This document shows, piece after piece, positions 1-64,000 of a DNA stretch of 64,000 nt (within the stretch, counting starts at the first letter, position 1; every line of letters begins with the position of its first letter). The notes beneath the pieces are model-generated. The model had not been told where the DNA came from, ran no database searches, and saw only the letters and a list, made by a program, of their open reading frames with translations. Position numbers and translations under genes: made by a program. Source of the DNA: Kocuria marina (GTDB lineage: Bacteria; Actinomycetota; Actinomycetes; Actinomycetales; Micrococcaceae); NCBI GenBank assembly GCA_014652975.1, contig BMZV01000007.1, positions 1 to 64,000 of the forward strand. The letters run 5' to 3'.

Positions 1-180
1 CAGCGCAGCAGAACCAGGGCAGGATCCCAGCTGACACCCAACACCCCCAGGAAACGGGAAAACACCCAGGGGACTGTCAGGCCATCAACCAAAAACAAAA
101 AAACTTTGGTATCAACAAACTAGACACACTATTGAGTTGACAAACAACAAACCACACCTAAGCTCTTATCCAGAGCCATG
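1..180 (-). promoter_or_regulatory. rRNA operon leader with boxA-like antitermination element
   Basis: Read on the minus strand, positions 150-127 give TTGTTTGTCAACTCAATAG followed by TGTGTCTAG. This closely resembles the conserved leader seen upstream of 16S rRNA in actinobacteria (TTTGAGAACTCAATAGTGTG type) that recruits Nus antitermination factors. A T-rich stretch follows (positions 100-85). Local GC is far below the window average, as usual for rrn leaders. The 16S gene would lie to the left, outside the window. Family knowledge plus sequence similarity; the rRNA itself is not seen. Confidence 0.7.
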
Positions 181-243
181 AGTTGGAAGTTTTGGCTGCC
201 GTTGATTCGGAACGCTTCTCGCTGTCCTTGCGGCAACTCGACT

Positions 244-272
244 AGCTTATCCGTTCCCCGTCTTCTTCGCAA
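244..272 (-). promoter_or_regulatory. rrn promoter P2 (-35 TTGCGA, 17 bp, -10 TAAGCT)
   Basis: A second minus-strand promoter has -35 TTGCGA (272-267) and -10 TAAGCT (249-244), again with 17 bp between. The start region again carries GCCGCAAGGAC (234-224). Tandem promoters are usual for rRNA operons. Confidence 0.6.
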
Positions 273-372
273 CTCGGCGTTCGCACGCTGTTGCCGTTCG
301 GAAGTTGGGGGAGGTAGCTCGTCGGCCTGCCGGACCAGCGGTTCGCTGTTCGTCCTTGCGGCGACTTGGAAT

Positions 373-401
373 ACATTACACACGCCCGCGGGACTGCGCA
401 A
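373..401 (-). promoter_or_regulatory. rrn upstream promoter P1 (-35 TTGCGC, 17 bp, -10 TAATGT)
   Basis: On the minus strand -35 TTGCGC (401-396) and -10 TAATGT (378-373) are separated by exactly 17 bp. About ten bases after the -10 comes GCCGCAAGGAC (362-352), which recurs at the second promoter. Direction and position fit transcription into the rRNA leader. Confidence 0.6.
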
Positions 402-553
402 AACGGCCCTGGGGAGGGCCCGCCACCTCCGGGCCGCGTTCGGACGCGGGGTGGTCGCCCCGCCCCGAGCCGGGCATCGACGCGGCGCCCGCAGACAACG
501 GCCGCACAATCACGTGGCCGCGGTCGCGCAGTGGCGTTACCCGGGTGGCTGCC

Positions 554-2377
554 TCAGTCCCGCAGCAGGTTCTTGCGCACCTTGCCCGTGGCCGTGCGCG
601 GCAGCTCGTCACTGAACACGACCGAATCCGGCACCTTGAACCCGCTGAGCTGGTTCCGGACGTGGTCGCGCAGGTCGTCCTCCGTGACCGTGGACCCGTT
701 CACCCGCACCACGTGCGCGACCGGGCGTTCGCCCCACTTCTCGTGAGCTACCCCCACGACGGCGACGTCCGCGACGTCCGGATGGGAGTAGAGGGCCTGC
801 TCCACCTCAATGGACGAGATGTTCTCCCCGCCGGAGATGATGATGTCCTTGGCGCGGTCCCGCAGCTGGATGTAGTTGTTGGGGTGCATGACCCCCAGGT
901 CACCCGTGTGGAACCACCCGCCCTCGAATGCCTTCCGCGTGGCGGGTACGTCCTTGTAGTAGCCGATCATCACGTTGTTGCCCCGCAGCACCACTTCCCC
1001 CACGGTTGTACCGTCCGCCGGCACGTCCTCGAGGGAGTCGTCCACCACGCGGGCGGATTCCGCCTGGATCATGGCCACCCCCTGCCGGGACATCTGCTGC
1101 GCCCGCTCCCGGGGCGAGAGCTCACGCCACTGTTCCTGGGGTTCGCAAATGGTGATGGGGCCGAAGACCTCGGTGAGCCCGTACACGTGGACGATGTCGA
1201 AGCCCGCGCTCTCCAGCCGCTCGATGATGCTCGGCGCGGGCGGGGCCCCGGCGGTCGTGATCCTGATGGTGTGTTCGAGTGGGTGGGCCTCCGGACCGTC
1301 CACGATGATCGAGCACACGGCCGGCGCGCCGCACAGGTGGGTGATGCCCTGCTCGTCGAACGCGCGCCAGATCTCGTCCGCGCGCACGGCCCGCAAGCAC
1401 ACGTGCGTGCCGCCCGCGGCGGTCACGGCCCACGTGGTGCACCACCCGTTGCAGTGGAACATGGGCAGGGTCCACAGGTACCGCGTGGCGCCGGTGAACC
1501 CATTGTGGAACACCTCCCCGAGGCTGTTCAGGTACGCCCCGCGGTGGCCGTACAGCACCCCCTTGGGGCGCCCCGTGGTGCCGGAGGTGTAGTTCAGGGT
1601 GATGGGCGCGTTCTCGTCCGCGACGCCGTAGCCGACGCCGCCCGACGCACCCGGTCCTGCCGGCTGGGCGGGCTCGACGTCGATGAACTCCTCGAACGTG
1701 GGCACTCCCGACCCCGCGCCGTCGCGAACGGGGTGCACGCCCGCCTGCGGGTCGTCGATCTGCACGAGCGTCACGTCTGACCCGTCACCGAGGGCCTGTG
1801 CGACGGTCTCGAGCACCGAGGTGTCCGCGAGCACCACGCGGGCTTCGCAGTGCTCGAGGATGTAGCTCAGTTCCCGCGCGCTCAGTCGCGGGTTGAGCGG
1901 CACCAACACCGCCCCGGCCGCCGGCACGGCGTAGTGCGCCATGAGTGTCGCGGGAAGATTGGGCGCGATCACCGCGACCGTGGGCCACGAGCACTCCAGC
2001 AACTCCGCGCCCTGGAACGATTCGTTCCCCTCACCCGAGGCCCCCGCGGATCGCTCGGACCCGGCAGTGTCGCCCGACTCGGCAGTTCCGGGCAAACCGC
2101 CCGTGACCGGTGACCCGGCGGACTCACGCGACCCCGCGGACTCGGGCGACCCAGCGGCGTCGTCCGATCCAGCGGACCCCCGGGAAGCAGCGCCCGCCGA
2201 GCCGTCGGAACCGGACAGCAGCGGCAACAGCGCCGTGGCGAACCGGCGCACGTCCCGTTCGAACTGCTCGTAGCTCCACACCCGCGAGCCGTGCACGATC
2301 GCCGGGCGGTCGGGGAAGACCTCGGCGCTGCGCTCGAGGAAGCGCAACGGGGTCAGCGGCTCGGTGTTCGCGAACAT
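554..2377 (-). CDS. acyl-CoA ligase (AMP-forming) with Ser/Gly-rich insertion
   Basis: Activates a fatty or other carboxylic acid to its CoA thioester through an acyl-adenylate. The 607-residue product has the P-loop-like motif YTSGTTGRPKG at about 263-273, the YGLTEV and HTGDLG segments, and a C-terminal TGKVRK with the expected catalytic lysine. Residues about 55-124 are a low-complexity run of Gly-Ser-Ala-Glu repeats that interrupts the N-terminal domain; without it the length is about 540, usual for the family. It follows the acyl-CoA dehydrogenase by 71 bp, so it is probably the last gene of a fatty-acid oxidation operon. The substrate chain length cannot be read from sequence. Confidence 0.9.
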   Translation of the reverse strand: MFANTEPLTPLRFLERSAEVFPDRPAIVHGSRVWSYEQFERDVRRFATALLPLLSGSDGSAGAASRGSAGSDDAAGSPESAGSRESAGSPVTGGLPGTAESGDTAGSERSAGASGEGNESFQGAELLECSWPTVAVIAPNLPATLMAHYAVPAAGAVLVPLNPRLSARELSYILEHCEARVVLADTSVLETVAQALGDGSDVTLVQIDDPQAGVHPVRDGAGSGVPTFEEFIDVEPAQPAGPGASGGVGYGVADENAPITLNYTSGTTGRPKGVLYGHRGAYLNSLGEVFHNGFTGATRYLWTLPMFHCNGWCTTWAVTAAGGTHVCLRAVRADEIWRAFDEQGITHLCGAPAVCSIIVDGPEAHPLEHTIRITTAGAPPAPSIIERLESAGFDIVHVYGLTEVFGPITICEPQEQWRELSPRERAQQMSRQGVAMIQAESARVVDDSLEDVPADGTTVGEVVLRGNNVMIGYYKDVPATRKAFEGGWFHTGDLGVMHPNNYIQLRDRAKDIIISGGENISSIEVEQALYSHPDVADVAVVGVAHEKWGERPVAHVVRVNGSTVTEDDLRDHVRNQLSGFKVPDSVVFSDELPRTATGKVRKNLLRD

Positions 2378-2448
2378 GGTGCTCCTGAACGGTCATGGCC
2401 CGTCACGCGCCGGACGGGCGCGAACCGGGCCGTGTGGGCACGAGCGGA

Positions 2449-3690
2449 TCAGTTGTAGGCGGAGAAGCCCGTGATCGACTTGCCGATGATCAGGGCCTGC
2501 ACCGTCTCGGTCCCCTCGTAGGTGTGCACGGCTTCCACGTCCGCGAAGTGACGTGCAACACGGTTCTCCAACAGGATGCCATTTCCGCCGAGCAGATCGC
2601 GAGCGTTGGCCGCGACCTGGCGTGCCGTGCGGGTGGCCGTGTACTTGGCCAGCGAGGCCTGGTGCCCGGTCAGGGTCCCGGCCTCCTCCTTGCGGGTCAT
2701 CGCCATTACGAGCGTCTGGATGGAGGTGAGCTCGCTCAGCATGCGGGCCAGGCGCTCCTGCACGATCTGCGACGCCGCGAGCGGACGGCCGAACTGCACG
2801 CGCTGCGCCGCGTACTGGACCGCGGTCTCGTAACACGCCTGCGCGTGACCCACCGCGGCCCACCCCACGCCGATGCGGGTCGCGAAGAGGACCGAGGCCG
2901 TGTCCCGGAAGGAGCGGGCGTTCGGCAGGACGTTCTCGGTGGGGACGAACACGTTCTCCATACGGATCTGGGCCTGGTGGATGGCCCGCAGGGAGAGCTT
3001 CCCGCGCATGGTGGTACCCGTGTAGCCCTCGGAGTCCTGGGGCACCACGAAACCGTGGACCGCGCCGTCCTCGTCGCTGCGGGCCCACACCACGGTGATC
3101 CCGCCCATGGACCCGTTGCCGATCCACTTCTTCTCACCGTTGAGGACGTGGCCGCCATCCACGGGGGTCGCTCGGGTCTCCAGGCCGATCGAGTCCGAAC
3201 CGTGGGCCGGCTCGGTGAGCGCGAAGGAACCGAGCAGCTTGCCCGCGGCCATGTCCGGGAGCCACCGGTCCTTCTGCTCGTCGCTGCCGCACATGGCGAT
3301 CGAGCGCATGGCCAGGCCACCCTGCACACCGGCCACGGTGGACACCGATCCGTCCCCGCGGGCCAGTTCCATGGTCACGAGACCCGCGGCGAGCTTGGAC
3401 ATGTTGTCCATGCCCGGGACCGCCACGCCGTCACGCAGCAGGTCCAGCTCGCCCATCCGGGTCACGAGATCCAGGTTGTACTCGCTCTCGTCCCAGTACC
3501 GGGCGATCACGGGCAGGACGTCTTCCTGCACGAAGGACCGGGCGCGCATCCAGTGGGCGCGGTCCTCGTCCGAGACGTCCGTGAAGACCCCCGCCTCGTC
3601 CGTTCCCAGGGCCTCGGTGAGCGTGTATTCCGGTTCCAGCGTGCCCGCGGGGAAGTTCTCCGAGGTGGGTGCCGTGTTCTCAGTGGTCAT
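2449..3690 (-). CDS. acyl-CoA dehydrogenase
   Basis: FAD-dependent alpha,beta-dehydrogenation of an acyl-CoA. The 413-residue product shows the FAD/substrate segment FALTEPAHGSD, the KKWIGNGSMG region, and a C-terminal HTYEGTETVQALIIGKSITG of the kind that carries the catalytic Glu in the glutaryl-CoA dehydrogenase/ACAD-8 branch. I place the start at ATG 3690 (MTTENTAPTSE); the frame stays open upstream only because it shadows the next gene. It lies 23 bp behind the FadB-type gene and 71 bp before the ligase, in one transcription unit. Confidence 0.9.
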   Translation of the reverse strand: MTTENTAPTSENFPAGTLEPEYTLTEALGTDEAGVFTDVSDEDRAHWMRARSFVQEDVLPVIARYWDESEYNLDLVTRMGELDLLRDGVAVPGMDNMSKLAAGLVTMELARGDGSVSTVAGVQGGLAMRSIAMCGSDEQKDRWLPDMAAGKLLGSFALTEPAHGSDSIGLETRATPVDGGHVLNGEKKWIGNGSMGGITVVWARSDEDGAVHGFVVPQDSEGYTGTTMRGKLSLRAIHQAQIRMENVFVPTENVLPNARSFRDTASVLFATRIGVGWAAVGHAQACYETAVQYAAQRVQFGRPLAASQIVQERLARMLSELTSIQTLVMAMTRKEEAGTLTGHQASLAKYTATRTARQVAANARDLLGGNGILLENRVARHFADVEAVHTYEGTETVQALIIGKSITGFSAYN

Positions 3691-3713
3691 GACTGGTCCT
3701 TCGCGATCAGGGG

Positions 3714-5813
3714 TTACTGCTGGGCGGCGTCGAAACGCCGGCCGCGGACGCGCTCGGCGGCGCCGGTGCGGTCCAGGTAGGGTGTGATGCCGCCCAGGTG
3801 GAACGGGTAGTTGGCGCCCAGGATCATGCACAGGTCCACGTCCCGTGCGGAGGCGACCACGCCCTCGTCGAGCATGTGCCCGATCTCGTCCGCGAGCGCG
3901 TCCTGGACGCGCGTGAGCAGCTCTCCCCCGGCGCCGTCGTCCGACGACGCCGCAACGCCGCTCTTCTGCCGCGTGCGCTCGAGTGCGTCGTGAGCCTCGG
4001 GCGAGAGGTAGGTCTGCGAGGTCTCGCCGCGCGCGGGCAGCGTGTGGGTCAGACCGGCGTCCGCGACGGCGTCGAGCCACGGAGAGAGGGTGAACCGGTC
4101 CGGGTAGGCGTCGTTCATGGTGTGCGTGATGTGCACGAGCACGGCCGGGCCCACGAAGTCGAGCAGCTGCAGCGGTGTCATGGGCAGCCCCATGGGGGCG
4201 AGGGCGTGGTCCACGGTCTCCGGATCGCCACCGGCGTCCATGGCGCGGCCAATCTCGTCGAACATGCGGGTCAGCACGCGGTTGACCACGAAGCTCGGGG
4301 CGTCCTCCACGCGCACCGCGATGCGCCGCAGCTTGGCGGCGAGGTCGAACGCGGTGGCCAGGGTGGAGTCGTCCGTCTGCTGCGCGGAGATGATCTCGAG
4401 CAGCGGGGTGACCTCCACCGGGTTGAACACGTGGAAGCCCACGAGCCGCTCGGGGTGCTTGAGGTCCCGGCCCATGGCCGTGACGGACAGGGACGAGGTG
4501 TTAGTCGCGAGGATCGCGTCCTCGCGGATCACGGGCTCCCACTGCGCGAAGACCTGCCGCTTCACCTCGAGCTCCTCGAAGACGGCCTCGATCACGAAGT
4601 CCGCGTCCGCGAGGTCCTGCGGGCTCTCGGCCCCCGAGATCAGGGAACCGAGCTGCTCCGCCTGCTCCGCGCTCATGCGACCCTTCTCGGCCTGGGCCGT
4701 GAAGCGGTCGCGGGTGCGCTGCACGCCTGTGGCGAGGCGCTCGTCGTCGAGGTCGGTCATCACCACGGGGACCCGGGCGCCCTGGGCGAGGAGGGACGCG
4801 AGCTGACCCGCCATGAGTCCCGCGCCGATCACCGCCGCCTTCTTGATCGGGCGCACGGCAGCGTCCGGGACGTTCGCGGCCTGTTTGCTGCGGGCGCTCA
4901 CGAGTTCGAACGCGTACAGGGACGCGCGGGCGGCGTCGGACTGCACGATCGAACTGAAGAGCTGGACCGCGGCGGCACCGTTGGCCTGGCGGGTGTCCGT
5001 GCGCGCACGGCCCACGAGGTCGATCGCGGCCACCGGGCCGGGAGCGGCACCGTGCCACGCGGCGTGGGCCTTGGCGGCGGCCTTGTCCACGGCGGCCTGC
5101 CAGGTCTGTTCGTCGTCGTCGGCGCGGCGCGGTTCGTGCTTGCCCTCGAGGGCCTCCACGACCCAGCGCTGCCACGCCGTCTCCCACTCGTCCGTGCCGG
5201 GGGCGGCATCCAGGACGGCGTCCACGAGACCGATCTCCGCGGCCTTGGCGGGCTTGAGGTTCCGCCCGCGCATGGAGTCCGTGACGATGATGTTCAGTGC
5301 CGCCTCAGCGCCTACCAGGTGCGGCAGCAGGTAGACGCCACCCCAGCCCGGAAAGAAGCCCAGCCGGCACTCGGGCAGACCCATGGGTGCCTTGCCGGAC
5401 GTGGCCAAGCGGTAGTCGGTGTGCAGCGCGATTTCCAGACCGCCGCCGAGGGCCACCCCCGTGATGAGCGAGAACGTGGGAACGGGCATCTCCGCCAGGA
5501 CGCCGAAGGCCTCGTGCCCGGAGCCGACGTAGTCCTCCGAACCCCCGTCGAACTGTGCGGCGCGGATCTCCTTGAGATTGGCGCCTGCACCGAACGACTT
5601 CTCGTTGCCCGTGACCACCACGGCCTCGACCTGCGAGGTGTCAATGGCCGAGAGCTCCCGGCGCAACTCGCGCATGGCCTCCGAACCCCAGATCACGAGC
5701 CCGTTGGGCTCCGTGGACCCCAGGGACACCAGGGCGATCGGTCGTTCCCGCCCGGGCAGGACGGGACGGGTCACGTCGATGGTCACGGTGGACGGGAAGG
5801 TCTGTTCGCTCAC
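3714..5813 (-). CDS. 3-hydroxyacyl-CoA dehydrogenase / enoyl-CoA hydratase (FadB/FadJ type)
   Basis: Two-domain beta-oxidation enzyme (699 aa). The N-terminal crotonase domain (about 15-200) has the oxyanion-hole segments SFGAGANLKE and GVALGGGLEIALHTDYR. A Rossmann NAD domain begins at about 327 (AAVIGAGLMAGQLAS), followed by the 3HCDH signature FHVFNPVEVTPLLEII and the C-terminal helical domains. The start is GTG 5813, with AGGAG just upstream. It is the first gene of the operon and is preceded by a perfect 25-bp inverted repeat. No thiolase gene is in the window, so the cycle is completed elsewhere. Confidence 0.92.
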   Translation of the reverse strand: MSEQTFPSTVTIDVTRPVLPGRERPIALVSLGSTEPNGLVIWGSEAMRELRRELSAIDTSQVEAVVVTGNEKSFGAGANLKEIRAAQFDGGSEDYVGSGHEAFGVLAEMPVPTFSLITGVALGGGLEIALHTDYRLATSGKAPMGLPECRLGFFPGWGGVYLLPHLVGAEAALNIIVTDSMRGRNLKPAKAAEIGLVDAVLDAAPGTDEWETAWQRWVVEALEGKHEPRRADDDEQTWQAAVDKAAAKAHAAWHGAAPGPVAAIDLVGRARTDTRQANGAAAVQLFSSIVQSDAARASLYAFELVSARSKQAANVPDAAVRPIKKAAVIGAGLMAGQLASLLAQGARVPVVMTDLDDERLATGVQRTRDRFTAQAEKGRMSAEQAEQLGSLISGAESPQDLADADFVIEAVFEELEVKRQVFAQWEPVIREDAILATNTSSLSVTAMGRDLKHPERLVGFHVFNPVEVTPLLEIISAQQTDDSTLATAFDLAAKLRRIAVRVEDAPSFVVNRVLTRMFDEIGRAMDAGGDPETVDHALAPMGLPMTPLQLLDFVGPAVLVHITHTMNDAYPDRFTLSPWLDAVADAGLTHTLPARGETSQTYLSPEAHDALERTRQKSGVAASSDDGAGGELLTRVQDALADEIGHMLDEGVVASARDVDLCMILGANYPFHLGGITPYLDRTGAAERVRGRRFDAAQQ

Positions 5814-5871
5814 GCTTGGCTCCTGTGTCTGGGCGAAAGGTGGTGTGGCCCACAGTATCGCGAGAACAGTC

Positions 5872-5896
5872 TGACGTGAGACTGCGTCTCACGTCA
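5872..5896. promoter_or_regulatory. perfect 11-bp inverted repeat operator before the fadB-type operon
   Basis: Arms TGACGTGAGAC and GTCTCACGTCA are perfect complements around a 3-bp centre. On the minus strand the palindrome lies just upstream of a -10-like GATACTGT (about 5859-5852), covering the -35 zone. Placement and symmetry suggest a repressor site; the TetR gene 0.6 kb away is a candidate, by inference only. Confidence 0.7.
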
Positions 5897-5955
5897 AGAC
5901 ATTCAGTGTCACCCGGCCCCCGGATGCCCGGTACGTCCTGGATAGGCTGACCCCG

Positions 5956-6510
5956 ATGACTCTCCAGCTGCCGCTGTACTCGGACCGCTTGCGCTTCCGC
6001 TGGCCCACCGATGCGGACATCGAACCCATGCACTCCTACCAGTCCCGCGAGGACTACGCCATGCATGCATGGCGGGAACCCCGCGACATGGACCACGTGA
6101 TCAGGACGGTCGAGGCCAATCGCGAACCCGGGTCCTGGTCCTCCGACGGTGACAGCCTGCGGGTCGCGATCTCCCCTCACGACTCCGACGAGCTCGTGGG
6201 CGAGATCGTGCTGACCCTCGTGGACGCGGAGGCCGCGCAGGTGGAGATCGGCTGGGCGTTGCACCCGGACCACACGGGCAAGGGGTACGCCGCGGAGGCC
6301 GCGCGCACCGCCGTCGACGCCGCGTTCGAGCACCTCGGCGCGCACCGCGTCTTCGCGCGCCTGGACAGTCTCAACGTGGCGTCCGCGAAGGTCTGCGAGC
6401 GCGTGGGCATGCGCCAGGAGGCGACCCTGCGGGAAAGCCACTACCAGTTGGGCGAGTGGCGCGACGAACTCGTCTACGCGGTGCTCGTGTCTGAGCGACG
6501 CGCGGACTGA
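5956..6510 (+). CDS. GNAT-family N-acetyltransferase (RimJ-like)
   Basis: 184 residues with the GNAT core: EIGWALHPDHTGKGYAAEAARTAV contains the acetyl-CoA loop (HTGKGYA), followed by the conserved NVASAKVCERVGMRQEA and a C-terminal W/E-D-Y segment. It resembles the RimJ/RimL group acting on protein N-termini or small molecules; the substrate is unknown. A -10-like TAGGCT ends only 7 bases before the ATG, so the mRNA may be leaderless. The 3' end overlaps the convergent TetR gene by 37 bp. Confidence 0.85.
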   Translation: MTLQLPLYSDRLRFRWPTDADIEPMHSYQSREDYAMHAWREPRDMDHVIRTVEANREPGSWSSDGDSLRVAISPHDSDELVGEIVLTLVDAEAAQVEIGWALHPDHTGKGYAAEAARTAVDAAFEHLGAHRVFARLDSLNVASAKVCERVGMRQEATLRESHYQLGEWRDELVYAVLVSERRAD

Positions 6511-7346
6511 TCCGCCGCGGGGACACGCACCTCGCCGGAAGGTCGCGCCCCGGCGAACCCGCCGCCCTCGGAGGCGTCCTGCTCCCCACCGGGCCGGGCA
6601 TCCCGCGCGAGCTGCGTGCCGCCCGGGGCCAGGGCCTCGTACACCGAGCGCGCCGTCCGCTCGGCGACGTCCCGCGCGTCGACCCCCTCGGGGACGATGA
6701 CGACCACGGGCGCCGGGCCCGCACCGTCGTCCGCGGAGCGAAGTTGCTGAACCGGGCGCCCGGGAACGAACGAGAGCCCGAAAAGGGTGCACAACCACGC
6801 GATGCGCCGATTGAGTCCCGCGGCCAGCCGCTCGCCGTCCGCGGCCTGGGGATCGTGCAACCACGTGCGCAGGTAGGCGTTGTGCACGGCGACGATGGCG
6901 GAGGCCAACGAGATCGCCGTGACCCGCCGGTCGGGGCCGTCTGGCAGGACGCGGCGCAGGAACTCCCGGAACACCCGCTCGTACCGGTGGGACGTGGCGA
7001 GCTCCCGGTCCCGCAACGCCTCGACCCGCTGCAGCAGTCGGTGTCGTGCGAGCGCACGGTCCGCGTGGTCCAGGTTGTACCGGAACACGAGCTGCACGCC
7101 CTCACTCACCCCCGCCTGGGCGGTGAGGTGCGGGCGGTTGAGCAACTGCTCCAGCCGCTCCAGGTTGGACGCGTGATCCGCGAACACGATGTCCTCCTTG
7201 GACCCGTACTTGCGGAAGAACGTGGCGCGACTGACCCCCGTGGCGTGCGCGAGCTGGTCCACGGTGGTGGCGTCGTAACCCTGCGCGGCCAACAGGCGGA
7301 TGGCTGTGGTGACGGCGTCGCCGCTCACCCCAGGTGCGGTACTCAT
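6474..7346 (-). CDS. TetR-family transcriptional regulator
   Basis: 290 residues. The N-terminal helix-turn-helix (about 8-55) includes AAQGYDATTVDQLAHATGVSRATFFRKYGSKEDIVF, a standard TetR signature. The C-terminal ligand domain is not assignable, and the last 70 or so residues are Gly/Ala/Arg-rich and probably disordered. Start at ATG 7346 (MSTAPGVSG). It sits between the beta-oxidation operon and the SMP-30/thioesterase genes and may control one or both (inference). Confidence 0.88.
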   Translation of the reverse strand: MSTAPGVSGDAVTTAIRLLAAQGYDATTVDQLAHATGVSRATFFRKYGSKEDIVFADHASNLERLEQLLNRPHLTAQAGVSEGVQLVFRYNLDHADRALARHRLLQRVEALRDRELATSHRYERVFREFLRRVLPDGPDRRVTAISLASAIVAVHNAYLRTWLHDPQAADGERLAAGLNRRIAWLCTLFGLSFVPGRPVQQLRSADDGAGPAPVVVIVPEGVDARDVAERTARSVYEALAPGGTQLARDARPGGEQDASEGGGFAGARPSGEVRVPAADQSARRSDTSTA

Positions 7347-7446
7347 CTGGCCTCCTGCGGTGATGGTAACCGTGCGGCGAGGCCGCCGCGGTGCGGCGAC
7401 CACGTCCGCGGGCCGCGCCGGTCCGGGAGCCGGCCCGCCGACGCGC

Positions 7447-8361
7447 TCAGCCCCCGAAGGGCTGCGTGACCTGGCCCGGGACGGACACGCGCACCGCGTA
7501 GAGGGAACCGGCGGTGGGCTGGACGTCGTCCGGGAGGTCCTCGCGCGACGTCGTGATGTAGAGCGTCCGCAGATCCTCACCACCCAGCGTGCACGCGGTG
7601 GTCTGCTTGGCGCCCACGGTGACGACGCTGTCCAGGGTCCCGTCCGGGAGGTAGCGGTGGACCTGCCCCGCGCCGTTGAGGGCAACCCACACCGCGCCCT
7701 CGGAGTCCACGGTCAACCCGTCCGGGCTCACCGAGACGCGGCCCGGTTCGTAACTCTCCTCCGGGTCCGTGGCGGCCGCGGCGGCGTGGTCGTCCAGGAC
7801 GGGCGCGACGAACGTGCGGCGGTTCTGCAGGCCGGCCTCGGGGCTCCAGTCGAAGACCGAGACCTCGTGGGTGGGGGTGTCGTTGTAGTACGCGAGGTTG
7901 CCGTCCGGGGACCACGCGATCCCGTTGGAGATGCTCACGTTCTCGAGGACGGGCTGCCACGACAGATCCGGCGCGACCCGGTACAGCGTGGCCGCGCCCT
8001 CGGTCTGCTCGTACGCCATGGACCCCACGTAGAAGGAGCCGTCGGGGGCCACACCGCCCTCGTTCATGCGGATCTCGGGGTCCCCCCACATGGGGATCTC
8101 CCGCTCCACTGCGCCCGTGGGATCGGTCAGGACCACTCCCCGTTCCACCGCAATGATCTGCCCACCCGAACGGCGCGGACGCACACACGCGGCCACGGCG
8201 TCCACGTGCTGGCGGCGCGGCTGGTCGGCCGGGGTGAACGTCATGACGTCCCCGGCGAGCATGTCCACCCAGGCCAGCCCGTTCCATTCCTTGCTCCAGC
8301 ACGGCCCCTCACCGTGGTACATCCACGACGGGGTGATCCTCTGGGCGGTGAGCTGCTTCAC
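7447..8361 (-). CDS. SMP-30/gluconolactonase/LRE-family beta-propeller protein
   Basis: 304 residues of the six-bladed calcium-binding lactonase-like family. Visible signatures are GEGPCWSKEWNGLAWVDM at the N-terminus, the NEGGVAPDGSFYVGSM metal-loop region, the ISNGIAWSPDGNLAYYNDT blade and the C-terminal ACTLGGEDLRTLYITTSRE. The family hydrolyses sugar lactones or other esters; the substrate is unknown. The GTG start at 8361 overlaps the thioesterase stop by 4 bp (GTGA), so the two are translationally coupled. Confidence 0.88.
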   Translation of the reverse strand: MKQLTAQRITPSWMYHGEGPCWSKEWNGLAWVDMLAGDVMTFTPADQPRRQHVDAVAACVRPRRSGGQIIAVERGVVLTDPTGAVEREIPMWGDPEIRMNEGGVAPDGSFYVGSMAYEQTEGAATLYRVAPDLSWQPVLENVSISNGIAWSPDGNLAYYNDTPTHEVSVFDWSPEAGLQNRRTFVAPVLDDHAAAAATDPEESYEPGRVSVSPDGLTVDSEGAVWVALNGAGQVHRYLPDGTLDSVVTVGAKQTTACTLGGEDLRTLYITTSREDLPDDVQPTAGSLYAVRVSVPGQVTQPFGG

Positions 8362-8807
8362 GACTGCGACCTCCTGGGGCTGTTGTGGGCGGGGAGCGAC
8401 ATGCTGGGAATCCTGTCGCGGTCGTACGTGATCTGCGTGTACCCGTGCGGGGCGGGCTTGCCGTCCTCCCCGAGGTTCACGAACACGATCTTGTCGATGC
8501 TCAGGATCAACTCGCGGGTGATCATGTTGCGCACCTGCGCCCGCATGGTCAACGAGGTGCGTCCGAACGTAGTGGCAGTGAGGCCCATCTCGATGATGTC
8601 CCCCTGCACCGCGGAGGAGACGAACTCGATCTCGGACATGTACTTGGTGACCGCCCGCTGATTACCCAATTGCACGATCGCGTAGATCGCCGCTTCCTCG
8701 TCGATCCAGCGCAGCAGCGATCCCCCGAACAGGGTGCCGTTGGCGTTGAGGTCTTCCGGCTTGACCCATTTGCGGGTGCGGAACGAGATGTCACCGTGGT
8801 GCTGCAT
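8358..8807 (-). CDS. acyl-CoA thioesterase, hot-dog fold (YciA-like)
   Basis: 149 residues with the hot-dog thioesterase signature: a short N-terminus, then NANGTLFGGSLLRWIDEEAAI (conserved N-x-x-G-x-x-x-G-G and the active-site Asp/Glu helix), and a C-terminal IVFVNLGEDGKPAPHG tail typical of YciA/cytosolic long-chain thioesterases. It hydrolyses acyl-CoA to free acid and CoA, consistent with the neighbouring ligase and oxidation genes. Start at ATG 8807. It is followed by the coupled SMP-30 gene. Confidence 0.87.
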   Translation of the reverse strand: MQHHGDISFRTRKWVKPEDLNANGTLFGGSLLRWIDEEAAIYAIVQLGNQRAVTKYMSEIEFVSSAVQGDIIEMGLTATTFGRTSLTMRAQVRNMITRELILSIDKIVFVNLGEDGKPAPHGYTQITYDRDRIPSMSLPAHNSPRRSQS

Positions 8808-8816
8808 GCCCCCAGC

Positions 8817-9482
8817 CTAGGGGACCGCCTGGACACCGGGCAGCGAACGGCCCAGCTGGCGGGGACCAGGAACGTGGTGTCCACCCCGTAGTGCTCGATG
8901 TCCGCGAGCACTTGCGAGGGCACGAATGTCCTGCGCACCAGGGTCGTGTTGCCCCGCACAAGCGCGCGCACGGTGAACGAGTTCAATGCACCGATGTGGA
9001 ACAGCAGCGCCGTCGCCCCCCGAAGCCTCCCCGCCCCGCGAACCGTCCGGGATCCAGGGCACGGCGGGGTCCGTGTCCATGACGACGCTGCCGCCCTCGT
9101 AACCCTCCGCGAGCGGCAGCGCCGCCTCCAGGACGGGGACGTGACCGGGCTCCACGATGGTCACCGCGGGGGTCGATCGAGTGTGCAGGCCCGCGACCTC
9201 GCGCGGGGCGAGTCGGAAGTTCAGGGGCTCGAAAACCACGCCGAGCCACCACGCGGCGAACATGGTGCGCAGGAAGACCTCGGAGTTCAACCCCAGTGAG
9301 GCGACCCGGTCCCCGGCGCCCACCCCGGAACGCGCGAACGCGCCCGCGAGACGCCGCACGCTCTCGGTGAAGTGGGCGTAGTCCACCGTCTCGTCCTCGT
9401 AGATCACCGCGGGGTGCTCGGGGCTGTAGCGCGCCTGGTAGAGCAGACCTCGCACGGGGTTGATGTTCACGGGGTGGCTCAT
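8817..9482 (-). pseudogene. decayed AMP-dependent acyl-CoA synthetase
   Basis: From ATG 9482 (MSHPVNINPVRG) the frame gives a good acyl-CoA synthetase N-terminus (AVIYEDETVDYAHF, GDRVASLGLNSEVFLRTMFA, FEPLNFRLAPREVA) for about 165 residues. Homology then jumps to another frame near 9015, continuing as LLFHIGALNSFTVRALVRGN and YGVDTTFLVPA, and stops near 8850. The P-loop TSGTTG block and the entire C-terminal half are missing. The gene therefore lost an internal piece with a frameshift and its 3' end, and is surely inactive. It abuts the thioesterase start, where the deletion ended. Confidence 0.82.
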
Positions 9483-9569
9483 GGCGGCTCCTGACATGGG
9501 CACGGACACCCCGCAAGTCCCCTGAGTGATATGCGTCACCCTAGCAAGCGGTCACGGCGTTGTGGTCAC

Positions 9570-9584
9570 TGCATCGGTGATGCA
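9570..9584. promoter_or_regulatory. inverted repeat TGCATC-N3-GATGCA
   Basis: A perfect 6-bp inverted repeat with a 3-bp spacer lies about 100 bp upstream of the SDR start, in a 200-bp gap between divergent genes. The rest of the gap (9483-9684) shows no gene. It may be a small operator; its regulator is unknown. Confidence 0.35.
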
Positions 9585-9684
9585 CACTGGTCCAACCGTC
9601 ACGTGTCAGCGGCATCCGTCATGGGCCCCGGCTTCGCGATCCTCACCCGTTCGCGCGGCGCTCCCGGTGTGGAAGGAAATCCTC

Positions 9685-10476
9685 ATGTCCGATCAACGCC
9701 CCCTTGCCATGGTCACCGGTGGTTCCTCCGGCATCGGGTTCGAACTGGCCAAGCAGTTCGCCCGGCACGGCTACGACGTCGCTCTGTCCGGTTCGAGTGA
9801 CCGCGTCCATGAGGCGGCCAGGAGCATCGAGGAGCTCGGCGCACAGGCCTACCCGTTCCAGGCGAACGCCGCCACCTACGACGGTGTCGAGGACTTCTGG
9901 AACTTCGTGGCCGAGCTGGGTCGTCCCCTGGATGCCGCGGCCCTGAACGTCGGTATCGGACTGGGCGGAGCGTTCATGGACACCGACCTCCAGGACGAGT
10001 TCCGGCTCATCGACATCAACGTCAAGGGCACGGTGCACATGGCCAAGCGCGTCGTGCAGCACATGGTCCCCAACGGCCACGGGCGCATCCTCATCGTGTC
10101 CTCCACCTCCGCCACGACGCCCACTCCCTACGAGACCGTCTACGGCCCCTCCAAGGCATTCGGTTTCTCCTTCGCGGAATCATTGCGCGAAGAGTTGCGT
10201 GACACCGGCGTGACGGTCACGGCGCTCTTACCCGGTGCCACGGACAGCGACTTCCACTCCAACGCCGGCATGGACAACACGGCGCTCGGGCCGGGCGCCA
10301 CCAAGAACGACAAGGTCCTCGTGGCCCAGCAGGGCTTCGAAGCATTGCTCAATGACGTGGACGAGGTCGTGGGCGGCGATGAGCAGACGAAACAGACCCG
10401 CGAGGACAACCGCACCACCCCCGAGCCGGTGAAGGCGCACCGGCAGGCGGAACTGACCCGCCCGCGCGGCGACTGA
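9685..10476 (+). CDS. short-chain dehydrogenase/reductase
   Basis: 263 residues. The nucleotide-binding motif TGGSSGIGFE is at 10-19. The second motif, NVG where NAG is usual, is near 90, catalytic Ser is in IVSSTSA near 143, and YGPSK near 155-159 supplies the Tyr and Lys. The Ala/Arg-rich context after beta-2 suggests NAD(P)H use. The start is ATG 9685, with GGAAGGAAAT 6 bases ahead; the longer open frame upstream has no ribosome site. The polar, charged C-terminal 25 residues after the fold are not needed for catalysis. Substrate unknown. Confidence 0.87.
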   Translation: MSDQRPLAMVTGGSSGIGFELAKQFARHGYDVALSGSSDRVHEAARSIEELGAQAYPFQANAATYDGVEDFWNFVAELGRPLDAAALNVGIGLGGAFMDTDLQDEFRLIDINVKGTVHMAKRVVQHMVPNGHGRILIVSSTSATTPTPYETVYGPSKAFGFSFAESLREELRDTGVTVTALLPGATDSDFHSNAGMDNTALGPGATKNDKVLVAQQGFEALLNDVDEVVGGDEQTKQTREDNRTTPEPVKAHRQAELTRPRGD

Positions 10477-10536
10477 GAGCGGGACGCAAGCCGGTGATGA
10501 TGGTGCGCCGGTGCGTTCGTCCGTCATGATGCGTGC

Positions 10537-11215
10537 ATGACCGAAACCTCCACGGCCTCCACCGCGCAGACACCCGACCCCGGGCCAGAGTTCCAGCGCA
10601 AAGTGCTGACCGTGCTGGCGCTGGGCCAGATCCTGGGTGGGCTGGGAACGGGTGCGACCCTCGCGTTGGGTGCCCTGCTCGTCACGGAGGTCTCCGGGAG
10701 CAGTGCGGTGTCCGGGTTGGCGGCCACCATGAACACCCTGGGTGCCGCCATTCTGGCCATCCCCCTGGCGCGGTTGGCGCAACGTCGTGGTCGGCGGATC
10801 TCCCTGACCACCGGCGCCCTCGTGGCGGTCGCAGGGGCGGGCGCTGGGGCTGCCCCAGTTCACCGGCGGGTTCGTGATCGCACTGTGTGCCCAGGTGCTG
10901 GGGGCCATCGTGTACTTCATCGGATTGCGCCCGGACCCGCTCAAGGTCGCCCTGTCCCGCGGTGAATCGGTGGCCTCCACACCCAGCCCGGCCGGCGGGT
11001 TTACCCTGTTGCGCACCGTCCCCGCGGCTCGGCGCGCGGTGCTCGTGGTGGCCCTGTCCCACGCGGTGATGGTGGGTCTCATGTCCATGACGCCCGTGCA
11101 CCTCACGACCCACGGGGCCACGCTGTCCGTGGTGGGGCTGACCATCTCCCTGCACGTGGCGGGGATGTATGCCCTTTCCCCCGTCTTCGGCTGGCTCGCG
11201 GACAAACTCGGTCGC
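10537..11215 (+). pseudogene. MFS transporter remnant (frameshifted, C-terminal half lost)
   Basis: Reading from ATG 10537, transmembrane segments 1-3 of an MFS exporter are clear (LTVLALGQILGGLGTGATLA, then the RRGRR loop). Near 10850 the homology moves to another frame (GLPQFTGGFVIALCAQVLGA), with about two membrane segments missing between. It resumes with a central loop and two more segments ending in GWLADKLGR at about 11215. There the sequence changes abruptly to a serine hydrolase. The last four helices are absent, so no working transporter can be made. Confidence 0.78.
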
Positions 11216-11218
11216 GCC

Positions 11219-12418
11219 GCCACGGCGCTCGCCACCCCGGCGTTCACGACCGGTGCCGCGGCAGCGCCGTCGAAGACCGCGTTCAACACCGCCGGGATCG
11301 ACGCCGCCCTGGCCAACCTCGTGCGCGACGGCGCCGTGGGCATGACCACCTCGGTCGTGGGCCCGGGCGGGACCTATCTGAGCGCCGCCGGCAAGCGGCA
11401 CCTGCAGAAGGACAGCGCCCGGCCCCAGGACCGCGCACGGATCGCCTCGATCACCAAGGCGATGATCGCGGTGCTCGTGATGCAGCGCATCGAGGCGGGG
11501 CAATGAACTCTGCGCACGACCATCGACCAGGTCACCCCGGGGCTCTACCCGGGCCACGGCGGCGTGACCGTGGCGCAACTGATGAACCACACCTCGGGCA
11601 TGCCGGACGGGATCTACTCCTTGCTCCCGGACCGGGAGTGGTACACGTGGACCGTGCAGGACCTGGAGGCCGCGGTGGTCCCGTACCACCCCGAGCAGGA
11701 ACTTGTGGAACTCAGCCGCAGGCTGCCGTGGGAGTTCGAGCCCGGGACCGGCTGGTCCTACTCCAACGTCGGGTACGTGGGGCTGTCCATGATGCTCGAG
11801 GCCGCCACGGGGTCGCGCATCCAGGACGTCGTGCGGGACCGGGTGTTCAAGCCCGCCAAGATGCAGCAGTCACGGCTCGAGGAGTCCACGCTGGTCCGAG
11901 GCCGCTACCTCCTGCTGTACGGCAAGTTCCAGGCCGGGCTGGCGCCGCTGCCCCTGGTCAACCCGTCCATCTTCTCCGGCGCGGGCGGGGTGTACGCGAC
12001 CGCGGAGGACATCACCGACTTCACCGGCGCCCTCATGACCGGACGGTTGCTGCGCAAGGACCTCGTGGACGCCATGGTCACTCCCGTGGGCGCGGCTCAG
12101 CAGGCGCGCTACGGCTACGGCCTCTACCTCATCAACGGTCCCTGCCGCACCGCGGCGGGCACCCCCGAGGTGCTCATCGGTCACGACGGCGCCGGCTTCG
12201 GCACCCGTGCGGTGTCCTTCACCACGCGGGACGCCTCCCGACGGATGGCCCTGGCCTACACGGGCCGCTCCTACGTGGAGGAGGGTCCGGACCCGGATGC
12301 GGCCATGAACGCCGCGCTCATCGCGGGCTTCCGTGCCACGTGCCCGGCGAGCGCCCCGACCACACCGGCTTCCGGCAAGGGGCCGGCCTCCGGTGGCGCG
12401 GGCTCGCTGCGGTTGTAG
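11219..12418 (+). pseudogene. serine beta-lactamase/esterase-like protein, 5' truncated with in-frame stop
   Basis: Class C beta-lactamase/DD-peptidase family homologue fused in frame behind the MFS remnant. SITK (SxxK, near 11455), YSN (near 11760) and HDG (near 12183) are all present. A TGA at 11504-11506 separates the SxxK part from the rest, and homology continues in the same frame after it (TLRTTIDQVTPGLYPGHGG). A TGG-to-TGA change is the simplest explanation. The signal peptide and start are missing. Re-initiation at ATG 11564 would lack the nucleophile, so the gene is dead. Confidence 0.8.
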
Positions 12419-12495
12419 TGCCGAGCAGGCCGTAGTACCGCGCCGACCGTTGTACCACGTCGGCCGTGGTTTCACGCCAGGGGGTGCATCGGGTC

Positions 12496-12879
12496 TCAGC
12501 GACCGGTGCGCTCCCGATGTTTGCACCCGGGCCAGCAGCACGGGCGGCGCTTGCCCTCGTGCATTTCCTCCTCGGTGCGCCGGATCCGCCGCTGCCGGGT
12601 CTCCGGCTTCTGGGCATCCTCCACCCAGCACACGAACTCGTTGCGCCCGAGCGGAGTGAGTCCGCGCCACAGCTCGGCGGTCACGGGGTCCAGCGCGAGC
12701 GCTTCGGCGACGTCCGCGGGCAACTCGTGGACGACGCCGCCGGGGAGCCCGGACTGGGTGTTCGCGCCATCGATCGTGGCCAGGTTCTCGGCGGTCTCCG
12801 CGCCGTTCTCGTTCTGCGCGTCCGTCACGTTCGTCGCGTTCTCCGCGGACGACGCCGCAGTCCGGGTCGTGTTGGTCAT
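12496..12879 (-). CDS. YdeI/OmpD-associated family protein
   Basis: 127 residues. An Asn/Ala/Thr-rich N-terminal 45 residues precede a conserved C-terminal domain: LPADVAEALALDP, WRGLTPLGRNEFVCWVEDAQKPETRQRRI and a basic end with CCWPGCKHR. This matches the small YdeI-type domain (DUF1905/OmdA group), whose biochemical role is poorly known. The CxxxxC-H cluster at the end could bind metal. ATG 12879 has AGGAAGAG upstream. Single gene. Confidence 0.72.
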   Translation of the reverse strand: MTNTTRTAASSAENATNVTDAQNENGAETAENLATIDGANTQSGLPGGVVHELPADVAEALALDPVTAELWRGLTPLGRNEFVCWVEDAQKPETRQRRIRRTEEEMHEGKRRPCCWPGCKHRERTGR

Positions 12880-13007
12880 GGTTCTCTTCCTGCGCTGTCA
12901 CCTGTCGCCGTGGATCCCCGGCAAGCAGCAGCGTGCCACGCGACGGACCGAAGACGTCCATTACTCGATTCATGAATATCCGGGGCGAAGCCCCGCCCCC
13001 ACCGGGC

Positions 13008-13892
13008 TCACGCCAGGTAGAACCCACCGTCCGAAGTGAGGACCTGGCCGACGATCCATGCGCCGTCGTCCGTGGCGAGCCAGCCGATGAGGTTCGCGGG
13101 ATCGCTCGGCGCGCCGAAGCGGCCGAACGGGGTGCCGTCGATCAACTCCTGGATCTGACCGAGTGGACGGTCCGTGGCATCGGGGGACAGGTACCCGGTG
13201 TCCACCGGTCCGGGGTTCACGGTGTTGAGCACGATGCCGAGTTCGAGCAGCTCCGCGGCCACGGTAGCGGTGACCCCGGCGAGCGCGGCTTTGCTCGTGG
13301 CGTACGCGACCTCGCCGCGCATGGGCCCGTGCCCCTGTCCCGAGGTCATCCAGAAAACCCGCCCCGTCGGTGCGGTGAACCTCCGCTCGCGGTCGCCCCG
13401 GATGCGTTCTCCCGGCCGCGCCGGAGCGGTCGGGGCGTCGGCCTTGAGGAGCGCGAACGCCCGGGTCAGCAGCAGCGTGGAGCGGGTGTTGGTCTGCCAG
13501 AACGCGTCCAGCGCCTCGGGGGTCATGTCCAGGATGGAGCCGTCCCCACCGCTCCTGGCGTGGTTGCACACGAGGATGTCCAGCGACCCGGTGAGCTCGC
13601 TCGCGGCATCGATGAGCGGTCGGATCCGTCCGGGGTCCCGCAGATCCGCGCTCATCTCCCCCAGCCGCGCACCCCCGGTGAGTTCGGCCCGCAATGCGTT
13701 CACGACGTCGCTCAGATCGTCCGCGCCCCATGGCTGGTCCTCGTCGTGCGGGCCGTAGTGGTGGATGAATACACTCGCGCCCAGCCGCGCGAAGGTGCGG
13801 GCAACGGCGAAGCCGATGCCGCGGCGTCGTGACACCCCGGTGACCAGCGCCGTTCGACCGCGCAGGGGCAGGGTTCCGGGTGAAGCCGTCAT
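13008..13892 (-). CDS. SDR-family oxidoreductase
   Basis: 294 residues. The cofactor motif TGVSRRRGIGFAVA near 18-31 has the extra Arg typical of the 3-oxoacyl-ACP reductase/enoyl reductase-like branch. The NHA motif near 131, Ser near 195 (WMTSGQG) and YATSK near 207-211 form the catalytic set. The C-terminal VGQVLTSDGGFYLA is the classical SDR end. Start at ATG 13892 (MTASPGTLPL). Directly upstream is an array of operator-like repeats. Substrate unknown. Confidence 0.87.
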   Translation of the reverse strand: MTASPGTLPLRGRTALVTGVSRRRGIGFAVARTFARLGASVFIHHYGPHDEDQPWGADDLSDVVNALRAELTGGARLGEMSADLRDPGRIRPLIDAASELTGSLDILVCNHARSGGDGSILDMTPEALDAFWQTNTRSTLLLTRAFALLKADAPTAPARPGERIRGDRERRFTAPTGRVFWMTSGQGHGPMRGEVAYATSKAALAGVTATVAAELLELGIVLNTVNPGPVDTGYLSPDATDRPLGQIQELIDGTPFGRFGAPSDPANLIGWLATDDGAWIVGQVLTSDGGFYLA

Positions 13893-13914
13893 GAATCCAG
13901 TCTGCCAGCGCCGC

Positions 13915-13969
13915 TTATTGAGACCGGATCGATGGATTGTCTCAATAAGACTCCTACTGAGACAATCAG
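13915..13969. promoter_or_regulatory. operator array: three TTGAGAC-type sites
   Basis: TTATTGAGAC (13915-13924) and GTCTCAATAA (13939-13948) form a perfect 10-bp inverted repeat with a 14-bp spacer. A third, related site, ACTGAGACAAT, follows (13956-13966). The array fills the short gap between the SDR gene and a plus-strand remnant, and probably binds a TetR- or MarR-type repressor. No dedicated regulator gene is adjacent. Confidence 0.6.
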
Positions 13970-13995
13970 GATCAGCAGTTCCATCAAGGAGCACC

Positions 13996-14163
13996 ATGGC
14001 CACCTCCAACTGGCCCGCGATCGGCCACGAGAGCCACCGCTGGGTCCACCGCGATCCCATGGCATCCCATCGCGCGCGGATCCGGAACACGGGGGACTTT
14101 GCCGCCACGGTGGTCCCCCGGATCTTCGTCGAACGGGCCGGGCGCAGGACGTTCGGCTCCTGA
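13996..14163 (+). pseudogene. probable N-terminal fragment of a Fic-family protein
   Basis: 55 codons from ATG 13996 with a strong ribosome site (TCAAGGAG). The text WPAIGHESHRWVHRDP followed by RARIRNTGDFAATVVPRI resembles the extreme N-terminus of actinobacterial Fic (AMP-transferase) proteins, but the Fic core HPFxDGNGR is absent. The frame ends 15 codons after the homology. I read it as a truncated gene behind an intact promoter; a genuine 55-residue peptide cannot be excluded. Confidence 0.4.
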
Positions 14164-14177
14164 CCCCGGAACGGCGT

Positions 14178-14229
14178 GATGCCGCCCCACTGCATAACAG
14201 GATCAACTCCTGCACAGCGGGGCGGCATC
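14178..14229. terminator. nested inverted repeat, possible bidirectional terminator
   Basis: GATGCCGCCCC (14178-14188) pairs with GGGGCGGCATC (14219-14229). Inside the loop CAGGA/TCCTG forms a second stem. It sits between the end of a plus-strand remnant and the end of the minus-strand MarR gene. No T-run is present, so it could instead be the footprint of a lost mobile element. Confidence 0.4.
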
Positions 14230-14287
14230 CTTCATGGGCGACTTCGGGATCACGGCCGCCACCAGGGCGATCCCGAGGTGGCCGGGA

Positions 14288-14899
14288 CTAACCCAGCAGC
14301 CCACCCACCCGGCGCATGAGGTCGGCCAGTCGAGCGGCGTCGTCGTCCTGGAGTGCGGGGAAGAAGAGCTCCTGGACGTCCCGCGCATGGGCGGGGCGCA
14401 GTTCGCGGAAGGCGCGCAGGCCCTCGGCTGTGAGCACCGCCTCGAAGCCGCGGCCGTCGCACTCCACGCGGCGGCGTACCACCCAGCCGCGCTTGCCCAG
14501 CACACCGATCTGGTAGCTCAACCGCGACGGCGAGAAGATCAGGCGGTGCGCCAGCTCACCCATGCGCATCCGGTGCTCGGGCGCGCTGTAGAGCAGCAGG
14601 AGCAACTGGTAGTCCATGAGCGAGCAACCGTGCTGCTTGAGCCGCTCCTCGATCCGGGCGGTGAGCAGCGCGGTGGTCTCGAAGTAGACCTGCCACGCGT
14701 CCCAGTCCTGCCGGGACGCGTCCGAGATACCCGCACGCGCCGCATCATCGAGAGATTCCGCGCCACCGATGCATGCCGCGCCGGTGGTGTCCGCGCCGTC
14801 TGAACCCGTCACGGGCTCGGACGGCGCGGTCTCGGCGTGCGCGGACCCGGACGGCGCAGCCTTGGACAAAGCAACGGCGCTGGTGGCCGTGTCGCTCAC
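14288..14899 (-). CDS. MarR-family transcriptional regulator
   Basis: 203 residues. The first 60 or so are Ala/Ser/Gly-rich and low complexity. The winged helix follows: MDYQLLLLLYSAPEHRMRMGELAHRLIFSPSRLSYQIGVLGKRGWVVRRRVECDGRG is a textbook MarR DNA-binding region in fragments. It is the third gene of the LLM monooxygenase/FMN reductase operon. Its start overlaps the reductase stop by 4 bp (ATGA), so it likely autoregulates the unit, possibly through the palindrome at 16845-16856. Confidence 0.88.
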   Translation of the reverse strand: MSDTATSAVALSKAAPSGSAHAETAPSEPVTGSDGADTTGAACIGGAESLDDAARAGISDASRQDWDAWQVYFETTALLTARIEERLKQHGCSLMDYQLLLLLYSAPEHRMRMGELAHRLIFSPSRLSYQIGVLGKRGWVVRRRVECDGRGFEAVLTAEGLRAFRELRPAHARDVQELFFPALQDDDAARLADLMRRVGGLLG

Positions 14900-15567
14900 G
14901 ATCCCACCGAGGCCAGCAGGCTCGCGAAGTCGGGGACGTCACTGAACTCGTCCTTGACCTCGCGGCGCAGACCCGGCCGAGCGGCGTCGCCATGGGAGGC
15001 GCCGTCCGTGGAACCGGCACTGCCCCGCGAACCCGCGAGCAGCATGGCGCCGAGCGAGGCGCCCACGCGATCGATCCGGCGCTGCAGGTCGTTGTGACCC
15101 CAGTCCTCGGACGCCGCGTAGATGCCCAGGGGCAGCACGAGGGCCTTGAGGTAGCTCAGCAGCGGCCGCATGGCGGTGTCCAGCACGAGCGAGTGCCGCG
15201 GGGACCCGCCCGTAGCGGCGACCACGGTGGGCAGGTTCTCGAGCGCGGACTCGTCGATCACGTCGAAGAACTGCTTGAACAGCCCCGAGTAGGACGCCTT
15301 GTACGTGGGCGACGCGGCGATCAGGCCGTCCGAGGTGAGCACGGTGTCGATCGCGTCCTGCACGGCGCGCGAGGCCACATGGGTGATCATCATGTCGGTC
15401 AGCCCGTGGGCCAGATCTCGCAGCTGGATCACCTTGATGTGCACGTGCTGCCCGGCGTTCTCGACCGTGGTGCTCGCGGCCTGGGCGATCGCCTCGCCCA
15501 GGCGCGTGGTCGTGGAGTCCTCCGACAGTCCCGCGGTCACCACCGCGAGGGTCAACCGATCGGTCAT
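14896..15567 (-). CDS. NAD(P)H-dependent FMN reductase, CE1759 type
   Basis: 223 residues of the flavodoxin-like NADPH:FMN reductase family. It shows LAVVTAGLSEDSTTTRLGEAIA at the N-terminus and DGLIAASPTYKASYSGLFKQFFDVI (flavin-binding loop), then VVAATGGSPRHSLVLDTAMRPLLSYL. It would supply reduced FMN to the LLM oxygenase encoded just upstream, as in the CE1758/CE1759 pair of corynebacteria. Start at ATG 15567. The C-terminal Ser/Gly stretch is low complexity. Confidence 0.88.
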   Translation of the reverse strand: MTDRLTLAVVTAGLSEDSTTTRLGEAIAQAASTTVENAGQHVHIKVIQLRDLAHGLTDMMITHVASRAVQDAIDTVLTSDGLIAASPTYKASYSGLFKQFFDVIDESALENLPTVVAATGGSPRHSLVLDTAMRPLLSYLKALVLPLGIYAASEDWGHNDLQRRIDRVGASLGAMLLAGSRGSAGSTDGASHGDAARPGLRREVKDEFSDVPDFASLLASVGS

Positions 15568-15598
15568 GGTGTCCTTCTCTCTGACGTGGTACGTGAAC

Positions 15599-16777
15599 TT
15601 ACTTGGCGTTCTCGTGGTCGCGCTGCGCGGCCTCCGCCTGCTGTGCGCGATCCTTCGCGGCCTGCGAATCCGGGCCACCGCCGGGGATCGGGTCCTTGCC
15701 CGCGGCGTGGCGCGCCACGAGGGACTCGTGGGTGGGGGCCTCGGGCACGTGGGCCGGGCGAGCGGCGTCGAACTCCTTGCGCAGCACCGGGACGACCTCC
15801 TCGCCCAGGATGTCCATCTGCTCGAGGACGGTCTTGAGCGGCAGGCCGGCGTGGTCCACCAGGAACAGCTGACGCTGGTAGTCACCCGCGTACCCGCGGA
15901 AGGACAACGTGCGCTCGATGACCTGCTGCGGGGATCCCACGGTCAGCGGGGTCTGCTCGGTGAAGTCCTCGAGCGACGGGCCGTGACCGTAGACCGGCGC
16001 GTTGTCGAAGTACGGGCGGAACGTACGCATGGCGTCCTGCGAGTTCTTGGCCATGAACACCTGACCACCCAGACCCACGATCGCCTGATCGTAGGAGCCA
16101 TGGCCGTAGTACTCGTAGCGCTGGCGGTAGAAGTCCACCATGCGCTCGGTGTGCTCCTTGTTCCAGAAGATGTTGTTGTGGAAGAACCCGTCACCGTAGA
16201 ATGCGGCCTGCTCCGGGATCTCCGGGGAGCGGATGGAACCGTGCCACACGAACGGCGGGACGTCGTCCAGCGGGCGCGGCGTGGCTGTGAAGCCCTGCAG
16301 GGGCGTGCGGAAGCGACCGGAGTAGTTCACGCTCTGCTCGCGCCACAGCCGGTACAGCAGCTGGTAGTTCTCCACGGCCAGCGGGATGCCCTGCCGGATG
16401 TCCTTGCCGAACCACGGGTACACGGGCCCTGTGTTGCCGCGACCCAGCGTGAGGTCCACGCGCCCGTCCGCTAGGTGCTGGACGTACGAGTAGTCCTCCG
16501 CGATGCGCACGGGGTCCGTCGTGGTGATCAGCGTGGTGGCGGTGCCCAGCTGGATCTTCTCGGTCTGCGCCGCCAGGTGGGCCATGAGGATCGGCGGGTT
16601 TGCGGGCGCCACGAACGGCGGGTTGTGGTGCTGGCCCATGGCGAACACGTCCATACCCACCTCCTCCGCCTTGCGAGCGATGGCCACGGTGGCCTTGATC
16701 CGCTCGTTCTCGGTGGGGGTCTTGCCGGTGGTGGGGTCCTGGGTCACGTCCCCGATGGTGAAGATGCCGAGTTGCAT
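15599..16777 (-). CDS. LLM-class flavin-dependent oxidoreductase, CE1758 type
   Basis: 392-residue luciferase-like (alpha/beta) barrel monooxygenase that uses FMNH2 and O2. Visible family features are MQLGIFTIGDVTQDP, the MGQHHNPPFV loop, IQLGTATTLITTTDPVRIAEDYSYVQHL and GRVDLTLGRGNTGPVYPWFG. The start is ATG 16777 with AAGGAGG ahead. It is the first gene of the operon, 31 bp ahead of the FMN reductase. The last 30 residues are charged and Gln/Ala-rich. Substrate unknown; family members act on aliphatic sulphur compounds, alkanes or antibiotics. Confidence 0.9.
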   Translation of the reverse strand: MQLGIFTIGDVTQDPTTGKTPTENERIKATVAIARKAEEVGMDVFAMGQHHNPPFVAPANPPILMAHLAAQTEKIQLGTATTLITTTDPVRIAEDYSYVQHLADGRVDLTLGRGNTGPVYPWFGKDIRQGIPLAVENYQLLYRLWREQSVNYSGRFRTPLQGFTATPRPLDDVPPFVWHGSIRSPEIPEQAAFYGDGFFHNNIFWNKEHTERMVDFYRQRYEYYGHGSYDQAIVGLGGQVFMAKNSQDAMRTFRPYFDNAPVYGHGPSLEDFTEQTPLTVGSPQQVIERTLSFRGYAGDYQRQLFLVDHAGLPLKTVLEQMDILGEEVVPVLRKEFDAARPAHVPEAPTHESLVARHAAGKDPIPGGGPDSQAAKDRAQQAEAAQRDHENAK

Positions 16778-16844
16778 GTCGGCCTCCTTGGCTTGTGGTC
16801 GACGACGCCGCAGCGCGAGTGCCGCAGCTCCGTTCCGTAGATAT

Positions 16845-16856
16845 TTCAAATTTGAA
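16845..16856. promoter_or_regulatory. AT-rich palindrome TTCAAATTTGAA in divergent promoter region
   Basis: A perfect 12-bp palindrome in an AT-rich patch between the divergent LLM operon and the SBP/CDF operon. TATAAT lies at 16864-16869 on the plus strand, and a TATCTA-like -10 (16844-16839) on the minus strand. MarR proteins typically bind such sites; the operon's own MarR gene is the natural candidate (inference). Confidence 0.6.
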
Positions 16857-16942
16857 TTACCTATATAATGCGCCGCCGCGGAGATTTATTCCAGGGAAAA
16901 TATCCGGGTGTGGCGAACGGTACTCCGGCCTACAGTGGTGCC

Positions 16943-17422
16943 ATGAGATCACCCATCGGGCGGCTGATTGCTCTCCTGGCCCTGCTTCTTGCGCTGGCCG
17001 GGTGTTCGGGTCACTATCCCGCGGACCCGCACGGGACACTCGAGCACGTGACCGACGGGGAACTCCGTGTGGGTGTCTCACACAGTCCTCCGGAGACGGA
17101 TCTCGGACCCAACCCACCCACGGGCACCGAAGTGGATCTCGTGCGGCAGTACGCCGAGACCGTGAATGCCCACCTCACCTGGACTCCCGGTGGCGAGGAG
17201 GATCTCGTCAAGCAGCTGAAGAACGGCCACCTGGACCTGGTCATCGGCGGACTCACGAAGGACAGCCCGTGGGACACGGAGGTGGGCATCACCCGCGGTT
17301 ACGCCGAATCCACCGACGAGTTCGGCGACACCCGGAAACACGTCATGGCGGTACGCAACGGGGAGAACGCATTTCTCCTGGACCTCGAAGCATTCCTCGC
17401 CGACCACGGAGGCAGGTCATGA
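16943..17422 (+). CDS. mini solute-binding-protein-like lipoprotein
   Basis: 159 residues. A signal peptide ends in the lipobox LAGC (about 17-20). Then come the start of a family 3 solute-binding fold (DGELRVGVSHSPPETDLG, TGTEVDLVRQYAETVN, LVKQLKNGHLDLVIGGLTKDSPW) and a C-terminal FLLDLEAFL. Normal family members have about 250-280 residues; here the second lobe is missing although the protein begins and ends cleanly. It overlaps the next gene, a CDF exporter, by ATGA. No ABC permease is nearby, so it may sense or hand over metal or ligand at the membrane. A -10-like TACAGT ends 6 bp before the ATG. Confidence 0.75.
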   Translation: MRSPIGRLIALLALLLALAGCSGHYPADPHGTLEHVTDGELRVGVSHSPPETDLGPNPPTGTEVDLVRQYAETVNAHLTWTPGGEEDLVKQLKNGHLDLVIGGLTKDSPWDTEVGITRGYAESTDEFGDTRKHVMAVRNGENAFLLDLEAFLADHGGRS

Positions 17423-18417
17423 GCGCGCAACACCACCCGGTGGACGGCGAGCAACTCCCGCCGGAGATCACCCGAGCCCTCACCCGGGCCGTGCGCCTGG
17501 AATGGATCACCCTCGGGACCCTCGCGGTCACGGTGACCCTCGTGTTCCTCGTGCTGGGGAACTCGCAGGCCATGAAGACGGCATGGGTCGAGGACCTATT
17601 GTCCTTCATCCCGCCCATTGCGTTCCTGGTCGGCGTACGGATCACCCGCCGCCCGGCCACCGCGAAGCACCCTTTCGGCCATCACCGCTCCGTGGGGATG
17701 GCCCACCTGGTCTCGGCCACCGCGCTGCTGGTCATGGGGACATATCTGATCGTCGACTCGGGCAGCAAACTCATCACGGCGGAGCACCCGTCCATCGGCG
17801 GGATCCAGCTGTTCGGCACCACGGTGTGGCTCGGCTGGTTGATGATCGGGGTCCTGGTTGTCACGGGCATCCCGCCGGTGATCCTGGGGCGCATGAAGTT
17901 GAAACTCGCGACACCGTTGCACAACAAGGTGCTCTTCGCGGACGCGGACATGAACAAGGCGGATTGGATGACCTCCGCCGCGGCCACCGCGGGTGTGATC
18001 GGGATCGGCCTGGGGTGGTGGTGGGCGGACGCCGTGGCGGCCATCGTGATCGCCGTGTCCATCCTCAGGGACGGGATCACGAACCTCCGCGCCGCCGTGG
18101 CCGGGCTCGCGGATGCCCGTCCCACCACCGTGGACAACAAGGAGCCTCACCCGCTCAACGCGGACGTGGACGCCTTCCTCCGACAGCTGGAGTGGGCGCG
18201 CGTGGGTGCCGCACGCGTACGCGACGAGGGTCAGGTGTTCCAGGTCGAGGGATTCGTGGTTCCCCGCACCCCGGATGTCGCGACTCCCGATCGGCTGGAC
18301 GCCGCCCGCAAGCAGTTGCTGGCACTGGACTGGAAGATTCGCGACGTGGTGCTCATCCCCGTCAACACGCTTCCGCGGATCCTGGAGGCCGAGGAGTTCG
18401 AAGGTCATTCGCACTAG
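17419..18417 (+). CDS. cation diffusion facilitator (CDF) family transporter
   Basis: 332 residues, about five to six membrane segments. The metal-site motifs are HPFGHHRSVGMAHL (TM2-3 loop) and ADMNKADWMTSAAA, where the usual HxxxD of TM5 is partly changed (NKADWMTS with D). A cytoplasmic C-terminal domain follows. CDF proteins export divalent metals (Zn, Fe, Co, Mn) in exchange for protons. It is translationally coupled to the preceding mini solute-binding lipoprotein. The metal cannot be predicted. Confidence 0.85.
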   Translation: MSAQHHPVDGEQLPPEITRALTRAVRLEWITLGTLAVTVTLVFLVLGNSQAMKTAWVEDLLSFIPPIAFLVGVRITRRPATAKHPFGHHRSVGMAHLVSATALLVMGTYLIVDSGSKLITAEHPSIGGIQLFGTTVWLGWLMIGVLVVTGIPPVILGRMKLKLATPLHNKVLFADADMNKADWMTSAAATAGVIGIGLGWWWADAVAAIVIAVSILRDGITNLRAAVAGLADARPTTVDNKEPHPLNADVDAFLRQLEWARVGAARVRDEGQVFQVEGFVVPRTPDVATPDRLDAARKQLLALDWKIRDVVLIPVNTLPRILEAEEFEGHSH

Positions 18418-18430
18418 ATTGTTGAACAAT
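18418..18430. promoter_or_regulatory. GntR-type operator ATTGTTGAACAAT before pxpA
   Basis: A perfect 13-bp palindrome (ATTGTT-G-AACAAT) begins at the base after the CDF stop codon, 50 bp before pxpA. A near-identical site lies at 24801-24815, before the NRAMP-like gene. FadR/VanR-type GntR proteins bind such sites, and the operon's own fourth gene encodes one. Confidence 0.75.
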
Positions 18431-18479
18431 CCTCCCGCGTGCGGCATTCTGGAACTCGGTACTGAGACGGAGGTCACGC

Positions 18480-19238
18480 ATGACGGTCATCGATCTGAAC
18501 AGCGACGTGGGCGAGTCGTTCGGCAACTGGCACATGGGCGACGACGCCGCCATCTTCCGTTCCGTCTCCTCCGCCAACGTGGCCTGCGGGTTCCACGCCG
18601 GGGACCCGGGCACCATGGCACAGACGTGCCGGGACGCGGTGGCCGCAGGAGTCACCGTGGGCGCCCACGTGGCGTACAGGGACCTGGCCGGTTTTGGCCG
18701 ACGGTTCCTGGACTGCTCCCCCACCGAACTCGCCGATGACGTGCTCTACCAAATGGGTGCACTCGAGGCGATGGCGCGCTCGGTCGGCACGACCATCAAA
18801 TACGTCAAACCCCACGGGGCGCTGTACAACACGATCGTCCACCACGAGGCACACGCGCAGGCGGTCGTGGACGCGGTCAAGGCGTTCGGCGGTGACCTCC
18901 CGTTGCTGCTGCTGCCCGGTTCCGTGGCCCTGGACAAGGCCGAGCGAGCGGGACTGCGTGGGGTGGCCGAGGCATTCGCCGACCGTGGGTACACCCCCGA
19001 GGGCACGCTGGTCTCCCGCCGCGAGCCAGGCGCTGTGTTGCACGACGCCGCCCAGGTCACCGAGCGCATGATCCGCCTGGCCGAACACGGCACGCTGACC
19101 GCGGTGGACGGCTCCACAGTGCACCTCGCCACCGAGAGCATTTGCGTGCACGGGGACACCCCCGGGTCCGCAGCCATGGCCGCCGAGGTCCGCGCGGGTC
19201 TGGAGCGCGCGGGCATCACGATCCGGTCGTTCGTGTGA
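18480..19238 (+). CDS. pxpA: 5-oxoprolinase subunit PxpA (LamB/YcsF family)
   Basis: 252 residues with the family start [30 protein letters not shown] and [15 protein letters not shown]. With PxpB and PxpC it forms the prokaryotic ATP-dependent 5-oxoprolinase, which opens pyroglutamate to glutamate. It is the first gene of a four-gene operon. Its stop overlaps the GTG start of pxpBC by 4 bp. The GntR-like palindrome upstream is its likely control site. Confidence 0.93.
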
Positions 19239-21022
19239 GCGGCCGCGATTCGACGACGCCCGGTCCGGGCACCGCCCACGACGGCGCGGGCGTGCCCTCC
19301 CCGGCCACTCCACGAGCCGCCAACGTGACGCAGAGCGGATCCGGCGCGCCGCGCACCGCACCCCGGGACCGAGCCACCGCGCCTGCCACGTCCTCATCGG
19401 CAGCACCCGACACGGCCACCCCGCCGCGGACGGGTCTGCGCTGGGCCGGCACGCGGGCCTTCCTGATCGAGTGCCCCTCGCTCGAGCACGTGATGCGGCT
19501 GCATGCCCACCTGAGTGCCCATCCGTACCCGGGTCAGCTCGATGTCCTGGCCGCCGCGGAGACCGTGTTGCTGACCTTCACAACTCCCGCCGCGGCGCGG
19601 AGGGCCGTGAGCGACGTCGTCGACATCCGGCTCGATTCCACCGAACCGGCCGCGGGTAAGGACGTGGCGATCGACGTGGTCTACGACGGCGAGGATTTGG
19701 CCGCCGTGGGAAAGCTGACCGGGCTCGGCGAGCGCGGCGTGATCGAGGCGCACACGGGAACCGGCTGGACGGCGGCGTTCGGCGGGTTCGCGCCGGGATT
19801 CGCGTACCTTGTGGCCGACGGCGATCCGCTCGAGGTGCCGCGCAGGGACTCGCCGCGCACCGCGGTGCCGGCCGGGTCCGTGGCGCTCGCGGGACGCTTC
19901 TCGGCCGTCTACCCACGGCGTTCCCCCGGGGGTTGGCAGCTGATCGGTCACACGGACGCGCCGCTGTGGGACGTGGACCGGGAGGAGCCCGCCCTGATCC
20001 GACCGGGTGACACCGTGCGCTACCGGGCGGTGCGCGAACTCGTGACGGTGTCCTCGGAGACGGCACTACCAGCGTCGCGCCGGGAGCGGACACACGCCCT
20101 GGTGATCGAGGATCCCGGGATGCAGTCCCTGCCCCAGGACGGCGGCAGACCCGGCCGAGGCGACCTGGGCGTGGTGGCCTCCGGCGCGGCGGACCGCGCG
20201 TCGGCCGAGCAGGCCAACCGGCTGGTGGGCAATTCGCCCGAGGCCGCCGTGATCGAGTCGCTGCTGGGTGGGCTGTCCGTCACGGCCCGCGGGCACCACG
20301 TGCTGGCCCTCAGTGGCGCGCCCACTCCGGCCCGGATCGAGGGACCCCTCGGCGGACGCGCCGTCACGTGTCACGCTCCGTTCGCCCTGTACGACGGCGA
20401 GCGCCTCACCCTGGGCGCCCCGGGCAGAGGCCTGCGCACTTATCTGGCAGTCCGCGGTGGGATCGACGTGCCCGAGGTCCTGGGAAGCCGCTCCACGGAC
20501 GTGCTGTCCGGGATCGGACCAGACCCGTTGAGCGCCGGTGACGAACTCCCGGTCCTCGAAGTTGCCGCGGGCAGAGCCGTGGGCCTGCCGGAGCCACCGG
20601 CGGTCACCCTCCCCGCTCCCGACGAGACCGTCACACTGCGTGTGAGCCCGGGTCCCCGCGACGACTGGTTCACCCCGGAGGCAATCGAGACGTTCCTCTC
20701 CCGGGACTGGGTCGTGAGCGAGCAGTCCAATCGTGTGGGGGTGCGCTTCGAGGAACCCACCGAGGGCCCGCCGCTCGAGCGTTCCCGCGAGGGCGAACTG
20801 TCGAGCGAGGGTGTGGTGGCCGGTTCCCTGCAGGTTCCCCACTCGGGGGTTCCCGTGCTCTTCCTGGCCGACCATCCCGTGACGGGCGGCTATCCCGTGA
20901 TCGGGGTCGTGCTCCCGGAGGACCTCCCCCTCTCCGCCCAACTACCCCCGGGCAGCACGGTCCGCTTCACGTTCACCGACCCGCGCCACCCGGCATTCGA
21001 CACCGCAGGAGACACACCATGA
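19235..21022 (+). CDS. pxpBC: 5-oxoprolinase PxpB-PxpC fusion (KipI/KipA-like)
   Basis: 595 residues. After 65 or so low-complexity residues rich in Pro, Thr, Ala and Gly, a PxpB/KipI domain runs about 70-285 ([40 protein letters not shown]). A PxpC/KipA domain follows, about 295-590 ([47 protein letters not shown]). Both subunits are separate proteins in many bacteria; fusion is known. The GTG start at 19235 overlaps pxpA (GTGA), and the stop overlaps the carboxylase ATG at 21019. Confidence 0.92.
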
Positions 21023-22821
21023 AGAAGGTCCTGATCGCCAACCGCGGGGAGATCGCGGTGCGGATCGCGCGGGCGTGCGCGGACGCCGGCCTGACCTCGG
21101 TGGCCGTGTACTCCGAACCCGACGCCGACGCCTTCCACGTGCAGACGGCCGACGAGGCCTACGCCCTGCCCGGTTCCGCCCCCGCGGACACCTACCTGCA
21201 TATCGACCGTCTGCTCGCCGTGGCCTCCCGTTCCGGCGCGGACGCCGTGCACCCGGGCTACGGGTTCCTGTCCGAGAACGCGGACTTCGCCCAGGCCGTG
21301 GCGGATGCCGGCCTCACGTGGATCGGGCCGTCCGCCCGGGTCATCCGCGAACTGGGCAACAAGGTCACCGCCCGCGCCATCGCCGTGCGCGCCGGCGCTC
21401 CCCTGGTCCCCGGCACGGACGGTCCCGTGGACGACGCCGCTGCGGCCCGGTCATTCGCCGAGGAGCACGGACTGCCCATCGCCATCAAGGCCGCCTTCGG
21501 CGGTGGTGGTCGTGGGATGCGCGTGGCCAGGACCATGGACGAGATCGACGCCGCGTTCGACGCGGCGGTGCGCGAAGCGACGTCGGCGTTCGGGCGGGGT
21601 GAATGTTTCGTGGAGCGTTTCCTGGACAAGCCCCGCCACGTGGAGGCCCAGGTCATCGCGGACACCCACGGTTCCGTGATCGTGGTGGGCACGCGGGACT
21701 GCTCGCTGCAGCGGCGGAACCAGAAGCTCGTGGAGGAGGCCCCTGCGCCGTTCCTGACCGATGAGCAGCGCACGACCATCCACGAATCCGCCCGTGCCAT
21801 CTGCCGGGAGGCCGGGTACACCGGAGCGGGCACGGTCGAGTACCTCGTGGCCCCGGACGGGCTGATCTCCTTCCTGGAGGTCAACACGCGGCTGCAGGTG
21901 GAACACCCCGTCACGGAGCAGACGGCGGGCGTGGACCTCGTGCGGGAACAGTTCCGCGTGGCCGACGGTCTGGCGCTGAGCCTCACCGAGGACCCGCAAC
22001 CGAGGGGGCACGCGTTCGAGTTCCGACTCAATGCGGAGGACCCGGCCCTCGGCTTCCTCCCCACGCCCGGCACGGTGGAGACGTTCGAGGCCCCCACGGG
22101 CGCGGGGGTGCGCATGGACACCGGAGTGCGTTCCGGATCCGTGGTGCCCGCCGAGTACGACTCCCTCCTGGCCAAACTCATCGTGTGGGGAGAGGACCGG
22201 CAGCAGACCCTCGTGCGCTCGCGCGCCGCACTGCGGGAACTCGTGATCCGCGGGGTGCCCACCGTGGTCCCGTTCCACCGCGCGGTCCTGGAGGCGCCCG
22301 CGTTCACGTCCCCGGACGGGGTGGAGGTGTACACCACGTGGATCGAGGACGAGTTCGCACCAGAGCTGGAGGCCTCCCCGTACGTGGCGCCAGGGGTCGG
22401 CGCGCGCACCACGGTCACGGTGGAGATCGACGGGCGCGCCCATCAACTGGGCCTGCCCGCAGACCTTGCCGCCGCCCTCCTGGGTGGCGGGTCCGTCGCA
22501 GGTTCCGGGTCCGCTTCGGCATCCGGGGGCGCTGAACCGCGGTCCGGTGAGACCGCGGGAGCGGGGGCAGAAACCGGGGCGGCGTCGTCGCACAATGAGG
22601 ACTCGGCAGGAACGAGCCTGGTGGCGCCCATGAACGGGACGGTCGTGACGTGGGCCATGCAGGACGGCGCCGAGGTGGCCGAGGGCGACACCGTCCTCAC
22701 GCTGGAGGCGATGAAGATGGAGACGCCCGTCCGCGCTCATCGCTCCGGCACGCTGACCCGGGCGGACCTGGCGGAGGGGTCCGCAGTGCGCAAGGGGCAG
22801 ACGCTGGGAGAGATCGCGTGA
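21019..22821 (+). CDS. biotin carboxylase with C-terminal biotinyl domain
   Basis: 600 residues. The biotin carboxylase domain runs about 1-445 ([66 protein letters not shown]). A 60-residue Gly/Ser/Ala linker is followed by a biotinyl domain ending with EAMKMETPV, whose Lys is biotinylated. No carboxyltransferase is adjacent. In many genomes such a protein accompanies pxpABC, its exact role being unsettled. Coupled by 4-bp overlaps on both sides. Confidence 0.9.
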
Positions 22822-23468
22822 CGGCCGTCGAGCCGCGTGAGAACGCCCAGGCGAGCGCCCACGCGGCCCGGCAGTTGCGCGCCCGCATCTCGAACGGCCA
22901 ACTGCCCCCGGGAGCGAAACTCTCGGAACAGGCCGTGGCCCGAGAGCTGGGGGTCTCGCGCAACACCTTGCGCGAGGCGTTCACCATGTTGGCGGCGGAG
23001 CGCCTCGTGGATCGGATCGCGCACCGGGGTGTGTTCGTTGCACAGCCCGACGCCGACGACGTCCGCGACCTCTACGCCGCCCGCTGCGTCCTGGAGCCGG
23101 GCACCGTGCTGTGGGGTGCGCCCGATCCGCAGTCGCTGTCCCGGCTGAGTGCGCTCACCACCTCGGCGCTCGCCGCCCGGGATGCCGGGGACGTGACGGC
23201 CATGGCGGATGCGAACCAGGGCTTCCACCGGGAGCTCGTGGCGTCGTCCGGTTCGGCGGAGCTGGTCGCGGTCATGGATCTGTTGTCGGCGCGGATGCGG
23301 CTGGTGTTCCACGCGATGTCCACGGATCCGCAGTTCCACGCGCGCTACGCGGTGCGCAATACCCAGGTGCTGCGATCCCTCGAGTCCGGCGACCGTGACC
23401 GGGCCATGCACCTACTCAGGGAGTCCCTGACCGCGGCACGGAACGAGATCCTCGCGCACCTGACCTGA
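22818..23468 (+). CDS. GntR-family regulator (FadR/FCD type)
   Basis: 216 residues: winged helix about 10-75 ([59 protein letters not shown] in fragments), then an FCD ligand domain with the YAARCVLEP helix and [11 protein letters not shown] metal-site residues. The GTG start at 22818 overlaps the carboxylase stop. It very probably represses its own operon and the convergent NRAMP-like gene through the shared TTGTTNAACAA palindromes, with an organic acid as ligand. Confidence 0.9.
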
Positions 23469-23486
23469 CGGTTCGGGTGGGCGGGA

Positions 23487-24740
23487 TCAGGACCAGAGCT
23501 TCGCGAGGCCCGCCAGGGAGTTCCACGCGAGATACACCGTGAGCAGCCAGGCGAGGACACCCACCACGAGCAACCACACCGGGTAGCGGTAGCCGTGCAG
23601 CAGATCCCTGCGACGCCATGCGACCCACAACAGGATGGCGAAACCGAAGGGCAGGATCAGGGCGTTGAAGGCACCGGCGAAGATGAGCAGGGTCTGCGGT
23701 GCCTGGCCCAGGAAGAAGTAGACCACCGCGCACACCGCGATGAAGGCCACGGTGAGCAGGTTCCGGGTGCGCGGCTTGCCCTGGGACGAGGTCACGAAGG
23801 AGATGGACGTGAACGCGGCCCCGATGACCGAGGTCAGCGCCGCGGCCCACAGCACCACACCGAAGATCCGTACACCGATCTCACCGGCCGCGGCACCGAA
23901 GGCCTCCGCCGCCATGTTGTCGCTCGTGAGGGAGACGCCGCCGGCCACCACGCCGAAGATCGCGAGGAACAACAACACACGCATCACGCACGTGACCAGG
24001 ATGCCCAGCACGGAACTGCGCGTGATCTCCCGGACGCTCTCCACACCGGTGACTCCCGAGTCGATCATGCGGTGCGCGCCGGAGTACGTGATGTACCCGC
24101 CCACCGTGCCGCCGATCAGCGTGGTGATCACCAGAAAGTCGATCCGCTCCGGCAACACCGTGTTCTTCAGCGCCTCCCCCACGGGCGGAGCCGCCACGAT
24201 GGCCACGTACAGCATGAGCAGGATCATGACGGCGCCCAACAGCACCACGATGCGGTCCAGCGCGAGTCCCGCGCGCTTCGAGAGGAAGATCAACACGGCG
24301 ATCGCGGCGGAGATCCCCCCGCCGATCTTGGGATCCAGGCCCAACATGGCGTTGAGGCCCAGACCGGTTCCCGCGATGTTGCCGATGTTGAAGACCGCAC
24401 CGCCCAGGAAGACCAGCGCCGCGAGCACCGCCCCGGCACCGGGCAACACCCTCCCGGCCAGTTCCTGCGCCCGGCGACCCGAGATCCCGATGACCCGCCA
24501 CACGTTCAGCTGCACGGCGATGTCCACGAGGATCGAGATCAGGATGGCGAACGCGAAGGCAGCGCCCAACTGCACCGTGAAGACGGTGGTCTGGGTGATG
24601 AAACCGGGCCCGATGGCACTCGTGGCCATGAGGAACATGGCCCCCAACAGGGCACTGCGGTGCCCGGTGGTGCGCTGGGGCGTTTTCCCGCCCTCGGTCA
24701 CGGACTCGCCGGGCTGCGGGCTGGGACTGACAGAGGACAT
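23487..24740 (-). CDS. NRAMP-fold transporter lacking the canonical metal site
   Basis: 417 residues with about 11 membrane helices. Start at ATG 24740. It belongs to the NRAMP superfamily by overall pattern. The first helix reads SAIGPGFITQT where metal-transporting NRAMP proteins have DPGN, and the sixth reads GGTVGGYITYSG where they have a Met-Pro-His segment. Both substrate-binding stretches have thus changed, so Mn/Fe transport is unlikely. It converges on the pxp operon and has the same operator in its promoter. I infer uptake of 5-oxoproline or a related acid. Confidence 0.82.
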   Translation of the reverse strand: MSSVSPSPQPGESVTEGGKTPQRTTGHRSALLGAMFLMATSAIGPGFITQTTVFTVQLGAAFAFAILISILVDIAVQLNVWRVIGISGRRAQELAGRVLPGAGAVLAALVFLGGAVFNIGNIAGTGLGLNAMLGLDPKIGGGISAAIAVLIFLSKRAGLALDRIVVLLGAVMILLMLYVAIVAAPPVGEALKNTVLPERIDFLVITTLIGGTVGGYITYSGAHRMIDSGVTGVESVREITRSSVLGILVTCVMRVLLFLAIFGVVAGGVSLTSDNMAAEAFGAAAGEIGVRIFGVVLWAAALTSVIGAAFTSISFVTSSQGKPRTRNLLTVAFIAVCAVVYFFLGQAPQTLLIFAGAFNALILPFGFAILLWVAWRRRDLLHGYRYPVWLLVVGVLAWLLTVYLAWNSLAGLAKLWS

Positions 24741-24800
24741 GCTTCCATCCAAGGGGTCACGTGAGCGGGGACACATTCGTGCAATGAAGGCATCCTATAG

Positions 24801-24815
24801 GTTGTTCAACAATCT
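24801..24815. promoter_or_regulatory. GntR-type operator before the NRAMP-like gene
   Basis: GTTGTTCAACAATCT; read on the other strand it is AGATTGTTGAACAAC, matching AGATTGTTGAACAAT at 18416-18430 in 14 of 15 positions. It lies 60 bp upstream of ATG 24740, which fits a shared regulator. Confidence 0.75.
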
Positions 24816-24900
24816 GCCCAGCGAACCGTCGGACAACTGACGGCGCGGCGGCAATGTCCGAGGCATCCCCAGACCATGCCCGAGATTCTGGGTAGCGAAA

Positions 24901-24927
24901 AGCCACTTCGGACGGACCGAAGTGGCT
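24901..24927 (-). terminator. intrinsic terminator after the DUF4870 gene
   Basis: Perfect 11-bp stem AGCCACTTCGG/CCGAAGTGGCT with a 5-base loop. On the minus strand it is followed by TTTT. The 24928-25009 stretch between it and the gene holds nothing recognisable. Confidence 0.75.
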
Positions 24928-25009
24928 TCTCGATGCCTCGATTTCCATTAACGGCTTCGCGCTGCCTCAGCAGTTGAGGAGCGGCTCACCCTCCGCGGGT
25001 GCGGCGCGC

Positions 25010-25513
25010 TCAGCGCAGGATCGGCAGCTGCATGGGATAGCGGTACACCACGCCCCGGCCGGCCCTGACCGCGGCCATGATGTGGCACACGAGCAACAGG
25101 ACCCAGTACGCGGCGATCAGCAGCAACCCCACGGGCGAGAGGATCACCGTGAACAGCAGGACCCAGCCCACCAGGTTGACGAGCCACATGGTCACGTTGA
25201 AGTTGAACGCGCCCGCGGCGGCCGACCGCAGGAACGGGCTCTTGTCCTTGTAGATGAACCACACGATGAGCGGGCCCAGGAAGCCGAGCCAGCCCACGGA
25301 GACGATCGCGGCGATCGGGCCCGCGAGGTGGGTCAGCACGGCCACGGTGCGCTCGTCGTCCCGGGGCCCGGAGGAACCCGCGCGGTAGCCGTTGGGACCC
25401 TGGGCGTGCGGGCCGCCCTGGGCGTACTGCTGGCCGCGAGGGTCGGGCCCGCCGGGGCCCGTGGGTCCCTGCGAGCGGTAGTCGGGACGCGGTTGCTGCG
25501 GTTCGTAGCTCAT
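25010..25513 (-). CDS. DUF4870 domain membrane protein
   Basis: 167 residues. A Pro/Gln/Gly-rich cytoplasmic N-terminus (1-50) is followed by the DUF4870/Tic20-like core: DDERTVAVLTHLAGPIAAI, FLGPLIVWFIYKDKSPFLRSAAAGAFNFNVT and three to four hydrophobic helices. Function is unknown for the family. It lies 56 bp downstream of the DUF3533 gene on the same strand and may be co-transcribed. Confidence 0.85.
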   Translation of the reverse strand: MSYEPQQPRPDYRSQGPTGPGGPDPRGQQYAQGGPHAQGPNGYRAGSSGPRDDERTVAVLTHLAGPIAAIVSVGWLGFLGPLIVWFIYKDKSPFLRSAAAGAFNFNVTMWLVNLVGWVLLFTVILSPVGLLLIAAYWVLLLVCHIMAAVRAGRGVVYRYPMQLPILR

Positions 25514-25569
25514 GTCATCTCCGTGGTGTCCGAGCCGGGAAAGCTCACTGGTCGTGTCCTGGCTCCAGC

Positions 25570-27144
25570 CTAGGCGGAGGCGCCGTCCGGCACGGAGGGG
25601 TTATCCGCAGTCTCAGGGAGAGGTTTCTCCCCGTCGGATGCCGCGGCACGGGCGCTGTGCTTGCCGCCGCCGGCGGAGCCGCGCAGACCCACCCACTTGT
25701 CGTAGCCCCAACCGCCCAGCACACCCACGAGCAGGGCGAGGGCGAGCATGACGAACAGCCCGATCAGCCCGGTGGTCAGACCGGCCTCCGGGATCGCGTC
25801 GAAGAACAGCGCGGAGCGGATGGACGTGAAGATGTGATGCAAGGGCTCGATCGGGGCGATCGCACGGAAGAATCCGGGAACCGCCTCCAACGGGACCACG
25901 GCGCCCGCGGAGGGCAGGCCCATGAAGACGAGGTAGACCAGGCACAGCAGCATCCCCACGCTGCCGCCCACGGAGATCAGCGCCAGGACGATGGCCGAGA
26001 CCGTGGACATTGCGAGCCACCCGAGCAGGAACACGAGGAACCCGTGTGGCACGGGCATGCCCACCGTGGACGCCACCCACATCATGAGCGCGGAGGCCGG
26101 GGCGGCCGCGACCACGAACGTCAGCCACTTCATGAGGTAGCCCACGGGGCGGGGCAGCACGGCCCGCTCGTAGTCCTTGAAGAACGGCCCCATCTCGAAC
26201 GGGGCCATGCCCATGCGCCCATCCATGAGCAGATTGAGCGCCACGGAGCCGGAGAAGCCGACCACCAGCAGCAGGATCGAGTAGTAGAACGCGCTCATGC
26301 CCAGGGCGGTGCCCTCGGGGAGGTCGTTGTATGCCTTGGACACCATATTCACGGGGTCCTTGAGGGTGTCCTTGGCCACCGAGCTGACGGTGGGTGAGAG
26401 CTCCTTGGCGATCTGCTCGGCGGAGCCCTCCTGGGACTTCTGCACCTGCTGCGCGAACTGCTGGACCTCGGGCCCGCCCTGCGCGGCCTGGCGCTGGAGC
26501 TGCTGGGACTGCTGCTGCTGGGACTGCTGCAGCTGCTGGAGCACCTTGTTGTAGGCCTGGTCCTCGGCGGGTGCCACGGAATCCGTGAGCTGCTCGCCGA
26601 GCTTCTTGCTGGCCTCGCGCACACCGGGTTCCACGGCGCCCGTGGCCAGTCGGGTGCCCAGGGACCCGGCCTGGGGGTCCGTGTAGACCGTGACCTCGGG
26701 GCGCGCGGCGTTATCCCGGGTGAGGGACCCCTCGATGAGACTCACGGTGTCCTCGGAGAAGGACTCGGGCACCACCACGGCGGCGTAGAGCTCACCGCGA
26801 TCCAACTGTTCCCGTACCTCGTCGATGCTGAGCTGCCGGAGGTCGATCTTGTCCTCCTCCGCGGCCTTGTCCGCGAACTTCTGGACGAGGTCCTTGCCCA
26901 GGTTCTCCTGGCTGGCCTTGCCGTCGGCCTGGGGCACCTCCGCGCCCTTGTCCTGGTTGACCACGGCAATGGGGAACTCCTTGAAGTGCTTGTCCGGGCT
27001 GGACAGGCCTCCCAGGTAGAGGGCGGTGCCGATCACGCCCACGGCGATGATCGCGAGCATGGGCAGCAGCCAGAACCCGACCTGGCCGAAAGGCCGTCCG
27101 AGTCGGGCCCGGAGGGAGTGGGCGGAAGCGTGTTTGGGTGTCAC
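25570..27144 (-). CDS. DUF3533 (SNG1/ABC-2-like) membrane protein
   Basis: 524 residues. One N-terminal helix (WLLPMLAIIAVGVIGTALYL) precedes a large extracytoplasmic domain of about 250 residues with a Gln-rich coil (QQLQQSQQQQSQQLQ). Five more helices with the DUF3533 pattern follow (MGMAPFEMGPFFKDYERAVLP, MGLPSAGAVVPLEAVPGFFRAIAPIEPLHHI). Related proteins (YhgE/Pip, SNG1) are linked to export or drug tolerance. I take GTG 27144 as start because AGGAG stands 7 bases before it; ATG 27171 lacks such a site. It is divergent from a TetR gene across an 18-bp palindrome. Confidence 0.82.
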   Translation of the reverse strand: MTPKHASAHSLRARLGRPFGQVGFWLLPMLAIIAVGVIGTALYLGGLSSPDKHFKEFPIAVVNQDKGAEVPQADGKASQENLGKDLVQKFADKAAEEDKIDLRQLSIDEVREQLDRGELYAAVVVPESFSEDTVSLIEGSLTRDNAARPEVTVYTDPQAGSLGTRLATGAVEPGVREASKKLGEQLTDSVAPAEDQAYNKVLQQLQQSQQQQSQQLQRQAAQGGPEVQQFAQQVQKSQEGSAEQIAKELSPTVSSVAKDTLKDPVNMVSKAYNDLPEGTALGMSAFYYSILLLVVGFSGSVALNLLMDGRMGMAPFEMGPFFKDYERAVLPRPVGYLMKWLTFVVAAAPASALMMWVASTVGMPVPHGFLVFLLGWLAMSTVSAIVLALISVGGSVGMLLCLVYLVFMGLPSAGAVVPLEAVPGFFRAIAPIEPLHHIFTSIRSALFFDAIPEAGLTTGLIGLFVMLALALLVGVLGGWGYDKWVGLRGSAGGGKHSARAAASDGEKPLPETADNPSVPDGASA

Positions 27145-27195
27145 AGGTTTCTCCTGGCGCGAGGAATGCACGACGTGTCTGGGGGTTCCTGATCA

Positions 27196-27213
27196 CGATA
27201 CACTGATGTATCG
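27196..27213. promoter_or_regulatory. TetR operator CGATACA-N4-TGTATCG
   Basis: A perfect 7-bp inverted repeat in the 95-bp gap between the divergent DUF3533 and TetR genes. Its position fits autoregulation and repression of the membrane protein by the TetR protein. Confidence 0.75.
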
Positions 27214-27239
27214 AGATGTGAAGACGAGGCGATGGATAC

Positions 27240-27935
27240 GTGAGCAACCATACAGACGCACCCGGTGCACCCGCTGCGGACCTCGCGGAGGGCCCGCGGC
27301 CCGTCACGAATGACCCTGCCACGCAGCAGGGCGCGCGGGACAGACGTTCCCGCAGCGCCACGCGGCTCAAGCTGATCGAACGCGCCCCCGCGGTCTTCGC
27401 CGAGCACGGCATCGAGGGCGCATCCGTGAGTGACCTGTGTGCCGCCGCGAACTTCACCCGCGGTGCGTTCTACTCCAATTTCGAGACCAAGACGGAATTG
27501 GCCGTCGCGGTGTTCGAGCACCTGGCCCGGCACCTCACCGAGACCCTCGATTCCCAACTGGACCAATGGCTCGATTCCGGCTTGGACATGGAAACCGTGG
27601 TCACCCGAATCATCCAGGGCATCACCGACCGGGTCTCCGACCCCAATCAGCAGGCCGTGCGGGTGGAGCTGTTCCTCGCGGCGTTCCGCTCCCCCGAGGT
27701 GCGCCGGGCCGTGGTGCCCATCCGGGATCTCGTCCACGGCGCCATCGAACAGGCCCTCACACGCGTGGCAGAGAGCCAGCACCTCGAATTCGTGGTCCCG
27801 CCCCAGGAAGTGGCCCGACTCATGGTCGCGAGCTACAGCGGTGTACTCACGGACCACATGGCCGTGGGTGGCGCAGAAGGCGGCGTCCGGTACATCATCC
27901 CCACCATGTGGCTCGCGTTCACGCGCCCCGCCTGA
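27240..27935 (+). CDS. TetR-family transcriptional regulator
   Basis: 231 residues from GTG 27240. A 35-residue polar N-terminus precedes the HTH: APAVFAEHGIEGASVSDLCAAANFTRGAFYSNFETKTELAVAVF, with the FTRGAFYSNF recognition-helix signature of the TetR/AcrR group. The C-terminal domain resembles TetR_C-type domains of drug-efflux repressors. It probably controls the divergent DUF3533 gene. Confidence 0.88.
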   Translation: MSNHTDAPGAPAADLAEGPRPVTNDPATQQGARDRRSRSATRLKLIERAPAVFAEHGIEGASVSDLCAAANFTRGAFYSNFETKTELAVAVFEHLARHLTETLDSQLDQWLDSGLDMETVVTRIIQGITDRVSDPNQQAVRVELFLAAFRSPEVRRAVVPIRDLVHGAIEQALTRVAESQHLEFVVPPQEVARLMVASYSGVLTDHMAVGGAEGGVRYIIPTMWLAFTRPA

Positions 27936-28007
27936 TCCCCGACCCCTGTTCTTCGGCCGCCCCGCGGCGACCACTCGGAAACGACGACGCCGCGGCCGCC
28001 CTTGGCC

Positions 28008-29050
28008 CCCACCCGGGGTGGGCGCGCCTGCCCCTGGTCGTACTGGCCACCATGGCCACCGTGATCGCCTCCCAGTCCGTGATCTCCGGGGCGTTCTCCG
28101 CCGCACGGCAGGCCGAGCGGCTGGGCTACCTCCCCCACATGACCGTGCGTCACACGGGTCAGCACGAGGAGGGGCAGATCTACATCCCCAGCGTGAACTG
28201 GGCCCTGTTTATCGGGGTGCTCGTCCTGCTGGTGGTGTTCCGCAGTTCCGAGCGGCTTGCGATCGCCTACGGATTGGGCGTGACGGGCACGTTCCTGCTG
28301 ACCACCACGCTGTTCCTGGTCTATGCACACATCAAACTGCGCTGGCCCCTGTGGCGGCTGATCGCGCTCGGCACGGTGCTCTACGTGGTCGAGGGGCTGT
28401 TCTTCGCGGCGAACACCGTGAAGCTCTTCCACGGCGGCTGGCTCCCCCTGGCGATCGCCGGGATCATGGGCGCGAGCATGCTCACGTGGCGCAAGGGCCG
28501 CCGGATCGTGATGGCCTACCAGAGTGACGTGGAAGGCCCGCTCACCGACTTCATCCGCCGCGCCCGCAACGGCCACCTCAACGAGGTCCCCGGGACCGCG
28601 GTCTACCTGCACCCCAACACGGTCCCCACCCCCCTCGCGCTGAGCGAGAACGCGCGGTTCAACCGGGTCATCCACGAAAAGGTGTTCATCGTGCGCACGG
28701 TTCCCGCCAACGTCCCGCACGTGGCACCGCAGGACACGGTCACGGTGGACCGTACGGGCGCGGACTCCGATCACATCACCCAGTTGACCCTGCACTACGG
28801 ATTCCTGGACGACCCGGACGTCCCCGCCGGCCCGCGGATCGCCCGCGATCACGGGGTGGACATCGACCCGGACACCGCCCGCTACTTCGTCTCCGAGCTC
28901 ACCCTCCTGGACGCGGGCCGCTACCGGGGCATGCGCAAACCGTTCAAGCTGCTGTTCATGGCCATGAGCCACAACGCTGCGGTCCCCGCCGACTACTACC
29001 GCCTCCCGCGCGAGCGCACGGTGATGATCGGGGCGCAGTTGGAGCTATGA
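28008..29050 (+). pseudogene. kup: C-terminal half of KUP potassium uptake protein
   Basis: From about 28008 the frame gives the second half of a Kup/HAK transporter: LVVLATMATVIASQSVISGAFSAARQAERLGYLP, the HTGQHEEGQIYIPSVNWALF loop, four more helices, and the C-terminal cytoplasmic domain ending YYRLPRERTVMIGAQLEL. The first 310 or so residues, with the pore-lining helices and the start, are gone. The homology begins 70 bp after the TetR stop codon with no start codon or ribosome site. A deletion between tetR and kup explains this. Confidence 0.85.
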
Positions 29051-29055
29051 GACGG

Positions 29056-29087
29056 ACGACGACGCTGCACGCCCGCAGCGTCGTCGT
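29056..29087. terminator. hairpin after kup remnant
   Basis: A perfect 13-bp stem (ACGACGACGCTGC with its complement) and a 6-base loop start 6 bases after the kup stop codon. No T-run follows. The 29088-29203 stretch holds nothing else. Confidence 0.6.
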
Positions 29088-29203
29088 CACGTGGTTGCCG
29101 CGCACGCGCCGTCGACCGCGAGAGCCCCGCAGCGACGTCGCCCCCGCAAGCTCCGCAGCAGCGGGACGACCGAGGGCGAGCGAACGCGAGACGGACGGAC
29201 CGG

Positions 29204-29866
29204 TCACACCACGAACGGCAACACGAACAACATGGTGAGCGACCAGATCAGGTGGGTCACGATCCCGGGGACCAGGGAGCGCGTGCGCTCGCGCAGGTAC
29301 CCCACGAACGCGCCGAGTGCGGCGGCAGCGAGCGCAAGCAGGGGGATGCCGGCCAGGGACGTGGCCGCGGTATAGGCGATCGTGGTCACGAGGATCCGGC
29401 GGCCCCGCGGGAGCACGCGCCACAGCGCGCCGCGGTAGTAGGTCTCCTCCGCGACGCCGTTGACCGCGGTGGTCAGGGCCACCATGAACAAGCTCCCCAC
29501 GCGGGCGTGGTTGAGCAGTTCGTGGACGGGCCCGGCCAGGAACGGCACGAGCCGCACCATGAAACCGCCCGCGATGAAAAGCGCCGCCAGCAGCAGACCT
29601 CCGATCACCGCGTCCCGCAAGCCCTTGGGGGTGACCTTCCAGGGCAGGCGCTCCCCCGTCATCCGCACGGCGATCGAACTGCCCATGATGTATACCCCCG
29701 CGAGGATGAAGGTTGCGGGGGTGAACCACGGGTCCCCGGCGGGGATGCGCAGGGACCACGCGAGACCTGCGGCGGCCAGGAGGCCCGTGATGATCACGAC
29801 CCACACGGTGCGCTTGCGCGTGGCCTGGGTGGCGTCCCCGTAGGGGCTGACCCGGTACTCGCTCAC
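29204..29866 (-). CDS. CPBP-family intramembrane metalloprotease (CAAX-like)
   Basis: 220 residues, about six to seven membrane helices. It has the glutamic-protease motif EETYYRGALW (EExxxR), a second-motif-like LAALGAFVGYLRERT region and HLIWSLTM. Members cleave prenylated proteins or modify bacteriocin immunity in bacteria; the substrate here is unknown. It starts 4 bp after the stop of the NAD(P)-binding/TspO fusion, so the two form an operon. Confidence 0.85.
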   Translation of the reverse strand: MSEYRVSPYGDATQATRKRTVWVVIITGLLAAAGLAWSLRIPAGDPWFTPATFILAGVYIMGSSIAVRMTGERLPWKVTPKGLRDAVIGGLLLAALFIAGGFMVRLVPFLAGPVHELLNHARVGSLFMVALTTAVNGVAEETYYRGALWRVLPRGRRILVTTIAYTAATSLAGIPLLALAAAALGAFVGYLRERTRSLVPGIVTHLIWSLTMLFVLPFVV

Positions 29867-29870
29867 ATCA

Positions 29871-31328
29871 TCACTTCCTGCGCCGATTGAGTGCTCGGAG
29901 GGTGTTGGTCAGGACGGCGGCGAACGCGGTCCAGCCCGCGTACGGGCTGAGCACAGCGCCCTTCTCGGGGGACACCTTTGCGCTACGGCGCACCAGGTCC
30001 GCGCTGCTGAGTGTCAACAGGACAGACTCCACGGAAGACGCGGTGAGCTGCTTGCGGTGGAAGAACAGGATGCTCCACCCGGCGTTGAGCACCAGGTTGG
30101 TCCCGAGCGCGGCGATGTAGGCGCGCTTCTCCTTCTCCTGCTTCTTCTCCCCGAGATCCGCGATGGACAGCGCGCCCACCGCGGCGATGTCCGCGTACAG
30201 AGCCGTCCATGCCACGGGGAACAGCCAGGCCGGGGGCTGGAACCGGGGCTTGCGCAGTGTGCGGTACCACCGCGAACCGGGGTCGGTCGCCAGGGAACCG
30301 GCCACCGCCGTGGCCGCCACGGCCCCCGCGGTGGTCAGGAAGACGCGGCGCCACCGGCCGAGGTCCTCGTTCTTCACGGCGGCGCGCACCGCGTCGGCGA
30401 AGGACGTGTGCCCGCCCTCCGGGGCACCGATGTAATCGTCCAGGTCCCGTTCGTGCAGCACGGTGTCGTGCTGGAGGCTACCGATCAGAGGCCGCGCGAG
30501 CCGGGAGCTGATGGGGGTCGCCAGCCCGATCCAGTACGCCGCGAGCTCGGCGGTGGTCACGGGCGCGGTGAGCATGAACCGCCCGCCCTTGCCCACAGCC
30601 CGGGCGTACTGGTCCAGCATGTCCGCGTACTCGATGGCGTCCGGACCGCCCACGTCGAACGTGCGGTTCACGTCCGACGGCAGGTCCGCCGCCCCCGCGA
30701 GGTAGTGCACCACATCCGCCACGGCGATCGGCTGGATCCGGTTGCGCACCCACTTGGGGGCGATTGCACCCGGCAGTCGCTCGGAGAGGTGACGGATCAT
30801 GATGAAGGACGAGGACTCGTCCCCGATCACCACACCCGTCTGCAGCGCCGCAGTGGGCACCCCGGAGTCCATGAGCGCCTGCCCCACCTCCACGCGCGAA
30901 CGCAGGTGATCGGACAGTTGCTCGACCGGTTCGTCCGTGGGGTGCAGTCCCCCCAGGTAGACGATCCGCTGCACGTGGGCGTCGTGAGCGGCCCGCGCGA
31001 ACGTCTCCGCCATCTCCACTTCTTCCTGTACGAAGTTCTCGGAGTCGCCCATGGAGTGCAGCAGGTACCACGCGACGTCCACGTCCTTCAGGGCGCGGGC
31101 GACGTCGCTCGCGTCCGAGGCGTCCCCCTCCACCACTTCCGCGCGGCCGGGTTCTGCGCTCTGCCCATCGGGGACGACAGCGTCCCCCCAGGGGAGGTCG
31201 CGCACCTTCTCCGCACTGCGGCTGAGCAGGCGCACCCGCCACCCCCGCTGCAACAGTTCCTGGGCCACCTGGCCGCCAATGTATCCCGTGGCTCCCGTGA
31301 CCAGGGCGAGCCGTGCGGTCTCAGTCAT
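29871..31328 (-). CDS. NAD(P)H-binding (SDR-like) domain fused to TspO/MBR domain
   Basis: 485 residues. The N-terminal half (1-330) is an atypical Rossmann protein with TGATGYIGGQVAQELL, YLLHSMGDSENF and VYLGGLHP. A membrane-bound C-terminal part (about 335-485) shows the TspO signature WYRTLRKPRFQPPAWLFPVAW and a late WSILFFHRKQLT. TspO proteins bind tetrapyrroles or sterol-like ligands. Start at ATG 31328. Fusions of this kind are found in some actinobacteria; the joint function is not known. Confidence 0.85.
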   Translation of the reverse strand: MTETARLALVTGATGYIGGQVAQELLQRGWRVRLLSRSAEKVRDLPWGDAVVPDGQSAEPGRAEVVEGDASDASDVARALKDVDVAWYLLHSMGDSENFVQEEVEMAETFARAAHDAHVQRIVYLGGLHPTDEPVEQLSDHLRSRVEVGQALMDSGVPTAALQTGVVIGDESSSFIMIRHLSERLPGAIAPKWVRNRIQPIAVADVVHYLAGAADLPSDVNRTFDVGGPDAIEYADMLDQYARAVGKGGRFMLTAPVTTAELAAYWIGLATPISSRLARPLIGSLQHDTVLHERDLDDYIGAPEGGHTSFADAVRAAVKNEDLGRWRRVFLTTAGAVAATAVAGSLATDPGSRWYRTLRKPRFQPPAWLFPVAWTALYADIAAVGALSIADLGEKKQEKEKRAYIAALGTNLVLNAGWSILFFHRKQLTASSVESVLLTLSSADLVRRSAKVSPEKGAVLSPYAGWTAFAAVLTNTLRALNRRRK

Positions 31329-31430
31329 GCGAACTCCCAACCGTGAACGATCCGTGGATGACCGCGGCGGCCACCCCATCCATGTCGATCGTATGCCGAG
31401 CATCCGACGCCACCCACGGGCAGGGCTCCG

Positions 31431-31886
31431 TCACCCGCGGACGTCCACGTCCTCGAAGATCAGGAACGTCTGCGTGTCCACGACCTCCGGCATGGGCTGG
31501 ATGCGGTCGAAGATCACCTCCCGCAGTTCCGCCGTGCCCCGGGCGCGCACGAGGAGCATGACGTCGAACGTGCCACCCACCAGTGCGATGTGCTGCACCT
31601 GGGGGATCTTGCGCAGCTTCACGCACAGGGACGGCCACGTGTTCTGCTTCAACCGCACTGTCACGTATGCCGAGGCCTCAAGCCCCGCCCGCGCGGGATC
31701 GATCACCGCGGTGTAGCGCAGCACCACGCCTTGTTCGTGCAGCCTGCGGATGCGCTCGTAGGCGTGCGCGCGGGAGATGTGGACCTTGGCCGCGAGCGCG
31801 GTCACCGATTGCCGTGCGTCCGCCGAGAGTTCCTCCAGGATCCGTCGATCCGTGTCGTCCAGTTCGGGGCGCTCCCGCTCCGCCAT
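31431..31886 (-). CDS. Lrp/AsnC-family regulator, likely of the bkd operon
   Basis: 151 residues. An HTH at about 7-55 (LDDTDRRILEELSADARQSVTALAAKVHISRAHAYERIRRLHEQGVV) is followed by a RAM-type ligand domain. ATG 31886 is preceded by AAGGAG at 6 bases; ATG 31907 is possible but less well placed. It is divergent from the branched-chain oxoacid dehydrogenase operon, the usual arrangement for BkdR activators responding to branched-chain amino acids. The 31887-32259 gap of 370 bp contains the shared control region, low GC near 32050-32160, with a TACTGT -10-like box near 32158. Confidence 0.88.
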   Translation of the reverse strand: MAERERPELDDTDRRILEELSADARQSVTALAAKVHISRAHAYERIRRLHEQGVVLRYTAVIDPARAGLEASAYVTVRLKQNTWPSLCVKLRKIPQVQHIALVGGTFDVMLLVRARGTAELREVIFDRIQPMPEVVDTQTFLIFEDVDVRG

Positions 31887-32259
31887 CCGGTACTCCTTCT
31901 CTGTCATCGTGCCCCGCGGTCTCTCGTCATGGGCCTCGCGCTCCATGACCATGGGCCTCACGCCCCTTCGCGACGGCCCGCGCGCTTCGGGGGTGACGAC
32001 GACGCCGCGCCGAGCGCCGTCGTCACCGGACGCGACGCGGTAGACGAAGCAGCATGACGCACGTCACTACCAAGCATATTGTCCATGAGAGCGCCCCAGA
32101 ATCACCGTTCGTCCACGAATTTCCCCCGGTGTGGAGACGAGGCGGCCGAATTTTTCATACTGTGCGGACGATGTGTCCACCCCGCCCTTCGCTGCGCGCT
32201 GCCGCGGAACGAGGTGCCGGGCACCACCGACTTCCACACAGAGAAGAAAGGGACGCACC

Positions 32260-33462
32260 ATGAGCGAGCCCACCCCCGCCGGTGGCGAATCCGCCGCCCA
32301 GGAGCACACCCCGTCCGTGAATCCGGCGGTGGAGGCCTCCAAAAACTTCGGGATCACCCCCGAGCAGTACATGCTGCCCGCGAGCAGCGAGATCCGGCTG
32401 CTGAACCCCGACGGCAGCGCGGTCCCGGAGTCCGAGCAGGGTCAGGAGCCCGGCCACGAGTACCCCATGCCGGAGAACTCCCGCCTGCTGGACGCCTACG
32501 AGAAGCTCGTGGTGGGCCGGCGCATCAACGACCAGAACATGGCGCTCGTGCGACAGGGCCGCATGGCGGTCTACCCGTCCAGCCACGGCCAGGAGGCCTG
32601 CCAGGTGGCGGCTGCCCTGTGCCTCGAGGACGACGATTGGTTGTTCCCCACCTACCGTGACTCCGTGGCCGTGATGTCCCGCGGTGTGGATCCGCTGGAG
32701 GTCATGAGCACCTACCGCGGGGACTGGCACGGCGGCTACGACCCCCGCAAGTACAAGGTCTCCGTCCAGGCCACTCCGCTGACCACGCAGCTGCTGCACG
32801 CCGTGGGTGTGGCCCACGCCGCCAAGCTGCGCGGCGAGAACACGGTGACGTTGGCCATGTGCGGTGACGGGGCGACGTCGGAGGGGGACTTCCACGAGGC
32901 CCTGAACTTCGCGGCCGTCTTCCAGCTGCCCGTCCTGTTCCTGGTGCAGAACAACGGGTACGCGATCTCCGTGCCGCTGTCCTCGCAGACGCGCGCGCCG
33001 TCCCTGGCCCACAAGGGTGTGGGCTACGGGATGGCCAGCGAGCGCGTGGATGGCAACGACCTCGCGGCGCTGCTCTCCGTCCTGGGCCGCGGCGTGGAGC
33101 TGTGCCGCCAGGGCGGCGGTCCGCTGCTCGTGGAGGCCATGACCTACCGCATGCAAGCGCACACCAACGCGGACGACGACACCCGTTACCGCGAGCGCGA
33201 CGAGGTCAGCGAGTGGGTGGCCAAGGACCCGATCACCCGCATGCAGCGCTACCTCTCCGACCAGGGTGCGCTGGACGACGCCGCGTCCCAACGGATCTCG
33301 GAGCACGCCGAGGCCATGGCCAAGCGGCTGCGCGAGGCCATGGCCTCCAAGCCGGAACTGGATCCCCAGGACCTGTTCCGCTTCGTCTACCACGAACCCA
33401 CGACCCAGTTGCGCGAACAAGCCGCTCAGCTGGCCGACGAGCTCTCCCGAGAGGAGGCGTGA
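32260..33462 (+). CDS. bkdA1: branched-chain 2-oxoacid dehydrogenase E1 alpha subunit
   Basis: 400 residues. The thiamine diphosphate-binding motif GDGATSEGDFHEALNFAAVFQLPVLFLVQNN is complete, and the alpha-subunit signature YRMQAHTNADDDTRYR follows. It decarboxylates 2-oxo acids from Val, Leu and Ile and transfers the acyl group to lipoyl-E2. The branched-chain type is preferred over pyruvate because of the Lrp neighbour and gene order; a pyruvate dehydrogenase role is not excluded. The stop and the next ATG share one base (TGATG). Confidence 0.88.
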   Translation: MSEPTPAGGESAAQEHTPSVNPAVEASKNFGITPEQYMLPASSEIRLLNPDGSAVPESEQGQEPGHEYPMPENSRLLDAYEKLVVGRRINDQNMALVRQGRMAVYPSSHGQEACQVAAALCLEDDDWLFPTYRDSVAVMSRGVDPLEVMSTYRGDWHGGYDPRKYKVSVQATPLTTQLLHAVGVAHAAKLRGENTVTLAMCGDGATSEGDFHEALNFAAVFQLPVLFLVQNNGYAISVPLSSQTRAPSLAHKGVGYGMASERVDGNDLAALLSVLGRGVELCRQGGGPLLVEAMTYRMQAHTNADDDTRYRERDEVSEWVAKDPITRMQRYLSDQGALDDAASQRISEHAEAMAKRLREAMASKPELDPQDLFRFVYHEPTTQLREQAAQLADELSREEA

Positions 33463-34472
33463 TGAGCGTTTCGAAAGTCAGTTTCGCCAAGGCGCTGAAC
33501 ACCGCACTCGCGGACGCCATGGAGGCGTCCCGGGAGGTCGTGGTCTTCGGTGAGGACGTGGGGACCCTGGGCGGGGTCTTCCGCATCACGGACGGGTTGA
33601 CCGCGCGCTTCGGCCGCGAGCGCTGCTTCGACACCCCGCTCGCGGAGTCGGGGATCATCGGCACCGCGGTGGGCATGGCCATGAACGGCATGCGCCCGGT
33701 CGCGGAGATGCAGTTCGACGCGTTCGCGTACCCCGCGTTCGAGCAGGTGGCCTCCCACGTGGCCAAGATGCACAACCGGACCCGCGGCAAGCTGCCCATG
33801 CCCCTGGTCATCCGCATCCCCTACGGCGGTGGCGTGGGCGGTGTGGAACACCACTGCGACTCCTCCGAGTCCTACTACGCGCACACCCCGGGGCTGAAGG
33901 TCTTCACCCCGGCCTCCGTGACGGACGCCTACGTGATGCTGCGCGAGGCGATCGACTCGCCGGACCCCGTGGTGTTCTTCGAGCCCAAGCGGCTGTACTG
34001 GTCCACCGCGCAGGTGGACCTGGACGAGCTGCGCTCGCAGTACGAGAACGGGACGCTGCCGCGCCGGGAGGGCCACGCCGTCGTCGCCCGCGAAGGCAGT
34101 GACGCGACCCTGATCAGCTACGGGCCGTCCGTGCCCGTGTGCCTGGCCGCAGCCGAGGAAGCCGCCCGGGACGGGATGTCCGTGGAGGTCGTGGACCTGG
34201 GCTCCGTGGTCCCCTACGACGACAAGACCGTGGCCGCCTCGGTGCGCAAGACCGGGCGCGCCGTGGTCGTGGCCGAGGCCCAGGGCTTCGCGTCTGTGGC
34301 CTCGGAGATCGCCGCGCGCACCCAGGAACGCTGCTTCCACTCGCTCGCCGCACCGGTGCTGCGGGTCACGGGATTCGACATCCCCTACCCCTCGCCGTCC
34401 TTCGAGCACCACCACATCCCGAGCTCCGAGCGCGTCCTGGATGCCCTGGACGACCTGCAATGGGAGGACTGA
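33462..34472 (+). CDS. bkdA2: branched-chain 2-oxoacid dehydrogenase E1 beta subunit
   Basis: 336 residues of transketolase-type beta subunit: VVVFGEDVGTLGGVFRITDGL, CFDTPLAESGIIGTAVGMAMNG, IPYGGGVGGVEHHCDSSE and VVDLGSVVPYD. It completes the heterotetrameric E1. The ATG overlaps the alpha stop; GAGGAGG lies 6 bases ahead. E2 follows after 3 bp. Confidence 0.9.
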   Translation: MSVSKVSFAKALNTALADAMEASREVVVFGEDVGTLGGVFRITDGLTARFGRERCFDTPLAESGIIGTAVGMAMNGMRPVAEMQFDAFAYPAFEQVASHVAKMHNRTRGKLPMPLVIRIPYGGGVGGVEHHCDSSESYYAHTPGLKVFTPASVTDAYVMLREAIDSPDPVVFFEPKRLYWSTAQVDLDELRSQYENGTLPRREGHAVVAREGSDATLISYGPSVPVCLAAAEEAARDGMSVEVVDLGSVVPYDDKTVAASVRKTGRAVVVAEAQGFASVASEIAARTQERCFHSLAAPVLRVTGFDIPYPSPSFEHHHIPSSERVLDALDDLQWED

Positions 34473-34475
34473 CCC

Positions 34476-36104
34476 GTGAGCATCAATGTGTTCAACCTGC
34501 CCGACCTGGGCGAAGGGCTCACCGAGGCGGACATCCTCCGCTGGCTCGTGGCCGAGGGTGACACCGTCACCATGGACCAGCCGATCGTGGAGGTGGAGAC
34601 CGCCAAGTCGGCCGTGGAGGTACCCACCCCGTTCGAGGGCGTGGTGCACACACTCCACGGCGCCGAGGGCGACACGCTGCTGGTGGGCCAACCGCTGATC
34701 TCCGTCTCCGACGGCATCGAGGCCCCGGAGTCCGCCGCGGGTTCCGGATCCGACGACGACGCTCCCGAGCCCACCCACGGGGCCGGGTACCGCGAGGAGG
34801 AGCTCGCGGGCACCCGCCCGTCGGCCGAGCTCTCCGTGGACGAGGCCGACCCCGAGGCCGGCGAGGACGAGTCCTCCGGCAACGTGTTGATCGGTTACGG
34901 GACGTCCGCCGCGGGGTCCTCCCGGCGGCGGCGGCGCAAGCGCGGCGGTCCTGCCGCTCCGGACGGCGCTGCCCCCACGGGCGCGGCTGCCCACACGCAC
35001 GACGCGCTGACCGCGGCACCCCGGATGGCCCCCACGGTCGTCTCGCCACTCGTGCGCAAGCTCGCGCGCGAACACGGCGTGGACATCACCGCGCTCGCGG
35101 GCACCGGCCCGGGCGGTCTCATCATGCGCCGCGACGTCCTCATTGCGCTGGACCAGGTCGAGGACCAGCGTTCCCGGGCCGACGCCGCCGGGCCGGCTCC
35201 CACGGGTCTGGCCACGGCCGGTCCCGCGGCCCCGGGTCTCACGACCGGTGCACCCGTTCCGCCGCCCCCGGCACCGGGTGGACCGGGGGCTCAGGGTGGA
35301 CCTGCGGGCCTGGCCGGGGCTCCGAAGCCGCCCGCGGCGCCGTCGTCCTCGCCGGAGCTCGGTGGGACGGGTCAGGACGTGGACCCCCGCACGGGGTTGG
35401 GCGTGGCCGTCCGGGAGCCCGTCAAGGGTGTGCGCAAGACCATTGCGGACGCCATGACGCGCTCGCGAGGCGAGATCCCCGAGGCCACCGTGTGGGTGGA
35501 CGTGGACGCCACCGAGCTGCTGCGCTTGCGCGCCGAGCTCAAGGCCGCGGACCCGCGGACCACGCCCAGCCTGCTCGCGCTGATCGCGCGGTTCACGTTG
35601 GCCGGGCTGCAGCGGTTCCCGCAGTTGAACGCGCGCATGGACACCGCGCCGGACGGATCCCGCACGATCACCCGGTTCCAGGGCATCAACCTGGGGCTCG
35701 CCGTGGAGTCCGAGCGCGGGCTCATGGTGCCCAACCTGCGCAACGCGGACCGGCTCAGCGCCGTGGAGCTCACGGTGGCCATGCGGGAGGTCATCGACGT
35801 CGCCCGCTCCGGCAAGGCCTCCCCCGCGCAGCTGAGTGGTTCCACGTTCACGCTGAACAACTACGGGGTGTTCGGCACGGACGGTGCCACGCCCATCATC
35901 AACCACCCGGAGGTCGCGATCCTGGGGATCGGTCGGATCATCGACAAGCCGTGGGTGGTCAACGGTGAACTCGCGGTGCGCAAGGTCGCGACCCTGTCGA
36001 TCGCTTTCGACCACCGCGTGTGCGACGGCGGCGCGGCGGGCGGCTTCATCCGCTTCGTGGCCGACTGCATCGAGAACCCCGCGGGGGCGCTGGCGCGGAT
36101 CTGA
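34476..36104 (+). CDS. bkdB: dihydrolipoamide acyltransferase E2
   Basis: 542 residues. The lipoyl domain at 1-78 has ETAKSAVEVP (Lys lipoylated). An acidic linker follows, then a peripheral-subunit-binding domain at about 185-225 (VSPLVRKLAREHGVDITALAGTGPGGLIMRRDV), a Pro/Gly/Ala linker, and a catalytic domain at about 305-542 with DHRVCDGGAAGGF (the His and Asp of DHRxxDG). The GTG start at 34476 is set by GGGAGGA upstream. No E3 gene follows; it must come from elsewhere. Confidence 0.92.
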   Translation: MSINVFNLPDLGEGLTEADILRWLVAEGDTVTMDQPIVEVETAKSAVEVPTPFEGVVHTLHGAEGDTLLVGQPLISVSDGIEAPESAAGSGSDDDAPEPTHGAGYREEELAGTRPSAELSVDEADPEAGEDESSGNVLIGYGTSAAGSSRRRRRKRGGPAAPDGAAPTGAAAHTHDALTAAPRMAPTVVSPLVRKLAREHGVDITALAGTGPGGLIMRRDVLIALDQVEDQRSRADAAGPAPTGLATAGPAAPGLTTGAPVPPPPAPGGPGAQGGPAGLAGAPKPPAAPSSSPELGGTGQDVDPRTGLGVAVREPVKGVRKTIADAMTRSRGEIPEATVWVDVDATELLRLRAELKAADPRTTPSLLALIARFTLAGLQRFPQLNARMDTAPDGSRTITRFQGINLGLAVESERGLMVPNLRNADRLSAVELTVAMREVIDVARSGKASPAQLSGSTFTLNNYGVFGTDGATPIINHPEVAILGIGRIIDKPWVVNGELAVRKVATLSIAFDHRVCDGGAAGGFIRFVADCIENPAGALARI

Positions 36105-36114
36105 TCGTCCCGGC

Positions 36115-36149
36115 GCGGGGTGCGCTGCCGCTCACGGCGTGCACCCCGC
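36115..36149 (+). terminator. hairpin after the bkd operon
   Basis: GCGGGGTGC pairs with GCACCCCGC over 17 bases, starting 10 bases after the E2 stop. Followed by a second, stronger structure. Confidence 0.5.
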
Positions 36150-36158
36150 TCTCCTGAC

Positions 36159-36190
36159 GACGGCGCGTGGACCTCGGTCCGCGCGCCGTC
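36159..36190. terminator. second hairpin between convergent genes
   Basis: GACGGCGCG (36159-36167) pairs with CGCGCCGTC (36182-36190), with an inner GGACC/GGTCC pair extending the stem. Lies between the E2 end and the convergent prenyl-synthase-like gene. Confidence 0.5.
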
Positions 36191-36225
36191 GCCGTGTGTG
36201 GGGCACGGCTTGTGCCGCGTCGGTG

Positions 36226-37290
36226 TCAGCGGATCAGCTCCCGCTCCGCCCATCCCGTGAGTCGTTCCGTGAGGGGCGCGGGGAGGTCCCCGGCGGTCAT
36301 GGCGTCCCGCGCCCGCTCGACGGCGATCTCGACCATCCGTGCCACGGCCGCGTCCGCGCCGGAGCGGGACAGCAGATCGCGGGCGTGGGCGACGTCGTCG
36401 GACGAAGCGGTTCGCTGCACGCAGCGTTCACGGAGCGCGCGCCACGCGGGGCCGTGCGGGCCGGACTCCACGAGGCAGCCCAGCACGGTGCGGCGCCCGG
36501 AGGTCAGGAACCGGGCCGGGGCGTCGTCGACCTCCGAGCCCGCGCACACGCTCAACTCCCCCGCGAGTGCATGGGCGACGCCGAGCGCGCGGCCGGCCTG
36601 CGCGAGGGCCGTGACCTGCGCGGTCGGGGCACCCCCGAGGACTGCTCCGGCGCGCAGCGGCGCCTCGAAGCACGGGACGGCGCTGCCGATCCGCAGGGCG
36701 TCGAGGACCTCCTGGCGAGAAACCGCCCCGGTGCGCCGCGCGTGTTCGGCGGCCATCCGATCCCCGGCGGCGGCGTGGAACGCAGCGTGGTCGAGGATGT
36801 CCAGGAGCTTGAGCAGGCGGGACTCCGGCGCGTGGGACGTCGCGATCATCCGGTAGGCGCCGGACAGGGCGAGGTCGCTCGCGAGGGCGTCGTCGGCCTC
36901 CCCGGCGGCATCGGTGTGGGCCGAGCGCGCCATGGTCGCGCCATGGGGCGAGAGGTCACTGGGCGTTGCGCCGCCGGGTGTCGTCTGCACGCCGTCGCGG
37001 AGCTCGAGGGACGCGCGGAGCAACTCGAAGGCGGCCGCCACCGCGTTGAGGACCGGGCGGGTGGGCCGGGCCGGATAGGACTCCGCCGCGGCCATCACGA
37101 GCCCCTGTTGCAGCCCGTCCCCGGGGCCGGTCACGCGGGCCACGCACTCCCAGACGTGCTCGTAGCCGGGACTCAGTTCGGCGGCCCGGCGACCGGAGTG
37201 CTCCAGGAAACCGCACAGTGCCGCGGCCGGGGTGAATTCCTGGGACCTACGCCCGGTTCCGCTGCTGGTGTAGGAGGACGTGGGCGTCAT
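36226..37290 (-). CDS. degenerate polyprenyl synthetase-like protein without DDxxD motifs
   Basis: 354 residues, normal for trans-isoprenyl diphosphate synthases. The frame matches the family along its length: PTRPVLNAVAAAFELLRASLELRDG where FARM should be, ASDLALSGAYRM, AVPCFEAPLRAGAVLGGA, and ALGVAHALAGELSVCAG where SARM should be. The first Asp-rich motif is reduced to ELRDG and the second to LAGELS, so Mg-diphosphate binding is lost. It could be a regulatory partner subunit or a decayed gene kept open. I chose ATG 37290; GTG 37308 is the alternative. Confidence 0.6.
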   Translation of the reverse strand: MTPTSSYTSSGTGRRSQEFTPAAALCGFLEHSGRRAAELSPGYEHVWECVARVTGPGDGLQQGLVMAAAESYPARPTRPVLNAVAAAFELLRASLELRDGVQTTPGGATPSDLSPHGATMARSAHTDAAGEADDALASDLALSGAYRMIATSHAPESRLLKLLDILDHAAFHAAAGDRMAAEHARRTGAVSRQEVLDALRIGSAVPCFEAPLRAGAVLGGAPTAQVTALAQAGRALGVAHALAGELSVCAGSEVDDAPARFLTSGRRTVLGCLVESGPHGPAWRALRERCVQRTASSDDVAHARDLLSRSGADAAVARMVEIAVERARDAMTAGDLPAPLTERLTGWAERELIR

Positions 37291-37322
37291 GGCACCATTC
37301 CAGCACACGCGTCAATGAGGGC

Positions 37323-37931
37323 TCAGACCCCTGGCATGAACGCGAGCTTGACGGCGATGAACAGCATGACCAGCCCCACACCCACATCCACGATCCGCCA
37401 GGTCAGCGGGGTGTTGAGCACCTGGGACAGGGCGCGCGCACCCCAGCCCAGCGCGGAGAACCAGATCACGGAACCGGTCATGGCACCGGCGGCGAAGATC
37501 CAACGGTGGTCACCGTGCTGATTGGCCAGGTTCCCGAGCATGAGCACGGTGTCCAGGTACACGTGGGGGTTCAGCCACGTGAGGGCCAGGGTGGTGAGCA
37601 CCGCGGTGCGCAGTGAGCCACCGCCCTCCTGAGCCGCCTCGAGGGTCTGGGGTTTCAGCGCCGACTTGAACGAGAGCACGGCGAATCCCACGAGGTAGAG
37701 GACCCCGGCCCAGCGGAAGATGTCCAGCAACCAGGGCGCGCGTTCGATCAGGAACCCGATGCCGGCGGTTCCCAGGGCGATCAGCACCACGTCCGAGGCG
37801 ATGCAGATCGCCACCACGACGCCCAGGTGTTGGCGGCGGATGCCCTGTCGCAGTACGAAGGCGTTCTGGGCCCCGATGGCCACGATGAGGGCCAGGCCCG
37901 TGAGGACACCGGGCAGGAAAGCTGTAGTCAC
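37323..37931 (-). CDS. LysE/ArgO-family amino acid exporter
   Basis: 202 residues, six hydrophobic helices. The LysE signature GLALIVAIGAQNAFVLRQGIRR is near 12-33, and the conserved TWLNPHVYLDTVLMLG lies in the middle. It exports lysine/arginine-type amino acids. The start is GTG 37931 (VTTAFLPG). The usual LysR-type activator (LysG/ArgP) is not adjacent. Confidence 0.9.
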   Translation of the reverse strand: MTTAFLPGVLTGLALIVAIGAQNAFVLRQGIRRQHLGVVVAICIASDVVLIALGTAGIGFLIERAPWLLDIFRWAGVLYLVGFAVLSFKSALKPQTLEAAQEGGGSLRTAVLTTLALTWLNPHVYLDTVLMLGNLANQHGDHRWIFAAGAMTGSVIWFSALGWGARALSQVLNTPLTWRIVDVGVGLVMLFIAVKLAFMPGV

Positions 37932-37971
37932 CCGAACAAGTTACCGCCCACGTGAGCTTGCTGACATTCGG

Positions 37972-38012
37972 TTTACGGTGCCACGGCACAGCACGTATAG
38001 TTTCTGAAGAAA
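37972..38012 (+). promoter_or_regulatory. promoter with MarR-type palindrome at the start site
   Basis: -35 TTTACG (37972-37977), 18 bp, -10 TATAGT (37996-38001). A perfect 12-bp palindrome TTTCTGAAGAAA (38001-38012) sits on the expected start point, 54 bp before the nitroreductase ATG. MarR proteins bind sites of the TAGTTTCT type; the MarR gene downstream of the nitroreductase is the likely regulator. Confidence 0.65.
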
Positions 38013-38065
38013 TTATTGCGGACGCCCGATGAACCGGGTGTCCGACGCCGTAGAAAGGACGTGCC

Positions 38066-38680
38066 ATGACCGTCATGACCGCTGAACATTTGGCCCTTGC
38101 GATTACCGAGGAGGATGCCGACCGTCTGTTTTTCGACGCCCGCACCGCGAACCACTTCACGGACGAGCCCGTGACCGAGGACGAGAAGCGCGCCATCTAC
38201 GAGATCACCAAGATGGGCCCCACCGCGTTCAACTCCCAGCCCCTGCGCATCACGTGGCTGGAGACCCCCGAGGCCCGCGAGCGCCTGGTCCAGCACATGA
38301 GCGGCAGCAACCAGGAGAAGACCCGCAAGGCCCCGCTGACCGCAATCCTGGCCTACGACGAGAACTGGCACACCCGCTTCCCCGAGTTCCTCCCCGCCGC
38401 CCCGCAGCTGCAGGGCATGTACGACGACAACGATGATCTCCGCCTGACCAGTGGCAAGGCCAACTCCCACATCCAGGTGGGCTACTTCATCGTGGCCGCG
38501 CGCGCCGCGGGTCTGGCCGCCGGGCCCATGACCGGTTTCGACGCCGAGGCCGTGGACCGGGAGTTCTTCGCCGGGACGGGCAAGCGCTCGATCGTGGTCG
38601 TGAACCTGGGGCACCCCGTGGCCCCCGCCTACGAGCGCGGCCCCCGCTTCCTCGAGGACGACGTCACAGAGACCCTCTGA
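38066..38680 (+). CDS. nitroreductase-family malonic semialdehyde reductase (RutE-like)
   Basis: 204 residues of the FMN nitroreductase fold. FDARTANHFTDEPV, the FMN-phosphate RTANHF segment, MGPTAFNSQPLRITWL and VGYFIVAARAAGLAAGPMTGFD are typical of RutE/YdfN. In pyrimidine breakdown it reduces malonic semialdehyde to 3-hydroxypropionate, but no rut genes are nearby, so a general detoxifying reductase is equally likely. The convergent MarR gene and the promoter palindrome suggest stress-dependent control. Confidence 0.87.
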   Translation: MTVMTAEHLALAITEEDADRLFFDARTANHFTDEPVTEDEKRAIYEITKMGPTAFNSQPLRITWLETPEARERLVQHMSGSNQEKTRKAPLTAILAYDENWHTRFPEFLPAAPQLQGMYDDNDDLRLTSGKANSHIQVGYFIVAARAAGLAAGPMTGFDAEAVDREFFAGTGKRSIVVVNLGHPVAPAYERGPRFLEDDVTETL

Positions 38681-38686
38681 CCCGGG

Positions 38687-39160
38687 TCAGTCCCCGCTCG
38701 ACTCCTGGGCCCGCGCGAGCTTGGCCAACACCGGCAGCGCGGCGTCCAGGAGGTCGAGTTCCTCGGCACTCAATTCGGACAGCACATCCGCGACCCGTTC
38801 ACTGCGGTGCTGATCCTCACGCGCGAGCACCTCTTCCCCCTGCGGGGTCAGCGACACCAGGACGGCCCGCGCATCGGTGGGGTCCGGATCGCGTTGCACG
38901 AGTCCGGCCTTGCTCAGCCGGTCCACGCTCTGCGTGGCCGTGGGGGTGCGCACCCCGAGGTTCGAGGCGATGCTCGTCATGCGGGCACCGCCCGGTTTGA
39001 GCATGGTCAACAAGCTGATCTGCTGACTCGTGAGCTCCCGCGCCCCCTCCATGCTGCGTAGGAAGTACACCCCTTGGCGCAGCACCGCACGCAGTCGCGC
39101 GGCGCTGCGCAGCATGCGGGCTCGGCGGTCGTCGGCGGCCGGAGCGTGCGAGGAGTCCAT
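38687..39160 (-). CDS. MarR-family transcriptional regulator
   Basis: 157 residues: LTSQQISLLTMLKPGGARMTSIASNLGVRTPTATQSVDRLSKAGLVQRDPDPTDARAVLVSLTPQGEEVL is a complete MarR winged helix. It converges on the nitroreductase gene with 6 bp between them. It is divergent from the CoA-transferase with only 17 bp between starts, so the two share a promoter zone. It likely acts on the TTTCTGAAGAAA site. Confidence 0.9.
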   Translation of the reverse strand: MDSSHAPAADDRRARMLRSAARLRAVLRQGVYFLRSMEGARELTSQQISLLTMLKPGGARMTSIASNLGVRTPTATQSVDRLSKAGLVQRDPDPTDARAVLVSLTPQGEEVLAREDQHRSERVADVLSELSAEELDLLDAALPVLAKLARAQESSGD

Positions 39161-39177
39161 GACTCACAATCCTAAGC

Positions 39178-40710
39178 ATGCGCGGTACGGCCTCCTCCCG
39201 CGTGAACCCCGCGGAGCGCGCCCGTGTGCTTGAATCGTGGCCCACGGTTCCGGCCCCGGGAGGCAGCGGCATGCAGGAGATCCTTTCGGCACTCGACGGG
39301 CTGCTCCCGCGCGCGAGTGAGCACGCGGCGACCGCGGTGCACGGTAGTGGTCGGTACTGGTCCGGACCGTTGGACGTCCAGCGGCTGGCGGTTTCGGGGG
39401 TGGGGCTGGCAGTGGCGGGCGCCCAGCAGCTCGCCCGCACCATGGGCCATCGGGACAGCGTCATCACGGCGCGGCTGCCGGAGGTCATCGCGGCGTTCGA
39501 CTCGGTCTCCCACCTCCGCCTCGACGGGCAGTCCCTGCCCGGCTTCGCCCCGTGTTCCGGTTTCTTCCCCGTGTCGGACGGCTGGCTGCGCACGCACGCC
39601 AATTACCCGCACCACCGCGAGCGTTTGTTCCGCGCCCTGGACATCACGCACGACGACGCCCTCGCACCCGCCCTCGCCCAGCTCACCGGGGAGCAGGCCG
39701 AGTCCCGGATCGTCGCCGAGGGCGGCATTGCCGCTCGCGTGGCCACGGAGCAGGAATGGCGCGCAGATGCGGCGTCCGAGTCGGGGCCGTGGCTCGAGCT
39801 CACCCCGGCGGACATCCCCGTCCGAGTGTTCGACCGTGACGGTTCCGGCGCGTCGATCCGTTCGTCCGATTCCGCAGGCTGTCCGTCCAGTTCCGTGAAG
39901 GGTCCGTTCGCGGCACCGCGGGGGACGGCGTCGCTCACTCCCCTGGCGGGCGTACGCGTGGTCTCCCTGACCCGGGTGATCGCGGGCCCCACGGCCACCA
40001 AGTTCCTGGCAGCCCTGGGCGCGGACGTGCTGCGCATCGACCCTCCCGCCCTGCCCGAACTGCTCGGCCAGCACCTGGACACCGATTCGGGGGTGCGCTG
40101 CGTGTCGTGGGATCTGGCGGATCCCGCGCGGGCGGAGGATCTGGCCGACGCCCTGGACGCCGCGGACGTCCTGCTCACGGGGTACCGGCCCGGCTCCCTG
40201 ACCGATCTCGGTCTCGCCGCCGCGAGCATCCGCGACCGCTTCCCCCACCTGGTCCACGTGGAACTCAGCGCGTGGGAGCCTTCCGGCCCTCGGGGCGGGC
40301 AGCGTGGATTCGACAGCATCGTCCAGGCCGCCACGGGGATCGCCCAACACTACGGTGCGCGGGACGAGCACGGTAAGTGGCGCCCCGGGGCCCTACCGGT
40401 CCAGGCCCTGGACCACACCGCGGGCTACGGCATGGCCGCCGCGGCCTGCGCGCTGCTCGCCACGGGGACCGCGGGCCACGCACGGGTGTCCCTCGAACGC
40501 ACCGCGCGGGCCCTGTTGGATGCGCGCACTCTCCGGACCGCGCAGGACGCCCATCTCTCCCCCGCGACCCTGACCGCGCCCACCGACCACGGGATGCTCG
40601 AGTACGTCCCGTCGCCGGTCCGCGTCCACGGCGCTCGGCCTCCGGCGGAAGCACCGCGGTGCGAGCACGACGGCGTCAGAGGTCCCGCAGCACCTGCGCG
40701 AACCGCTTGA
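39178..40710 (+). CDS. class III CoA-transferase (CaiB/BaiF family)
   Basis: 510 residues. Two CaiB-like halves are present. The second begins at about 255 (TPLAGVRVVSLTRVIAGPTATKFLAALGADVLRIDPP), with the following WDLADPARAEDL and DRFPHLVHVELSAW, and QRGFDSIVQAATGIAQHYG. The catalytic Asp expected in family III enzymes cannot be fixed with certainty here (HLDTDSG or GFDS are candidates). It transfers CoA between carboxylic acids; substrates unknown. The 3' end overlaps the convergent aminotransferase by 35 bp. Confidence 0.85.
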   Translation: MRGTASSRVNPAERARVLESWPTVPAPGGSGMQEILSALDGLLPRASEHAATAVHGSGRYWSGPLDVQRLAVSGVGLAVAGAQQLARTMGHRDSVITARLPEVIAAFDSVSHLRLDGQSLPGFAPCSGFFPVSDGWLRTHANYPHHRERLFRALDITHDDALAPALAQLTGEQAESRIVAEGGIAARVATEQEWRADAASESGPWLELTPADIPVRVFDRDGSGASIRSSDSAGCPSSSVKGPFAAPRGTASLTPLAGVRVVSLTRVIAGPTATKFLAALGADVLRIDPPALPELLGQHLDTDSGVRCVSWDLADPARAEDLADALDAADVLLTGYRPGSLTDLGLAAASIRDRFPHLVHVELSAWEPSGPRGGQRGFDSIVQAATGIAQHYGARDEHGKWRPGALPVQALDHTAGYGMAAAACALLATGTAGHARVSLERTARALLDARTLRTAQDAHLSPATLTAPTDHGMLEYVPSPVRVHGARPPAEAPRCEHDGVRGPAAPARTA

Positions 40711-41860
40711 CGCCCTCCCGGATCCGCGCGGGAGCAACACCGGAGAACGCGAGCCGCACCGCGTCCGAGTCCCGGCCATCCATGTAACACGCCGAGCCCG
40801 GTACCAGGACCACCCCATGGGCGATCGCCTCCGCGAGGACGTCCTTGCCCACCAACCCGTCCGCCGTGACCCACGTGAAGAACCCGCCCGTGGGCGTGGT
40901 CCACCGCGCGGAGGACGGCATGAACTCGGTCAACGCCGCGTCCATGGCTTCCCAGCGCTCGCGGTACAGGGTCACAGCGTTGTCGAGCGCGGGCTCCCAG
41001 TGCTCGGAACCCACCCACGCCGTGACGAGGGACTGTGCCAGGTTGGACGGGTGGATCACCACGGACTCCGCGGCGATCTGCAACCGGCCCCTGACCTCCG
41101 GGGGAGCCGCGATCCAGCCGATCCGCAGCCCCGGGGCGAAGATCTTGGAGAAGCTGCCCAGGTGGATCACGTGCTCCGGGTCCATCCCGTGCATCGAGGC
41201 CAGGGGCTGCGCGCGGTCGAAGGACAGCAGGGCGTAGGGATCGTCCTCGATGATCATCACGTCCCGATCGGCGCACACCCGCACCAGTTCGCGCCGCCGC
41301 TCCACCGGCATGGTCACGCCCGTGGGGTTCTGGAAACTGGGGATCACGTACACGAACGGGACGCGCTCACCCTGCGCCGCGGCGTCGTCCAACGCGTCGG
41401 CGACGGCGCTCGGGTCCATGCCGTGCTCGTCCACCGGGACGTGACGCACGTCCACCTCGTACGCGCCGAACACGCCCAGCGCACCCACGTAGGTGGGGCC
41501 CTCGGCCAGGATCACGTCCCCGGGATCGCAGAACAGCTTGGTCACGAGGTCCAACCCGGCTTGGGACCCGGTGGTCGGCAGGACGTCCGCCTCCGTGACC
41601 GTGGACCCGCCCCGCGCCATGAGCCGCACGCTCAGTTCGCGCAGGCCCGCGGTCCCCGCGCCGGAACCGTACTGCAGGATCTCACCGGCGCGCTCACGGA
41701 TCAGCTGCGCGGCCAGATCCCCCACGGTCCCGCCCGGCAGCACGGACAGATCCGGGTTGCCCCCGGCCAGGGACACCACCGAGGGGTCCATGGCCGTCTC
41801 GAACACCGCGCGCACCGGGGAGGGCCGGAACTCCCCCGCGCGGGACGCGAACGCGCTCAT
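40676..41860 (-). CDS. PLP-dependent aminotransferase, class I (LysN/KAT-like)
   Basis: 394 residues. ISL-type N-terminus [57 protein letters not shown] and [17 protein letters not shown], in which the Lys binds PLP. It resembles 2-aminoadipate/multi-substrate transaminases without a GntR head. The start ATG 41860 overlaps the stop of the agmatinase gene by 4 bp (ATGA). Together they suggest degradation of an amine- or guanidine-containing amino acid. Confidence 0.9.
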
Positions 41861-42894
41861 CGCTGGCCCCCGTAACGGGCACCCGAAATGCCATAGGCGG
41901 GGCCGTCCGCGGACGCGCCGGCGCCCAGGCTGATGAGCGAGATCAGCTCGTAGACCACGTGGGCCGCGGCGATCCCGGTCAGTTCGGCGTGGTCGTAGGC
42001 GGGGGCGACCTCCACGACGTCGCACGCGACGACGTCCAGACCGCGCAGACCGCGCAGGATCTCGAGGACCTCGCGGCTCGTGATGCCACCGGCCTCGGGC
42101 GTGCCGGTGCCGGGGGCGTGGGCGGGGTCCAGGACGTCGATGTCCAGGGAGACATACAGCGGGCGGTCCCCCACGCGCTCGCGCAGAGCCGCGACCACGG
42201 CGTCCACGCCGGAGCGCATGACGTCCGCGGAGGAGACGATCTCGAAACCGAAGCGAGCGTCGTCGTCCAGGTCCTGGGTGCCGTAGAGGGGCCCGCGGGT
42301 GCCCACGTGCATCACGGCGTCCGTGTCGATGATGCCTTCCTCGAACGCCCGGCGGAACGGGGTGCCGTGGGTGTACTCGGCACCGAAGTAGGTGTCCCAC
42401 GTGTCCAGGTGGGCGTCGAAGTGCAACAGCGCGATCTTGCCGTGCCGTGAGTGGGCGGCGCGCATGAGCGGCAACGCGATCGTGTGGTCCCCGCCGATCG
42501 CCACGACCTTGGTGGACTCCCCCATGAGCTCCTTGGCGGCGGTCTCGATGGACGCGATGGCCTCGGGGATGTCGAACGGGTTGCCCACGATGTCCCCGGC
42601 GTCCGCGACCTGCAGGTGGGCGAACGGCGAGTGGTTCTGCGCGGGGTTGTAGGGGCGCAGCAACCGGGAGGACTCGCGCACGTGATTCGGACCGAAGCGC
42701 GCACCGGAACGGTAGGAGACGCCCGAGTCGAACGGCACGCCCACCACGGCGATGTCCGTGTGCTCCACCTGATCCGTGCGGGGCAACCGCGCGAACGTGG
42801 CCGGCCCGGCCCACCGCGGTGTCAGGGCCGCGTTGACGGGGCCCACCCGTTGCTCACCCGCTGCATTGGTTTCGACGACGCGTTCCGGTTCCAC
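41857..42894 (-). CDS. speB: agmatinase-type ureohydrolase
   Basis: 345 residues of the arginase/agmatinase family. All Mn-binding motifs are present: [23 protein letters not shown] and [22 protein letters not shown]. It hydrolyses agmatine or another guanidino compound, such as guanidinobutyrate, to urea and an amine. I choose GTG 42894 because AAGGAG stands before it; longer starts lack this. Divergent from the symporter gene, which likely imports its substrate. Confidence 0.88.
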
Positions 42895-43108
42895 AGCTGA
42901 ACTCCTTACCTCCCGGGGATCACCCGGGGACGTGCACCGCGGTTCTCGGGGCGTGGTTCCCACGAACACGGCACCCGCGGCGGCGTGAACCACCACCGCG
43001 GTGATACTTTTTGTGACCTGGTGCATAGAACCCTAGTGCCAACCACCCCGCCCACGAGCGCATCCGATCGCGCGCGCGGACACCCCGAGTTCTGTCGAGG
43101 AGACCCCC

Positions 43109-44319
43109 GTGAACGTCCTGGTCATCGTGCTGTACCTGATCGCCATGGTGGTGATCGGGCTGTGGGCGGCACGCCGCGCCCGCACCGCCACCGATTACCG
43201 GGTGGCCGGGCGCCGGCTGGGAACGGGGTTGTACACCTCCACGATGGCCGCCGTGGTCCTGGGCGGCGCCTCCACCGTGGGCGGTGTGGGTCTCGGGTAC
43301 CAGTACGGGATCTCCGGGATGTGGCTCGTGGTGGCGATCGCCGTGGGCCTGGGGGTCCTGAGTCTGTTCTTCGCCGCGCGCATCCAGTCGCTCAAGGTCT
43401 TCACCGTCTCCCAGATGCTGCAGTTGCGCTACGGCGCCAAGGGCGGGGCCACGGCGTCCTCTTTCGTGATGCTCGCGTACACGATCATGATCGCGGTGAC
43501 CTCCACCGCGGCGTACGCGGCGATCTTCTCCGTCCTGTTCCCGATCTCCCGGCCGTGGGCCATCCTCCTGGGTGGCGCCGTGGTGATCGCATACTCGGTG
43601 CTCGGTGGCATGTGGTCCATCACCCTCACGGACCTCATGCAGTTCGTGTTCATGACCGTGGGGATCTTCGCGATCCTCCTGCCGTTCTCGCTGGCCGCCG
43701 GGGGTGGGTGGTCCGGGATCCGTGAGCGGCTGGACTCCTCCTTCTTCGACCTGGGCGCCATGGGTCTGCAGGGGATCATCACGCAGTTCGTGATCTACGG
43801 ATTCGGCATGCTGATCGGCCAGGACATCTGGCAGCGCGTGTTCACCGCCCGCTCCCCCGGGGTCGCCCGCTGGGGCGGGGTGATCTCCGCCGGGTATGTG
43901 GCCCTGTACGGCGTGGCTGGCGCCCTGATCGGCACCGCTGCGGCCGCCGTTCTTCCCACCCTCGAGATGCCGGACGAGGCCTTCGCGGCCATGGCCCAGC
44001 AGCACGTCCCCGTGGGCCTGGGTGGTGTGGTGCTCGCCGCGGGCGTCGCGGCCATGATGTCCACCGCCTCCGGGGCCACGATCGCCGCGGGCTGCTGTGG
44101 CCGCGCGCCACCGCGGCCGGCGCCATGTGGTCCATGGGGGTGGGGGTTGTAGCCACAGTGGCGGGCATGATGGTCTTCGGGGTGCTCGCCAACGCACCCA
44201 TCTACATGGGGCTGATCGCCTCCGCAGTGGTGTTCGTGGCGGTGTCACTCATGAGCAGGCCCACCCCGTCCGACGTCAGTCAGGAATGGAACCGACGGAC
44301 TCAGGAGTCCAAGGCATGA
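43109..44319 (+). pseudogene. sodium:solute symporter with internal deletion and frameshift
   Basis: From ATG 43109 a good SSS-family N-terminus runs for about 330 residues (NVLVIVLYLIAMVVIGLWAA, GGASTVGGVGLGYQYGISGMW, helices 1-8 or so) up to MMSTASGATIAAG near 44092. Homology then continues in another frame (LLWPRATAAGAMWSMGVG) to the end at 44319. About 110 residues with two to three helices are missing at the junction, and the deletion is out of frame. The predicted protein ends at 44152 after a wrong tail. It overlaps the ThDP gene by ATGA, so operon structure is preserved. Confidence 0.82.
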
Positions 44320-46043
44320 GCAACGAGAACACGGTCACCGCCGCCCCCGGGGGGTTCGAGAACCCGGCGGGGGCGGCGTCGTCGCACCCCGAGCGCACCA
44401 CGGCCCGTGCCGTCCTGGAGACGCTGCGCGGCTACGGGATCGACACGGTCTTCGGCATCCCGGGCACGCACTCGCTCGAGTTCTACCGGCCGCTGCGCGA
44501 GCTGGGGATCCGCCCGATCACCACGCGCCACGAACAGGGCGCGTCCTACGGCGCGGACGGTTGGTCCCAGGTGCGCGGGCTGCCCGGCGTGGTCATCACG
44601 ACCTCCGGACCCGGCCTGCTCAACTCACTGTCCGGCGCGGCCACCGCGTACGCCGAGTCCCGGCCCATGATCCTGCTCTCCCCGGGGCGGCCCGTGGGAC
44701 ACGACTTCCGGGACATCGGCTCGCTGCACGAGACCAAGAACCCGTCCGCCGCGGTCAATGCGATCGTGGGCGTGTCCCGGCGCGTGACCTCCGCCGCCGA
44801 GGCCGTGACCATGATCCACGACGCCATGCGCGACTTCGCACACTCCCGGCCGCGGCCCATCCACATCGAGATCCCCCTGGACATCCTCGAGGCCCCCGCG
44901 GACGTCCCCGAGTCCGCGACCGCACCCCGCCCCCTGGGCGAGCCCGCGCCGGCACCGGAGGCCGACGTCGCCGCGGCCGTCGAGGCGCTCGCCGCGAGTG
45001 AGCGCCCGGTCATCCTGGCCGGCGGTGGTTCCCTGGCCGCCGGGGAGCACCTGCTCGAGCTGGCCGAACTGCTCGAGGCACCCGTGATCACCACGACCAA
45101 CGGCAAGGGAGCGATCCCCGAAAAACACCGGCTCTCCCTGGGCGCGGACCTGCGGCTGAGCACGGCCCACGAGTTCCTGCGCTCGCGGGACGCCCTGCTC
45201 GTGATCGGCTCCAAGGTGGGCGAGGCCGAGCTGTGGGGCGGCGACATCACCCCGCAGGGGCCCGTGGTGCGCGTGGACATCATGCGCGACCAGATGCTGT
45301 GCAACCTCACCCCGGACGTCGAGGTCCCGGGCAACTCCGCCGCGGTGGTCCCCCAGTTGCTCGCTGGTCTGCGGGCGCGGGCCGACGCCGGGGGGCCCGG
45401 CCACGCCGCCGGCTCGGCCGACGTCGCCGACTCGGATGCGGCGGGCGACGTCGCGCCCTCCGCGCGGACGGCACCAGACCTGCGCGAGGTCTTCGATGCG
45501 ATGGATGAGGAGGGCCGCACGTGGGCCCCCGAGCTCGCGGCGCTCAACGAGACCATCATGGACGTGGTCCCGGACGACACGATCCTGGCGGGCGACTCGT
45601 CCCAGGTGACCTACATGGGATCCACCACGTTCTTCCGCGCACCCGTTCCCCACTCCCTGCTCTACATGGGGACGTACGCGACGCTGGGTTACGGCCTGCC
45701 CGCGGCGATCGGCGCCAAGCTGGCCGCGCCCGAGCGCCCGGTGGTGTGCCTCGTGGGGGACGGCGCCCTGATGTTCTCCATCCAGGAACTGATGACCGCG
45801 GTGGAACTGGGCCTGGACCTGCCCGTGATCTGCGTGGACAACGGCGGCTACGGGGAGATCCGGCAGAACATGGTGGACCGCTCCATCCAGCCGCTCGGTG
45901 TGGACCTCGTGCAGCCGGACTGGGTGCGCTTGGCCGAGGGCTTCGGCGCCACTGGCCTCCCCGCGACCATGGACACCCTCGCGGACACGGTGCGCACGGC
46001 GCTGGAGACCAAGGGGACGAGTTTGGTGCACCTCAAGATCTGA
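44316..46043 (+). CDS. thiamine diphosphate-binding enzyme (acetolactate synthase-like)
   Basis: 575 residues with three domains. The N-terminal ThDP domain (YGIDTVFGIPGTHSLEFY, catalytic Glu in TTRHEQGASYGADGW) is followed by a central domain. The C-terminal PP domain carries GDGALMFSIQELMTAVELGLDLPVICVDNGGYGE (GDG...NN-type motif). Similar proteins accompany agmatinase/guanidinobutyrase genes in actinobacteria and probably act on a 2-oxo acid from the pathway. The ATG overlaps the symporter stop. An Asp/Ala-rich linker lies at about 355-390. Confidence 0.87.
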   Translation: MSNENTVTAAPGGFENPAGAASSHPERTTARAVLETLRGYGIDTVFGIPGTHSLEFYRPLRELGIRPITTRHEQGASYGADGWSQVRGLPGVVITTSGPGLLNSLSGAATAYAESRPMILLSPGRPVGHDFRDIGSLHETKNPSAAVNAIVGVSRRVTSAAEAVTMIHDAMRDFAHSRPRPIHIEIPLDILEAPADVPESATAPRPLGEPAPAPEADVAAAVEALAASERPVILAGGGSLAAGEHLLELAELLEAPVITTTNGKGAIPEKHRLSLGADLRLSTAHEFLRSRDALLVIGSKVGEAELWGGDITPQGPVVRVDIMRDQMLCNLTPDVEVPGNSAAVVPQLLAGLRARADAGGPGHAAGSADVADSDAAGDVAPSARTAPDLREVFDAMDEEGRTWAPELAALNETIMDVVPDDTILAGDSSQVTYMGSTTFFRAPVPHSLLYMGTYATLGYGLPAAIGAKLAAPERPVVCLVGDGALMFSIQELMTAVELGLDLPVICVDNGGYGEIRQNMVDRSIQPLGVDLVQPDWVRLAEGFGATGLPATMDTLADTVRTALETKGTSLVHLKI

Positions 46044-46465
46044 GTGTGCCCGCCTGGGGCGCGGCCGGGTGAGGCGTGCGGCCGGACGGAGGCGCATGCT
46101 TCACCGGCTCGACCGTCACGTTGCCCCTTCCACCTCCCTGGGCATTTCTAGTGGAGCAAATGCACGCAGGGCGGCAGAAATCTGCTTCAACGGAGTAAAA
46201 GCAAAGGCGCATCCAGCGCTCGCGCCGCAATCAGGTGAGTCATCCGTTGGATCCAGGAGTGGGCACCCACTGGCCGTCGCGAGGCATGAGGTCTCCTAGC
46301 TGTACAGCTAGGAGACCGCCATCGTGGATGACCACTTGGTGGAGGAGACGCGCCGTCGCGTGGAGAGCAGCGAGCTCACGGACACCGGCCAGATCCATCG
46401 CGTCTACAAGAGCGACTCCCCCTGATTCTCACCACCGCAATCTAAGACCCATGACAGGAAGCACC
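46044..46465. other. gene-poor stretch with long palindrome and unknown coding remnant
   Basis: No complete gene. It contains a 28-bp perfect palindrome (listed separately). After it, an open stretch at 46319-46423 would encode IVDDHLVEETRRRVESSELT and a dozen further residues ending in a stop; codon use looks protein-like but I cannot name it. Base composition is less GC-rich than the flanks around 46140-46210. It looks like the scar of lost genes. Confidence 0.5.
46290..46317. promoter_or_regulatory. 28-bp perfect palindrome (arms GGTCTCCTAGCTGT)
   Basis: Each half of 14 bases is the exact complement of the other, with no loop. There is no T-run on either side. The centre AGCTGTACAGCT looks like a dimeric repressor site, although the length also allows a cruciform or a recombination end. 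It lies about 150 bp before the deaminase gene. Confidence 0.6.
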
Positions 46466-46978
46466 ATGACCCCTCCCAACCACACCACCTCGGCCCCGGC
46501 CGACGCCTCCGTGCAACGCCACCTCCGCAGCGCGATCGACGTGGCCGTGCGCAACGCCTCCGAGGACGGCGGCCCGTTCGGCGCCGTCGTCGTGACCGCG
46601 GACGGGCGCGAGTTCACGGCGGTCAACCGCGTCACCGCGGACAACGATCCCACCGCCCACGCCGAGGTCTCCGCGATCCGTGCCGCGTGCGCCGCCCTGG
46701 GCACGTACGACCTCAGCGGCGCCGTGCTCTACTCGAGCTGCGAACCGTGCCCCATGTGCCTGTCGTCCTCGCTGTGGGCGCGCTTGGACGCCGTGTACTT
46801 CGCCGCGGACCGCCACGACGCCGCGGACGGCGGCTTCGACGACGCCGTGTTCTACGACTTCTTCACCGCCACCCGGGCCCAGCGGGACGAACTGCTGCCC
46901 GTGCGCCACGTGGGCATCGACAACCGCACCAAACCCTTCGACACATGGGCGGCCAACACCTCCCGCACCGCGTACTGA
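46466..46978 (+). CDS. nucleoside deaminase (guanine deaminase-like)
   Basis: 170 residues of the CDA fold. Zinc ligands are in HAEVSAIRAA (HAE) and SSCEPCPMCLSS (PCxxC). The C-terminal DDAVFYDFF and RHVGIDNRTKPFDTW resemble GuaD of Bacillus, which converts guanine to xanthine. A xanthine dehydrogenase fragment lies 80 bp away on the other strand, so purine catabolism once occupied this place. The start is ATG 46466, with AGGAAG ahead. Confidence 0.87.
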   Translation: MTPPNHTTSAPADASVQRHLRSAIDVAVRNASEDGGPFGAVVVTADGREFTAVNRVTADNDPTAHAEVSAIRAACAALGTYDLSGAVLYSSCEPCPMCLSSSLWARLDAVYFAADRHDAADGGFDDAVFYDFFTATRAQRDELLPVRHVGIDNRTKPFDTWAANTSRTAY

Positions 46979-47109
46979 CCCGAATCCATCCACTGCACCA
47001 CCGCATTCGGAGCACAACACGTGCTCACCATGTACGGCGCGATCGTTGCCGCCCCCTCATCATCGGCCAGACCGCGGGGCTGGCACCCGAACGTATCGCG
47101 CGGATGATC

Positions 47110-47266
47110 TCGTCCGGGCGGCGCACGCCCCGCACTCGCCCTTCGCGCAGCCTTCCTTGGCCCTGGTCAGTCCGCGTTCCCGCAGGAAGTCGAGCAGTCG
47201 GGTGTGGGGGCTGACGTCGTTGAACCCACATTGCCGACCGTGGATGGTCAATTGGATCTCGATCAT
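47110..47266 (-). pseudogene. N-terminal fragment of xanthine dehydrogenase 2Fe-2S subunit
   Basis: From ATG 47266, IEIQLTIHGRQCGFNDVS and LLDFLRERGLTRAKEGCAKGECGACA match the 2Fe-2S ferredoxin domain of xanthine dehydrogenase/CoxS-type proteins, with three of the four first-cluster cysteines. The homology then breaks off at about 47120 and the frame ends shortly after. The molybdenum and FAD domains are not in the window. A dead remnant. The 47267-47460 stretch beyond it holds no recognisable gene. Confidence 0.75.
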
Positions 47267-47460
47267 GGCACTGAACTCCTCGTGACAAGCTACCGGTCAC
47301 GACGTGGAGTGTGGATCCTCAGCTGTTCCGGGAGCTCCCTGGTGTCGCACCAGTGCATTTCTTGGTTGCTCGCCCGGTAGATAGTCCGATGCAGGACCCG
47401 CCGTAGGCTTCCCTCAAGGAAACCCAGATCACATGTCGGCGCAAGGCGCGGGGTTCGCCC

Positions 47461-47667
47461 TCAGTCCTTGTTGATGAGCTTTCCGATCCCGCTGGCGGCG
47501 CACAACACGAACACGGTGCCGGCCAGGATCAGCAGGAAGAAGGGGATGGCCGGGGCCGACAGGGTGGCCTCCGGGAACCAGGAAGCGCTCACGTAGGACA
47601 CCCAGGCACACAGAATCAAGACTGCGCCACTGACGGCGAGGATGATTTCTCCCTTGAATTTCTTCAT
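47461..47667 (-). CDS. small two-helix membrane protein
   Basis: 68 residues: a basic start MKKFKGE, then two hydrophobic helices (about 8-30 and 41-62), and a basic end KLINKD. No family recognised. It begins 4 bp after the stop of the phospholipase-A2-like gene, so the two are co-transcribed. Such a pairing could mean accessory, anchor or immunity function for the secreted protein; this is inference only. Confidence 0.65.
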   Translation of the reverse strand: MKKFKGEIILAVSGAVLILCAWVSYVSASWFPEATLSAPAIPFFLLILAGTVFVLCAASGIGKLINKD

Positions 47668-47671
47668 GGTC

Positions 47672-48247
47672 CTATCCCTTGAAATAGGGTGCGCCGAATG
47701 CCCTGACCATCCAGTAGTAATAACTGGCGGTGCCGATGCAGCGTTTGTGTTCGATGTCCGTGCTCACGTAGGTGCGTGTGCAGGTGGCATTCATGGCATT
47801 GCGGAATTCGCTGTCGCATTGCGCGCGGGAGCGGCCAGCGTCGCCCTCGGCCACGTAGCACACGTCGTGGGCGTTGCAGTCGGCGTTGAACAGCGCGTTC
47901 TGGTAGCCATGGCCGGGCACGGGGTTCGAACAGCCGTTGACCTGGGCCGAGGCGCTCATGCTCACCACCCCGGGGAAACGGTGGGGTGTCGTGGTCCGGG
48001 TCGCGTAGTCGATGTCCGCGGCGACCTGCGTCTCGCTGATGCCCGCGGCGTTGGCTGCTCGCACGATCCGGGCGTATTCGGATGCGGATATCCCCATCGA
48101 TTCCGCCGTTGTCGTGGTCACCGGTTGCGCACTCGTCGTGGACACCGGCTCCGACGCGAAGGAATTCATCACGAACAGGGCGAGGAACAGCAGGGCAAGG
48201 AGCGTGATTCCCGCTGTCCTGCGGACCATCCCACCTACGGCATCCAT
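47672..48247 (-). CDS. secreted phospholipase A2-like protein
   Basis: 191 residues. A signal peptide (about 8-31, TLLALLFLALFVMNSFAS) is followed by a Thr/Ser-rich spacer. The C-terminal domain has NGCSNPVPGHGYQNALFNADCNAHDVCYVAEG: the C-x-x-HD-x-C-Y core matches the catalytic His-Asp of group XIV (prokaryotic/fungal) phospholipase A2. More cysteines follow (AQCDSEFRNAMNATC). It would hydrolyse the sn-2 ester of phospholipids outside the cell. I take ATG 48247; ATG 48229 is possible. Confidence 0.72.
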   Translation of the reverse strand: MDAVGGMVRRTAGITLLALLFLALFVMNSFASEPVSTTSAQPVTTTTAESMGISASEYARIVRAANAAGISETQVAADIDYATRTTTPHRFPGVVSMSASAQVNGCSNPVPGHGYQNALFNADCNAHDVCYVAEGDAGRSRAQCDSEFRNAMNATCTRTYVSTDIEHKRCIGTASYYYWMVRAFGAPYFKG

Positions 48248-48375
48248 GTCGATTCTTTCGCGTGGGCGATGATGTGGACCCCAGCCTAGGAACCCCATGG
48301 TCCACGGACAATGGCCATCCGGCCACTTTCCCGGGGTAGCGCGTGCGGTGCCCGCGAGGACCATACGATGAATCC

Positions 48376-51009
48376 ATGAGCGAGCACGCCAGCGCAGCGC
48401 TGCCCGAGCACACCGACATCCTGATCATCGGGGCCGGCCTCAGCGGGATCGGTGCGGCCTGCAAACTCCGCTACGAACATCCCGGCAAGAGCATCACGGT
48501 GCTCGAGTCCCGCGGGAACTCCGGTGGCACGTGGGATCTCTTCCGCTACCCGGGGGTCCGCTCCGACTCGGACCTCTACACCTACGGCTACGACTTCCGC
48601 CCATGGACCCGACAGAACCCCATCGCGGAGGGCTCCGCGATCCTGGACTACATCCGCGACACCGCTCGCGCCTCCGGGGTTGACAAGCTCATCCACTACC
48701 ATCGGCGCGTCACCGCCGCGGATTGGTCCTCCGGGGCCAGCCACTGGACCGTGACGGTCGAGCGCACCGCGCCACCCGAACCCCGCGCGGGGGCGGCTCC
48801 GAGCGACGTCGGCGGCGGCGCACCCGGGCACTCGGCTGATGGCCCGCAGCCCGACGACGCCGCACCGTCCGGTCGCTGCCCCCGTAATGACACCGTGCCG
48901 GGCAACGCCGAACGCCCCGCAACTTCCGATCGATCCGCCCACGCCGCGGTCGACGGCGCCGCGCGGCCCGAACCCATCGGCACCGGCGAGACCCAGCCGA
49001 TCACCGCCACGTGGGTGTTCATGGCCACCGGGTACTACGGCTACGACCGCCCCCACATCCCGGACTTCGCGGGGGTCGAGGGGTTCAGGGGCCAGCTCGT
49101 GCATCCCCAGTTCTGGCCCGAGGACCTGGACGTCCGGGGCAAGAAGGTCGCCGTGATCGGTAGCGGGGCCACCGCGGTGACCCTGCTGCCCGAGCTCGTC
49201 ACGCGGGGTGCCGAGACCACGATGGTGCAGCGGACGCCGTCGTACATCCTGCCCCTACCCTCCCCCGGCGTGGCCGAGAAGGTGCTGTTCATGGTGCTCG
49301 GCAGGGCACGGGCGGCGCGAGTGCTGCGCCCGCTCATGGCCGCGGGGCAGAGAGCACTGTGGGTGGCGAGCAAGGCCGCGCCGCGCGTGGTGCGGGCGGG
49401 AATCGCGGCCGTGAACCGCCGTCGCCTCCCTGCGGACGTCTCCGTCCGGGAGCACTTCACCCCGCCGTACGACCCGTGGGACCAACGGCTGTGCGTGGCG
49501 CCCAACGGGGATTTCTTCGCAGCGTTGCACGAACCCAACGCCCATATCGTGACCGCGGGCATCGACCGTTTCGACGCGGACGGCCTCGTCCTGACGGACG
49601 GGCGGCGGGTGGCGGCGGACGTCGTCGTGAGCGCCACGGGCTTCGACCTGCTCATGTTCGGCGGCGCGCGCTTGAGCGTGGACGGGCGACCCGTGAACCT
49701 CCCCGAGCGGATCGCCTACCGCGGCGCCATGCTGAGCGACGTGCCCAACCTGGCCTTCGCGATTGGGTACACGAACGGGTCGTGGACGCTGAAGATCGGA
49801 CTCGTGGTGGACTGGCTGTCCCGGTTGATCGCGCACACGGATTCCGTGGGCGCGGCGTCAGTGCGCCCGGTCGCACCCGAGGGTCTGCGCACGCGCCCGT
49901 TGCTGGACTTCGACGCCGGCTACGTCCAACGCTCCCTCGACCAGCTGCCCCGCCAGGGGGACACGGCGCCGTGGCGGATGGCCATGAACTACTTCGATGA
50001 CCGGCGTCAGTTGTTGCGTAAGCCGGTCGTGGATCGATTCCTGCGGTTCGACGACGCCGCCGCTCCCGTTCCCGAGCAGCTGCCCGCCCTGCTCACGGGC
50101 CCCGGTGAGAGCGGTGAGGAACGCACGGTGCAGTTGGATGATGACCATTTCATCTGCGTGCGCCTGGACGGGCCGTCCGACGGGGCGCCGCTCGTGTTGA
50201 TCACCGGGCTCGCGTTCGACCTGGCCACGTGGCCCATGTCCTTCGTCCATGCCCTCGCGGATCGCGGGTACCGGGTGATCCGCCTGGACAACCGGGACGT
50301 GGGCCGTTCCTTCCGGGTGACCTCCACGCCCCCTTCGGCCCGCCGGTTGCTGCGCGGGCCCCTGCCGGAGGGGCAGTACTCCGTGGAGGACATGTCCGAG
50401 GACGTCGCGGACACCCTGCGGACGCTGGGGGTCGAGCAAGCGGATGTCATGGGGTTCTCACTCGGTGGGATGATCGCCCAGTCGTTGGCGGGCCACCACC
50501 CCGAGCTGGTGCGGCGACTCATTTCCCTGTGCTCCACCACGGGCGATCCGTCCGTGGGGACGGCCGCGACCTCCACCGCGGCGTTGCTCATGTTCCCCGG
50601 GGCGAAGACCCGGGACATGTACATCCGGGGGCGACTGGTCATGTCCCACCACCTGGCCGGTCCGGGGTTCCCCGTGGACGTGGCGTACGAACGTCAACTC
50701 GCCGCAACCCACTGGGACCGCAGCCTGGATCCGCGAGGTGAGGCTGAGGCGATGCGCCGTCAGATCGGGGCGATCCGCTCATCCGGGGACCGCACGGAGG
50801 TGCTGTCCCGGATCACCGCCCCCACGCTGGTGATCCACGGGGACAAGGACAAGATCGTGCGCCCGGACGGCGGCCCCGCCACGGCCGAGGTCATCCCCCA
50901 TGCGCGCTTCGTCCGGATCCCCGGGATGGGCCACCAGGTACACCCCATGGTGGTCCCGCGGTTGTTCGAACTGGTCATCGACCACCTGGGGGACCCGCGG
51001 GAGGGGTGA
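48376..51009 (+). CDS. Baeyer-Villiger-type flavin monooxygenase fused to alpha/beta hydrolase
   Basis: 877 residues. The N-terminal FAD monooxygenase (1-560) has LIIGAGLSGIGAACKLR, GGTWDLFRYPGVRSDSD, the Baeyer-Villiger-like motif FRGQLVHPQFWP, and VAVIGSGATAVTLLPEL for NADPH. A Pro/Ala/Gly-rich insertion of about 75 residues (about 135-210) splits it. The C-terminal hydrolase (about 585-877) has GFSLGGMIAQSLAG with the nucleophile Ser, and a late PGMGHQVHP with the His. The first half would turn a ketone into an ester and the second would cleave it. A -10-like TACGAT ends 6 bases before the ATG. Confidence 0.9.
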   Translation: MSEHASAALPEHTDILIIGAGLSGIGAACKLRYEHPGKSITVLESRGNSGGTWDLFRYPGVRSDSDLYTYGYDFRPWTRQNPIAEGSAILDYIRDTARASGVDKLIHYHRRVTAADWSSGASHWTVTVERTAPPEPRAGAAPSDVGGGAPGHSADGPQPDDAAPSGRCPRNDTVPGNAERPATSDRSAHAAVDGAARPEPIGTGETQPITATWVFMATGYYGYDRPHIPDFAGVEGFRGQLVHPQFWPEDLDVRGKKVAVIGSGATAVTLLPELVTRGAETTMVQRTPSYILPLPSPGVAEKVLFMVLGRARAARVLRPLMAAGQRALWVASKAAPRVVRAGIAAVNRRRLPADVSVREHFTPPYDPWDQRLCVAPNGDFFAALHEPNAHIVTAGIDRFDADGLVLTDGRRVAADVVVSATGFDLLMFGGARLSVDGRPVNLPERIAYRGAMLSDVPNLAFAIGYTNGSWTLKIGLVVDWLSRLIAHTDSVGAASVRPVAPEGLRTRPLLDFDAGYVQRSLDQLPRQGDTAPWRMAMNYFDDRRQLLRKPVVDRFLRFDDAAAPVPEQLPALLTGPGESGEERTVQLDDDHFICVRLDGPSDGAPLVLITGLAFDLATWPMSFVHALADRGYRVIRLDNRDVGRSFRVTSTPPSARRLLRGPLPEGQYSVEDMSEDVADTLRTLGVEQADVMGFSLGGMIAQSLAGHHPELVRRLISLCSTTGDPSVGTAATSTAALLMFPGAKTRDMYIRGRLVMSHHLAGPGFPVDVAYERQLAATHWDRSLDPRGEAEAMRRQIGAIRSSGDRTEVLSRITAPTLVIHGDKDKIVRPDGGPATAEVIPHARFVRIPGMGHQVHPMVVPRLFELVIDHLGDPREG

Positions 51010-51110
51010 GCCTCTTCCGGCGGGGCTCCCGTGCCGAGGCGTAACTCTCAGGCACTCCGAGGCCATGGCGTAATTTCTGGTCGCGTGGAGGCCACTTCAC
51101 CCCACCCCAT

Positions 51111-51196
51111 GTGGCCTCCGCGTGCCCACAATTCGCCGCGTGGCCTCAGCGTGCCTCAAAGTGTCCAGCGCTAAAGCCGTGTGGCCTCAGCGAGCC
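51111..51196 (+). repeat. three direct repeats of GTGGCCTCAGCGTGCC
   Basis: Copies at 51111-51126 (one mismatch), 51140-51155 and 51181-51196 (one mismatch), spaced 29 and 41 bp. An inverted partial copy GAGGCCAC lies near 51088. They fill the gap between the convergent monooxygenase and acyltransferase genes; the third copy overlaps the acyltransferase stop. Confidence 0.65.
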
Positions 51197-52527
51197 TGGG
51201 AAGTGGGCGCTGTCTCGGCCCGCTCGGCCCGCGAGGGGACGCGGCCACTGCGCAGCAGCACCACCGCGGCCACCGCTCCCACTGCGCCCGCCACCGTCAA
51301 CGGCACCGTGAGCAGTGTGACGATCTCCCACAACGGCGGCACCACGGCACACACGAGTGCCACGACCACGGCGGCATTGGACAACCGGATGGGGCGGGCG
51401 CCCCACGGTGCCGTGGATGAGGACTCGAGCCGCCGCAATACCGTGGCCACCACGAGCACCACCGCCCAACACAGGACGGTCAAGGGGATCCGCAGCCACC
51501 ACCAGGCGGCGGAACCGGGGACGGGGTCGTAGCCCACGGCGAAGAACCACACCGCCATGACCGCCACCACCACGGGCAGGTGCCACAGGTAGATGGTCAA
51601 CGCACGAGTACCCACCACATACACCACCGCCCGGACCACCCGGGAGTGCATGGCCCGCCGCAACAGCGGGGAGAACACCTCCAGCAGACACGCCTGAGCG
51701 AAGCCCAGCAGCACCATGCACACGGTGGGCGGATTGAGGTTGGTGAGCATGTCCGGGGCGTAGGACCCGGAGGCCACGCACACCCCGGACACGGCGTAGC
51801 ATCCCGCGGCAAGCGCCACGAGCACCGGTCGACGCCGCGCCCCGAACCACCCGTCCGCCCGGAAGAAGCCGAACTGCTGGATGAGCGGCCACACGAACAC
51901 CATGTTGAGCAGCCCCCACCACTGCCAGCCGGTGGTCAGGCGCAGCAGGTCCACGGCCACCGCGCACGAGAACAGGAACCAGCACCACACCCACCCCATG
52001 CGTTCGTGCAGGTCCACGAACAGCGGTGCCAATCCCTGGCAGACGAGGTAGGCCGCCAGGAACCACAACGCCATCCCCACACCGGACAGCGCGAACGTCA
52101 CGAGTTCGATCCCGGCTCCCGCCACCACCGCGATCCCCGCACCGAGGGCGAGCACACACCACAGCACCGCCGCGGGTTGGATCAGCCGCAGCGTGCGTTC
52201 CCGCACGTACTCGCCCCGCGCCATTCCCCGGGCCCGACGACGCCGCCACGCCCCCGCCGTGGCCGTCCCACCCACCACGAAGAACAGGGGCATGATCTGC
52301 AGGAGCCACGTGGCCCACCAGTACCAGGGCTGCTGAGTCGGGACCAGGACAGAGCGGATCTCCCCGGTGGCGGGATCCGCCGTGAGGGTGACCATGAGGA
52401 TGTGACTGCACACCACGGTGATCACGCACCCCACGCGGGCGACGTCCACGGCGGGGTCGCGTTCGAAGTCCCCCGCGGGGACGGAAACAGCAGTGGGCCG
52501 CCCGAGGGCGCGGACGTCGTCGTTCAT
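51187..52527 (-). CDS. acyltransferase family 3 membrane protein
   Basis: 446 residues, about ten membrane helices. Acyltransferase-3 features are the early VDVARVGCVITVVCSHI (conserved R and H), WLLQIMPLFFVVGGTATAG, YVRERTLRLIQPAAV and the late LTIYLWHLPVVV. These enzymes acylate cell-surface sugars or lipids. Start at ATG 52527; the frame continues upstream by chance. The 52528-52800 gap to the divergent kinase carries short CGCACCCCGCA-type repeats but no gene. Confidence 0.85.
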   Translation of the reverse strand: MNDDVRALGRPTAVSVPAGDFERDPAVDVARVGCVITVVCSHILMVTLTADPATGEIRSVLVPTQQPWYWWATWLLQIMPLFFVVGGTATAGAWRRRRARGMARGEYVRERTLRLIQPAAVLWCVLALGAGIAVVAGAGIELVTFALSGVGMALWFLAAYLVCQGLAPLFVDLHERMGWVWCWFLFSCAVAVDLLRLTTGWQWWGLLNMVFVWPLIQQFGFFRADGWFGARRRPVLVALAAGCYAVSGVCVASGSYAPDMLTNLNPPTVCMVLLGFAQACLLEVFSPLLRRAMHSRVVRAVVYVVGTRALTIYLWHLPVVVAVMAVWFFAVGYDPVPGSAAWWWLRIPLTVLCWAVVLVVATVLRRLESSSTAPWGARPIRLSNAAVVVALVCAVVPPLWEIVTLLTVPLTVAGAVGAVAAVVLLRSGRVPSRAERAETAPTSQAR

Positions 52528-52800
52528 GGCACACACTGTAGGGCGCGCGAACACGGAACCCCGGGCGGGCGCGCACATGTGGATCATCCGCGCCGCCGCG
52601 GCACCCGGATGGGACGCACCTGGCGCCTCACGAGACGCGCGCTCGTGGAGCGGACGCCGCACCCCGCAGCACGCACCCCGCACCACGTAGCAGGCGCCCC
52701 GCAGACCACATCCCGCAACCCGGGGGTGCGGAAAACCCCACCCCGACTCGGTGGCCAGCTCTGGCGCTGGATCCACGGGGGTGTCCGTAGCGTGGAGGCC

Positions 52801-54465
52801 ATGAGCACCACAGCCTCGAATCCCACGCCACCGTGGGACGCCACAGAGCCCATCTCCTCGGACATCGAACGCACCCGGCCGATGCCCTCGGCCGGTTCCT
52901 CACCCGCAGACGCTGAGACCACCCGGACCCTGCCGCCTCCCGGGCACCCGGAACCCCCGCGGGCCGCCTCCGTGGCACGCCCGGCACCGGAAGGGCCGCA
53001 CATCGCTCCCCGCGAGTGGCGGACCTTCTCCCTCAAGACCCTGTTCTTCGGGACCCTGGACCTCGTGGTGGACTCGGTGCTCAACACCGTGCTGCTCGTC
53101 GTGATCCTCACGTTCCTCGCGGTGGGAGCCGCAACCGTTCCGGCGCTGGGCCTGGGCGTGTTGATCCTCGCCGCGACCGTGTACGTGATGATGGGGGCGG
53201 TGTGGCTGGAACGCAGGCGTTCGGCTTCGTCGTTCGGCCTGGACATCCGGGACCCCCAGCGCCGCCGCAGCCCGCATACCGACTGGGTGCGGGTCCCGCA
53301 CCAGTGGTGGCTGGACGCGAGCGACGGGTCCCTGTGGCTCGGCATGCTCCACGTGGCGCTCACGTGCGCGCTGGGCTGGCTCATGCTGTTGCCCTTCGTG
53401 GTGGGTAGCGCGGCCCTCGTGCTGACCTTCGCGCCGTGGTTCGCCCCCGAATCCTCGGTGCTGTGGCCCGCGCTGCAGAACACCCCGCGCTGGACGCCCC
53501 CGATGCTGGGTGTCGCAGGCGTGCTGCTGAGCATCATGCTCGCGGTGCTGCTCACCTTGGCTCACCGCGGTCTGTCCGCGGGGCTGTTGCGGCTGAGCGA
53601 GGCCGCGCGTCTGCGCCGTGAAGCGGACGAGCTGCAGCGCCTCGCCGAGTACGAGACCGCCGCCAAGGAGTCCGCGGTACGCGGTGCGGAGACCGAGCGC
53701 TCGCGCATCGAACGCGATCTGCACGACGGCGTCCAGCCCCAGTTGGTCTCGGTCGCCATGAACCTCTCGATGGCCGGTTCACGCATCGACACGGATCCCG
53801 CCGCGGCCAAGGAGCTCGTGGCGGAGGCGCACGGCACCACCAAGGCCGCGATCACCGAGCTGCGCCGGCTCGCCCGCGGGTTCCACCCCGCCGTGCTGGA
53901 GGATCGGGGGCTCGACGCCGCTCTGTCCGCCGTCGCCGCCCAGGCACCCTTCCCCGTGGACGTCTCCGTGAACGTCCCCCGGTTGCAGCCGCGCACGGAG
54001 GCGGCCATCTACTTCGCGGTCTCCGAGAGCCTCAGCAACGCGATCAAGTACTCGGGGGCGCGCTCTGCGGACGTCGCAGTGTCCATCCAGGACGGCGCCG
54101 CACCGGGCACGAACATCGTGGTCGCCGGTGTGCGCGACTTCGGCCGCGGCGGCGCCCGTGTGGTCCCCGGGGGCGGGCTCTCCGGGATCCAGGACCGGAT
54201 CCGCTCGGCCGGGGGCAGGTTCTTCGTGAACTCGCCCGCAGGTGGGCCCACCGAGGTCATCGTGGAGCTGCCCCTCACGGGTGTCCCTCCGACGACGACG
54301 CACAGCGCCTCGCGCGCGTCCGGCACCGCATACACCCCTCACCCCGGCCACGCCGACGGGGTCCACGCCGCGACCGGAACCGGTCCGACCGCGCACGGTG
54401 CGGCGGGGGCGGGAACGGGCGGAGCGGCGTCGTCGTCCGCCGGGCAGCACGGACGGGGGAACTGA
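52801..54465 (+). CDS. NarL-type sensor histidine kinase
   Basis: 554 residues. The N-terminal 75 are polar. Four membrane helices (about 80-265) in a DUF4153/sensor-like block are followed by a HisKA_3 dimerisation helix with ETERSRIERDLHDGVQPQLV (His is the phosphate acceptor). The ATPase domain shows YFAVSESLSNAIKYSGA (N box) and GGGLSGIQDRI (G box). The last 55 residues are Gly/Ala/His/Thr-rich. The response regulator follows after 1 bp. The downstream DUF4097-like protein suggests envelope sensing (inference). Confidence 0.9.
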   Translation: MSTTASNPTPPWDATEPISSDIERTRPMPSAGSSPADAETTRTLPPPGHPEPPRAASVARPAPEGPHIAPREWRTFSLKTLFFGTLDLVVDSVLNTVLLVVILTFLAVGAATVPALGLGVLILAATVYVMMGAVWLERRRSASSFGLDIRDPQRRRSPHTDWVRVPHQWWLDASDGSLWLGMLHVALTCALGWLMLLPFVVGSAALVLTFAPWFAPESSVLWPALQNTPRWTPPMLGVAGVLLSIMLAVLLTLAHRGLSAGLLRLSEAARLRREADELQRLAEYETAAKESAVRGAETERSRIERDLHDGVQPQLVSVAMNLSMAGSRIDTDPAAAKELVAEAHGTTKAAITELRRLARGFHPAVLEDRGLDAALSAVAAQAPFPVDVSVNVPRLQPRTEAAIYFAVSESLSNAIKYSGARSADVAVSIQDGAAPGTNIVVAGVRDFGRGGARVVPGGGLSGIQDRIRSAGGRFFVNSPAGGPTEVIVELPLTGVPPTTTHSASRASGTAYTPHPGHADGVHAATGTGPTAHGAAGAGTGGAASSSAGQHGRGN

Positions 54466-54466
54466 G

Positions 54467-55123
54467 ATGCGCATCGTGATTGCCGAGGACGCCGTGCTGC
54501 TGCGCGCCGGACTGGTCCGCCTGCTCACGGATGCGGGGCACGAGATCGTGGCCGAGACGGATACCGCCGAGGGACTCGTGCGGGCCGTGGAGGAACACCG
54601 GCCGGACTTCGCGCTTGTGGACGTACGACTGCCACCCACCTTCACCGACGAGGGGATCCGCGCCGCGGTGCTCATCCGCTCGAGCCACCCCGGCGTGGCC
54701 GTGCTGGTGCTGTCCCAGTACGTGGAGGAGCGCTACGCGTCCGAGCTCATCGCGTCCCGCCGGGAGGGGCTGGGCTACCTGCTCAAGGACCGCGTGGCGG
54801 ACGTGGACCAGTTCCTGGAATCCGTGCAGACCGTGGGCTCGGGCGGGACCGTGCTGGACCCGGAGGTGCTCACCCAGATCCTGGTGCGCTCGCGGCGCCG
54901 GGAGGACATGGAACTGCTGTCACCGCGCGAACGTGAGGTCCTGGCGCTCATGGCGCAGGGACTGTCCAACGCATCCATTGCCACGAACCTCTACCTCACC
55001 GAATCGGCCGTGGAGAAACACATCGGCTCGATCTTCGCCAAGCTGGGCGTCACCTCCGAGACCGGCAACCGCAGGGTTCTGGCCGTTCTCAAGTACCTGG
55101 GCTATTCGGACCACTCTCTTTAG
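54467..55123 (+). CDS. NarL/FixJ-family response regulator
   Basis: 218 residues. The receiver has VIAEDAVLLRAGLVRLL (acidic pocket), phospho-Asp in FALVDVRLPP and Lys in GYLLKDRV. A LuxR-type HTH follows at about 145-205 (LSPREREVLALMAQGLSNASIATNLYLTESAVEKHIGSIFAKLGV in fragments). Partner of the kinase just upstream; the ATG comes 1 bp after its stop. Likely target: its own operon including the next gene. Confidence 0.93.
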   Translation: MRIVIAEDAVLLRAGLVRLLTDAGHEIVAETDTAEGLVRAVEEHRPDFALVDVRLPPTFTDEGIRAAVLIRSSHPGVAVLVLSQYVEERYASELIASRREGLGYLLKDRVADVDQFLESVQTVGSGGTVLDPEVLTQILVRSRRREDMELLSPREREVLALMAQGLSNASIATNLYLTESAVEKHIGSIFAKLGVTSETGNRRVLAVLKYLGYSDHSL

Positions 55124-55131
55124 GACATCTC

Positions 55132-56313
55132 ATGAGCAATCAGAATCCCTCGCATCCCACGCCCGATCCTCACAACGCAGCCGGCCCCCGGGACCTGCCT
55201 GATCCTCGGAACGACCGTCCCGTGGGGCGCGGTGAGCGCCGCGCCTGGAACACCGCGACCGCCGTGGTGGGCGGTGTGGGTGCCCTCGCCCTGCTGCTCG
55301 GCGGGGCCGGAACCGCCACCGCGGTGGCCATGACGCAGGAGCGGGACGGTTCGTGGACGGCGTCGTCGGACGTGGAACGGATCCGGATCGACACCCCCTC
55401 GGGCATGGTCAGCGTGAACACGAGCCCGACCGTTGATCGTGTCCAAGTGCAGTGGCACGACTCCGGATGGTCCTTGTCCGAGCGCGGCGTCATCCCTTCC
55501 GTTCGCGACGGCGTGCTGCAGCTGGATATGCCCGGCCGGCCCTCTCAATGGGGTTCCGGCGTGCAAAGCGTCAGCATCACCGTTCCTCAGGACGGCCCGC
55601 GCACCTCGCTCGACCTCAAGAGCGGCACGGGAGCGGTGCACGTGAACGGCACGTACCGGGACGTGCGGGCGAGGACCGATCTGGGGTCCATCAGCGCCAC
55701 GGACGTGGAGGCCGCTGTGTTCGACGCCCACGCCACCACGGGTCAGGTGCTCCTGGACGGGGTCAGCGTGAAGAACCGGCTGGACGCGCACGCCAACCAG
55801 GGCGGGGCGCTCGTGAACGTGCGGGGCACGGCTCCTCAGCGCACCTCGGTCACCGCGACCAGCGGGGTTTACGGGATCTCGATGCCCGCTGCCGACTACT
55901 GGTACCCGCAGGACAGCCAGCGCGACGTCGCGGACCCGCGGCACCCCGTGACCACGACGCCGGGGTCCAACGAACGGCCGGGTGGGGCTCGTTCCTCGGG
56001 TGCGCCCACCTCTCCGGACTATACGGGCGACGACGCCGCGCGGCCGTCCGAGGTCAGCGCGGACACGGTGTGCGCCGCAGCCCCCGAGGGCCAGCCGTGC
56101 TTGTTCGTGTCGGGTACGCCGGTGGGCGTCAATGACTACTCCTACATGCGGGAGTGGAGCCAGGGGTGGGACGAGGTGGCCCGCGAGTACGGGGAGGCGC
56201 CTCGGTCTTCCGAGCGGGCGACGGAGTCGAAGCAGCCCATTGACCGTGCAACGGATGCGGCCATGGCATCCCCCACGGGATCCGCCACACCGTCCCCCGC
56301 CGACGGGAACTGA
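55132..56313 (+). CDS. membrane-anchored DUF4097-like adhesin/sensor-domain protein
   Basis: 393 residues. A Pro/Asn-rich cytoplasmic start (1-42) and one helix (about 43-66, VVGGVGALALLLGGAGTATA) lead to an extracellular beta-rich domain. It shows the DUF4097 pattern (VERIRIDTPSGMVSV, TSLDLKSGTGAVHVNGTYRDVRA, LGSISATDVEAAVFDAHATTGQVLL). A disordered tail follows with two Cys (VCAAAPEGQPCLF). It starts 8 bp after the response regulator and is probably part of the same operon. Role unknown; related proteins sit next to kinases of the LiaS type. Confidence 0.78.
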   Translation: MSNQNPSHPTPDPHNAAGPRDLPDPRNDRPVGRGERRAWNTATAVVGGVGALALLLGGAGTATAVAMTQERDGSWTASSDVERIRIDTPSGMVSVNTSPTVDRVQVQWHDSGWSLSERGVIPSVRDGVLQLDMPGRPSQWGSGVQSVSITVPQDGPRTSLDLKSGTGAVHVNGTYRDVRARTDLGSISATDVEAAVFDAHATTGQVLLDGVSVKNRLDAHANQGGALVNVRGTAPQRTSVTATSGVYGISMPAADYWYPQDSQRDVADPRHPVTTTPGSNERPGGARSSGAPTSPDYTGDDAARPSEVSADTVCAAAPEGQPCLFVSGTPVGVNDYSYMREWSQGWDEVAREYGEAPRSSERATESKQPIDRATDAAMASPTGSATPSPADGN

Positions 56314-56351
56314 GACTCCCACTACCGGGCGTACGGGTCCGGGAGCGGGCC

Positions 56352-56389
56352 CCCCGCGTCACCGCTGACCAGGTGGGCGCGGGGTTTTT
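56352..56389 (+). terminator. intrinsic terminator of the two-component operon
   Basis: CCCCGCG (56352-56358) pairs with CGCGGGG (56378-56384) and is followed directly by TTTTT (56385-56389). It lies 38 bp after the DUF4097-like stop. Confidence 0.75.
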
Positions 56390-56439
56390 CATGGGCGTTT
56401 ACACGCGCCGGCGCGGTCGTGGTTGGTGACATCCTGCTG

Positions 56440-56870
56440 GGTGAAGGCGGCCGCCCAGGCTGCCGAGCTGCACGAGGCTCTGGCCAAGACACAGGACGAT
56501 CATCTGCCCTACGTGACGATTGAGGGGGCACGTTGATTCCCACCAATCGGGTCGCCGAATGGACGGAGGCCGGTAATCACGCCTAGTACTTGGGCAAGCA
56601 CAAGAGATTCGGCAATAGTGTCCCAGTCATCGCCGACCCCACCGGCTTCCCGCTGTGGACCTCCCCGGTAGAACCCGGCTCCACCCACGACATCACCGCA
56701 GCCCGGGCCCACTGCTTGGGCGCCCTGTACCAGGTCGCCGCCAAGGGTTTGCCGACCCTAATCGACAAGGGTTACCAAGGGGCTGGGATCGGGGTGCACG
56801 TCCCCTTCAAAGGCTCCCGCCTCGGGGCCGATAACCGGCCATACGTAAAGGGCGCGCCGAGCACTGATGC
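56440..56870 (+). pseudogene. decayed DDE transposase (IS5-like, DDE_4 type)
   Basis: Fragments of one transposase in shifting frames. AAELHEALAKTQDDHLPYVTIEG (near 56455-56525) is followed by a frameshift and LIPTNRVAEWTEAGNHA. Then comes an in-frame TAG, then YLGKHKRFGNSVPVIADPTGFPLW and VEPGSTHDITAARAHCLGAL, with KGYQGAGIGVHVPFKG at the end. The catalytic Asp and Glu surroundings are partly there, but the N- and C-termini are gone. It marks the left border of the copper island. The stretch 56880-57087 beyond it holds no gene I can name. Confidence 0.8.
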
Positions 56871-57087
56871 AATCGGTGTCCACGGGTCCATCAACAGTTG
56901 CTAGGTCAGTGCTGGAAGTGCGATTGATCGCCCAACTGAAGGTATGGGAGGCCTGCACAGAGCCGTGCATTTGGGGCGGGTCGATTTTCGCCTTGGTGGT
57001 CCCGTAGAAGCATTGCCAGAGGCTGATGCCGGTGCTCCACTGGAACAACAGGCCTGTTCTGGGCTCGTTCGACCAAGGGGGATCATC

Positions 57088-57246
57088 ATGGCTGGTCATG
57101 ACAAGCAGGCCGAGCACACCAAGGCGGAGCATACCCACGGTGAGAATTGTGGGCACGAGACCGTGGAGCACGGTGATCATGTGGACTATCTCCACGACGG
57201 TCACCGGCATGCGGAGCATGAGGACCACTACGACGAGTGCGCGTAG
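57088..57246 (+). CDS. His-rich mini-protein, probable metal binder
   Basis: 52 residues, of which about a quarter are His, plus a single Cys pair (GENCGHETVEHGDHVDYLHDGHRHAEHEDHYDEC in parts). Homologues of this size with HVDYLHDGHRH occur beside metal-transport genes and are sometimes labelled zinc-transporter accessory proteins. AAGGGGGAT precedes ATG 57088. It is followed by a terminator, so it forms a unit of one gene. Binding of Cu or Zn is inferred from composition. Confidence 0.72.
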   Translation: MAGHDKQAEHTKAEHTHGENCGHETVEHGDHVDYLHDGHRHAEHEDHYDECA

Positions 57247-57264
57247 CCTGCCCCTGGCATCCTT

Positions 57265-57297
57265 CAAGAGGCCCCTCTTCTGTGCAGGGGTCTCTTG
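57265..57297 (+). terminator. terminator of the His-rich gene
   Basis: CAAGAGGCCCCT pairs with AGGGGTCTCTTG (one G-T pair) across 9 bases, 19 bp after the stop. It is followed by CTCTGC rather than a long T-run. Confidence 0.6.
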
Positions 57298-57435
57298 CTC
57301 TGCACCGACCAACGGTTGAGGGATAGTCCTTGCCGCCCTGCTCTGGGCGCGCACATCAACGGGTGTGCTGTGCGACCGCTTGGGACGAGGACAGGGCAGG
57401 GACACCCGCCCACGAGCTGGTGGGTGCGAACCGGG

Positions 57436-58311
57436 TCAGAGCAGCTGTTCGGTGGTGTTCCCGCCGTCGGTGCTCCGCAGAACGGTGCTGTCGGCCACCA
57501 TTAGAACCTCGATCTCACCGTCCGCGGTGATGCTTGCGCCCAGGGCGGTGATCTCCCCGACCGGCTGGTCGCTGGCGGTCCAGGTGTCCCCGGCGTCTGT
57601 GCTGGTCAGCAGGTGTCCATCGATTCCCGCCCCGACGATGGTATTCTCGTCGGCCCAGGCGATCAGGGATATCAGCTGCGGGGTGTCCAGGGTGTTCCAG
57701 GTGGCGCCGTTGTCGGTGGAGCGCAGGACCCCGTCCTGGGTGGTGGCCAGGATGATACCTGTGTCCGGGTTGATTGCCAGGGCTGCCGGGGCGGAGGGGA
57801 TCTCGAGAATGTCCCAGGTGCGGCCGTTGGAGCTGGCGCGCAGTTGGCCGTCGAAGCCGAGCACCCCGGTCGGGCCGGCGGCCAGGGCGTGGAAGTCCGA
57901 TTCTCCGCCCCGGGAGAGCACCTGCCAGGTCTGGCCCTGATCGGTGGATTCGATCAACCCGACCGGCTCGGGCAGGTCGGTGCCGGGCCCGGGGTGGCCC
58001 GAGGCCAGATAACGGCCCTCGGGGGTGACGGTGAAGCCCATCAGGTCCACGACCGGACCCATCTGGGTCAGTTCCCCATCCTGCAGGTGGAACAGGCCCT
58101 CATGGGTGGCCAGCAGGATCGTCCCTGCCCCGGCCCCGCCTCCGGTCACCGTGTCGCGGGTGATGGCGTGCACGTGGGTGATCGCCGTCCCGGGGCTGCT
58201 CGCTTCGGCCGGTGCCGGGGTCTGCGCCGGGGACGCACAGGCTGCCAGGGCGCCGGTACCGAGGAGGCCGAGGCCGCCGAGGACCAGGCTTCTGCGGGTG
58301 AGGAGGTTCAT
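57436..58311 (-). CDS. BNR-repeat (sialidase-like beta-propeller) lipoprotein
   Basis: 291 residues. The signal has a twin-arginine start (TRRSLVLGGLGLLGTGALAAC) and lipobox LAAC. The body has Asp-box repeats: STDQGQTWQV, SSNGRTWDI, STDNGATWNT, STDAGDTWTA and STDGGNTTE. It matches the F510_1955-type propeller proteins that occur in copper-resistance loci; no hydrolase activity should be assumed. Start at ATG 58311. Divergent from the copper two-component genes; the 160-bp gap holds a TTGAAGG/GCGAAG direct-repeat-like region near 58395 that could bind the regulator. Confidence 0.85.
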   Translation of the reverse strand: MNLLTRRSLVLGGLGLLGTGALAACASPAQTPAPAEASSPGTAITHVHAITRDTVTGGGAGAGTILLATHEGLFHLQDGELTQMGPVVDLMGFTVTPEGRYLASGHPGPGTDLPEPVGLIESTDQGQTWQVLSRGGESDFHALAAGPTGVLGFDGQLRASSNGRTWDILEIPSAPAALAINPDTGIILATTQDGVLRSTDNGATWNTLDTPQLISLIAWADENTIVGAGIDGHLLTSTDAGDTWTASDQPVGEITALGASITADGEIEVLMVADSTVLRSTDGGNTTEQLL

Positions 58312-58471
58312 GGGTCCTTTCCGCCTCGCGTTACCTCGCGAGGACCACCCCCCCATTGTCGATCGCCCGGGAAGGGGGCCTGCGGCGTTTTCCTTGAAGG
58401 TTTGGCGAAGATTCCCGCTGGGACCAGCCATCAGCGCCGGTGCGTGCCGGGTCGAGAGGGACACTGAAGGC

Positions 58472-59173
58472 ATGAATCCTGGCATCGATGCGGTGGCCGG
58501 ACGGGTGCTGGTGGTCGACGACGAGAAGCCACTGGCCCAGATGATCGCCACTTATCTCACCCGCGCCGGCTATGACGTGGCCACCGCCCACACCGGGCCG
58601 GAGGCGGTGGAGGCCGCCCGCGCTCAGGCTCCGGACGTGGTGGTGTTGGACCTGGGATTACCCGGGCTGGACGGGATCGAGGTGTGCCGCAGGATCCGGG
58701 GTTTTTCCGAGTGCTATGTGCTGATGCTCACCGCCCGCGGGGACGAAGACGACAAGTTGGCCGGACTGGCCGCCGGGGCCGATGACTACATCACCAAGCC
58801 CTTCAGCGTGCGCGAGCTCGTCGCCCGGGTGGCTGCGGTGCTGCGCCGTCCGCGCACCACCGTGACCGCGGTGGAGCCGGCCCGGGTGTTCGGGGCGTTG
58901 AGCATCGACCTCACCGCCCACCAAGCGCGGATAGACGGTGAGCCGGTGGCCTTGACCCGCACCGAGTTCGAACTGCTGGCCGCCCTCACCGCCCGCCCGC
59001 ACCAGGCCCTCACCCGCAGACAGCTCATCGACACCGTGTGGGGTCCGGCCTGGGTGGGTGATGAACGGATCGTGGATGTGCACATCGGTCACCTGCGCCG
59101 GAAACTCGGCGAGGACAAGGCCACCTTCATCGACACCGTGCGCGGGGTCGGCTACCGGATGGTGACCCGGTGA
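58472..59173 (+). CDS. OmpR-family response regulator (CopR/CusR-like)
   Basis: 233 residues. Receiver: VLVVDDEKPLAQMIATYL, phospho-Asp in VVVLDLGLPGLDG, Lys in DDYITKPFSV. The C-terminal winged helix has LTRTEFELLAAL, VDVHIGHLRRKLGED and TVRGVGYRM. It is coupled to the kinase by a GTGA overlap. The copper role is inferred from position between copper genes. Confidence 0.92.
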   Translation: MNPGIDAVAGRVLVVDDEKPLAQMIATYLTRAGYDVATAHTGPEAVEAARAQAPDVVVLDLGLPGLDGIEVCRRIRGFSECYVLMLTARGDEDDKLAGLAAGADDYITKPFSVRELVARVAAVLRRPRTTVTAVEPARVFGALSIDLTAHQARIDGEPVALTRTEFELLAALTARPHQALTRRQLIDTVWGPAWVGDERIVDVHIGHLRRKLGEDKATFIDTVRGVGYRMVTR

Positions 59174-60315
59174 GGGGCCAGCGGCGCAATCGAGGGTTGG
59201 CTTCCCGGTTCTTCCTGGCCCAGGTCATCGTGGTGGCCGCCAGCATCCTCGCCGCTGTGGTCGTGGCCTCTTTGGTCGGCCCGCCGATCTTCCATGAGCA
59301 CCTGATCATGGCCGGGCACGCGGAGAACTCCCCGGAACTGTTCCATGTCGAGCAGGCCTACCGCGACACCAACCTGATCATCCTGGGCGCAGCCCTGGGT
59401 ACCGCCGCGGTGTGCGCGGCGGCGGTGACCTGGTTCTTCACCCGCCGCCTCCAACGGCCCCTGGGCGCCCTCACCGCCGCCGCCCAGGGCATGGCCCGCG
59501 GGCGCTACGACACCCGGGTCCCCGCCCTGGGCGCCGGAGCCGAGGTGGACGCGGTGGCCACCTCGTTCAACACCATGGCCACCCGGCTGCAGCGCACCGA
59601 GGACACCCGCCGGCGGATGCTCTCGGACCTGGCGCACGAGATGCGCACCCCGATCTCGGTGCTCTCCGTCTACTGCGAAGCTCTCCAGGACGGGGTGACG
59701 CACTGGGACGAGGCCACCGGGGCGCTGATGACCGACCAGCTAGCGCGCCTGACCCGGCTGGTCGAGGACATCCACGACGTCTCCCGGGCCGAGGAGGGCC
59801 GGATCGAGCTGGACTGCTCTCCACACCCTGTCGAGGAGCTGCTGCGCACCGCGGTCGAGGCCCACCGGGAGGCCTACGCCGCCAAGGGCGTGCACCTGGT
59901 GCTCGACGCCGGCGACGTCGGCAGGGTCGTGGAGGTGGACCGGCAGCGGATCGGTCAGGTGCTGGGCAACCTGCTCACCAACGCCCTGCGCCACACCCCA
60001 CCCGGTGGCACGGTCACCGTGGGTGCCACCGCTCACGGCCCGCACCGGCTCGCCCTGAGCGTGGCCGACACCGGCGACGGGATCACCGCCGAACATCTGC
60101 CCCAGGTCTTCGAGCGTTTTTGGCGCGGAGACACCGCCCGGGACCGCGATCACGGCGGCTCCGGGATCGGGCTGACCATCTCCCGGGCCCTGGTCGAAGC
60201 CCACGGCGGCACGCTGAGCGTCACCTCCTCCGGGTCCGGGGCCGGATCGGTCTTCACCATGGAGCTCCCCCGTCCCACCCGGCACCGCACCCGTGAAGCC
60301 AGGGCCACCGCATGA
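59170..60315 (+). CDS. HAMP-domain sensor histidine kinase (CopS/CusS-like)
   Basis: 381 residues from GTG 59170. Two membrane helices (about 15-37 and 62-83) flank a very short external loop of about 25 residues containing two His and one Glu-Leu-Phe-His. HAMP follows, then LSDLAHEMRTPISVLSVYCE (phospho-His), the N box QVLGNLLTNALRHTPPGG, and the G boxes VADTGDGI and GGSGIGLTIS. The small sensor loop limits it to small ligands or metal at the membrane. Partner of the preceding regulator. Confidence 0.9.
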   Translation: MRGQRRNRGLASRFFLAQVIVVAASILAAVVVASLVGPPIFHEHLIMAGHAENSPELFHVEQAYRDTNLIILGAALGTAAVCAAAVTWFFTRRLQRPLGALTAAAQGMARGRYDTRVPALGAGAEVDAVATSFNTMATRLQRTEDTRRRMLSDLAHEMRTPISVLSVYCEALQDGVTHWDEATGALMTDQLARLTRLVEDIHDVSRAEEGRIELDCSPHPVEELLRTAVEAHREAYAAKGVHLVLDAGDVGRVVEVDRQRIGQVLGNLLTNALRHTPPGGTVTVGATAHGPHRLALSVADTGDGITAEHLPQVFERFWRGDTARDRDHGGSGIGLTISRALVEAHGGTLSVTSSGSGAGSVFTMELPRPTRHRTREARATA

Positions 60316-60325
60316 CCCCACCCCC

Positions 60326-60354
60326 TTGCACCATACCCCTAGGGGGTATATACC
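60326..60354 (+). promoter_or_regulatory. copper promoter with CsoR-like operator in the spacer
   Basis: -35 TTGCAC (60326-60331) and -10 TATACC (60349-60354) are 17 bp apart. The spacer holds ATACCCCTAGGGGGTAT (60333-60349), the ATACCCC/GGGGTAT layout known for CsoR/RcnR-family sites. A repressor bound here would block polymerase. No csoR gene is in the window. Confidence 0.75.
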
Positions 60355-60412
60355 TGGGGGTGATGAGACCGTTCCCGACCCTCACCACCCGAACCGATCG
60401 AAAGAGCTTGAG

Positions 60413-60742
60413 ATGACGAACTCGACCCGCTCCCCGTTGCCGATGGCCTCCACCGGATGCGCCTGCTGCGCCCCGACCCCGGCGACCAACCACACCGTCC
60501 CTGCGGCTGGGACGACTTCGGCCGGATCAACCGCGACCTACCAGGTGGAGGGGATGACCTGCGGCCACTGCGCCAGCAGCGTCACCGAGGAGCTCACCAC
60601 CGTGGACGGGGTGAGCGAGGTGCACATCGACCTGGTGGCCGGGGGGATCTCCACGGTCACCGTCACCGCCGATCGGGCGCTGTCCGTGGAAGCGGTTCGC
60701 GCGGCCGTGGAGGCCGCCGGCTACACCCTCGTCAGCGCCTGA
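60413..60742 (+). CDS. copZ: CopZ-like heavy-metal-associated domain protein
   Basis: 109 residues. The N-terminal 40 contain GCACCAP, an additional CxC pair. The HMA domain (about 41-109) has YQVEGMTCGHCASSVTEEL with the CxxC copper ligands and the ferredoxin-like beta-alpha pattern. It carries Cu(I) to the ATPase. It is the first gene behind the CsoR-like promoter, 55 bp ahead of the ATPase. Confidence 0.9.
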   Translation: MTNSTRSPLPMASTGCACCAPTPATNHTVPAAGTTSAGSTATYQVEGMTCGHCASSVTEELTTVDGVSEVHIDLVAGGISTVTVTADRALSVEAVRAAVEAAGYTLVSA

Positions 60743-60797
60743 CGAGCCCCATGACTATTTCGGCCCCTCTGCAGGGCCTGCGCGGAAGGAGCACATC

Positions 60798-63047
60798 ATG
60801 AGCACCCCGCACCACCACGACCATCCCCGCCCCGCCGTCCCGGGCCACGAGCACCCCGGCCACGGCCCGGAGCAGCCCCTGGACCACCACAGCCACGGGC
60901 GCCACGCCGACGCCGACACCCACGGGCAGGCCATGCCCGCCGATCACCCCCACTCGGGCTTCGATGAGGATCACGTGGTCCACGCCCACGGGGAGCACGC
61001 CGGGCATTCCACGGCGATGTTCAAGAACAAGTTCTGGCTCAGTCTCGTACTGGCGGTCCCCGTGGTGATTTTCAGCCCCATGGTCGGGCACCTGCTGGGC
61101 TACCACATACCCCAATTCCCCGGCTCTGCCTGGATCCCGCCCGTGCTGGGCACGATCATTTTCTTCTATGGTGGGATGCCGTTCCTCAAAGGTGGGCTCA
61201 CCGAGCTGAAGTCCCGCCAGCCCGGGATGATGCTGCTCATTGCCATGGCCATCACGGTGGCCTTCCTCGCCTCCTGGGTGACGACCCTGGGGATCGGCGG
61301 CTTTGACCTGGACTTCTGGTGGGAGCTGGCCCTGCTGGTGGTGATCATGCTGCTGGGCCACTGGATGGAGATGCGCGCCCTGGGCGCGGCCTCCTCCGCC
61401 CTGGACGCCCTGGCCGCCTTGCTGCCCGATGAGGCCGAGAAGGTCCTCGACGGTGAGACCGTCACCGTTGCGATTCATCAGCTGGCCGTGGGCGATGTGG
61501 TCCTGGTGCGCTCCGGGGCCCGGGTGCCCGCTGATGGGACGATCATCGGCGGGTCGGCCGAGTTCGACGAGTCCATGATCACCGGGGAGTCGAAGGCCGT
61601 CTCTCGCACGGTGGGCGAGGCGGTCGTGGCCGGCACCGTGGCCACCGACAACACGGTGCGGGTGCGCGTGGAAGCGGTCGGGTCCGACACGGCCCTGGCC
61701 GGGATCCAGCGCATGGTCGCCGACGCCCAGGCCTCCTCGTCCCGAGCCCAGGCCCTGGCCGATCGGGCGGCGGCCTGGTTGTTCTGGTTCGCCTTGGTCG
61801 CCGGGCTGCTGACCGCCATCGCCTGGACTCTGCTGGGTCAGCCCGATGATGCGGTGGTGCGCACCGTGACGGTCCTGGTGATCGCCTGCCCGCACGCCCT
61901 GGGGCTGGCCATCCCGCTGGTCATCGCCCTCTCCACCGAACGCGCCGCGAAGACCGGGGTGCTGATCAAGAACCGGATGGCGCTGGAGCGGATGCGCACC
62001 ATCGACGTGGTCCTGTTCGACAAGACCGGCACCCTCACCGAGGGCGCCCACGCGGTCACCGGCGCTGCCGCTGTGCCCGGAACCTCTGAGGGAGAGCTGC
62101 TGGCCTTCGCGGCCGCTGCGGAGGCCGACAGCGAGCATCCGGTGGCTCGAGCCATCGTGCAGGCGGCCACCGCCCACCCCGAAGCCACTCGCCTGGGCCT
62201 GCGCGGCACCGACTTCCAATCGGCCACTGGCCGTGGAGTGCGCGCGAGCGTGGATGGCGCCGAGGTGATGGTGGGCGGACCGAACATGCTGCGCGAACTG
62301 GGCCTGTCCACCCCCGCCATGATCGCCGCTGCCACCCGGGAGTGGACCGACCGCGGGGCCGGGGTCCTGCACGTGCTGCGCGAGGGCACCGTCATCGGTG
62401 CCCTGGCCCTGGAGGACCAGGTGCGCCCCGAGTCCCGCGCGGCCGTCCGAGCCTTGCAGGACCGCGGGGTGAAGGTCGCCATGATCACCGGCGACGCCCG
62501 CCAGGTCGCCGACGCCGTGGGCGCCGACCTGGGCATCGACGAGGTCTTCGCCGAGGTCCTCCCGCAGGACAAGGACAGCAAGGTCACCGAACTGCAGTCC
62601 CGCGGGCTGACCGTGGCGATGGTCGGCGACGGCGTCAACGACGCCCCGGCCCTGGCCCGCGCCGAGGTCGGCATCGCCATCGGCGCCGGCACCGACGTGG
62701 CCATGGAGTCCGCCGGGGTGGTCCTGGCCGGCAACGACCCCCGCGCCGTGCTGTCGATGATCGACCTCTCCCGCGCCAGCTACACCAAGATGATCCAGAA
62801 CCTGGTGTGGGCCACCGGCTACAACATCATCGCCGTGCCCCTGGCCGCCGGCGTCCTCGCCCCGGCCGGGATCGTGCTGTCCCCGGCCGTCGGGGCGGTG
62901 CTGATGTCGGTCTCCACCATTGTCGTCGCCCTCAACGCCCAGCTGCTGCGCCGCCTGGACCTGGACCCAGCGCACCTGGCGGCCACCGATGCCGAGGACC
63001 GGGCTGCCGCCCTATCGAAGCGGCCCGCGACGGCCCCCACCCACTGA
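60798..63047 (+). CDS. copB: copper-translocating P1B-type ATPase (CopB-like)
   Basis: 749 residues. Instead of a CxxC domain, the first 75 are His-rich (HHHDH and many HGH). It has eight membrane helices. VIACPHALGLAIPL carries the CPH metal motif of the P1B-3/CopB group. Phosphorylation site DKTGTLTEG; actuator TGES; HP motif in SEHPVA; GDGVNDAPAL. It exports copper from the cell, driven by ATP. Operon with copZ and the DUF305 gene. Confidence 0.93.
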   Translation: MSTPHHHDHPRPAVPGHEHPGHGPEQPLDHHSHGRHADADTHGQAMPADHPHSGFDEDHVVHAHGEHAGHSTAMFKNKFWLSLVLAVPVVIFSPMVGHLLGYHIPQFPGSAWIPPVLGTIIFFYGGMPFLKGGLTELKSRQPGMMLLIAMAITVAFLASWVTTLGIGGFDLDFWWELALLVVIMLLGHWMEMRALGAASSALDALAALLPDEAEKVLDGETVTVAIHQLAVGDVVLVRSGARVPADGTIIGGSAEFDESMITGESKAVSRTVGEAVVAGTVATDNTVRVRVEAVGSDTALAGIQRMVADAQASSSRAQALADRAAAWLFWFALVAGLLTAIAWTLLGQPDDAVVRTVTVLVIACPHALGLAIPLVIALSTERAAKTGVLIKNRMALERMRTIDVVLFDKTGTLTEGAHAVTGAAAVPGTSEGELLAFAAAAEADSEHPVARAIVQAATAHPEATRLGLRGTDFQSATGRGVRASVDGAEVMVGGPNMLRELGLSTPAMIAAATREWTDRGAGVLHVLREGTVIGALALEDQVRPESRAAVRALQDRGVKVAMITGDARQVADAVGADLGIDEVFAEVLPQDKDSKVTELQSRGLTVAMVGDGVNDAPALARAEVGIAIGAGTDVAMESAGVVLAGNDPRAVLSMIDLSRASYTKMIQNLVWATGYNIIAVPLAAGVLAPAGIVLSPAVGAVLMSVSTIVVALNAQLLRRLDLDPAHLAATDAEDRAAALSKRPATAPTH

Positions 63048-63090
63048 CCCACCGATTTCCCACCCCTCCACAAAGCAAAGGACTGAACCC

Positions 63091-63771
63091 ATGAAGCGTT
63101 CGACCACCCTGACCACTCTGGCCCTGGCCTCTGCCCTGGCCCTGGCCGGCTGCGGCACCAGCGGCGAAGAGACCGCCGGTGAGGCACCGGAGACCACCAC
63201 ATCCGCGGCGGCCGGTACCGGGAGCACGGACACCGCCACGGCCACTCCTTCCACGTCCGCCCAGGCGGTCACGGAGGAGCACAACGACGCGGACACGATG
63301 TTCGCCCAGATGATGATTCCCCACCACGAGCAGGCCGTTCAGATGAGCGAGGTGATGCTCGCCAAGGACGATCTCGACCCGGACATCGAGGCGTTGGCCA
63401 ACAAGATCGTCGCCGCCCAAGGCCCGGAGATCGACCAGCTCAAGACCATGCTCGAGACCTGGGGGGAGCCCACCTCGATGGAGTCCGGTGGTATGGAGGG
63501 CATGGACCACGGCTCCGATTCCGGTGCAGGCATGGAGGGCATGATGACCGAGGAGCAGATGCAGGAGTTGGAGGCCGCCGAGGGCACCGAGGCCGCCGAG
63601 ATGTACCTGACCATGATGACCGCCCACCACCGCGGGGCCATCGACATGGCCCAGGAGGAAGTCGCCGAGGGTCAGAATCCGCAGGCCATCGAGATGGCTC
63701 AGAAGGTGATTGAGGACCAGGAAGCGGAGATCCAGGAAATGGAGCGTCTGCTGCAGCAGATCCAGGGCTGA
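63091..63771 (+). CDS. DUF305 lipoprotein
   Basis: 226 residues. Signal peptide with lipobox LAGC (about 18-21), a Thr/Ser spacer, then two helical ferritin-like repeats: MFAQMMIPHHEQAVQMSEVML and YLTMMTAHHRGAIDMAQEEV, each with MxxxHH. A Met/Gly-rich insert between them (GGMEGMDHGS) resembles copper-binding Met motifs. DUF305 proteins are common partners of copper exporters and may bind Cu outside the membrane. It lies 43 bp after the ATPase. Confidence 0.9.
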   Translation: MKRSTTLTTLALASALALAGCGTSGEETAGEAPETTTSAAAGTGSTDTATATPSTSAQAVTEEHNDADTMFAQMMIPHHEQAVQMSEVMLAKDDLDPDIEALANKIVAAQGPEIDQLKTMLETWGEPTSMESGGMEGMDHGSDSGAGMEGMMTEEQMQELEAAEGTEAAEMYLTMMTAHHRGAIDMAQEEVAEGQNPQAIEMAQKVIEDQEAEIQEMERLLQQIQG

Positions 63772-63833
63772 TATCTGCGGGTTCGCCTCGATCAGGCCTC
63801 CACTGTGCGCCCGGGGCGCACGAGTCGGGGCAT

Positions 63834-63891
63834 CACCGGCCACGGGCGGGGGCCTCATCCATCTGGATGAGGCCCCCGCCCGTGGCCGGTG
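63834..63891. terminator. 27-bp perfect hairpin, bidirectional terminator
   Basis: Arms of 27 bases around the loop ATCT pair perfectly, 62 bp after the DUF305 stop. It also faces the end of the minus-strand gene at the right edge. Confidence 0.75.
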
Positions 63892-63953
63892 GCAACCGGT
63901 GGGCCATGAGCTCAGTCCTCCGTGAGGCCAGCGCCTCGGTGCTGGCCCGGTTC

Positions 63954-64000
63954 TTAGCCGCGGCCGGCGAGCCAGGTGCGGAAATCGGCGACCTGGGCCT
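63954..64000 (-). CDS. C-terminal end of a gene cut by the window edge
   Basis: The minus-strand frame reads AQVADFRTWLAGRG followed by TAA (63956-63954). The rest lies outside. The short text does not identify the protein. Confidence 0.45.
   Translation of the reverse strand, partial: AQVADFRTWLAGRG

Follow-up and report, generated by a model that had tools for sequence, protein, structure and literature searches.

The window analysed here, a 64,000-nucleotide stretch of Kocuria marina DNA, carries 19 exact copies of the 11-mer GACGACGCCGC between positions 2154 and 56039 (13 on the plus and 6 on the minus strand), and the repeat unit behind them is a 12-mer, CGACGACGCCGC, with sharp bounds. 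We lean towards reading CGACGACGCCGC as a self word of the uptake type, carried by a Kocuria lineage and hence by Gram-positive bacteria.

The word, its bounds and its distribution

A sequence-only reading of the window had claimed 19 exact copies in 56 kb, all of which were recovered, and its claim of over-representation was confirmed: in 100 dinucleotide shuffles of the window GACGACGCCGC averaged 0.38 copies and never exceeded 2, and among window 11-mers with at least five copies it had the top z-score (19 against 0.28 by a third-order Markov model). Copies with one change do exist, as stated there, but 38 one-mismatch sites were found (57 sites in total, for which 10.7 were expected, minus the 19 exact ones) instead of six, and the positions given were 1 to 29 bases off, the nearest real sites being 13821, 19041, 36518, 46814, 46838 and 55357. 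Based on our own gene calling, 16 of the 19 exact copies lie inside predicted genes and three are intergenic (Table 1).

Table 1. Exact copies of the 11-mer in the window, and the word-free right end
Feature	Position	Strand	Context
Word copy	2154..2164	-	in gene 554-2377 (-), frame Asp-Asp-Ala
Word copy	3943..3953	+	antisense in gene 3714-5813 (-), frame Ala-Ala-Ser; next to it, at 3931, an inverted copy with one mismatch
Word copy	12730..12740	+	antisense in gene 12496-12879 (-)
Word copy	12848..12858	+	antisense in gene 12496-12879 (-)
Word copy	14334..14344	-	in gene 14288-14899 (-); identical in G010 and G012, with one mismatch in four other relatives
Word copy	16801..16811	+	intergenic; identical in G012, with one mismatch in G010
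Word copy	18540..18550	+	in LamB/YcsF gene 18480-19238; exact in 5/6 aligned relatives
Word copy	21430..21440	+	in gene 21019-22821 (+)
Word copy	22579..22589	-	antisense in gene 21019-22821 (+)
Word copy	27983..27993	+	intergenic
Word copy	31998..32008	+	intergenic; may form a hairpin with an inverted partner at 32014 (one mismatch)
Word copy	33274..33284	+	in dehydrogenase E1 gene 32260-33462
Word copy	41379..41389	-	in aminotransferase gene 40676-41860 (-)
Word copy	44373..44383	-	antisense in TPP-enzyme gene 44316-46043
Word copy	48853..48863	+	in gene 48376-51009 (+)
Word copy	50050..50060	+	in gene 48376-51009 (+)
Word copy	52236..52246	+	antisense in acyltransferase gene 51187-52527 (-)
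Word copy	54424..54434	-	antisense in sensor-kinase gene 52972-54465
Last window copy	56029..56039	+	in gene 55222-56313 (+)
Word-free right end	56040..64000		two-component system, P-type ATPase, DUF305; word-free on to contig end 70963

The excess extends over the whole genome of 2.79 Mb, where 538 copies of GACGACGCCGC were counted against 12 of the reversed word. A 464-kb sample of this genome had 117 copies, with 2.19 expected by a third-order and 10.2 by a fifth-order Markov model, i.e. the 11-mer core stands at ~50 and ~11 times the respective expectation. Position -1 of the 117 sampled copies is C in 84, G in 27, T in 6 and A in none, and position +11 has no information content. The exact 12-mer was found 84 times and each single-base variant 0-13 times, with the exception of G at -1 (27), the variants summing to 147. 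The word has the length of an uptake-type word (9-12 bases) and exceeds both composition and codon controls very strongly.

A word-rich clade of 12 Kocuria genomes carries 241-606 copies of the 12-mer each; the other 15 Kocuria genomes have 3-115, and the 236 non-rich genomes in a draw of 245 Micrococcaceae have at most 149. Since the word is common to these 12 genomes, the proposed "species-specific" word was too narrow a term, and it is the clade-specificity expected of an uptake-type word that was observed. The edges of the word vary by species: spacers of the relative G005 favour A at the 5' side, and in those of G006 the 11-mer may begin with C or A in place of its first G. Looser ACGACGNCG words in G007 and G017 reach ~3.6 to 6.2 times their synonymous shuffles and are too loose to be called a dialect.

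Some further counts were obtained in the family. Two Micrococcus genomes (one M. terreus, one MAG) contain 45 and 43 copies of the 11-mer, and the high 11-mer count of G084 was rejected as enrichment, being close to its own Markov expectation (10 vs 4.5 in 60 kb). In another genus of the Micrococcaceae, G052 (~57-58% GC; no sharp extension of the word at the 12 sites inspected) and G133 have 124 and 112 copies of the 12-mer, with 0 and 5 of the reversed word.

A candidate DNA uptake word

Among the three options offered by the sequence-only reading, the DNA uptake word is the best supported, and its chances appear somewhat better than even. CGACGACGCCGC would be a genome-wide "self" tag of the Kocuria clade, with the role that DNA uptake sequences have in Neisseria and Haemophilus: in competent cells, word-bearing DNA would be bound better than word-free DNA, by means of a Flp/Tad pilus and ComEA/ComEC. 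Copies would arise by point mutation, biased uptake would spread the new ones through the population since word-bearing DNA would be taken up and recombined more often, and recombination would replace lost copies. Two parts of this picture are inferred, namely a protein that recognises the word as DNA is taken up, and the maintenance of the word by biased uptake.

The genes for such a machinery are present. A ComEC match was found in 26 of 27 Kocuria genomes, as was a ComEA-like match (3 above the curated cut-off, the one in the genome of the window included) and the Flp pilin DUF4244. In the genome of the window the comEA-like gene is directly upstream of comEC, and pilus motor and platform genes stand beside the Flp pilin, which gives it a putative uptake machinery. 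None of the 27 genomes has an N-methyl type IV prepilin match, thus with Flp pilin genes there is no ComP-type receptor in view, and no candidate receptor for the word was identified in the genomes examined. Two small proteins adjoining the Flp pilin were considered as possible minor pilins; neither has a Pfam match or is basic. The machinery does not predict the word, since 13 of the 15 word-poor Kocuria genomes have the complete trio of ComEC, ComEA and Flp pilin matches; with these genes present on both sides, gene content was discarded as a separator of the rich and poor groups.

Additionally, the word is missing from certain stretches of DNA. Between 56040 and position 70963, where the contig ends, lies a metal-resistance region with no copy, and in this respect the claim that the copper island lacks the word was correct; however, with 2.9 copies expected (P = 0.056) and the left edge defined by the last copy, this stretch on its own is weak evidence for absence from foreign DNA. 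The first 20 kb of contig C8, with phage integrase and M23/SLT genes, and contig C10, with CopD and cation efflux genes, together have 0 copies against 6.5 expected (P = 0.0015). In all, 20 kb of a contig with an integrase and two metal-resistance stretches lack the word. The density in foreign islands, which had been suggested as a check, thus gave a divided answer: C8 and C10 are word-free, but genes with atypical codons are not word-poor (20.7 copies per 100 kb in the lowest 15% of the genome of the window). Codon typicality was rejected as a proxy for foreign genes, the lowest 15% not being depleted, and this counts against the uptake reading.

Certain Gram-negative bacteria select the DNA they import by self tags of this kind. 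A 2025 text gives two families, Neisseriaceae and Pasteurellaceae, as the only ones with known uptake sequences (PMC12616744). The DUS of Neisseriaceae are described as words of 10-12 bases with a sharp core, in about a thousand to several thousand copies, with inverted pairs tied to terminators and with clade-wide dialects (PMC3630211). The Kocuria word resembles them on these points, its own dialects being putative; it differs in its unrelated sequence, in its Gram-positive actinobacterial host with Flp pilin genes and in its uptake role being predicted. It is also several times less dense: N. meningitidis is given ~1900 copies of a 10-mer in 2.2-2.3 Mb (PMC3630211), and the ~108-294 copies of the 11-mer per Mb counted here are well under this, which also counts against the uptake reading. 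The USS of Pasteurellaceae are likewise presented as a short self word, genome-wide and often in inverted pairs (PMC12616744), unrelated in sequence to the Kocuria word and belonging to another phylum and envelope type. Closer by descent is Micrococcus luteus, of the same family, reported to transform via Flp pili (PMC4322843, PMC6370729); ComEA-like, ComEC and Flp/Tad genes are shared with Kocuria, and a term search of one M. luteus study (PMC4322843) gave no uptake sequence, DUS or USS. Among the literature matches listed, no report of natural transformation in Kocuria was seen, and none of the papers containing the exact letters of the word concerned Kocuria, judged by title.

The wider proposal, namely a DNA uptake sequence system that evolved on its own as the third of its kind, without precedent in a Gram-positive (monoderm) phylum or for a Flp/Tad pilus apparatus as the reader, with species-level dialects and reshaped proteins, stands in our judgement at about even chances, and the form (A)CGACGACGCCGC given for the clade tag in it is just as evenly balanced. 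If true, this third case, from Gram-positive bacteria with no match to N-methyl type IV prepilins, would show that such words have evolved more than twice and do so repeatedly, its independent origin beside word-poor sister species would allow a test of why uptake words arise, and the word would offer a handle for transforming Kocuria.

Strand, spread and turnover

In 23 sampled windows of the complete relative G006, 63 copies were leading and 64 lagging with the terminus placed half way (59 and 70 with the terminus near 1.8 Mb instead), and the copies per window were near-Poisson (mean 5.6, variance 6.1). Neither here nor in the genome of the window (282 and 256 copies by strand) was a clear replication-strand bias seen: as in an uptake-type word, the copies lie on both strands, chromosome-wide and without replication polarity. 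The suggested chromosome-organising motif, if polar, is disfavoured by this even split and spread, and a KOPS/FtsK polar word, which needs strong origin-to-terminus polarity, was rejected on the same G006 figures. Chi, KOPS and HIP1 are frequent short words of bacterial chromosomes, Chi and KOPS being strand-polar and HIP1 a palindrome; they would not explain the clade restriction or the absence from mobile DNA.

A Chi-like signal, read by a helicase-nuclease in double-strand break repair, would fit a short, very frequent, non-palindromic word occurring in genes and spacers, and is linked to recombination in principle. We consider it unlikely: known Chi sites are oriented, and no clear bias of this kind was seen with either terminus; Chi sites are as a rule shorter than 12 bases; none of the 27 Kocuria genomes has a match to RecC (PF04257); and word-free relatives would require another signal. 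Also unlikely is the binding site of a chromosome-organising protein (nucleoid-associated, SMC-type, Noc- or MatP-like), to which the chromosome-wide, strand-neutral and near-Poisson spread would be well suited. Noc, MatP and KOPS-type sites have ori/ter gradients or polarity, however, and the 23 G006 windows had neither; furthermore, such a site would not predict the absence from C8 and C10, and its free turnover between species speaks against it.

Beyond ~13 bases, the sequences around the copies show no relation to one another. Where the genome of the window and its relative G010 differ, a single substitution separates them at 6 of 9 sites and one to three substitutions at 8 of 9, and word positions change between species largely by point mutation. 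The self-spreading repeat, the third suggestion, is disfavoured because of these unrelated flanks and few substitutions; a longer repeat unit (no shared flanks) and a REP/MITE-type mobile repeat (no sequence shared beyond the word) were rejected likewise. In G010, 21 of 25 positions are kept against a background of 0.68-0.71 (P = 0.06-0.10), and more distant relatives keep from 1 of 2 to 1 of 10, mostly near background; position conservation, not being significant, was dropped as proof of selection.

Turnover by point mutation and the clade-wide appearance would also be expected if the word were a by-product of a clade-specific, context-dependent bias of mutation, methylation or repair, and the weaker excess of ACGACGNCG words in G007 and G017 agrees with it. 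This explanation is nevertheless quite improbable: the exact 12-mer stands far above each single-base variant, which a short-context bias would hardly yield, and the word occurs in several reading frames and in spacers alike.

Inverted pairs, codons and proteins

Facing pairs not more than 40 bases apart, a feature of uptake-type words, were found ten times against 0.67 expected, several with extended stems, and make up a small minority of 358 copies. Of the intergenic copies of the 10-mer core, 19 of 98 in G006 and 9 of 41 in the genome of the window are followed by an inverted partner that is exact or one base off (counts without control), and with up to three mismatches a partner was found for 12 of 14 intergenic copies in G005, against 148 of 392 control words. 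These pairs would suit a family of transcription-terminator or REP-like hairpins spread between genes. Such a family is very unlikely, and terminators were rejected as the whole cause: most copies are single and genic, spread along whole genes and, in the genome of the window, mildly more frequent towards both gene ends; the intergenic ones occur in spacers of either kind, divergent and convergent, and their flanks share little; and loose pairing is not clearly above that of GC-rich control spacer words in the genome of the window (19/32 vs 725/1787), G006 (26/56 vs 1301/2682) or G010 (4/7 vs 234/559).

Least probable is an origin in the codons and dipeptides that a GC-rich genome favours, which would suit the 69 of 84 genic copies read in frame as GAC GAC GCC or GCG GCG TCG and the 50-200 copies of the 11-mer often present in other GC-rich genera, but which leaves 84 genic copies against 21.8 +/- 3.9 in 200 synonymous shuffles, and 32 intergenic copies against 0.39 by the third-order Markov model (~80-fold), in the sample of the genome of the window. 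Synonymous shuffling accounts for perhaps a quarter of the genic copies. In six other word-rich genomes (20 shuffles each) the observed and shuffled genic counts were 72/22, 22/5.8, 16/3.7, 15/4.5, 10/2.5 and 6/0.8, and word-poor Kocuria samples of 40-60 kb had only 0-5 genic and 0-1 intergenic copies. The earlier statement that coding bias is not sufficient is thereby upheld, the counts being far above the shuffled-codon controls, and codon bias was ruled out as the whole cause.

The word excess is held even at the cost of altered proteins, and a 12-base word that skews proteins across a clade would need a cause even if its reader protein had another role. Asp-Asp-Ala-Ala (DDAA) is 5.1 to 7.5 times as frequent as expected in all seven word-rich samples and 0 to 3.4 times in ten word-poor ones (small counts). 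DDAE and ADDA are likewise enriched 2 to 3 times in the genome of the window and in G006, thus part of the peptide skew may be a preference for Asp-Asp-Ala. Ala-Ala-Ser-Ser (AASS) reaches 2.2 to 6.3 times its expectation in the word-rich samples, against 0 to 1.7 times in the word-poor ones.

Abundance, exact unit and occurrence of the word

In the sequence-only reading 19 exact copies of the 11-mer had been counted in the window, and this count was borne out: dinucleotide shuffles give 0.38 copies, and the word has the top z-score among the 11-mers of the window. In the whole Kocuria marina genome (2,786,137 bases, 21 contigs, the window being on contig C7) the word occurs 538 times, with 282 copies on the forward and 256 on the reverse strand; the reversed word, used as control, occurs 12 times. 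In the alignment of 117 copies from 464 kb of this genome (the window and 20 further stretches) position -1 was constrained (C 84, G 27, T 6, A 0) and position +11 carried almost no information, therefore the unit is best given as the 12-mer CGACGACGCCGC. It is present in 84 exact copies against 0 to 13 for each one-base variant, except for G at -1 (27); the one-base variants sum to 147, and the best-tolerated changes inside the 11-mer are T or A at base 8 and T at the last base. In spacers, A is preferred to some degree before the 12-mer (20/41 in K. marina, 11/15 and 38/98 in the relatives G005 and G006), while no such preference was found in the genes of K. marina. The G006 spacers contain 98 copies of the shorter 10-mer core, in which the first G of the 11-mer is replaced by C in 31 and by A in 11, and CCGG or ACGG often follows on the 3' side, that is, the edge of the word is altered. 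Two palindromes are also over-represented in the window: GCACCGCGGTGC with 3 sites (6 in the double count, vs 0.19) and CACCGCGGTG with 9 (18 in the count, vs 2.4).

Among 27 Kocuria genomes the 12-mer occurs 241 to 606 times in 12 (word-rich) and 3 to 115 times in 15 (word-poor). The word-rich set consists of K. marina and exactly those 11 genomes in which the dehydrogenase E1 protein shows 86% identity or more to that of K. marina; in the word-poor genomes this protein is at most 73% identical, three of them having a distant match only (about 40% or less). Among 245 evenly drawn Micrococcaceae genomes, nine rich Kocuria exceeded all 236 others (maximum 149 copies of the 12-mer). Two genomes of another Micrococcaceae genus, G052 and G133, in which the 12-mer occurs 124 and 112 times vs 0 and 5 times for the reversed word, may represent a second lineage that carries a related word; G052 has a GC content of about 57-58%, and AGCT continues 5 of the 12 word sites read in it. 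Other short words were also seen: overlapping intergenic words in the G008 sample (CCACCTGGCTCA and CTGGCTCACCCC, eight copies each, L068-L070), unrelated to the word and perhaps a repeat family, and, in the G084 sample (L224-L226), CACCGCTGGGAC in 19 copies beside 14 copies of CTGGGACGCCAA, a word of the overlapping type; these presumably stem from a coding or tandem repeat.

Copies in genes and spacers

Genes were called by our own uncurated codon-model caller (400 genes, 85% of the bases of the 464-kb sample), which placed 84 of the 117 copies in genes, 32 in spacers and one at a gene edge. Spacers make up 14.7% of the bases yet hold 27% of the copies (binomial P = 0.0002), and a Markov-3 model predicts 0.39 copies for them. 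The earlier claim that coding bias is insufficient to account for the word was confirmed, since 200 synonymous shuffles gave 21.8 +/- 3.9 genic copies vs the 84 observed. This excess was present in all seven rich samples tested. In word-poor samples the genes contain between 0 and 6 copies, numbers too small to give fold values; smaller genic excesses were seen in 200 kb each of G007 (6 vs 0.9, with 5 intergenic copies) and G017 (6 vs 1.4, with 2 intergenic copies). The same two genomes carry a looser ACGACGNCG family (L053-L055, L065-L067, L193-L206) at about 3.6 to 6.2 times the synonymous shuffles, related to the word and possibly a dialect of it.

A 2009 paper by Findlay and Redfield reportedly deals, by its title, with how uptake sequences affect proteomes. 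In the proteins of the K. marina sample Asp-Asp-Ala-Ala occurs 51 times vs 8.0 expected and Ala-Ala-Ser-Ser 34 times vs 7.1. The observed/expected ratio of Asp-Asp-Ala-Ala lies between 5.1 and 7.5 in 7/7 word-rich samples; in ten word-poor ones, of which the G004 sample is poorly gene-called, it ranges from 0 to 3.4 on expected counts of about 0.3 to 3. DDEA was not enriched in the word-rich samples; DDAE and ADDA were 2 to 3 times enriched in K. marina and G006, thus the word need not cause all of the peptide skew.

Turnover and word-free DNA

Compared with G010 (96% identity, 88 kb aligned), 21 of 25 K. marina copies were intact; control 11-mers were kept at 0.68 to 0.71, the difference being not significant (P = 0.06 to 0.10). 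Nine sites were exact in just one of the two genomes, six differing by one base, two by two or three and one by seven. At larger distances (Table) exact-site retention was mostly near background; nevertheless the density of the word is maintained.

Table. Aligned word copies of the window that are exact in relatives at 76-82% identity
Genome	Exact	Aligned
G006	2	8
G022	1	10
G005	1	6
G025	2	11
G012	3	9
G018	1	2

The word had also been described as absent from the right-hand island. The absence itself stands, with no copy from 56040 to the contig end at 70963, but as depletion it is weak (2.9 expected, P = 0.056), and the left edge of this stretch is set by the last copy. The word-free end encodes a two-component system, a P-type ATPase and DUF305. 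Together, the first 20 kb of contig C8 (phage integrase, M23 and SLT peptidases) and the 13.6 kb of C10 (CopD/CtaG, cation efflux, Nramp) have 0 copies vs 6.5 expected (P = 0.0015). The word is also absent from C11, a contig of 10.4 kb with genes for an ABC transporter and cytochrome bd, and from the 3.1 kb of C12; 20 kb of C9 hold 4 copies. Genes in the lowest 15% by codon typicality carry the word about as often as the others, which counts against depletion in foreign DNA. The C8 start (L213), on a 38-kb contig of lower GC (0.626), also encodes a helicase with an NgoFVII-like restriction domain and reads as an integrative or plasmid-like element. The two metal-resistance stretches, window 57436-63771 and C10 (L215), lie on separate contigs and are perhaps one island divided by the assembly.

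Strand, inverted pairs and the likeness to uptake sequences

The G006 genome consists of a single contig (2,697,540 bases), whose first ORF, judged by eye, is presumably dnaA. Its 23 sampled windows contain 64 forward and 65 reverse copies at near-Poisson counts per window (mean 5.6, variance 6.1). With the origin at position 1 and the terminus half way (about 1.35 Mb), 63 copies are leading and 64 lagging, the single window that lies at 1.35 Mb itself (1/1) being excluded. The split becomes 59/70 if the terminus is put near 1.8 Mb, the GC skew being too weak for placing it. In 1.43 Mb of rich-clade sequence (358 copies), 22 neighbour pairs lay within 100 bases vs about 9 expected. Within 40 bases there were 10 facing pairs vs 0.67 expected (P ~3e-9), 4 back-to-back (P = 0.005) and 1 same-strand vs 1.3 expected, the pairs being not wholly independent because the pooled genomes are related. 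Several facing pairs are prolonged into longer, terminator-like stems. Intergenic copies were found in tandem, convergent and divergent spacers; genic copies were spread over the full length of genes, in K. marina with a slight enrichment towards either end.

A Chi-type recombination signal is disfavoured by the strand neutrality of the word and by the lack of a RecC match in all 27 Kocuria genomes. DNA uptake sequences are described, in PMC3630211, PMC5031613 and PMC12616744, as motifs of 9-12 bases in hundreds to thousands of copies, with frequent inverted pairs at terminators and with dialects. Our analysis suggests that the word resembles them, because it is strict, strand-neutral, clade-specific and found in inverted pairs, and furthermore because its turnover is largely by point mutation, its genic copies exceed what codons explain, and 20 kb of an integrase-bearing contig lack it; however, the uptake sequences of Neisseria are denser. 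PMC12616744 gives uptake-type words from two families alone, Neisseriaceae and Pasteurellaceae; none outside these was found in open-licence papers, several searches covering just the top matches, and this is weak evidence of absence.

Matches to comEC and to ComEA were each found in 26/27 Kocuria genomes; three of the ComEA-like matches exceed the curated cut-off, and that of K. marina, which does so, lies just upstream of comEC. The Flp pilin DUF4244 is likewise present in 26/27 and adjoins T2SSF and T2SSE genes in K. marina. Since no N-methyl prepilin match was found in the 27 genomes, a putative surface reader of the word would probably be a Flp/Tad-type pilin or ComEA rather than a ComP homologue. 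ComEC, ComEA and the Flp pilin are also matched in 13 of the 15 word-poor Kocuria.
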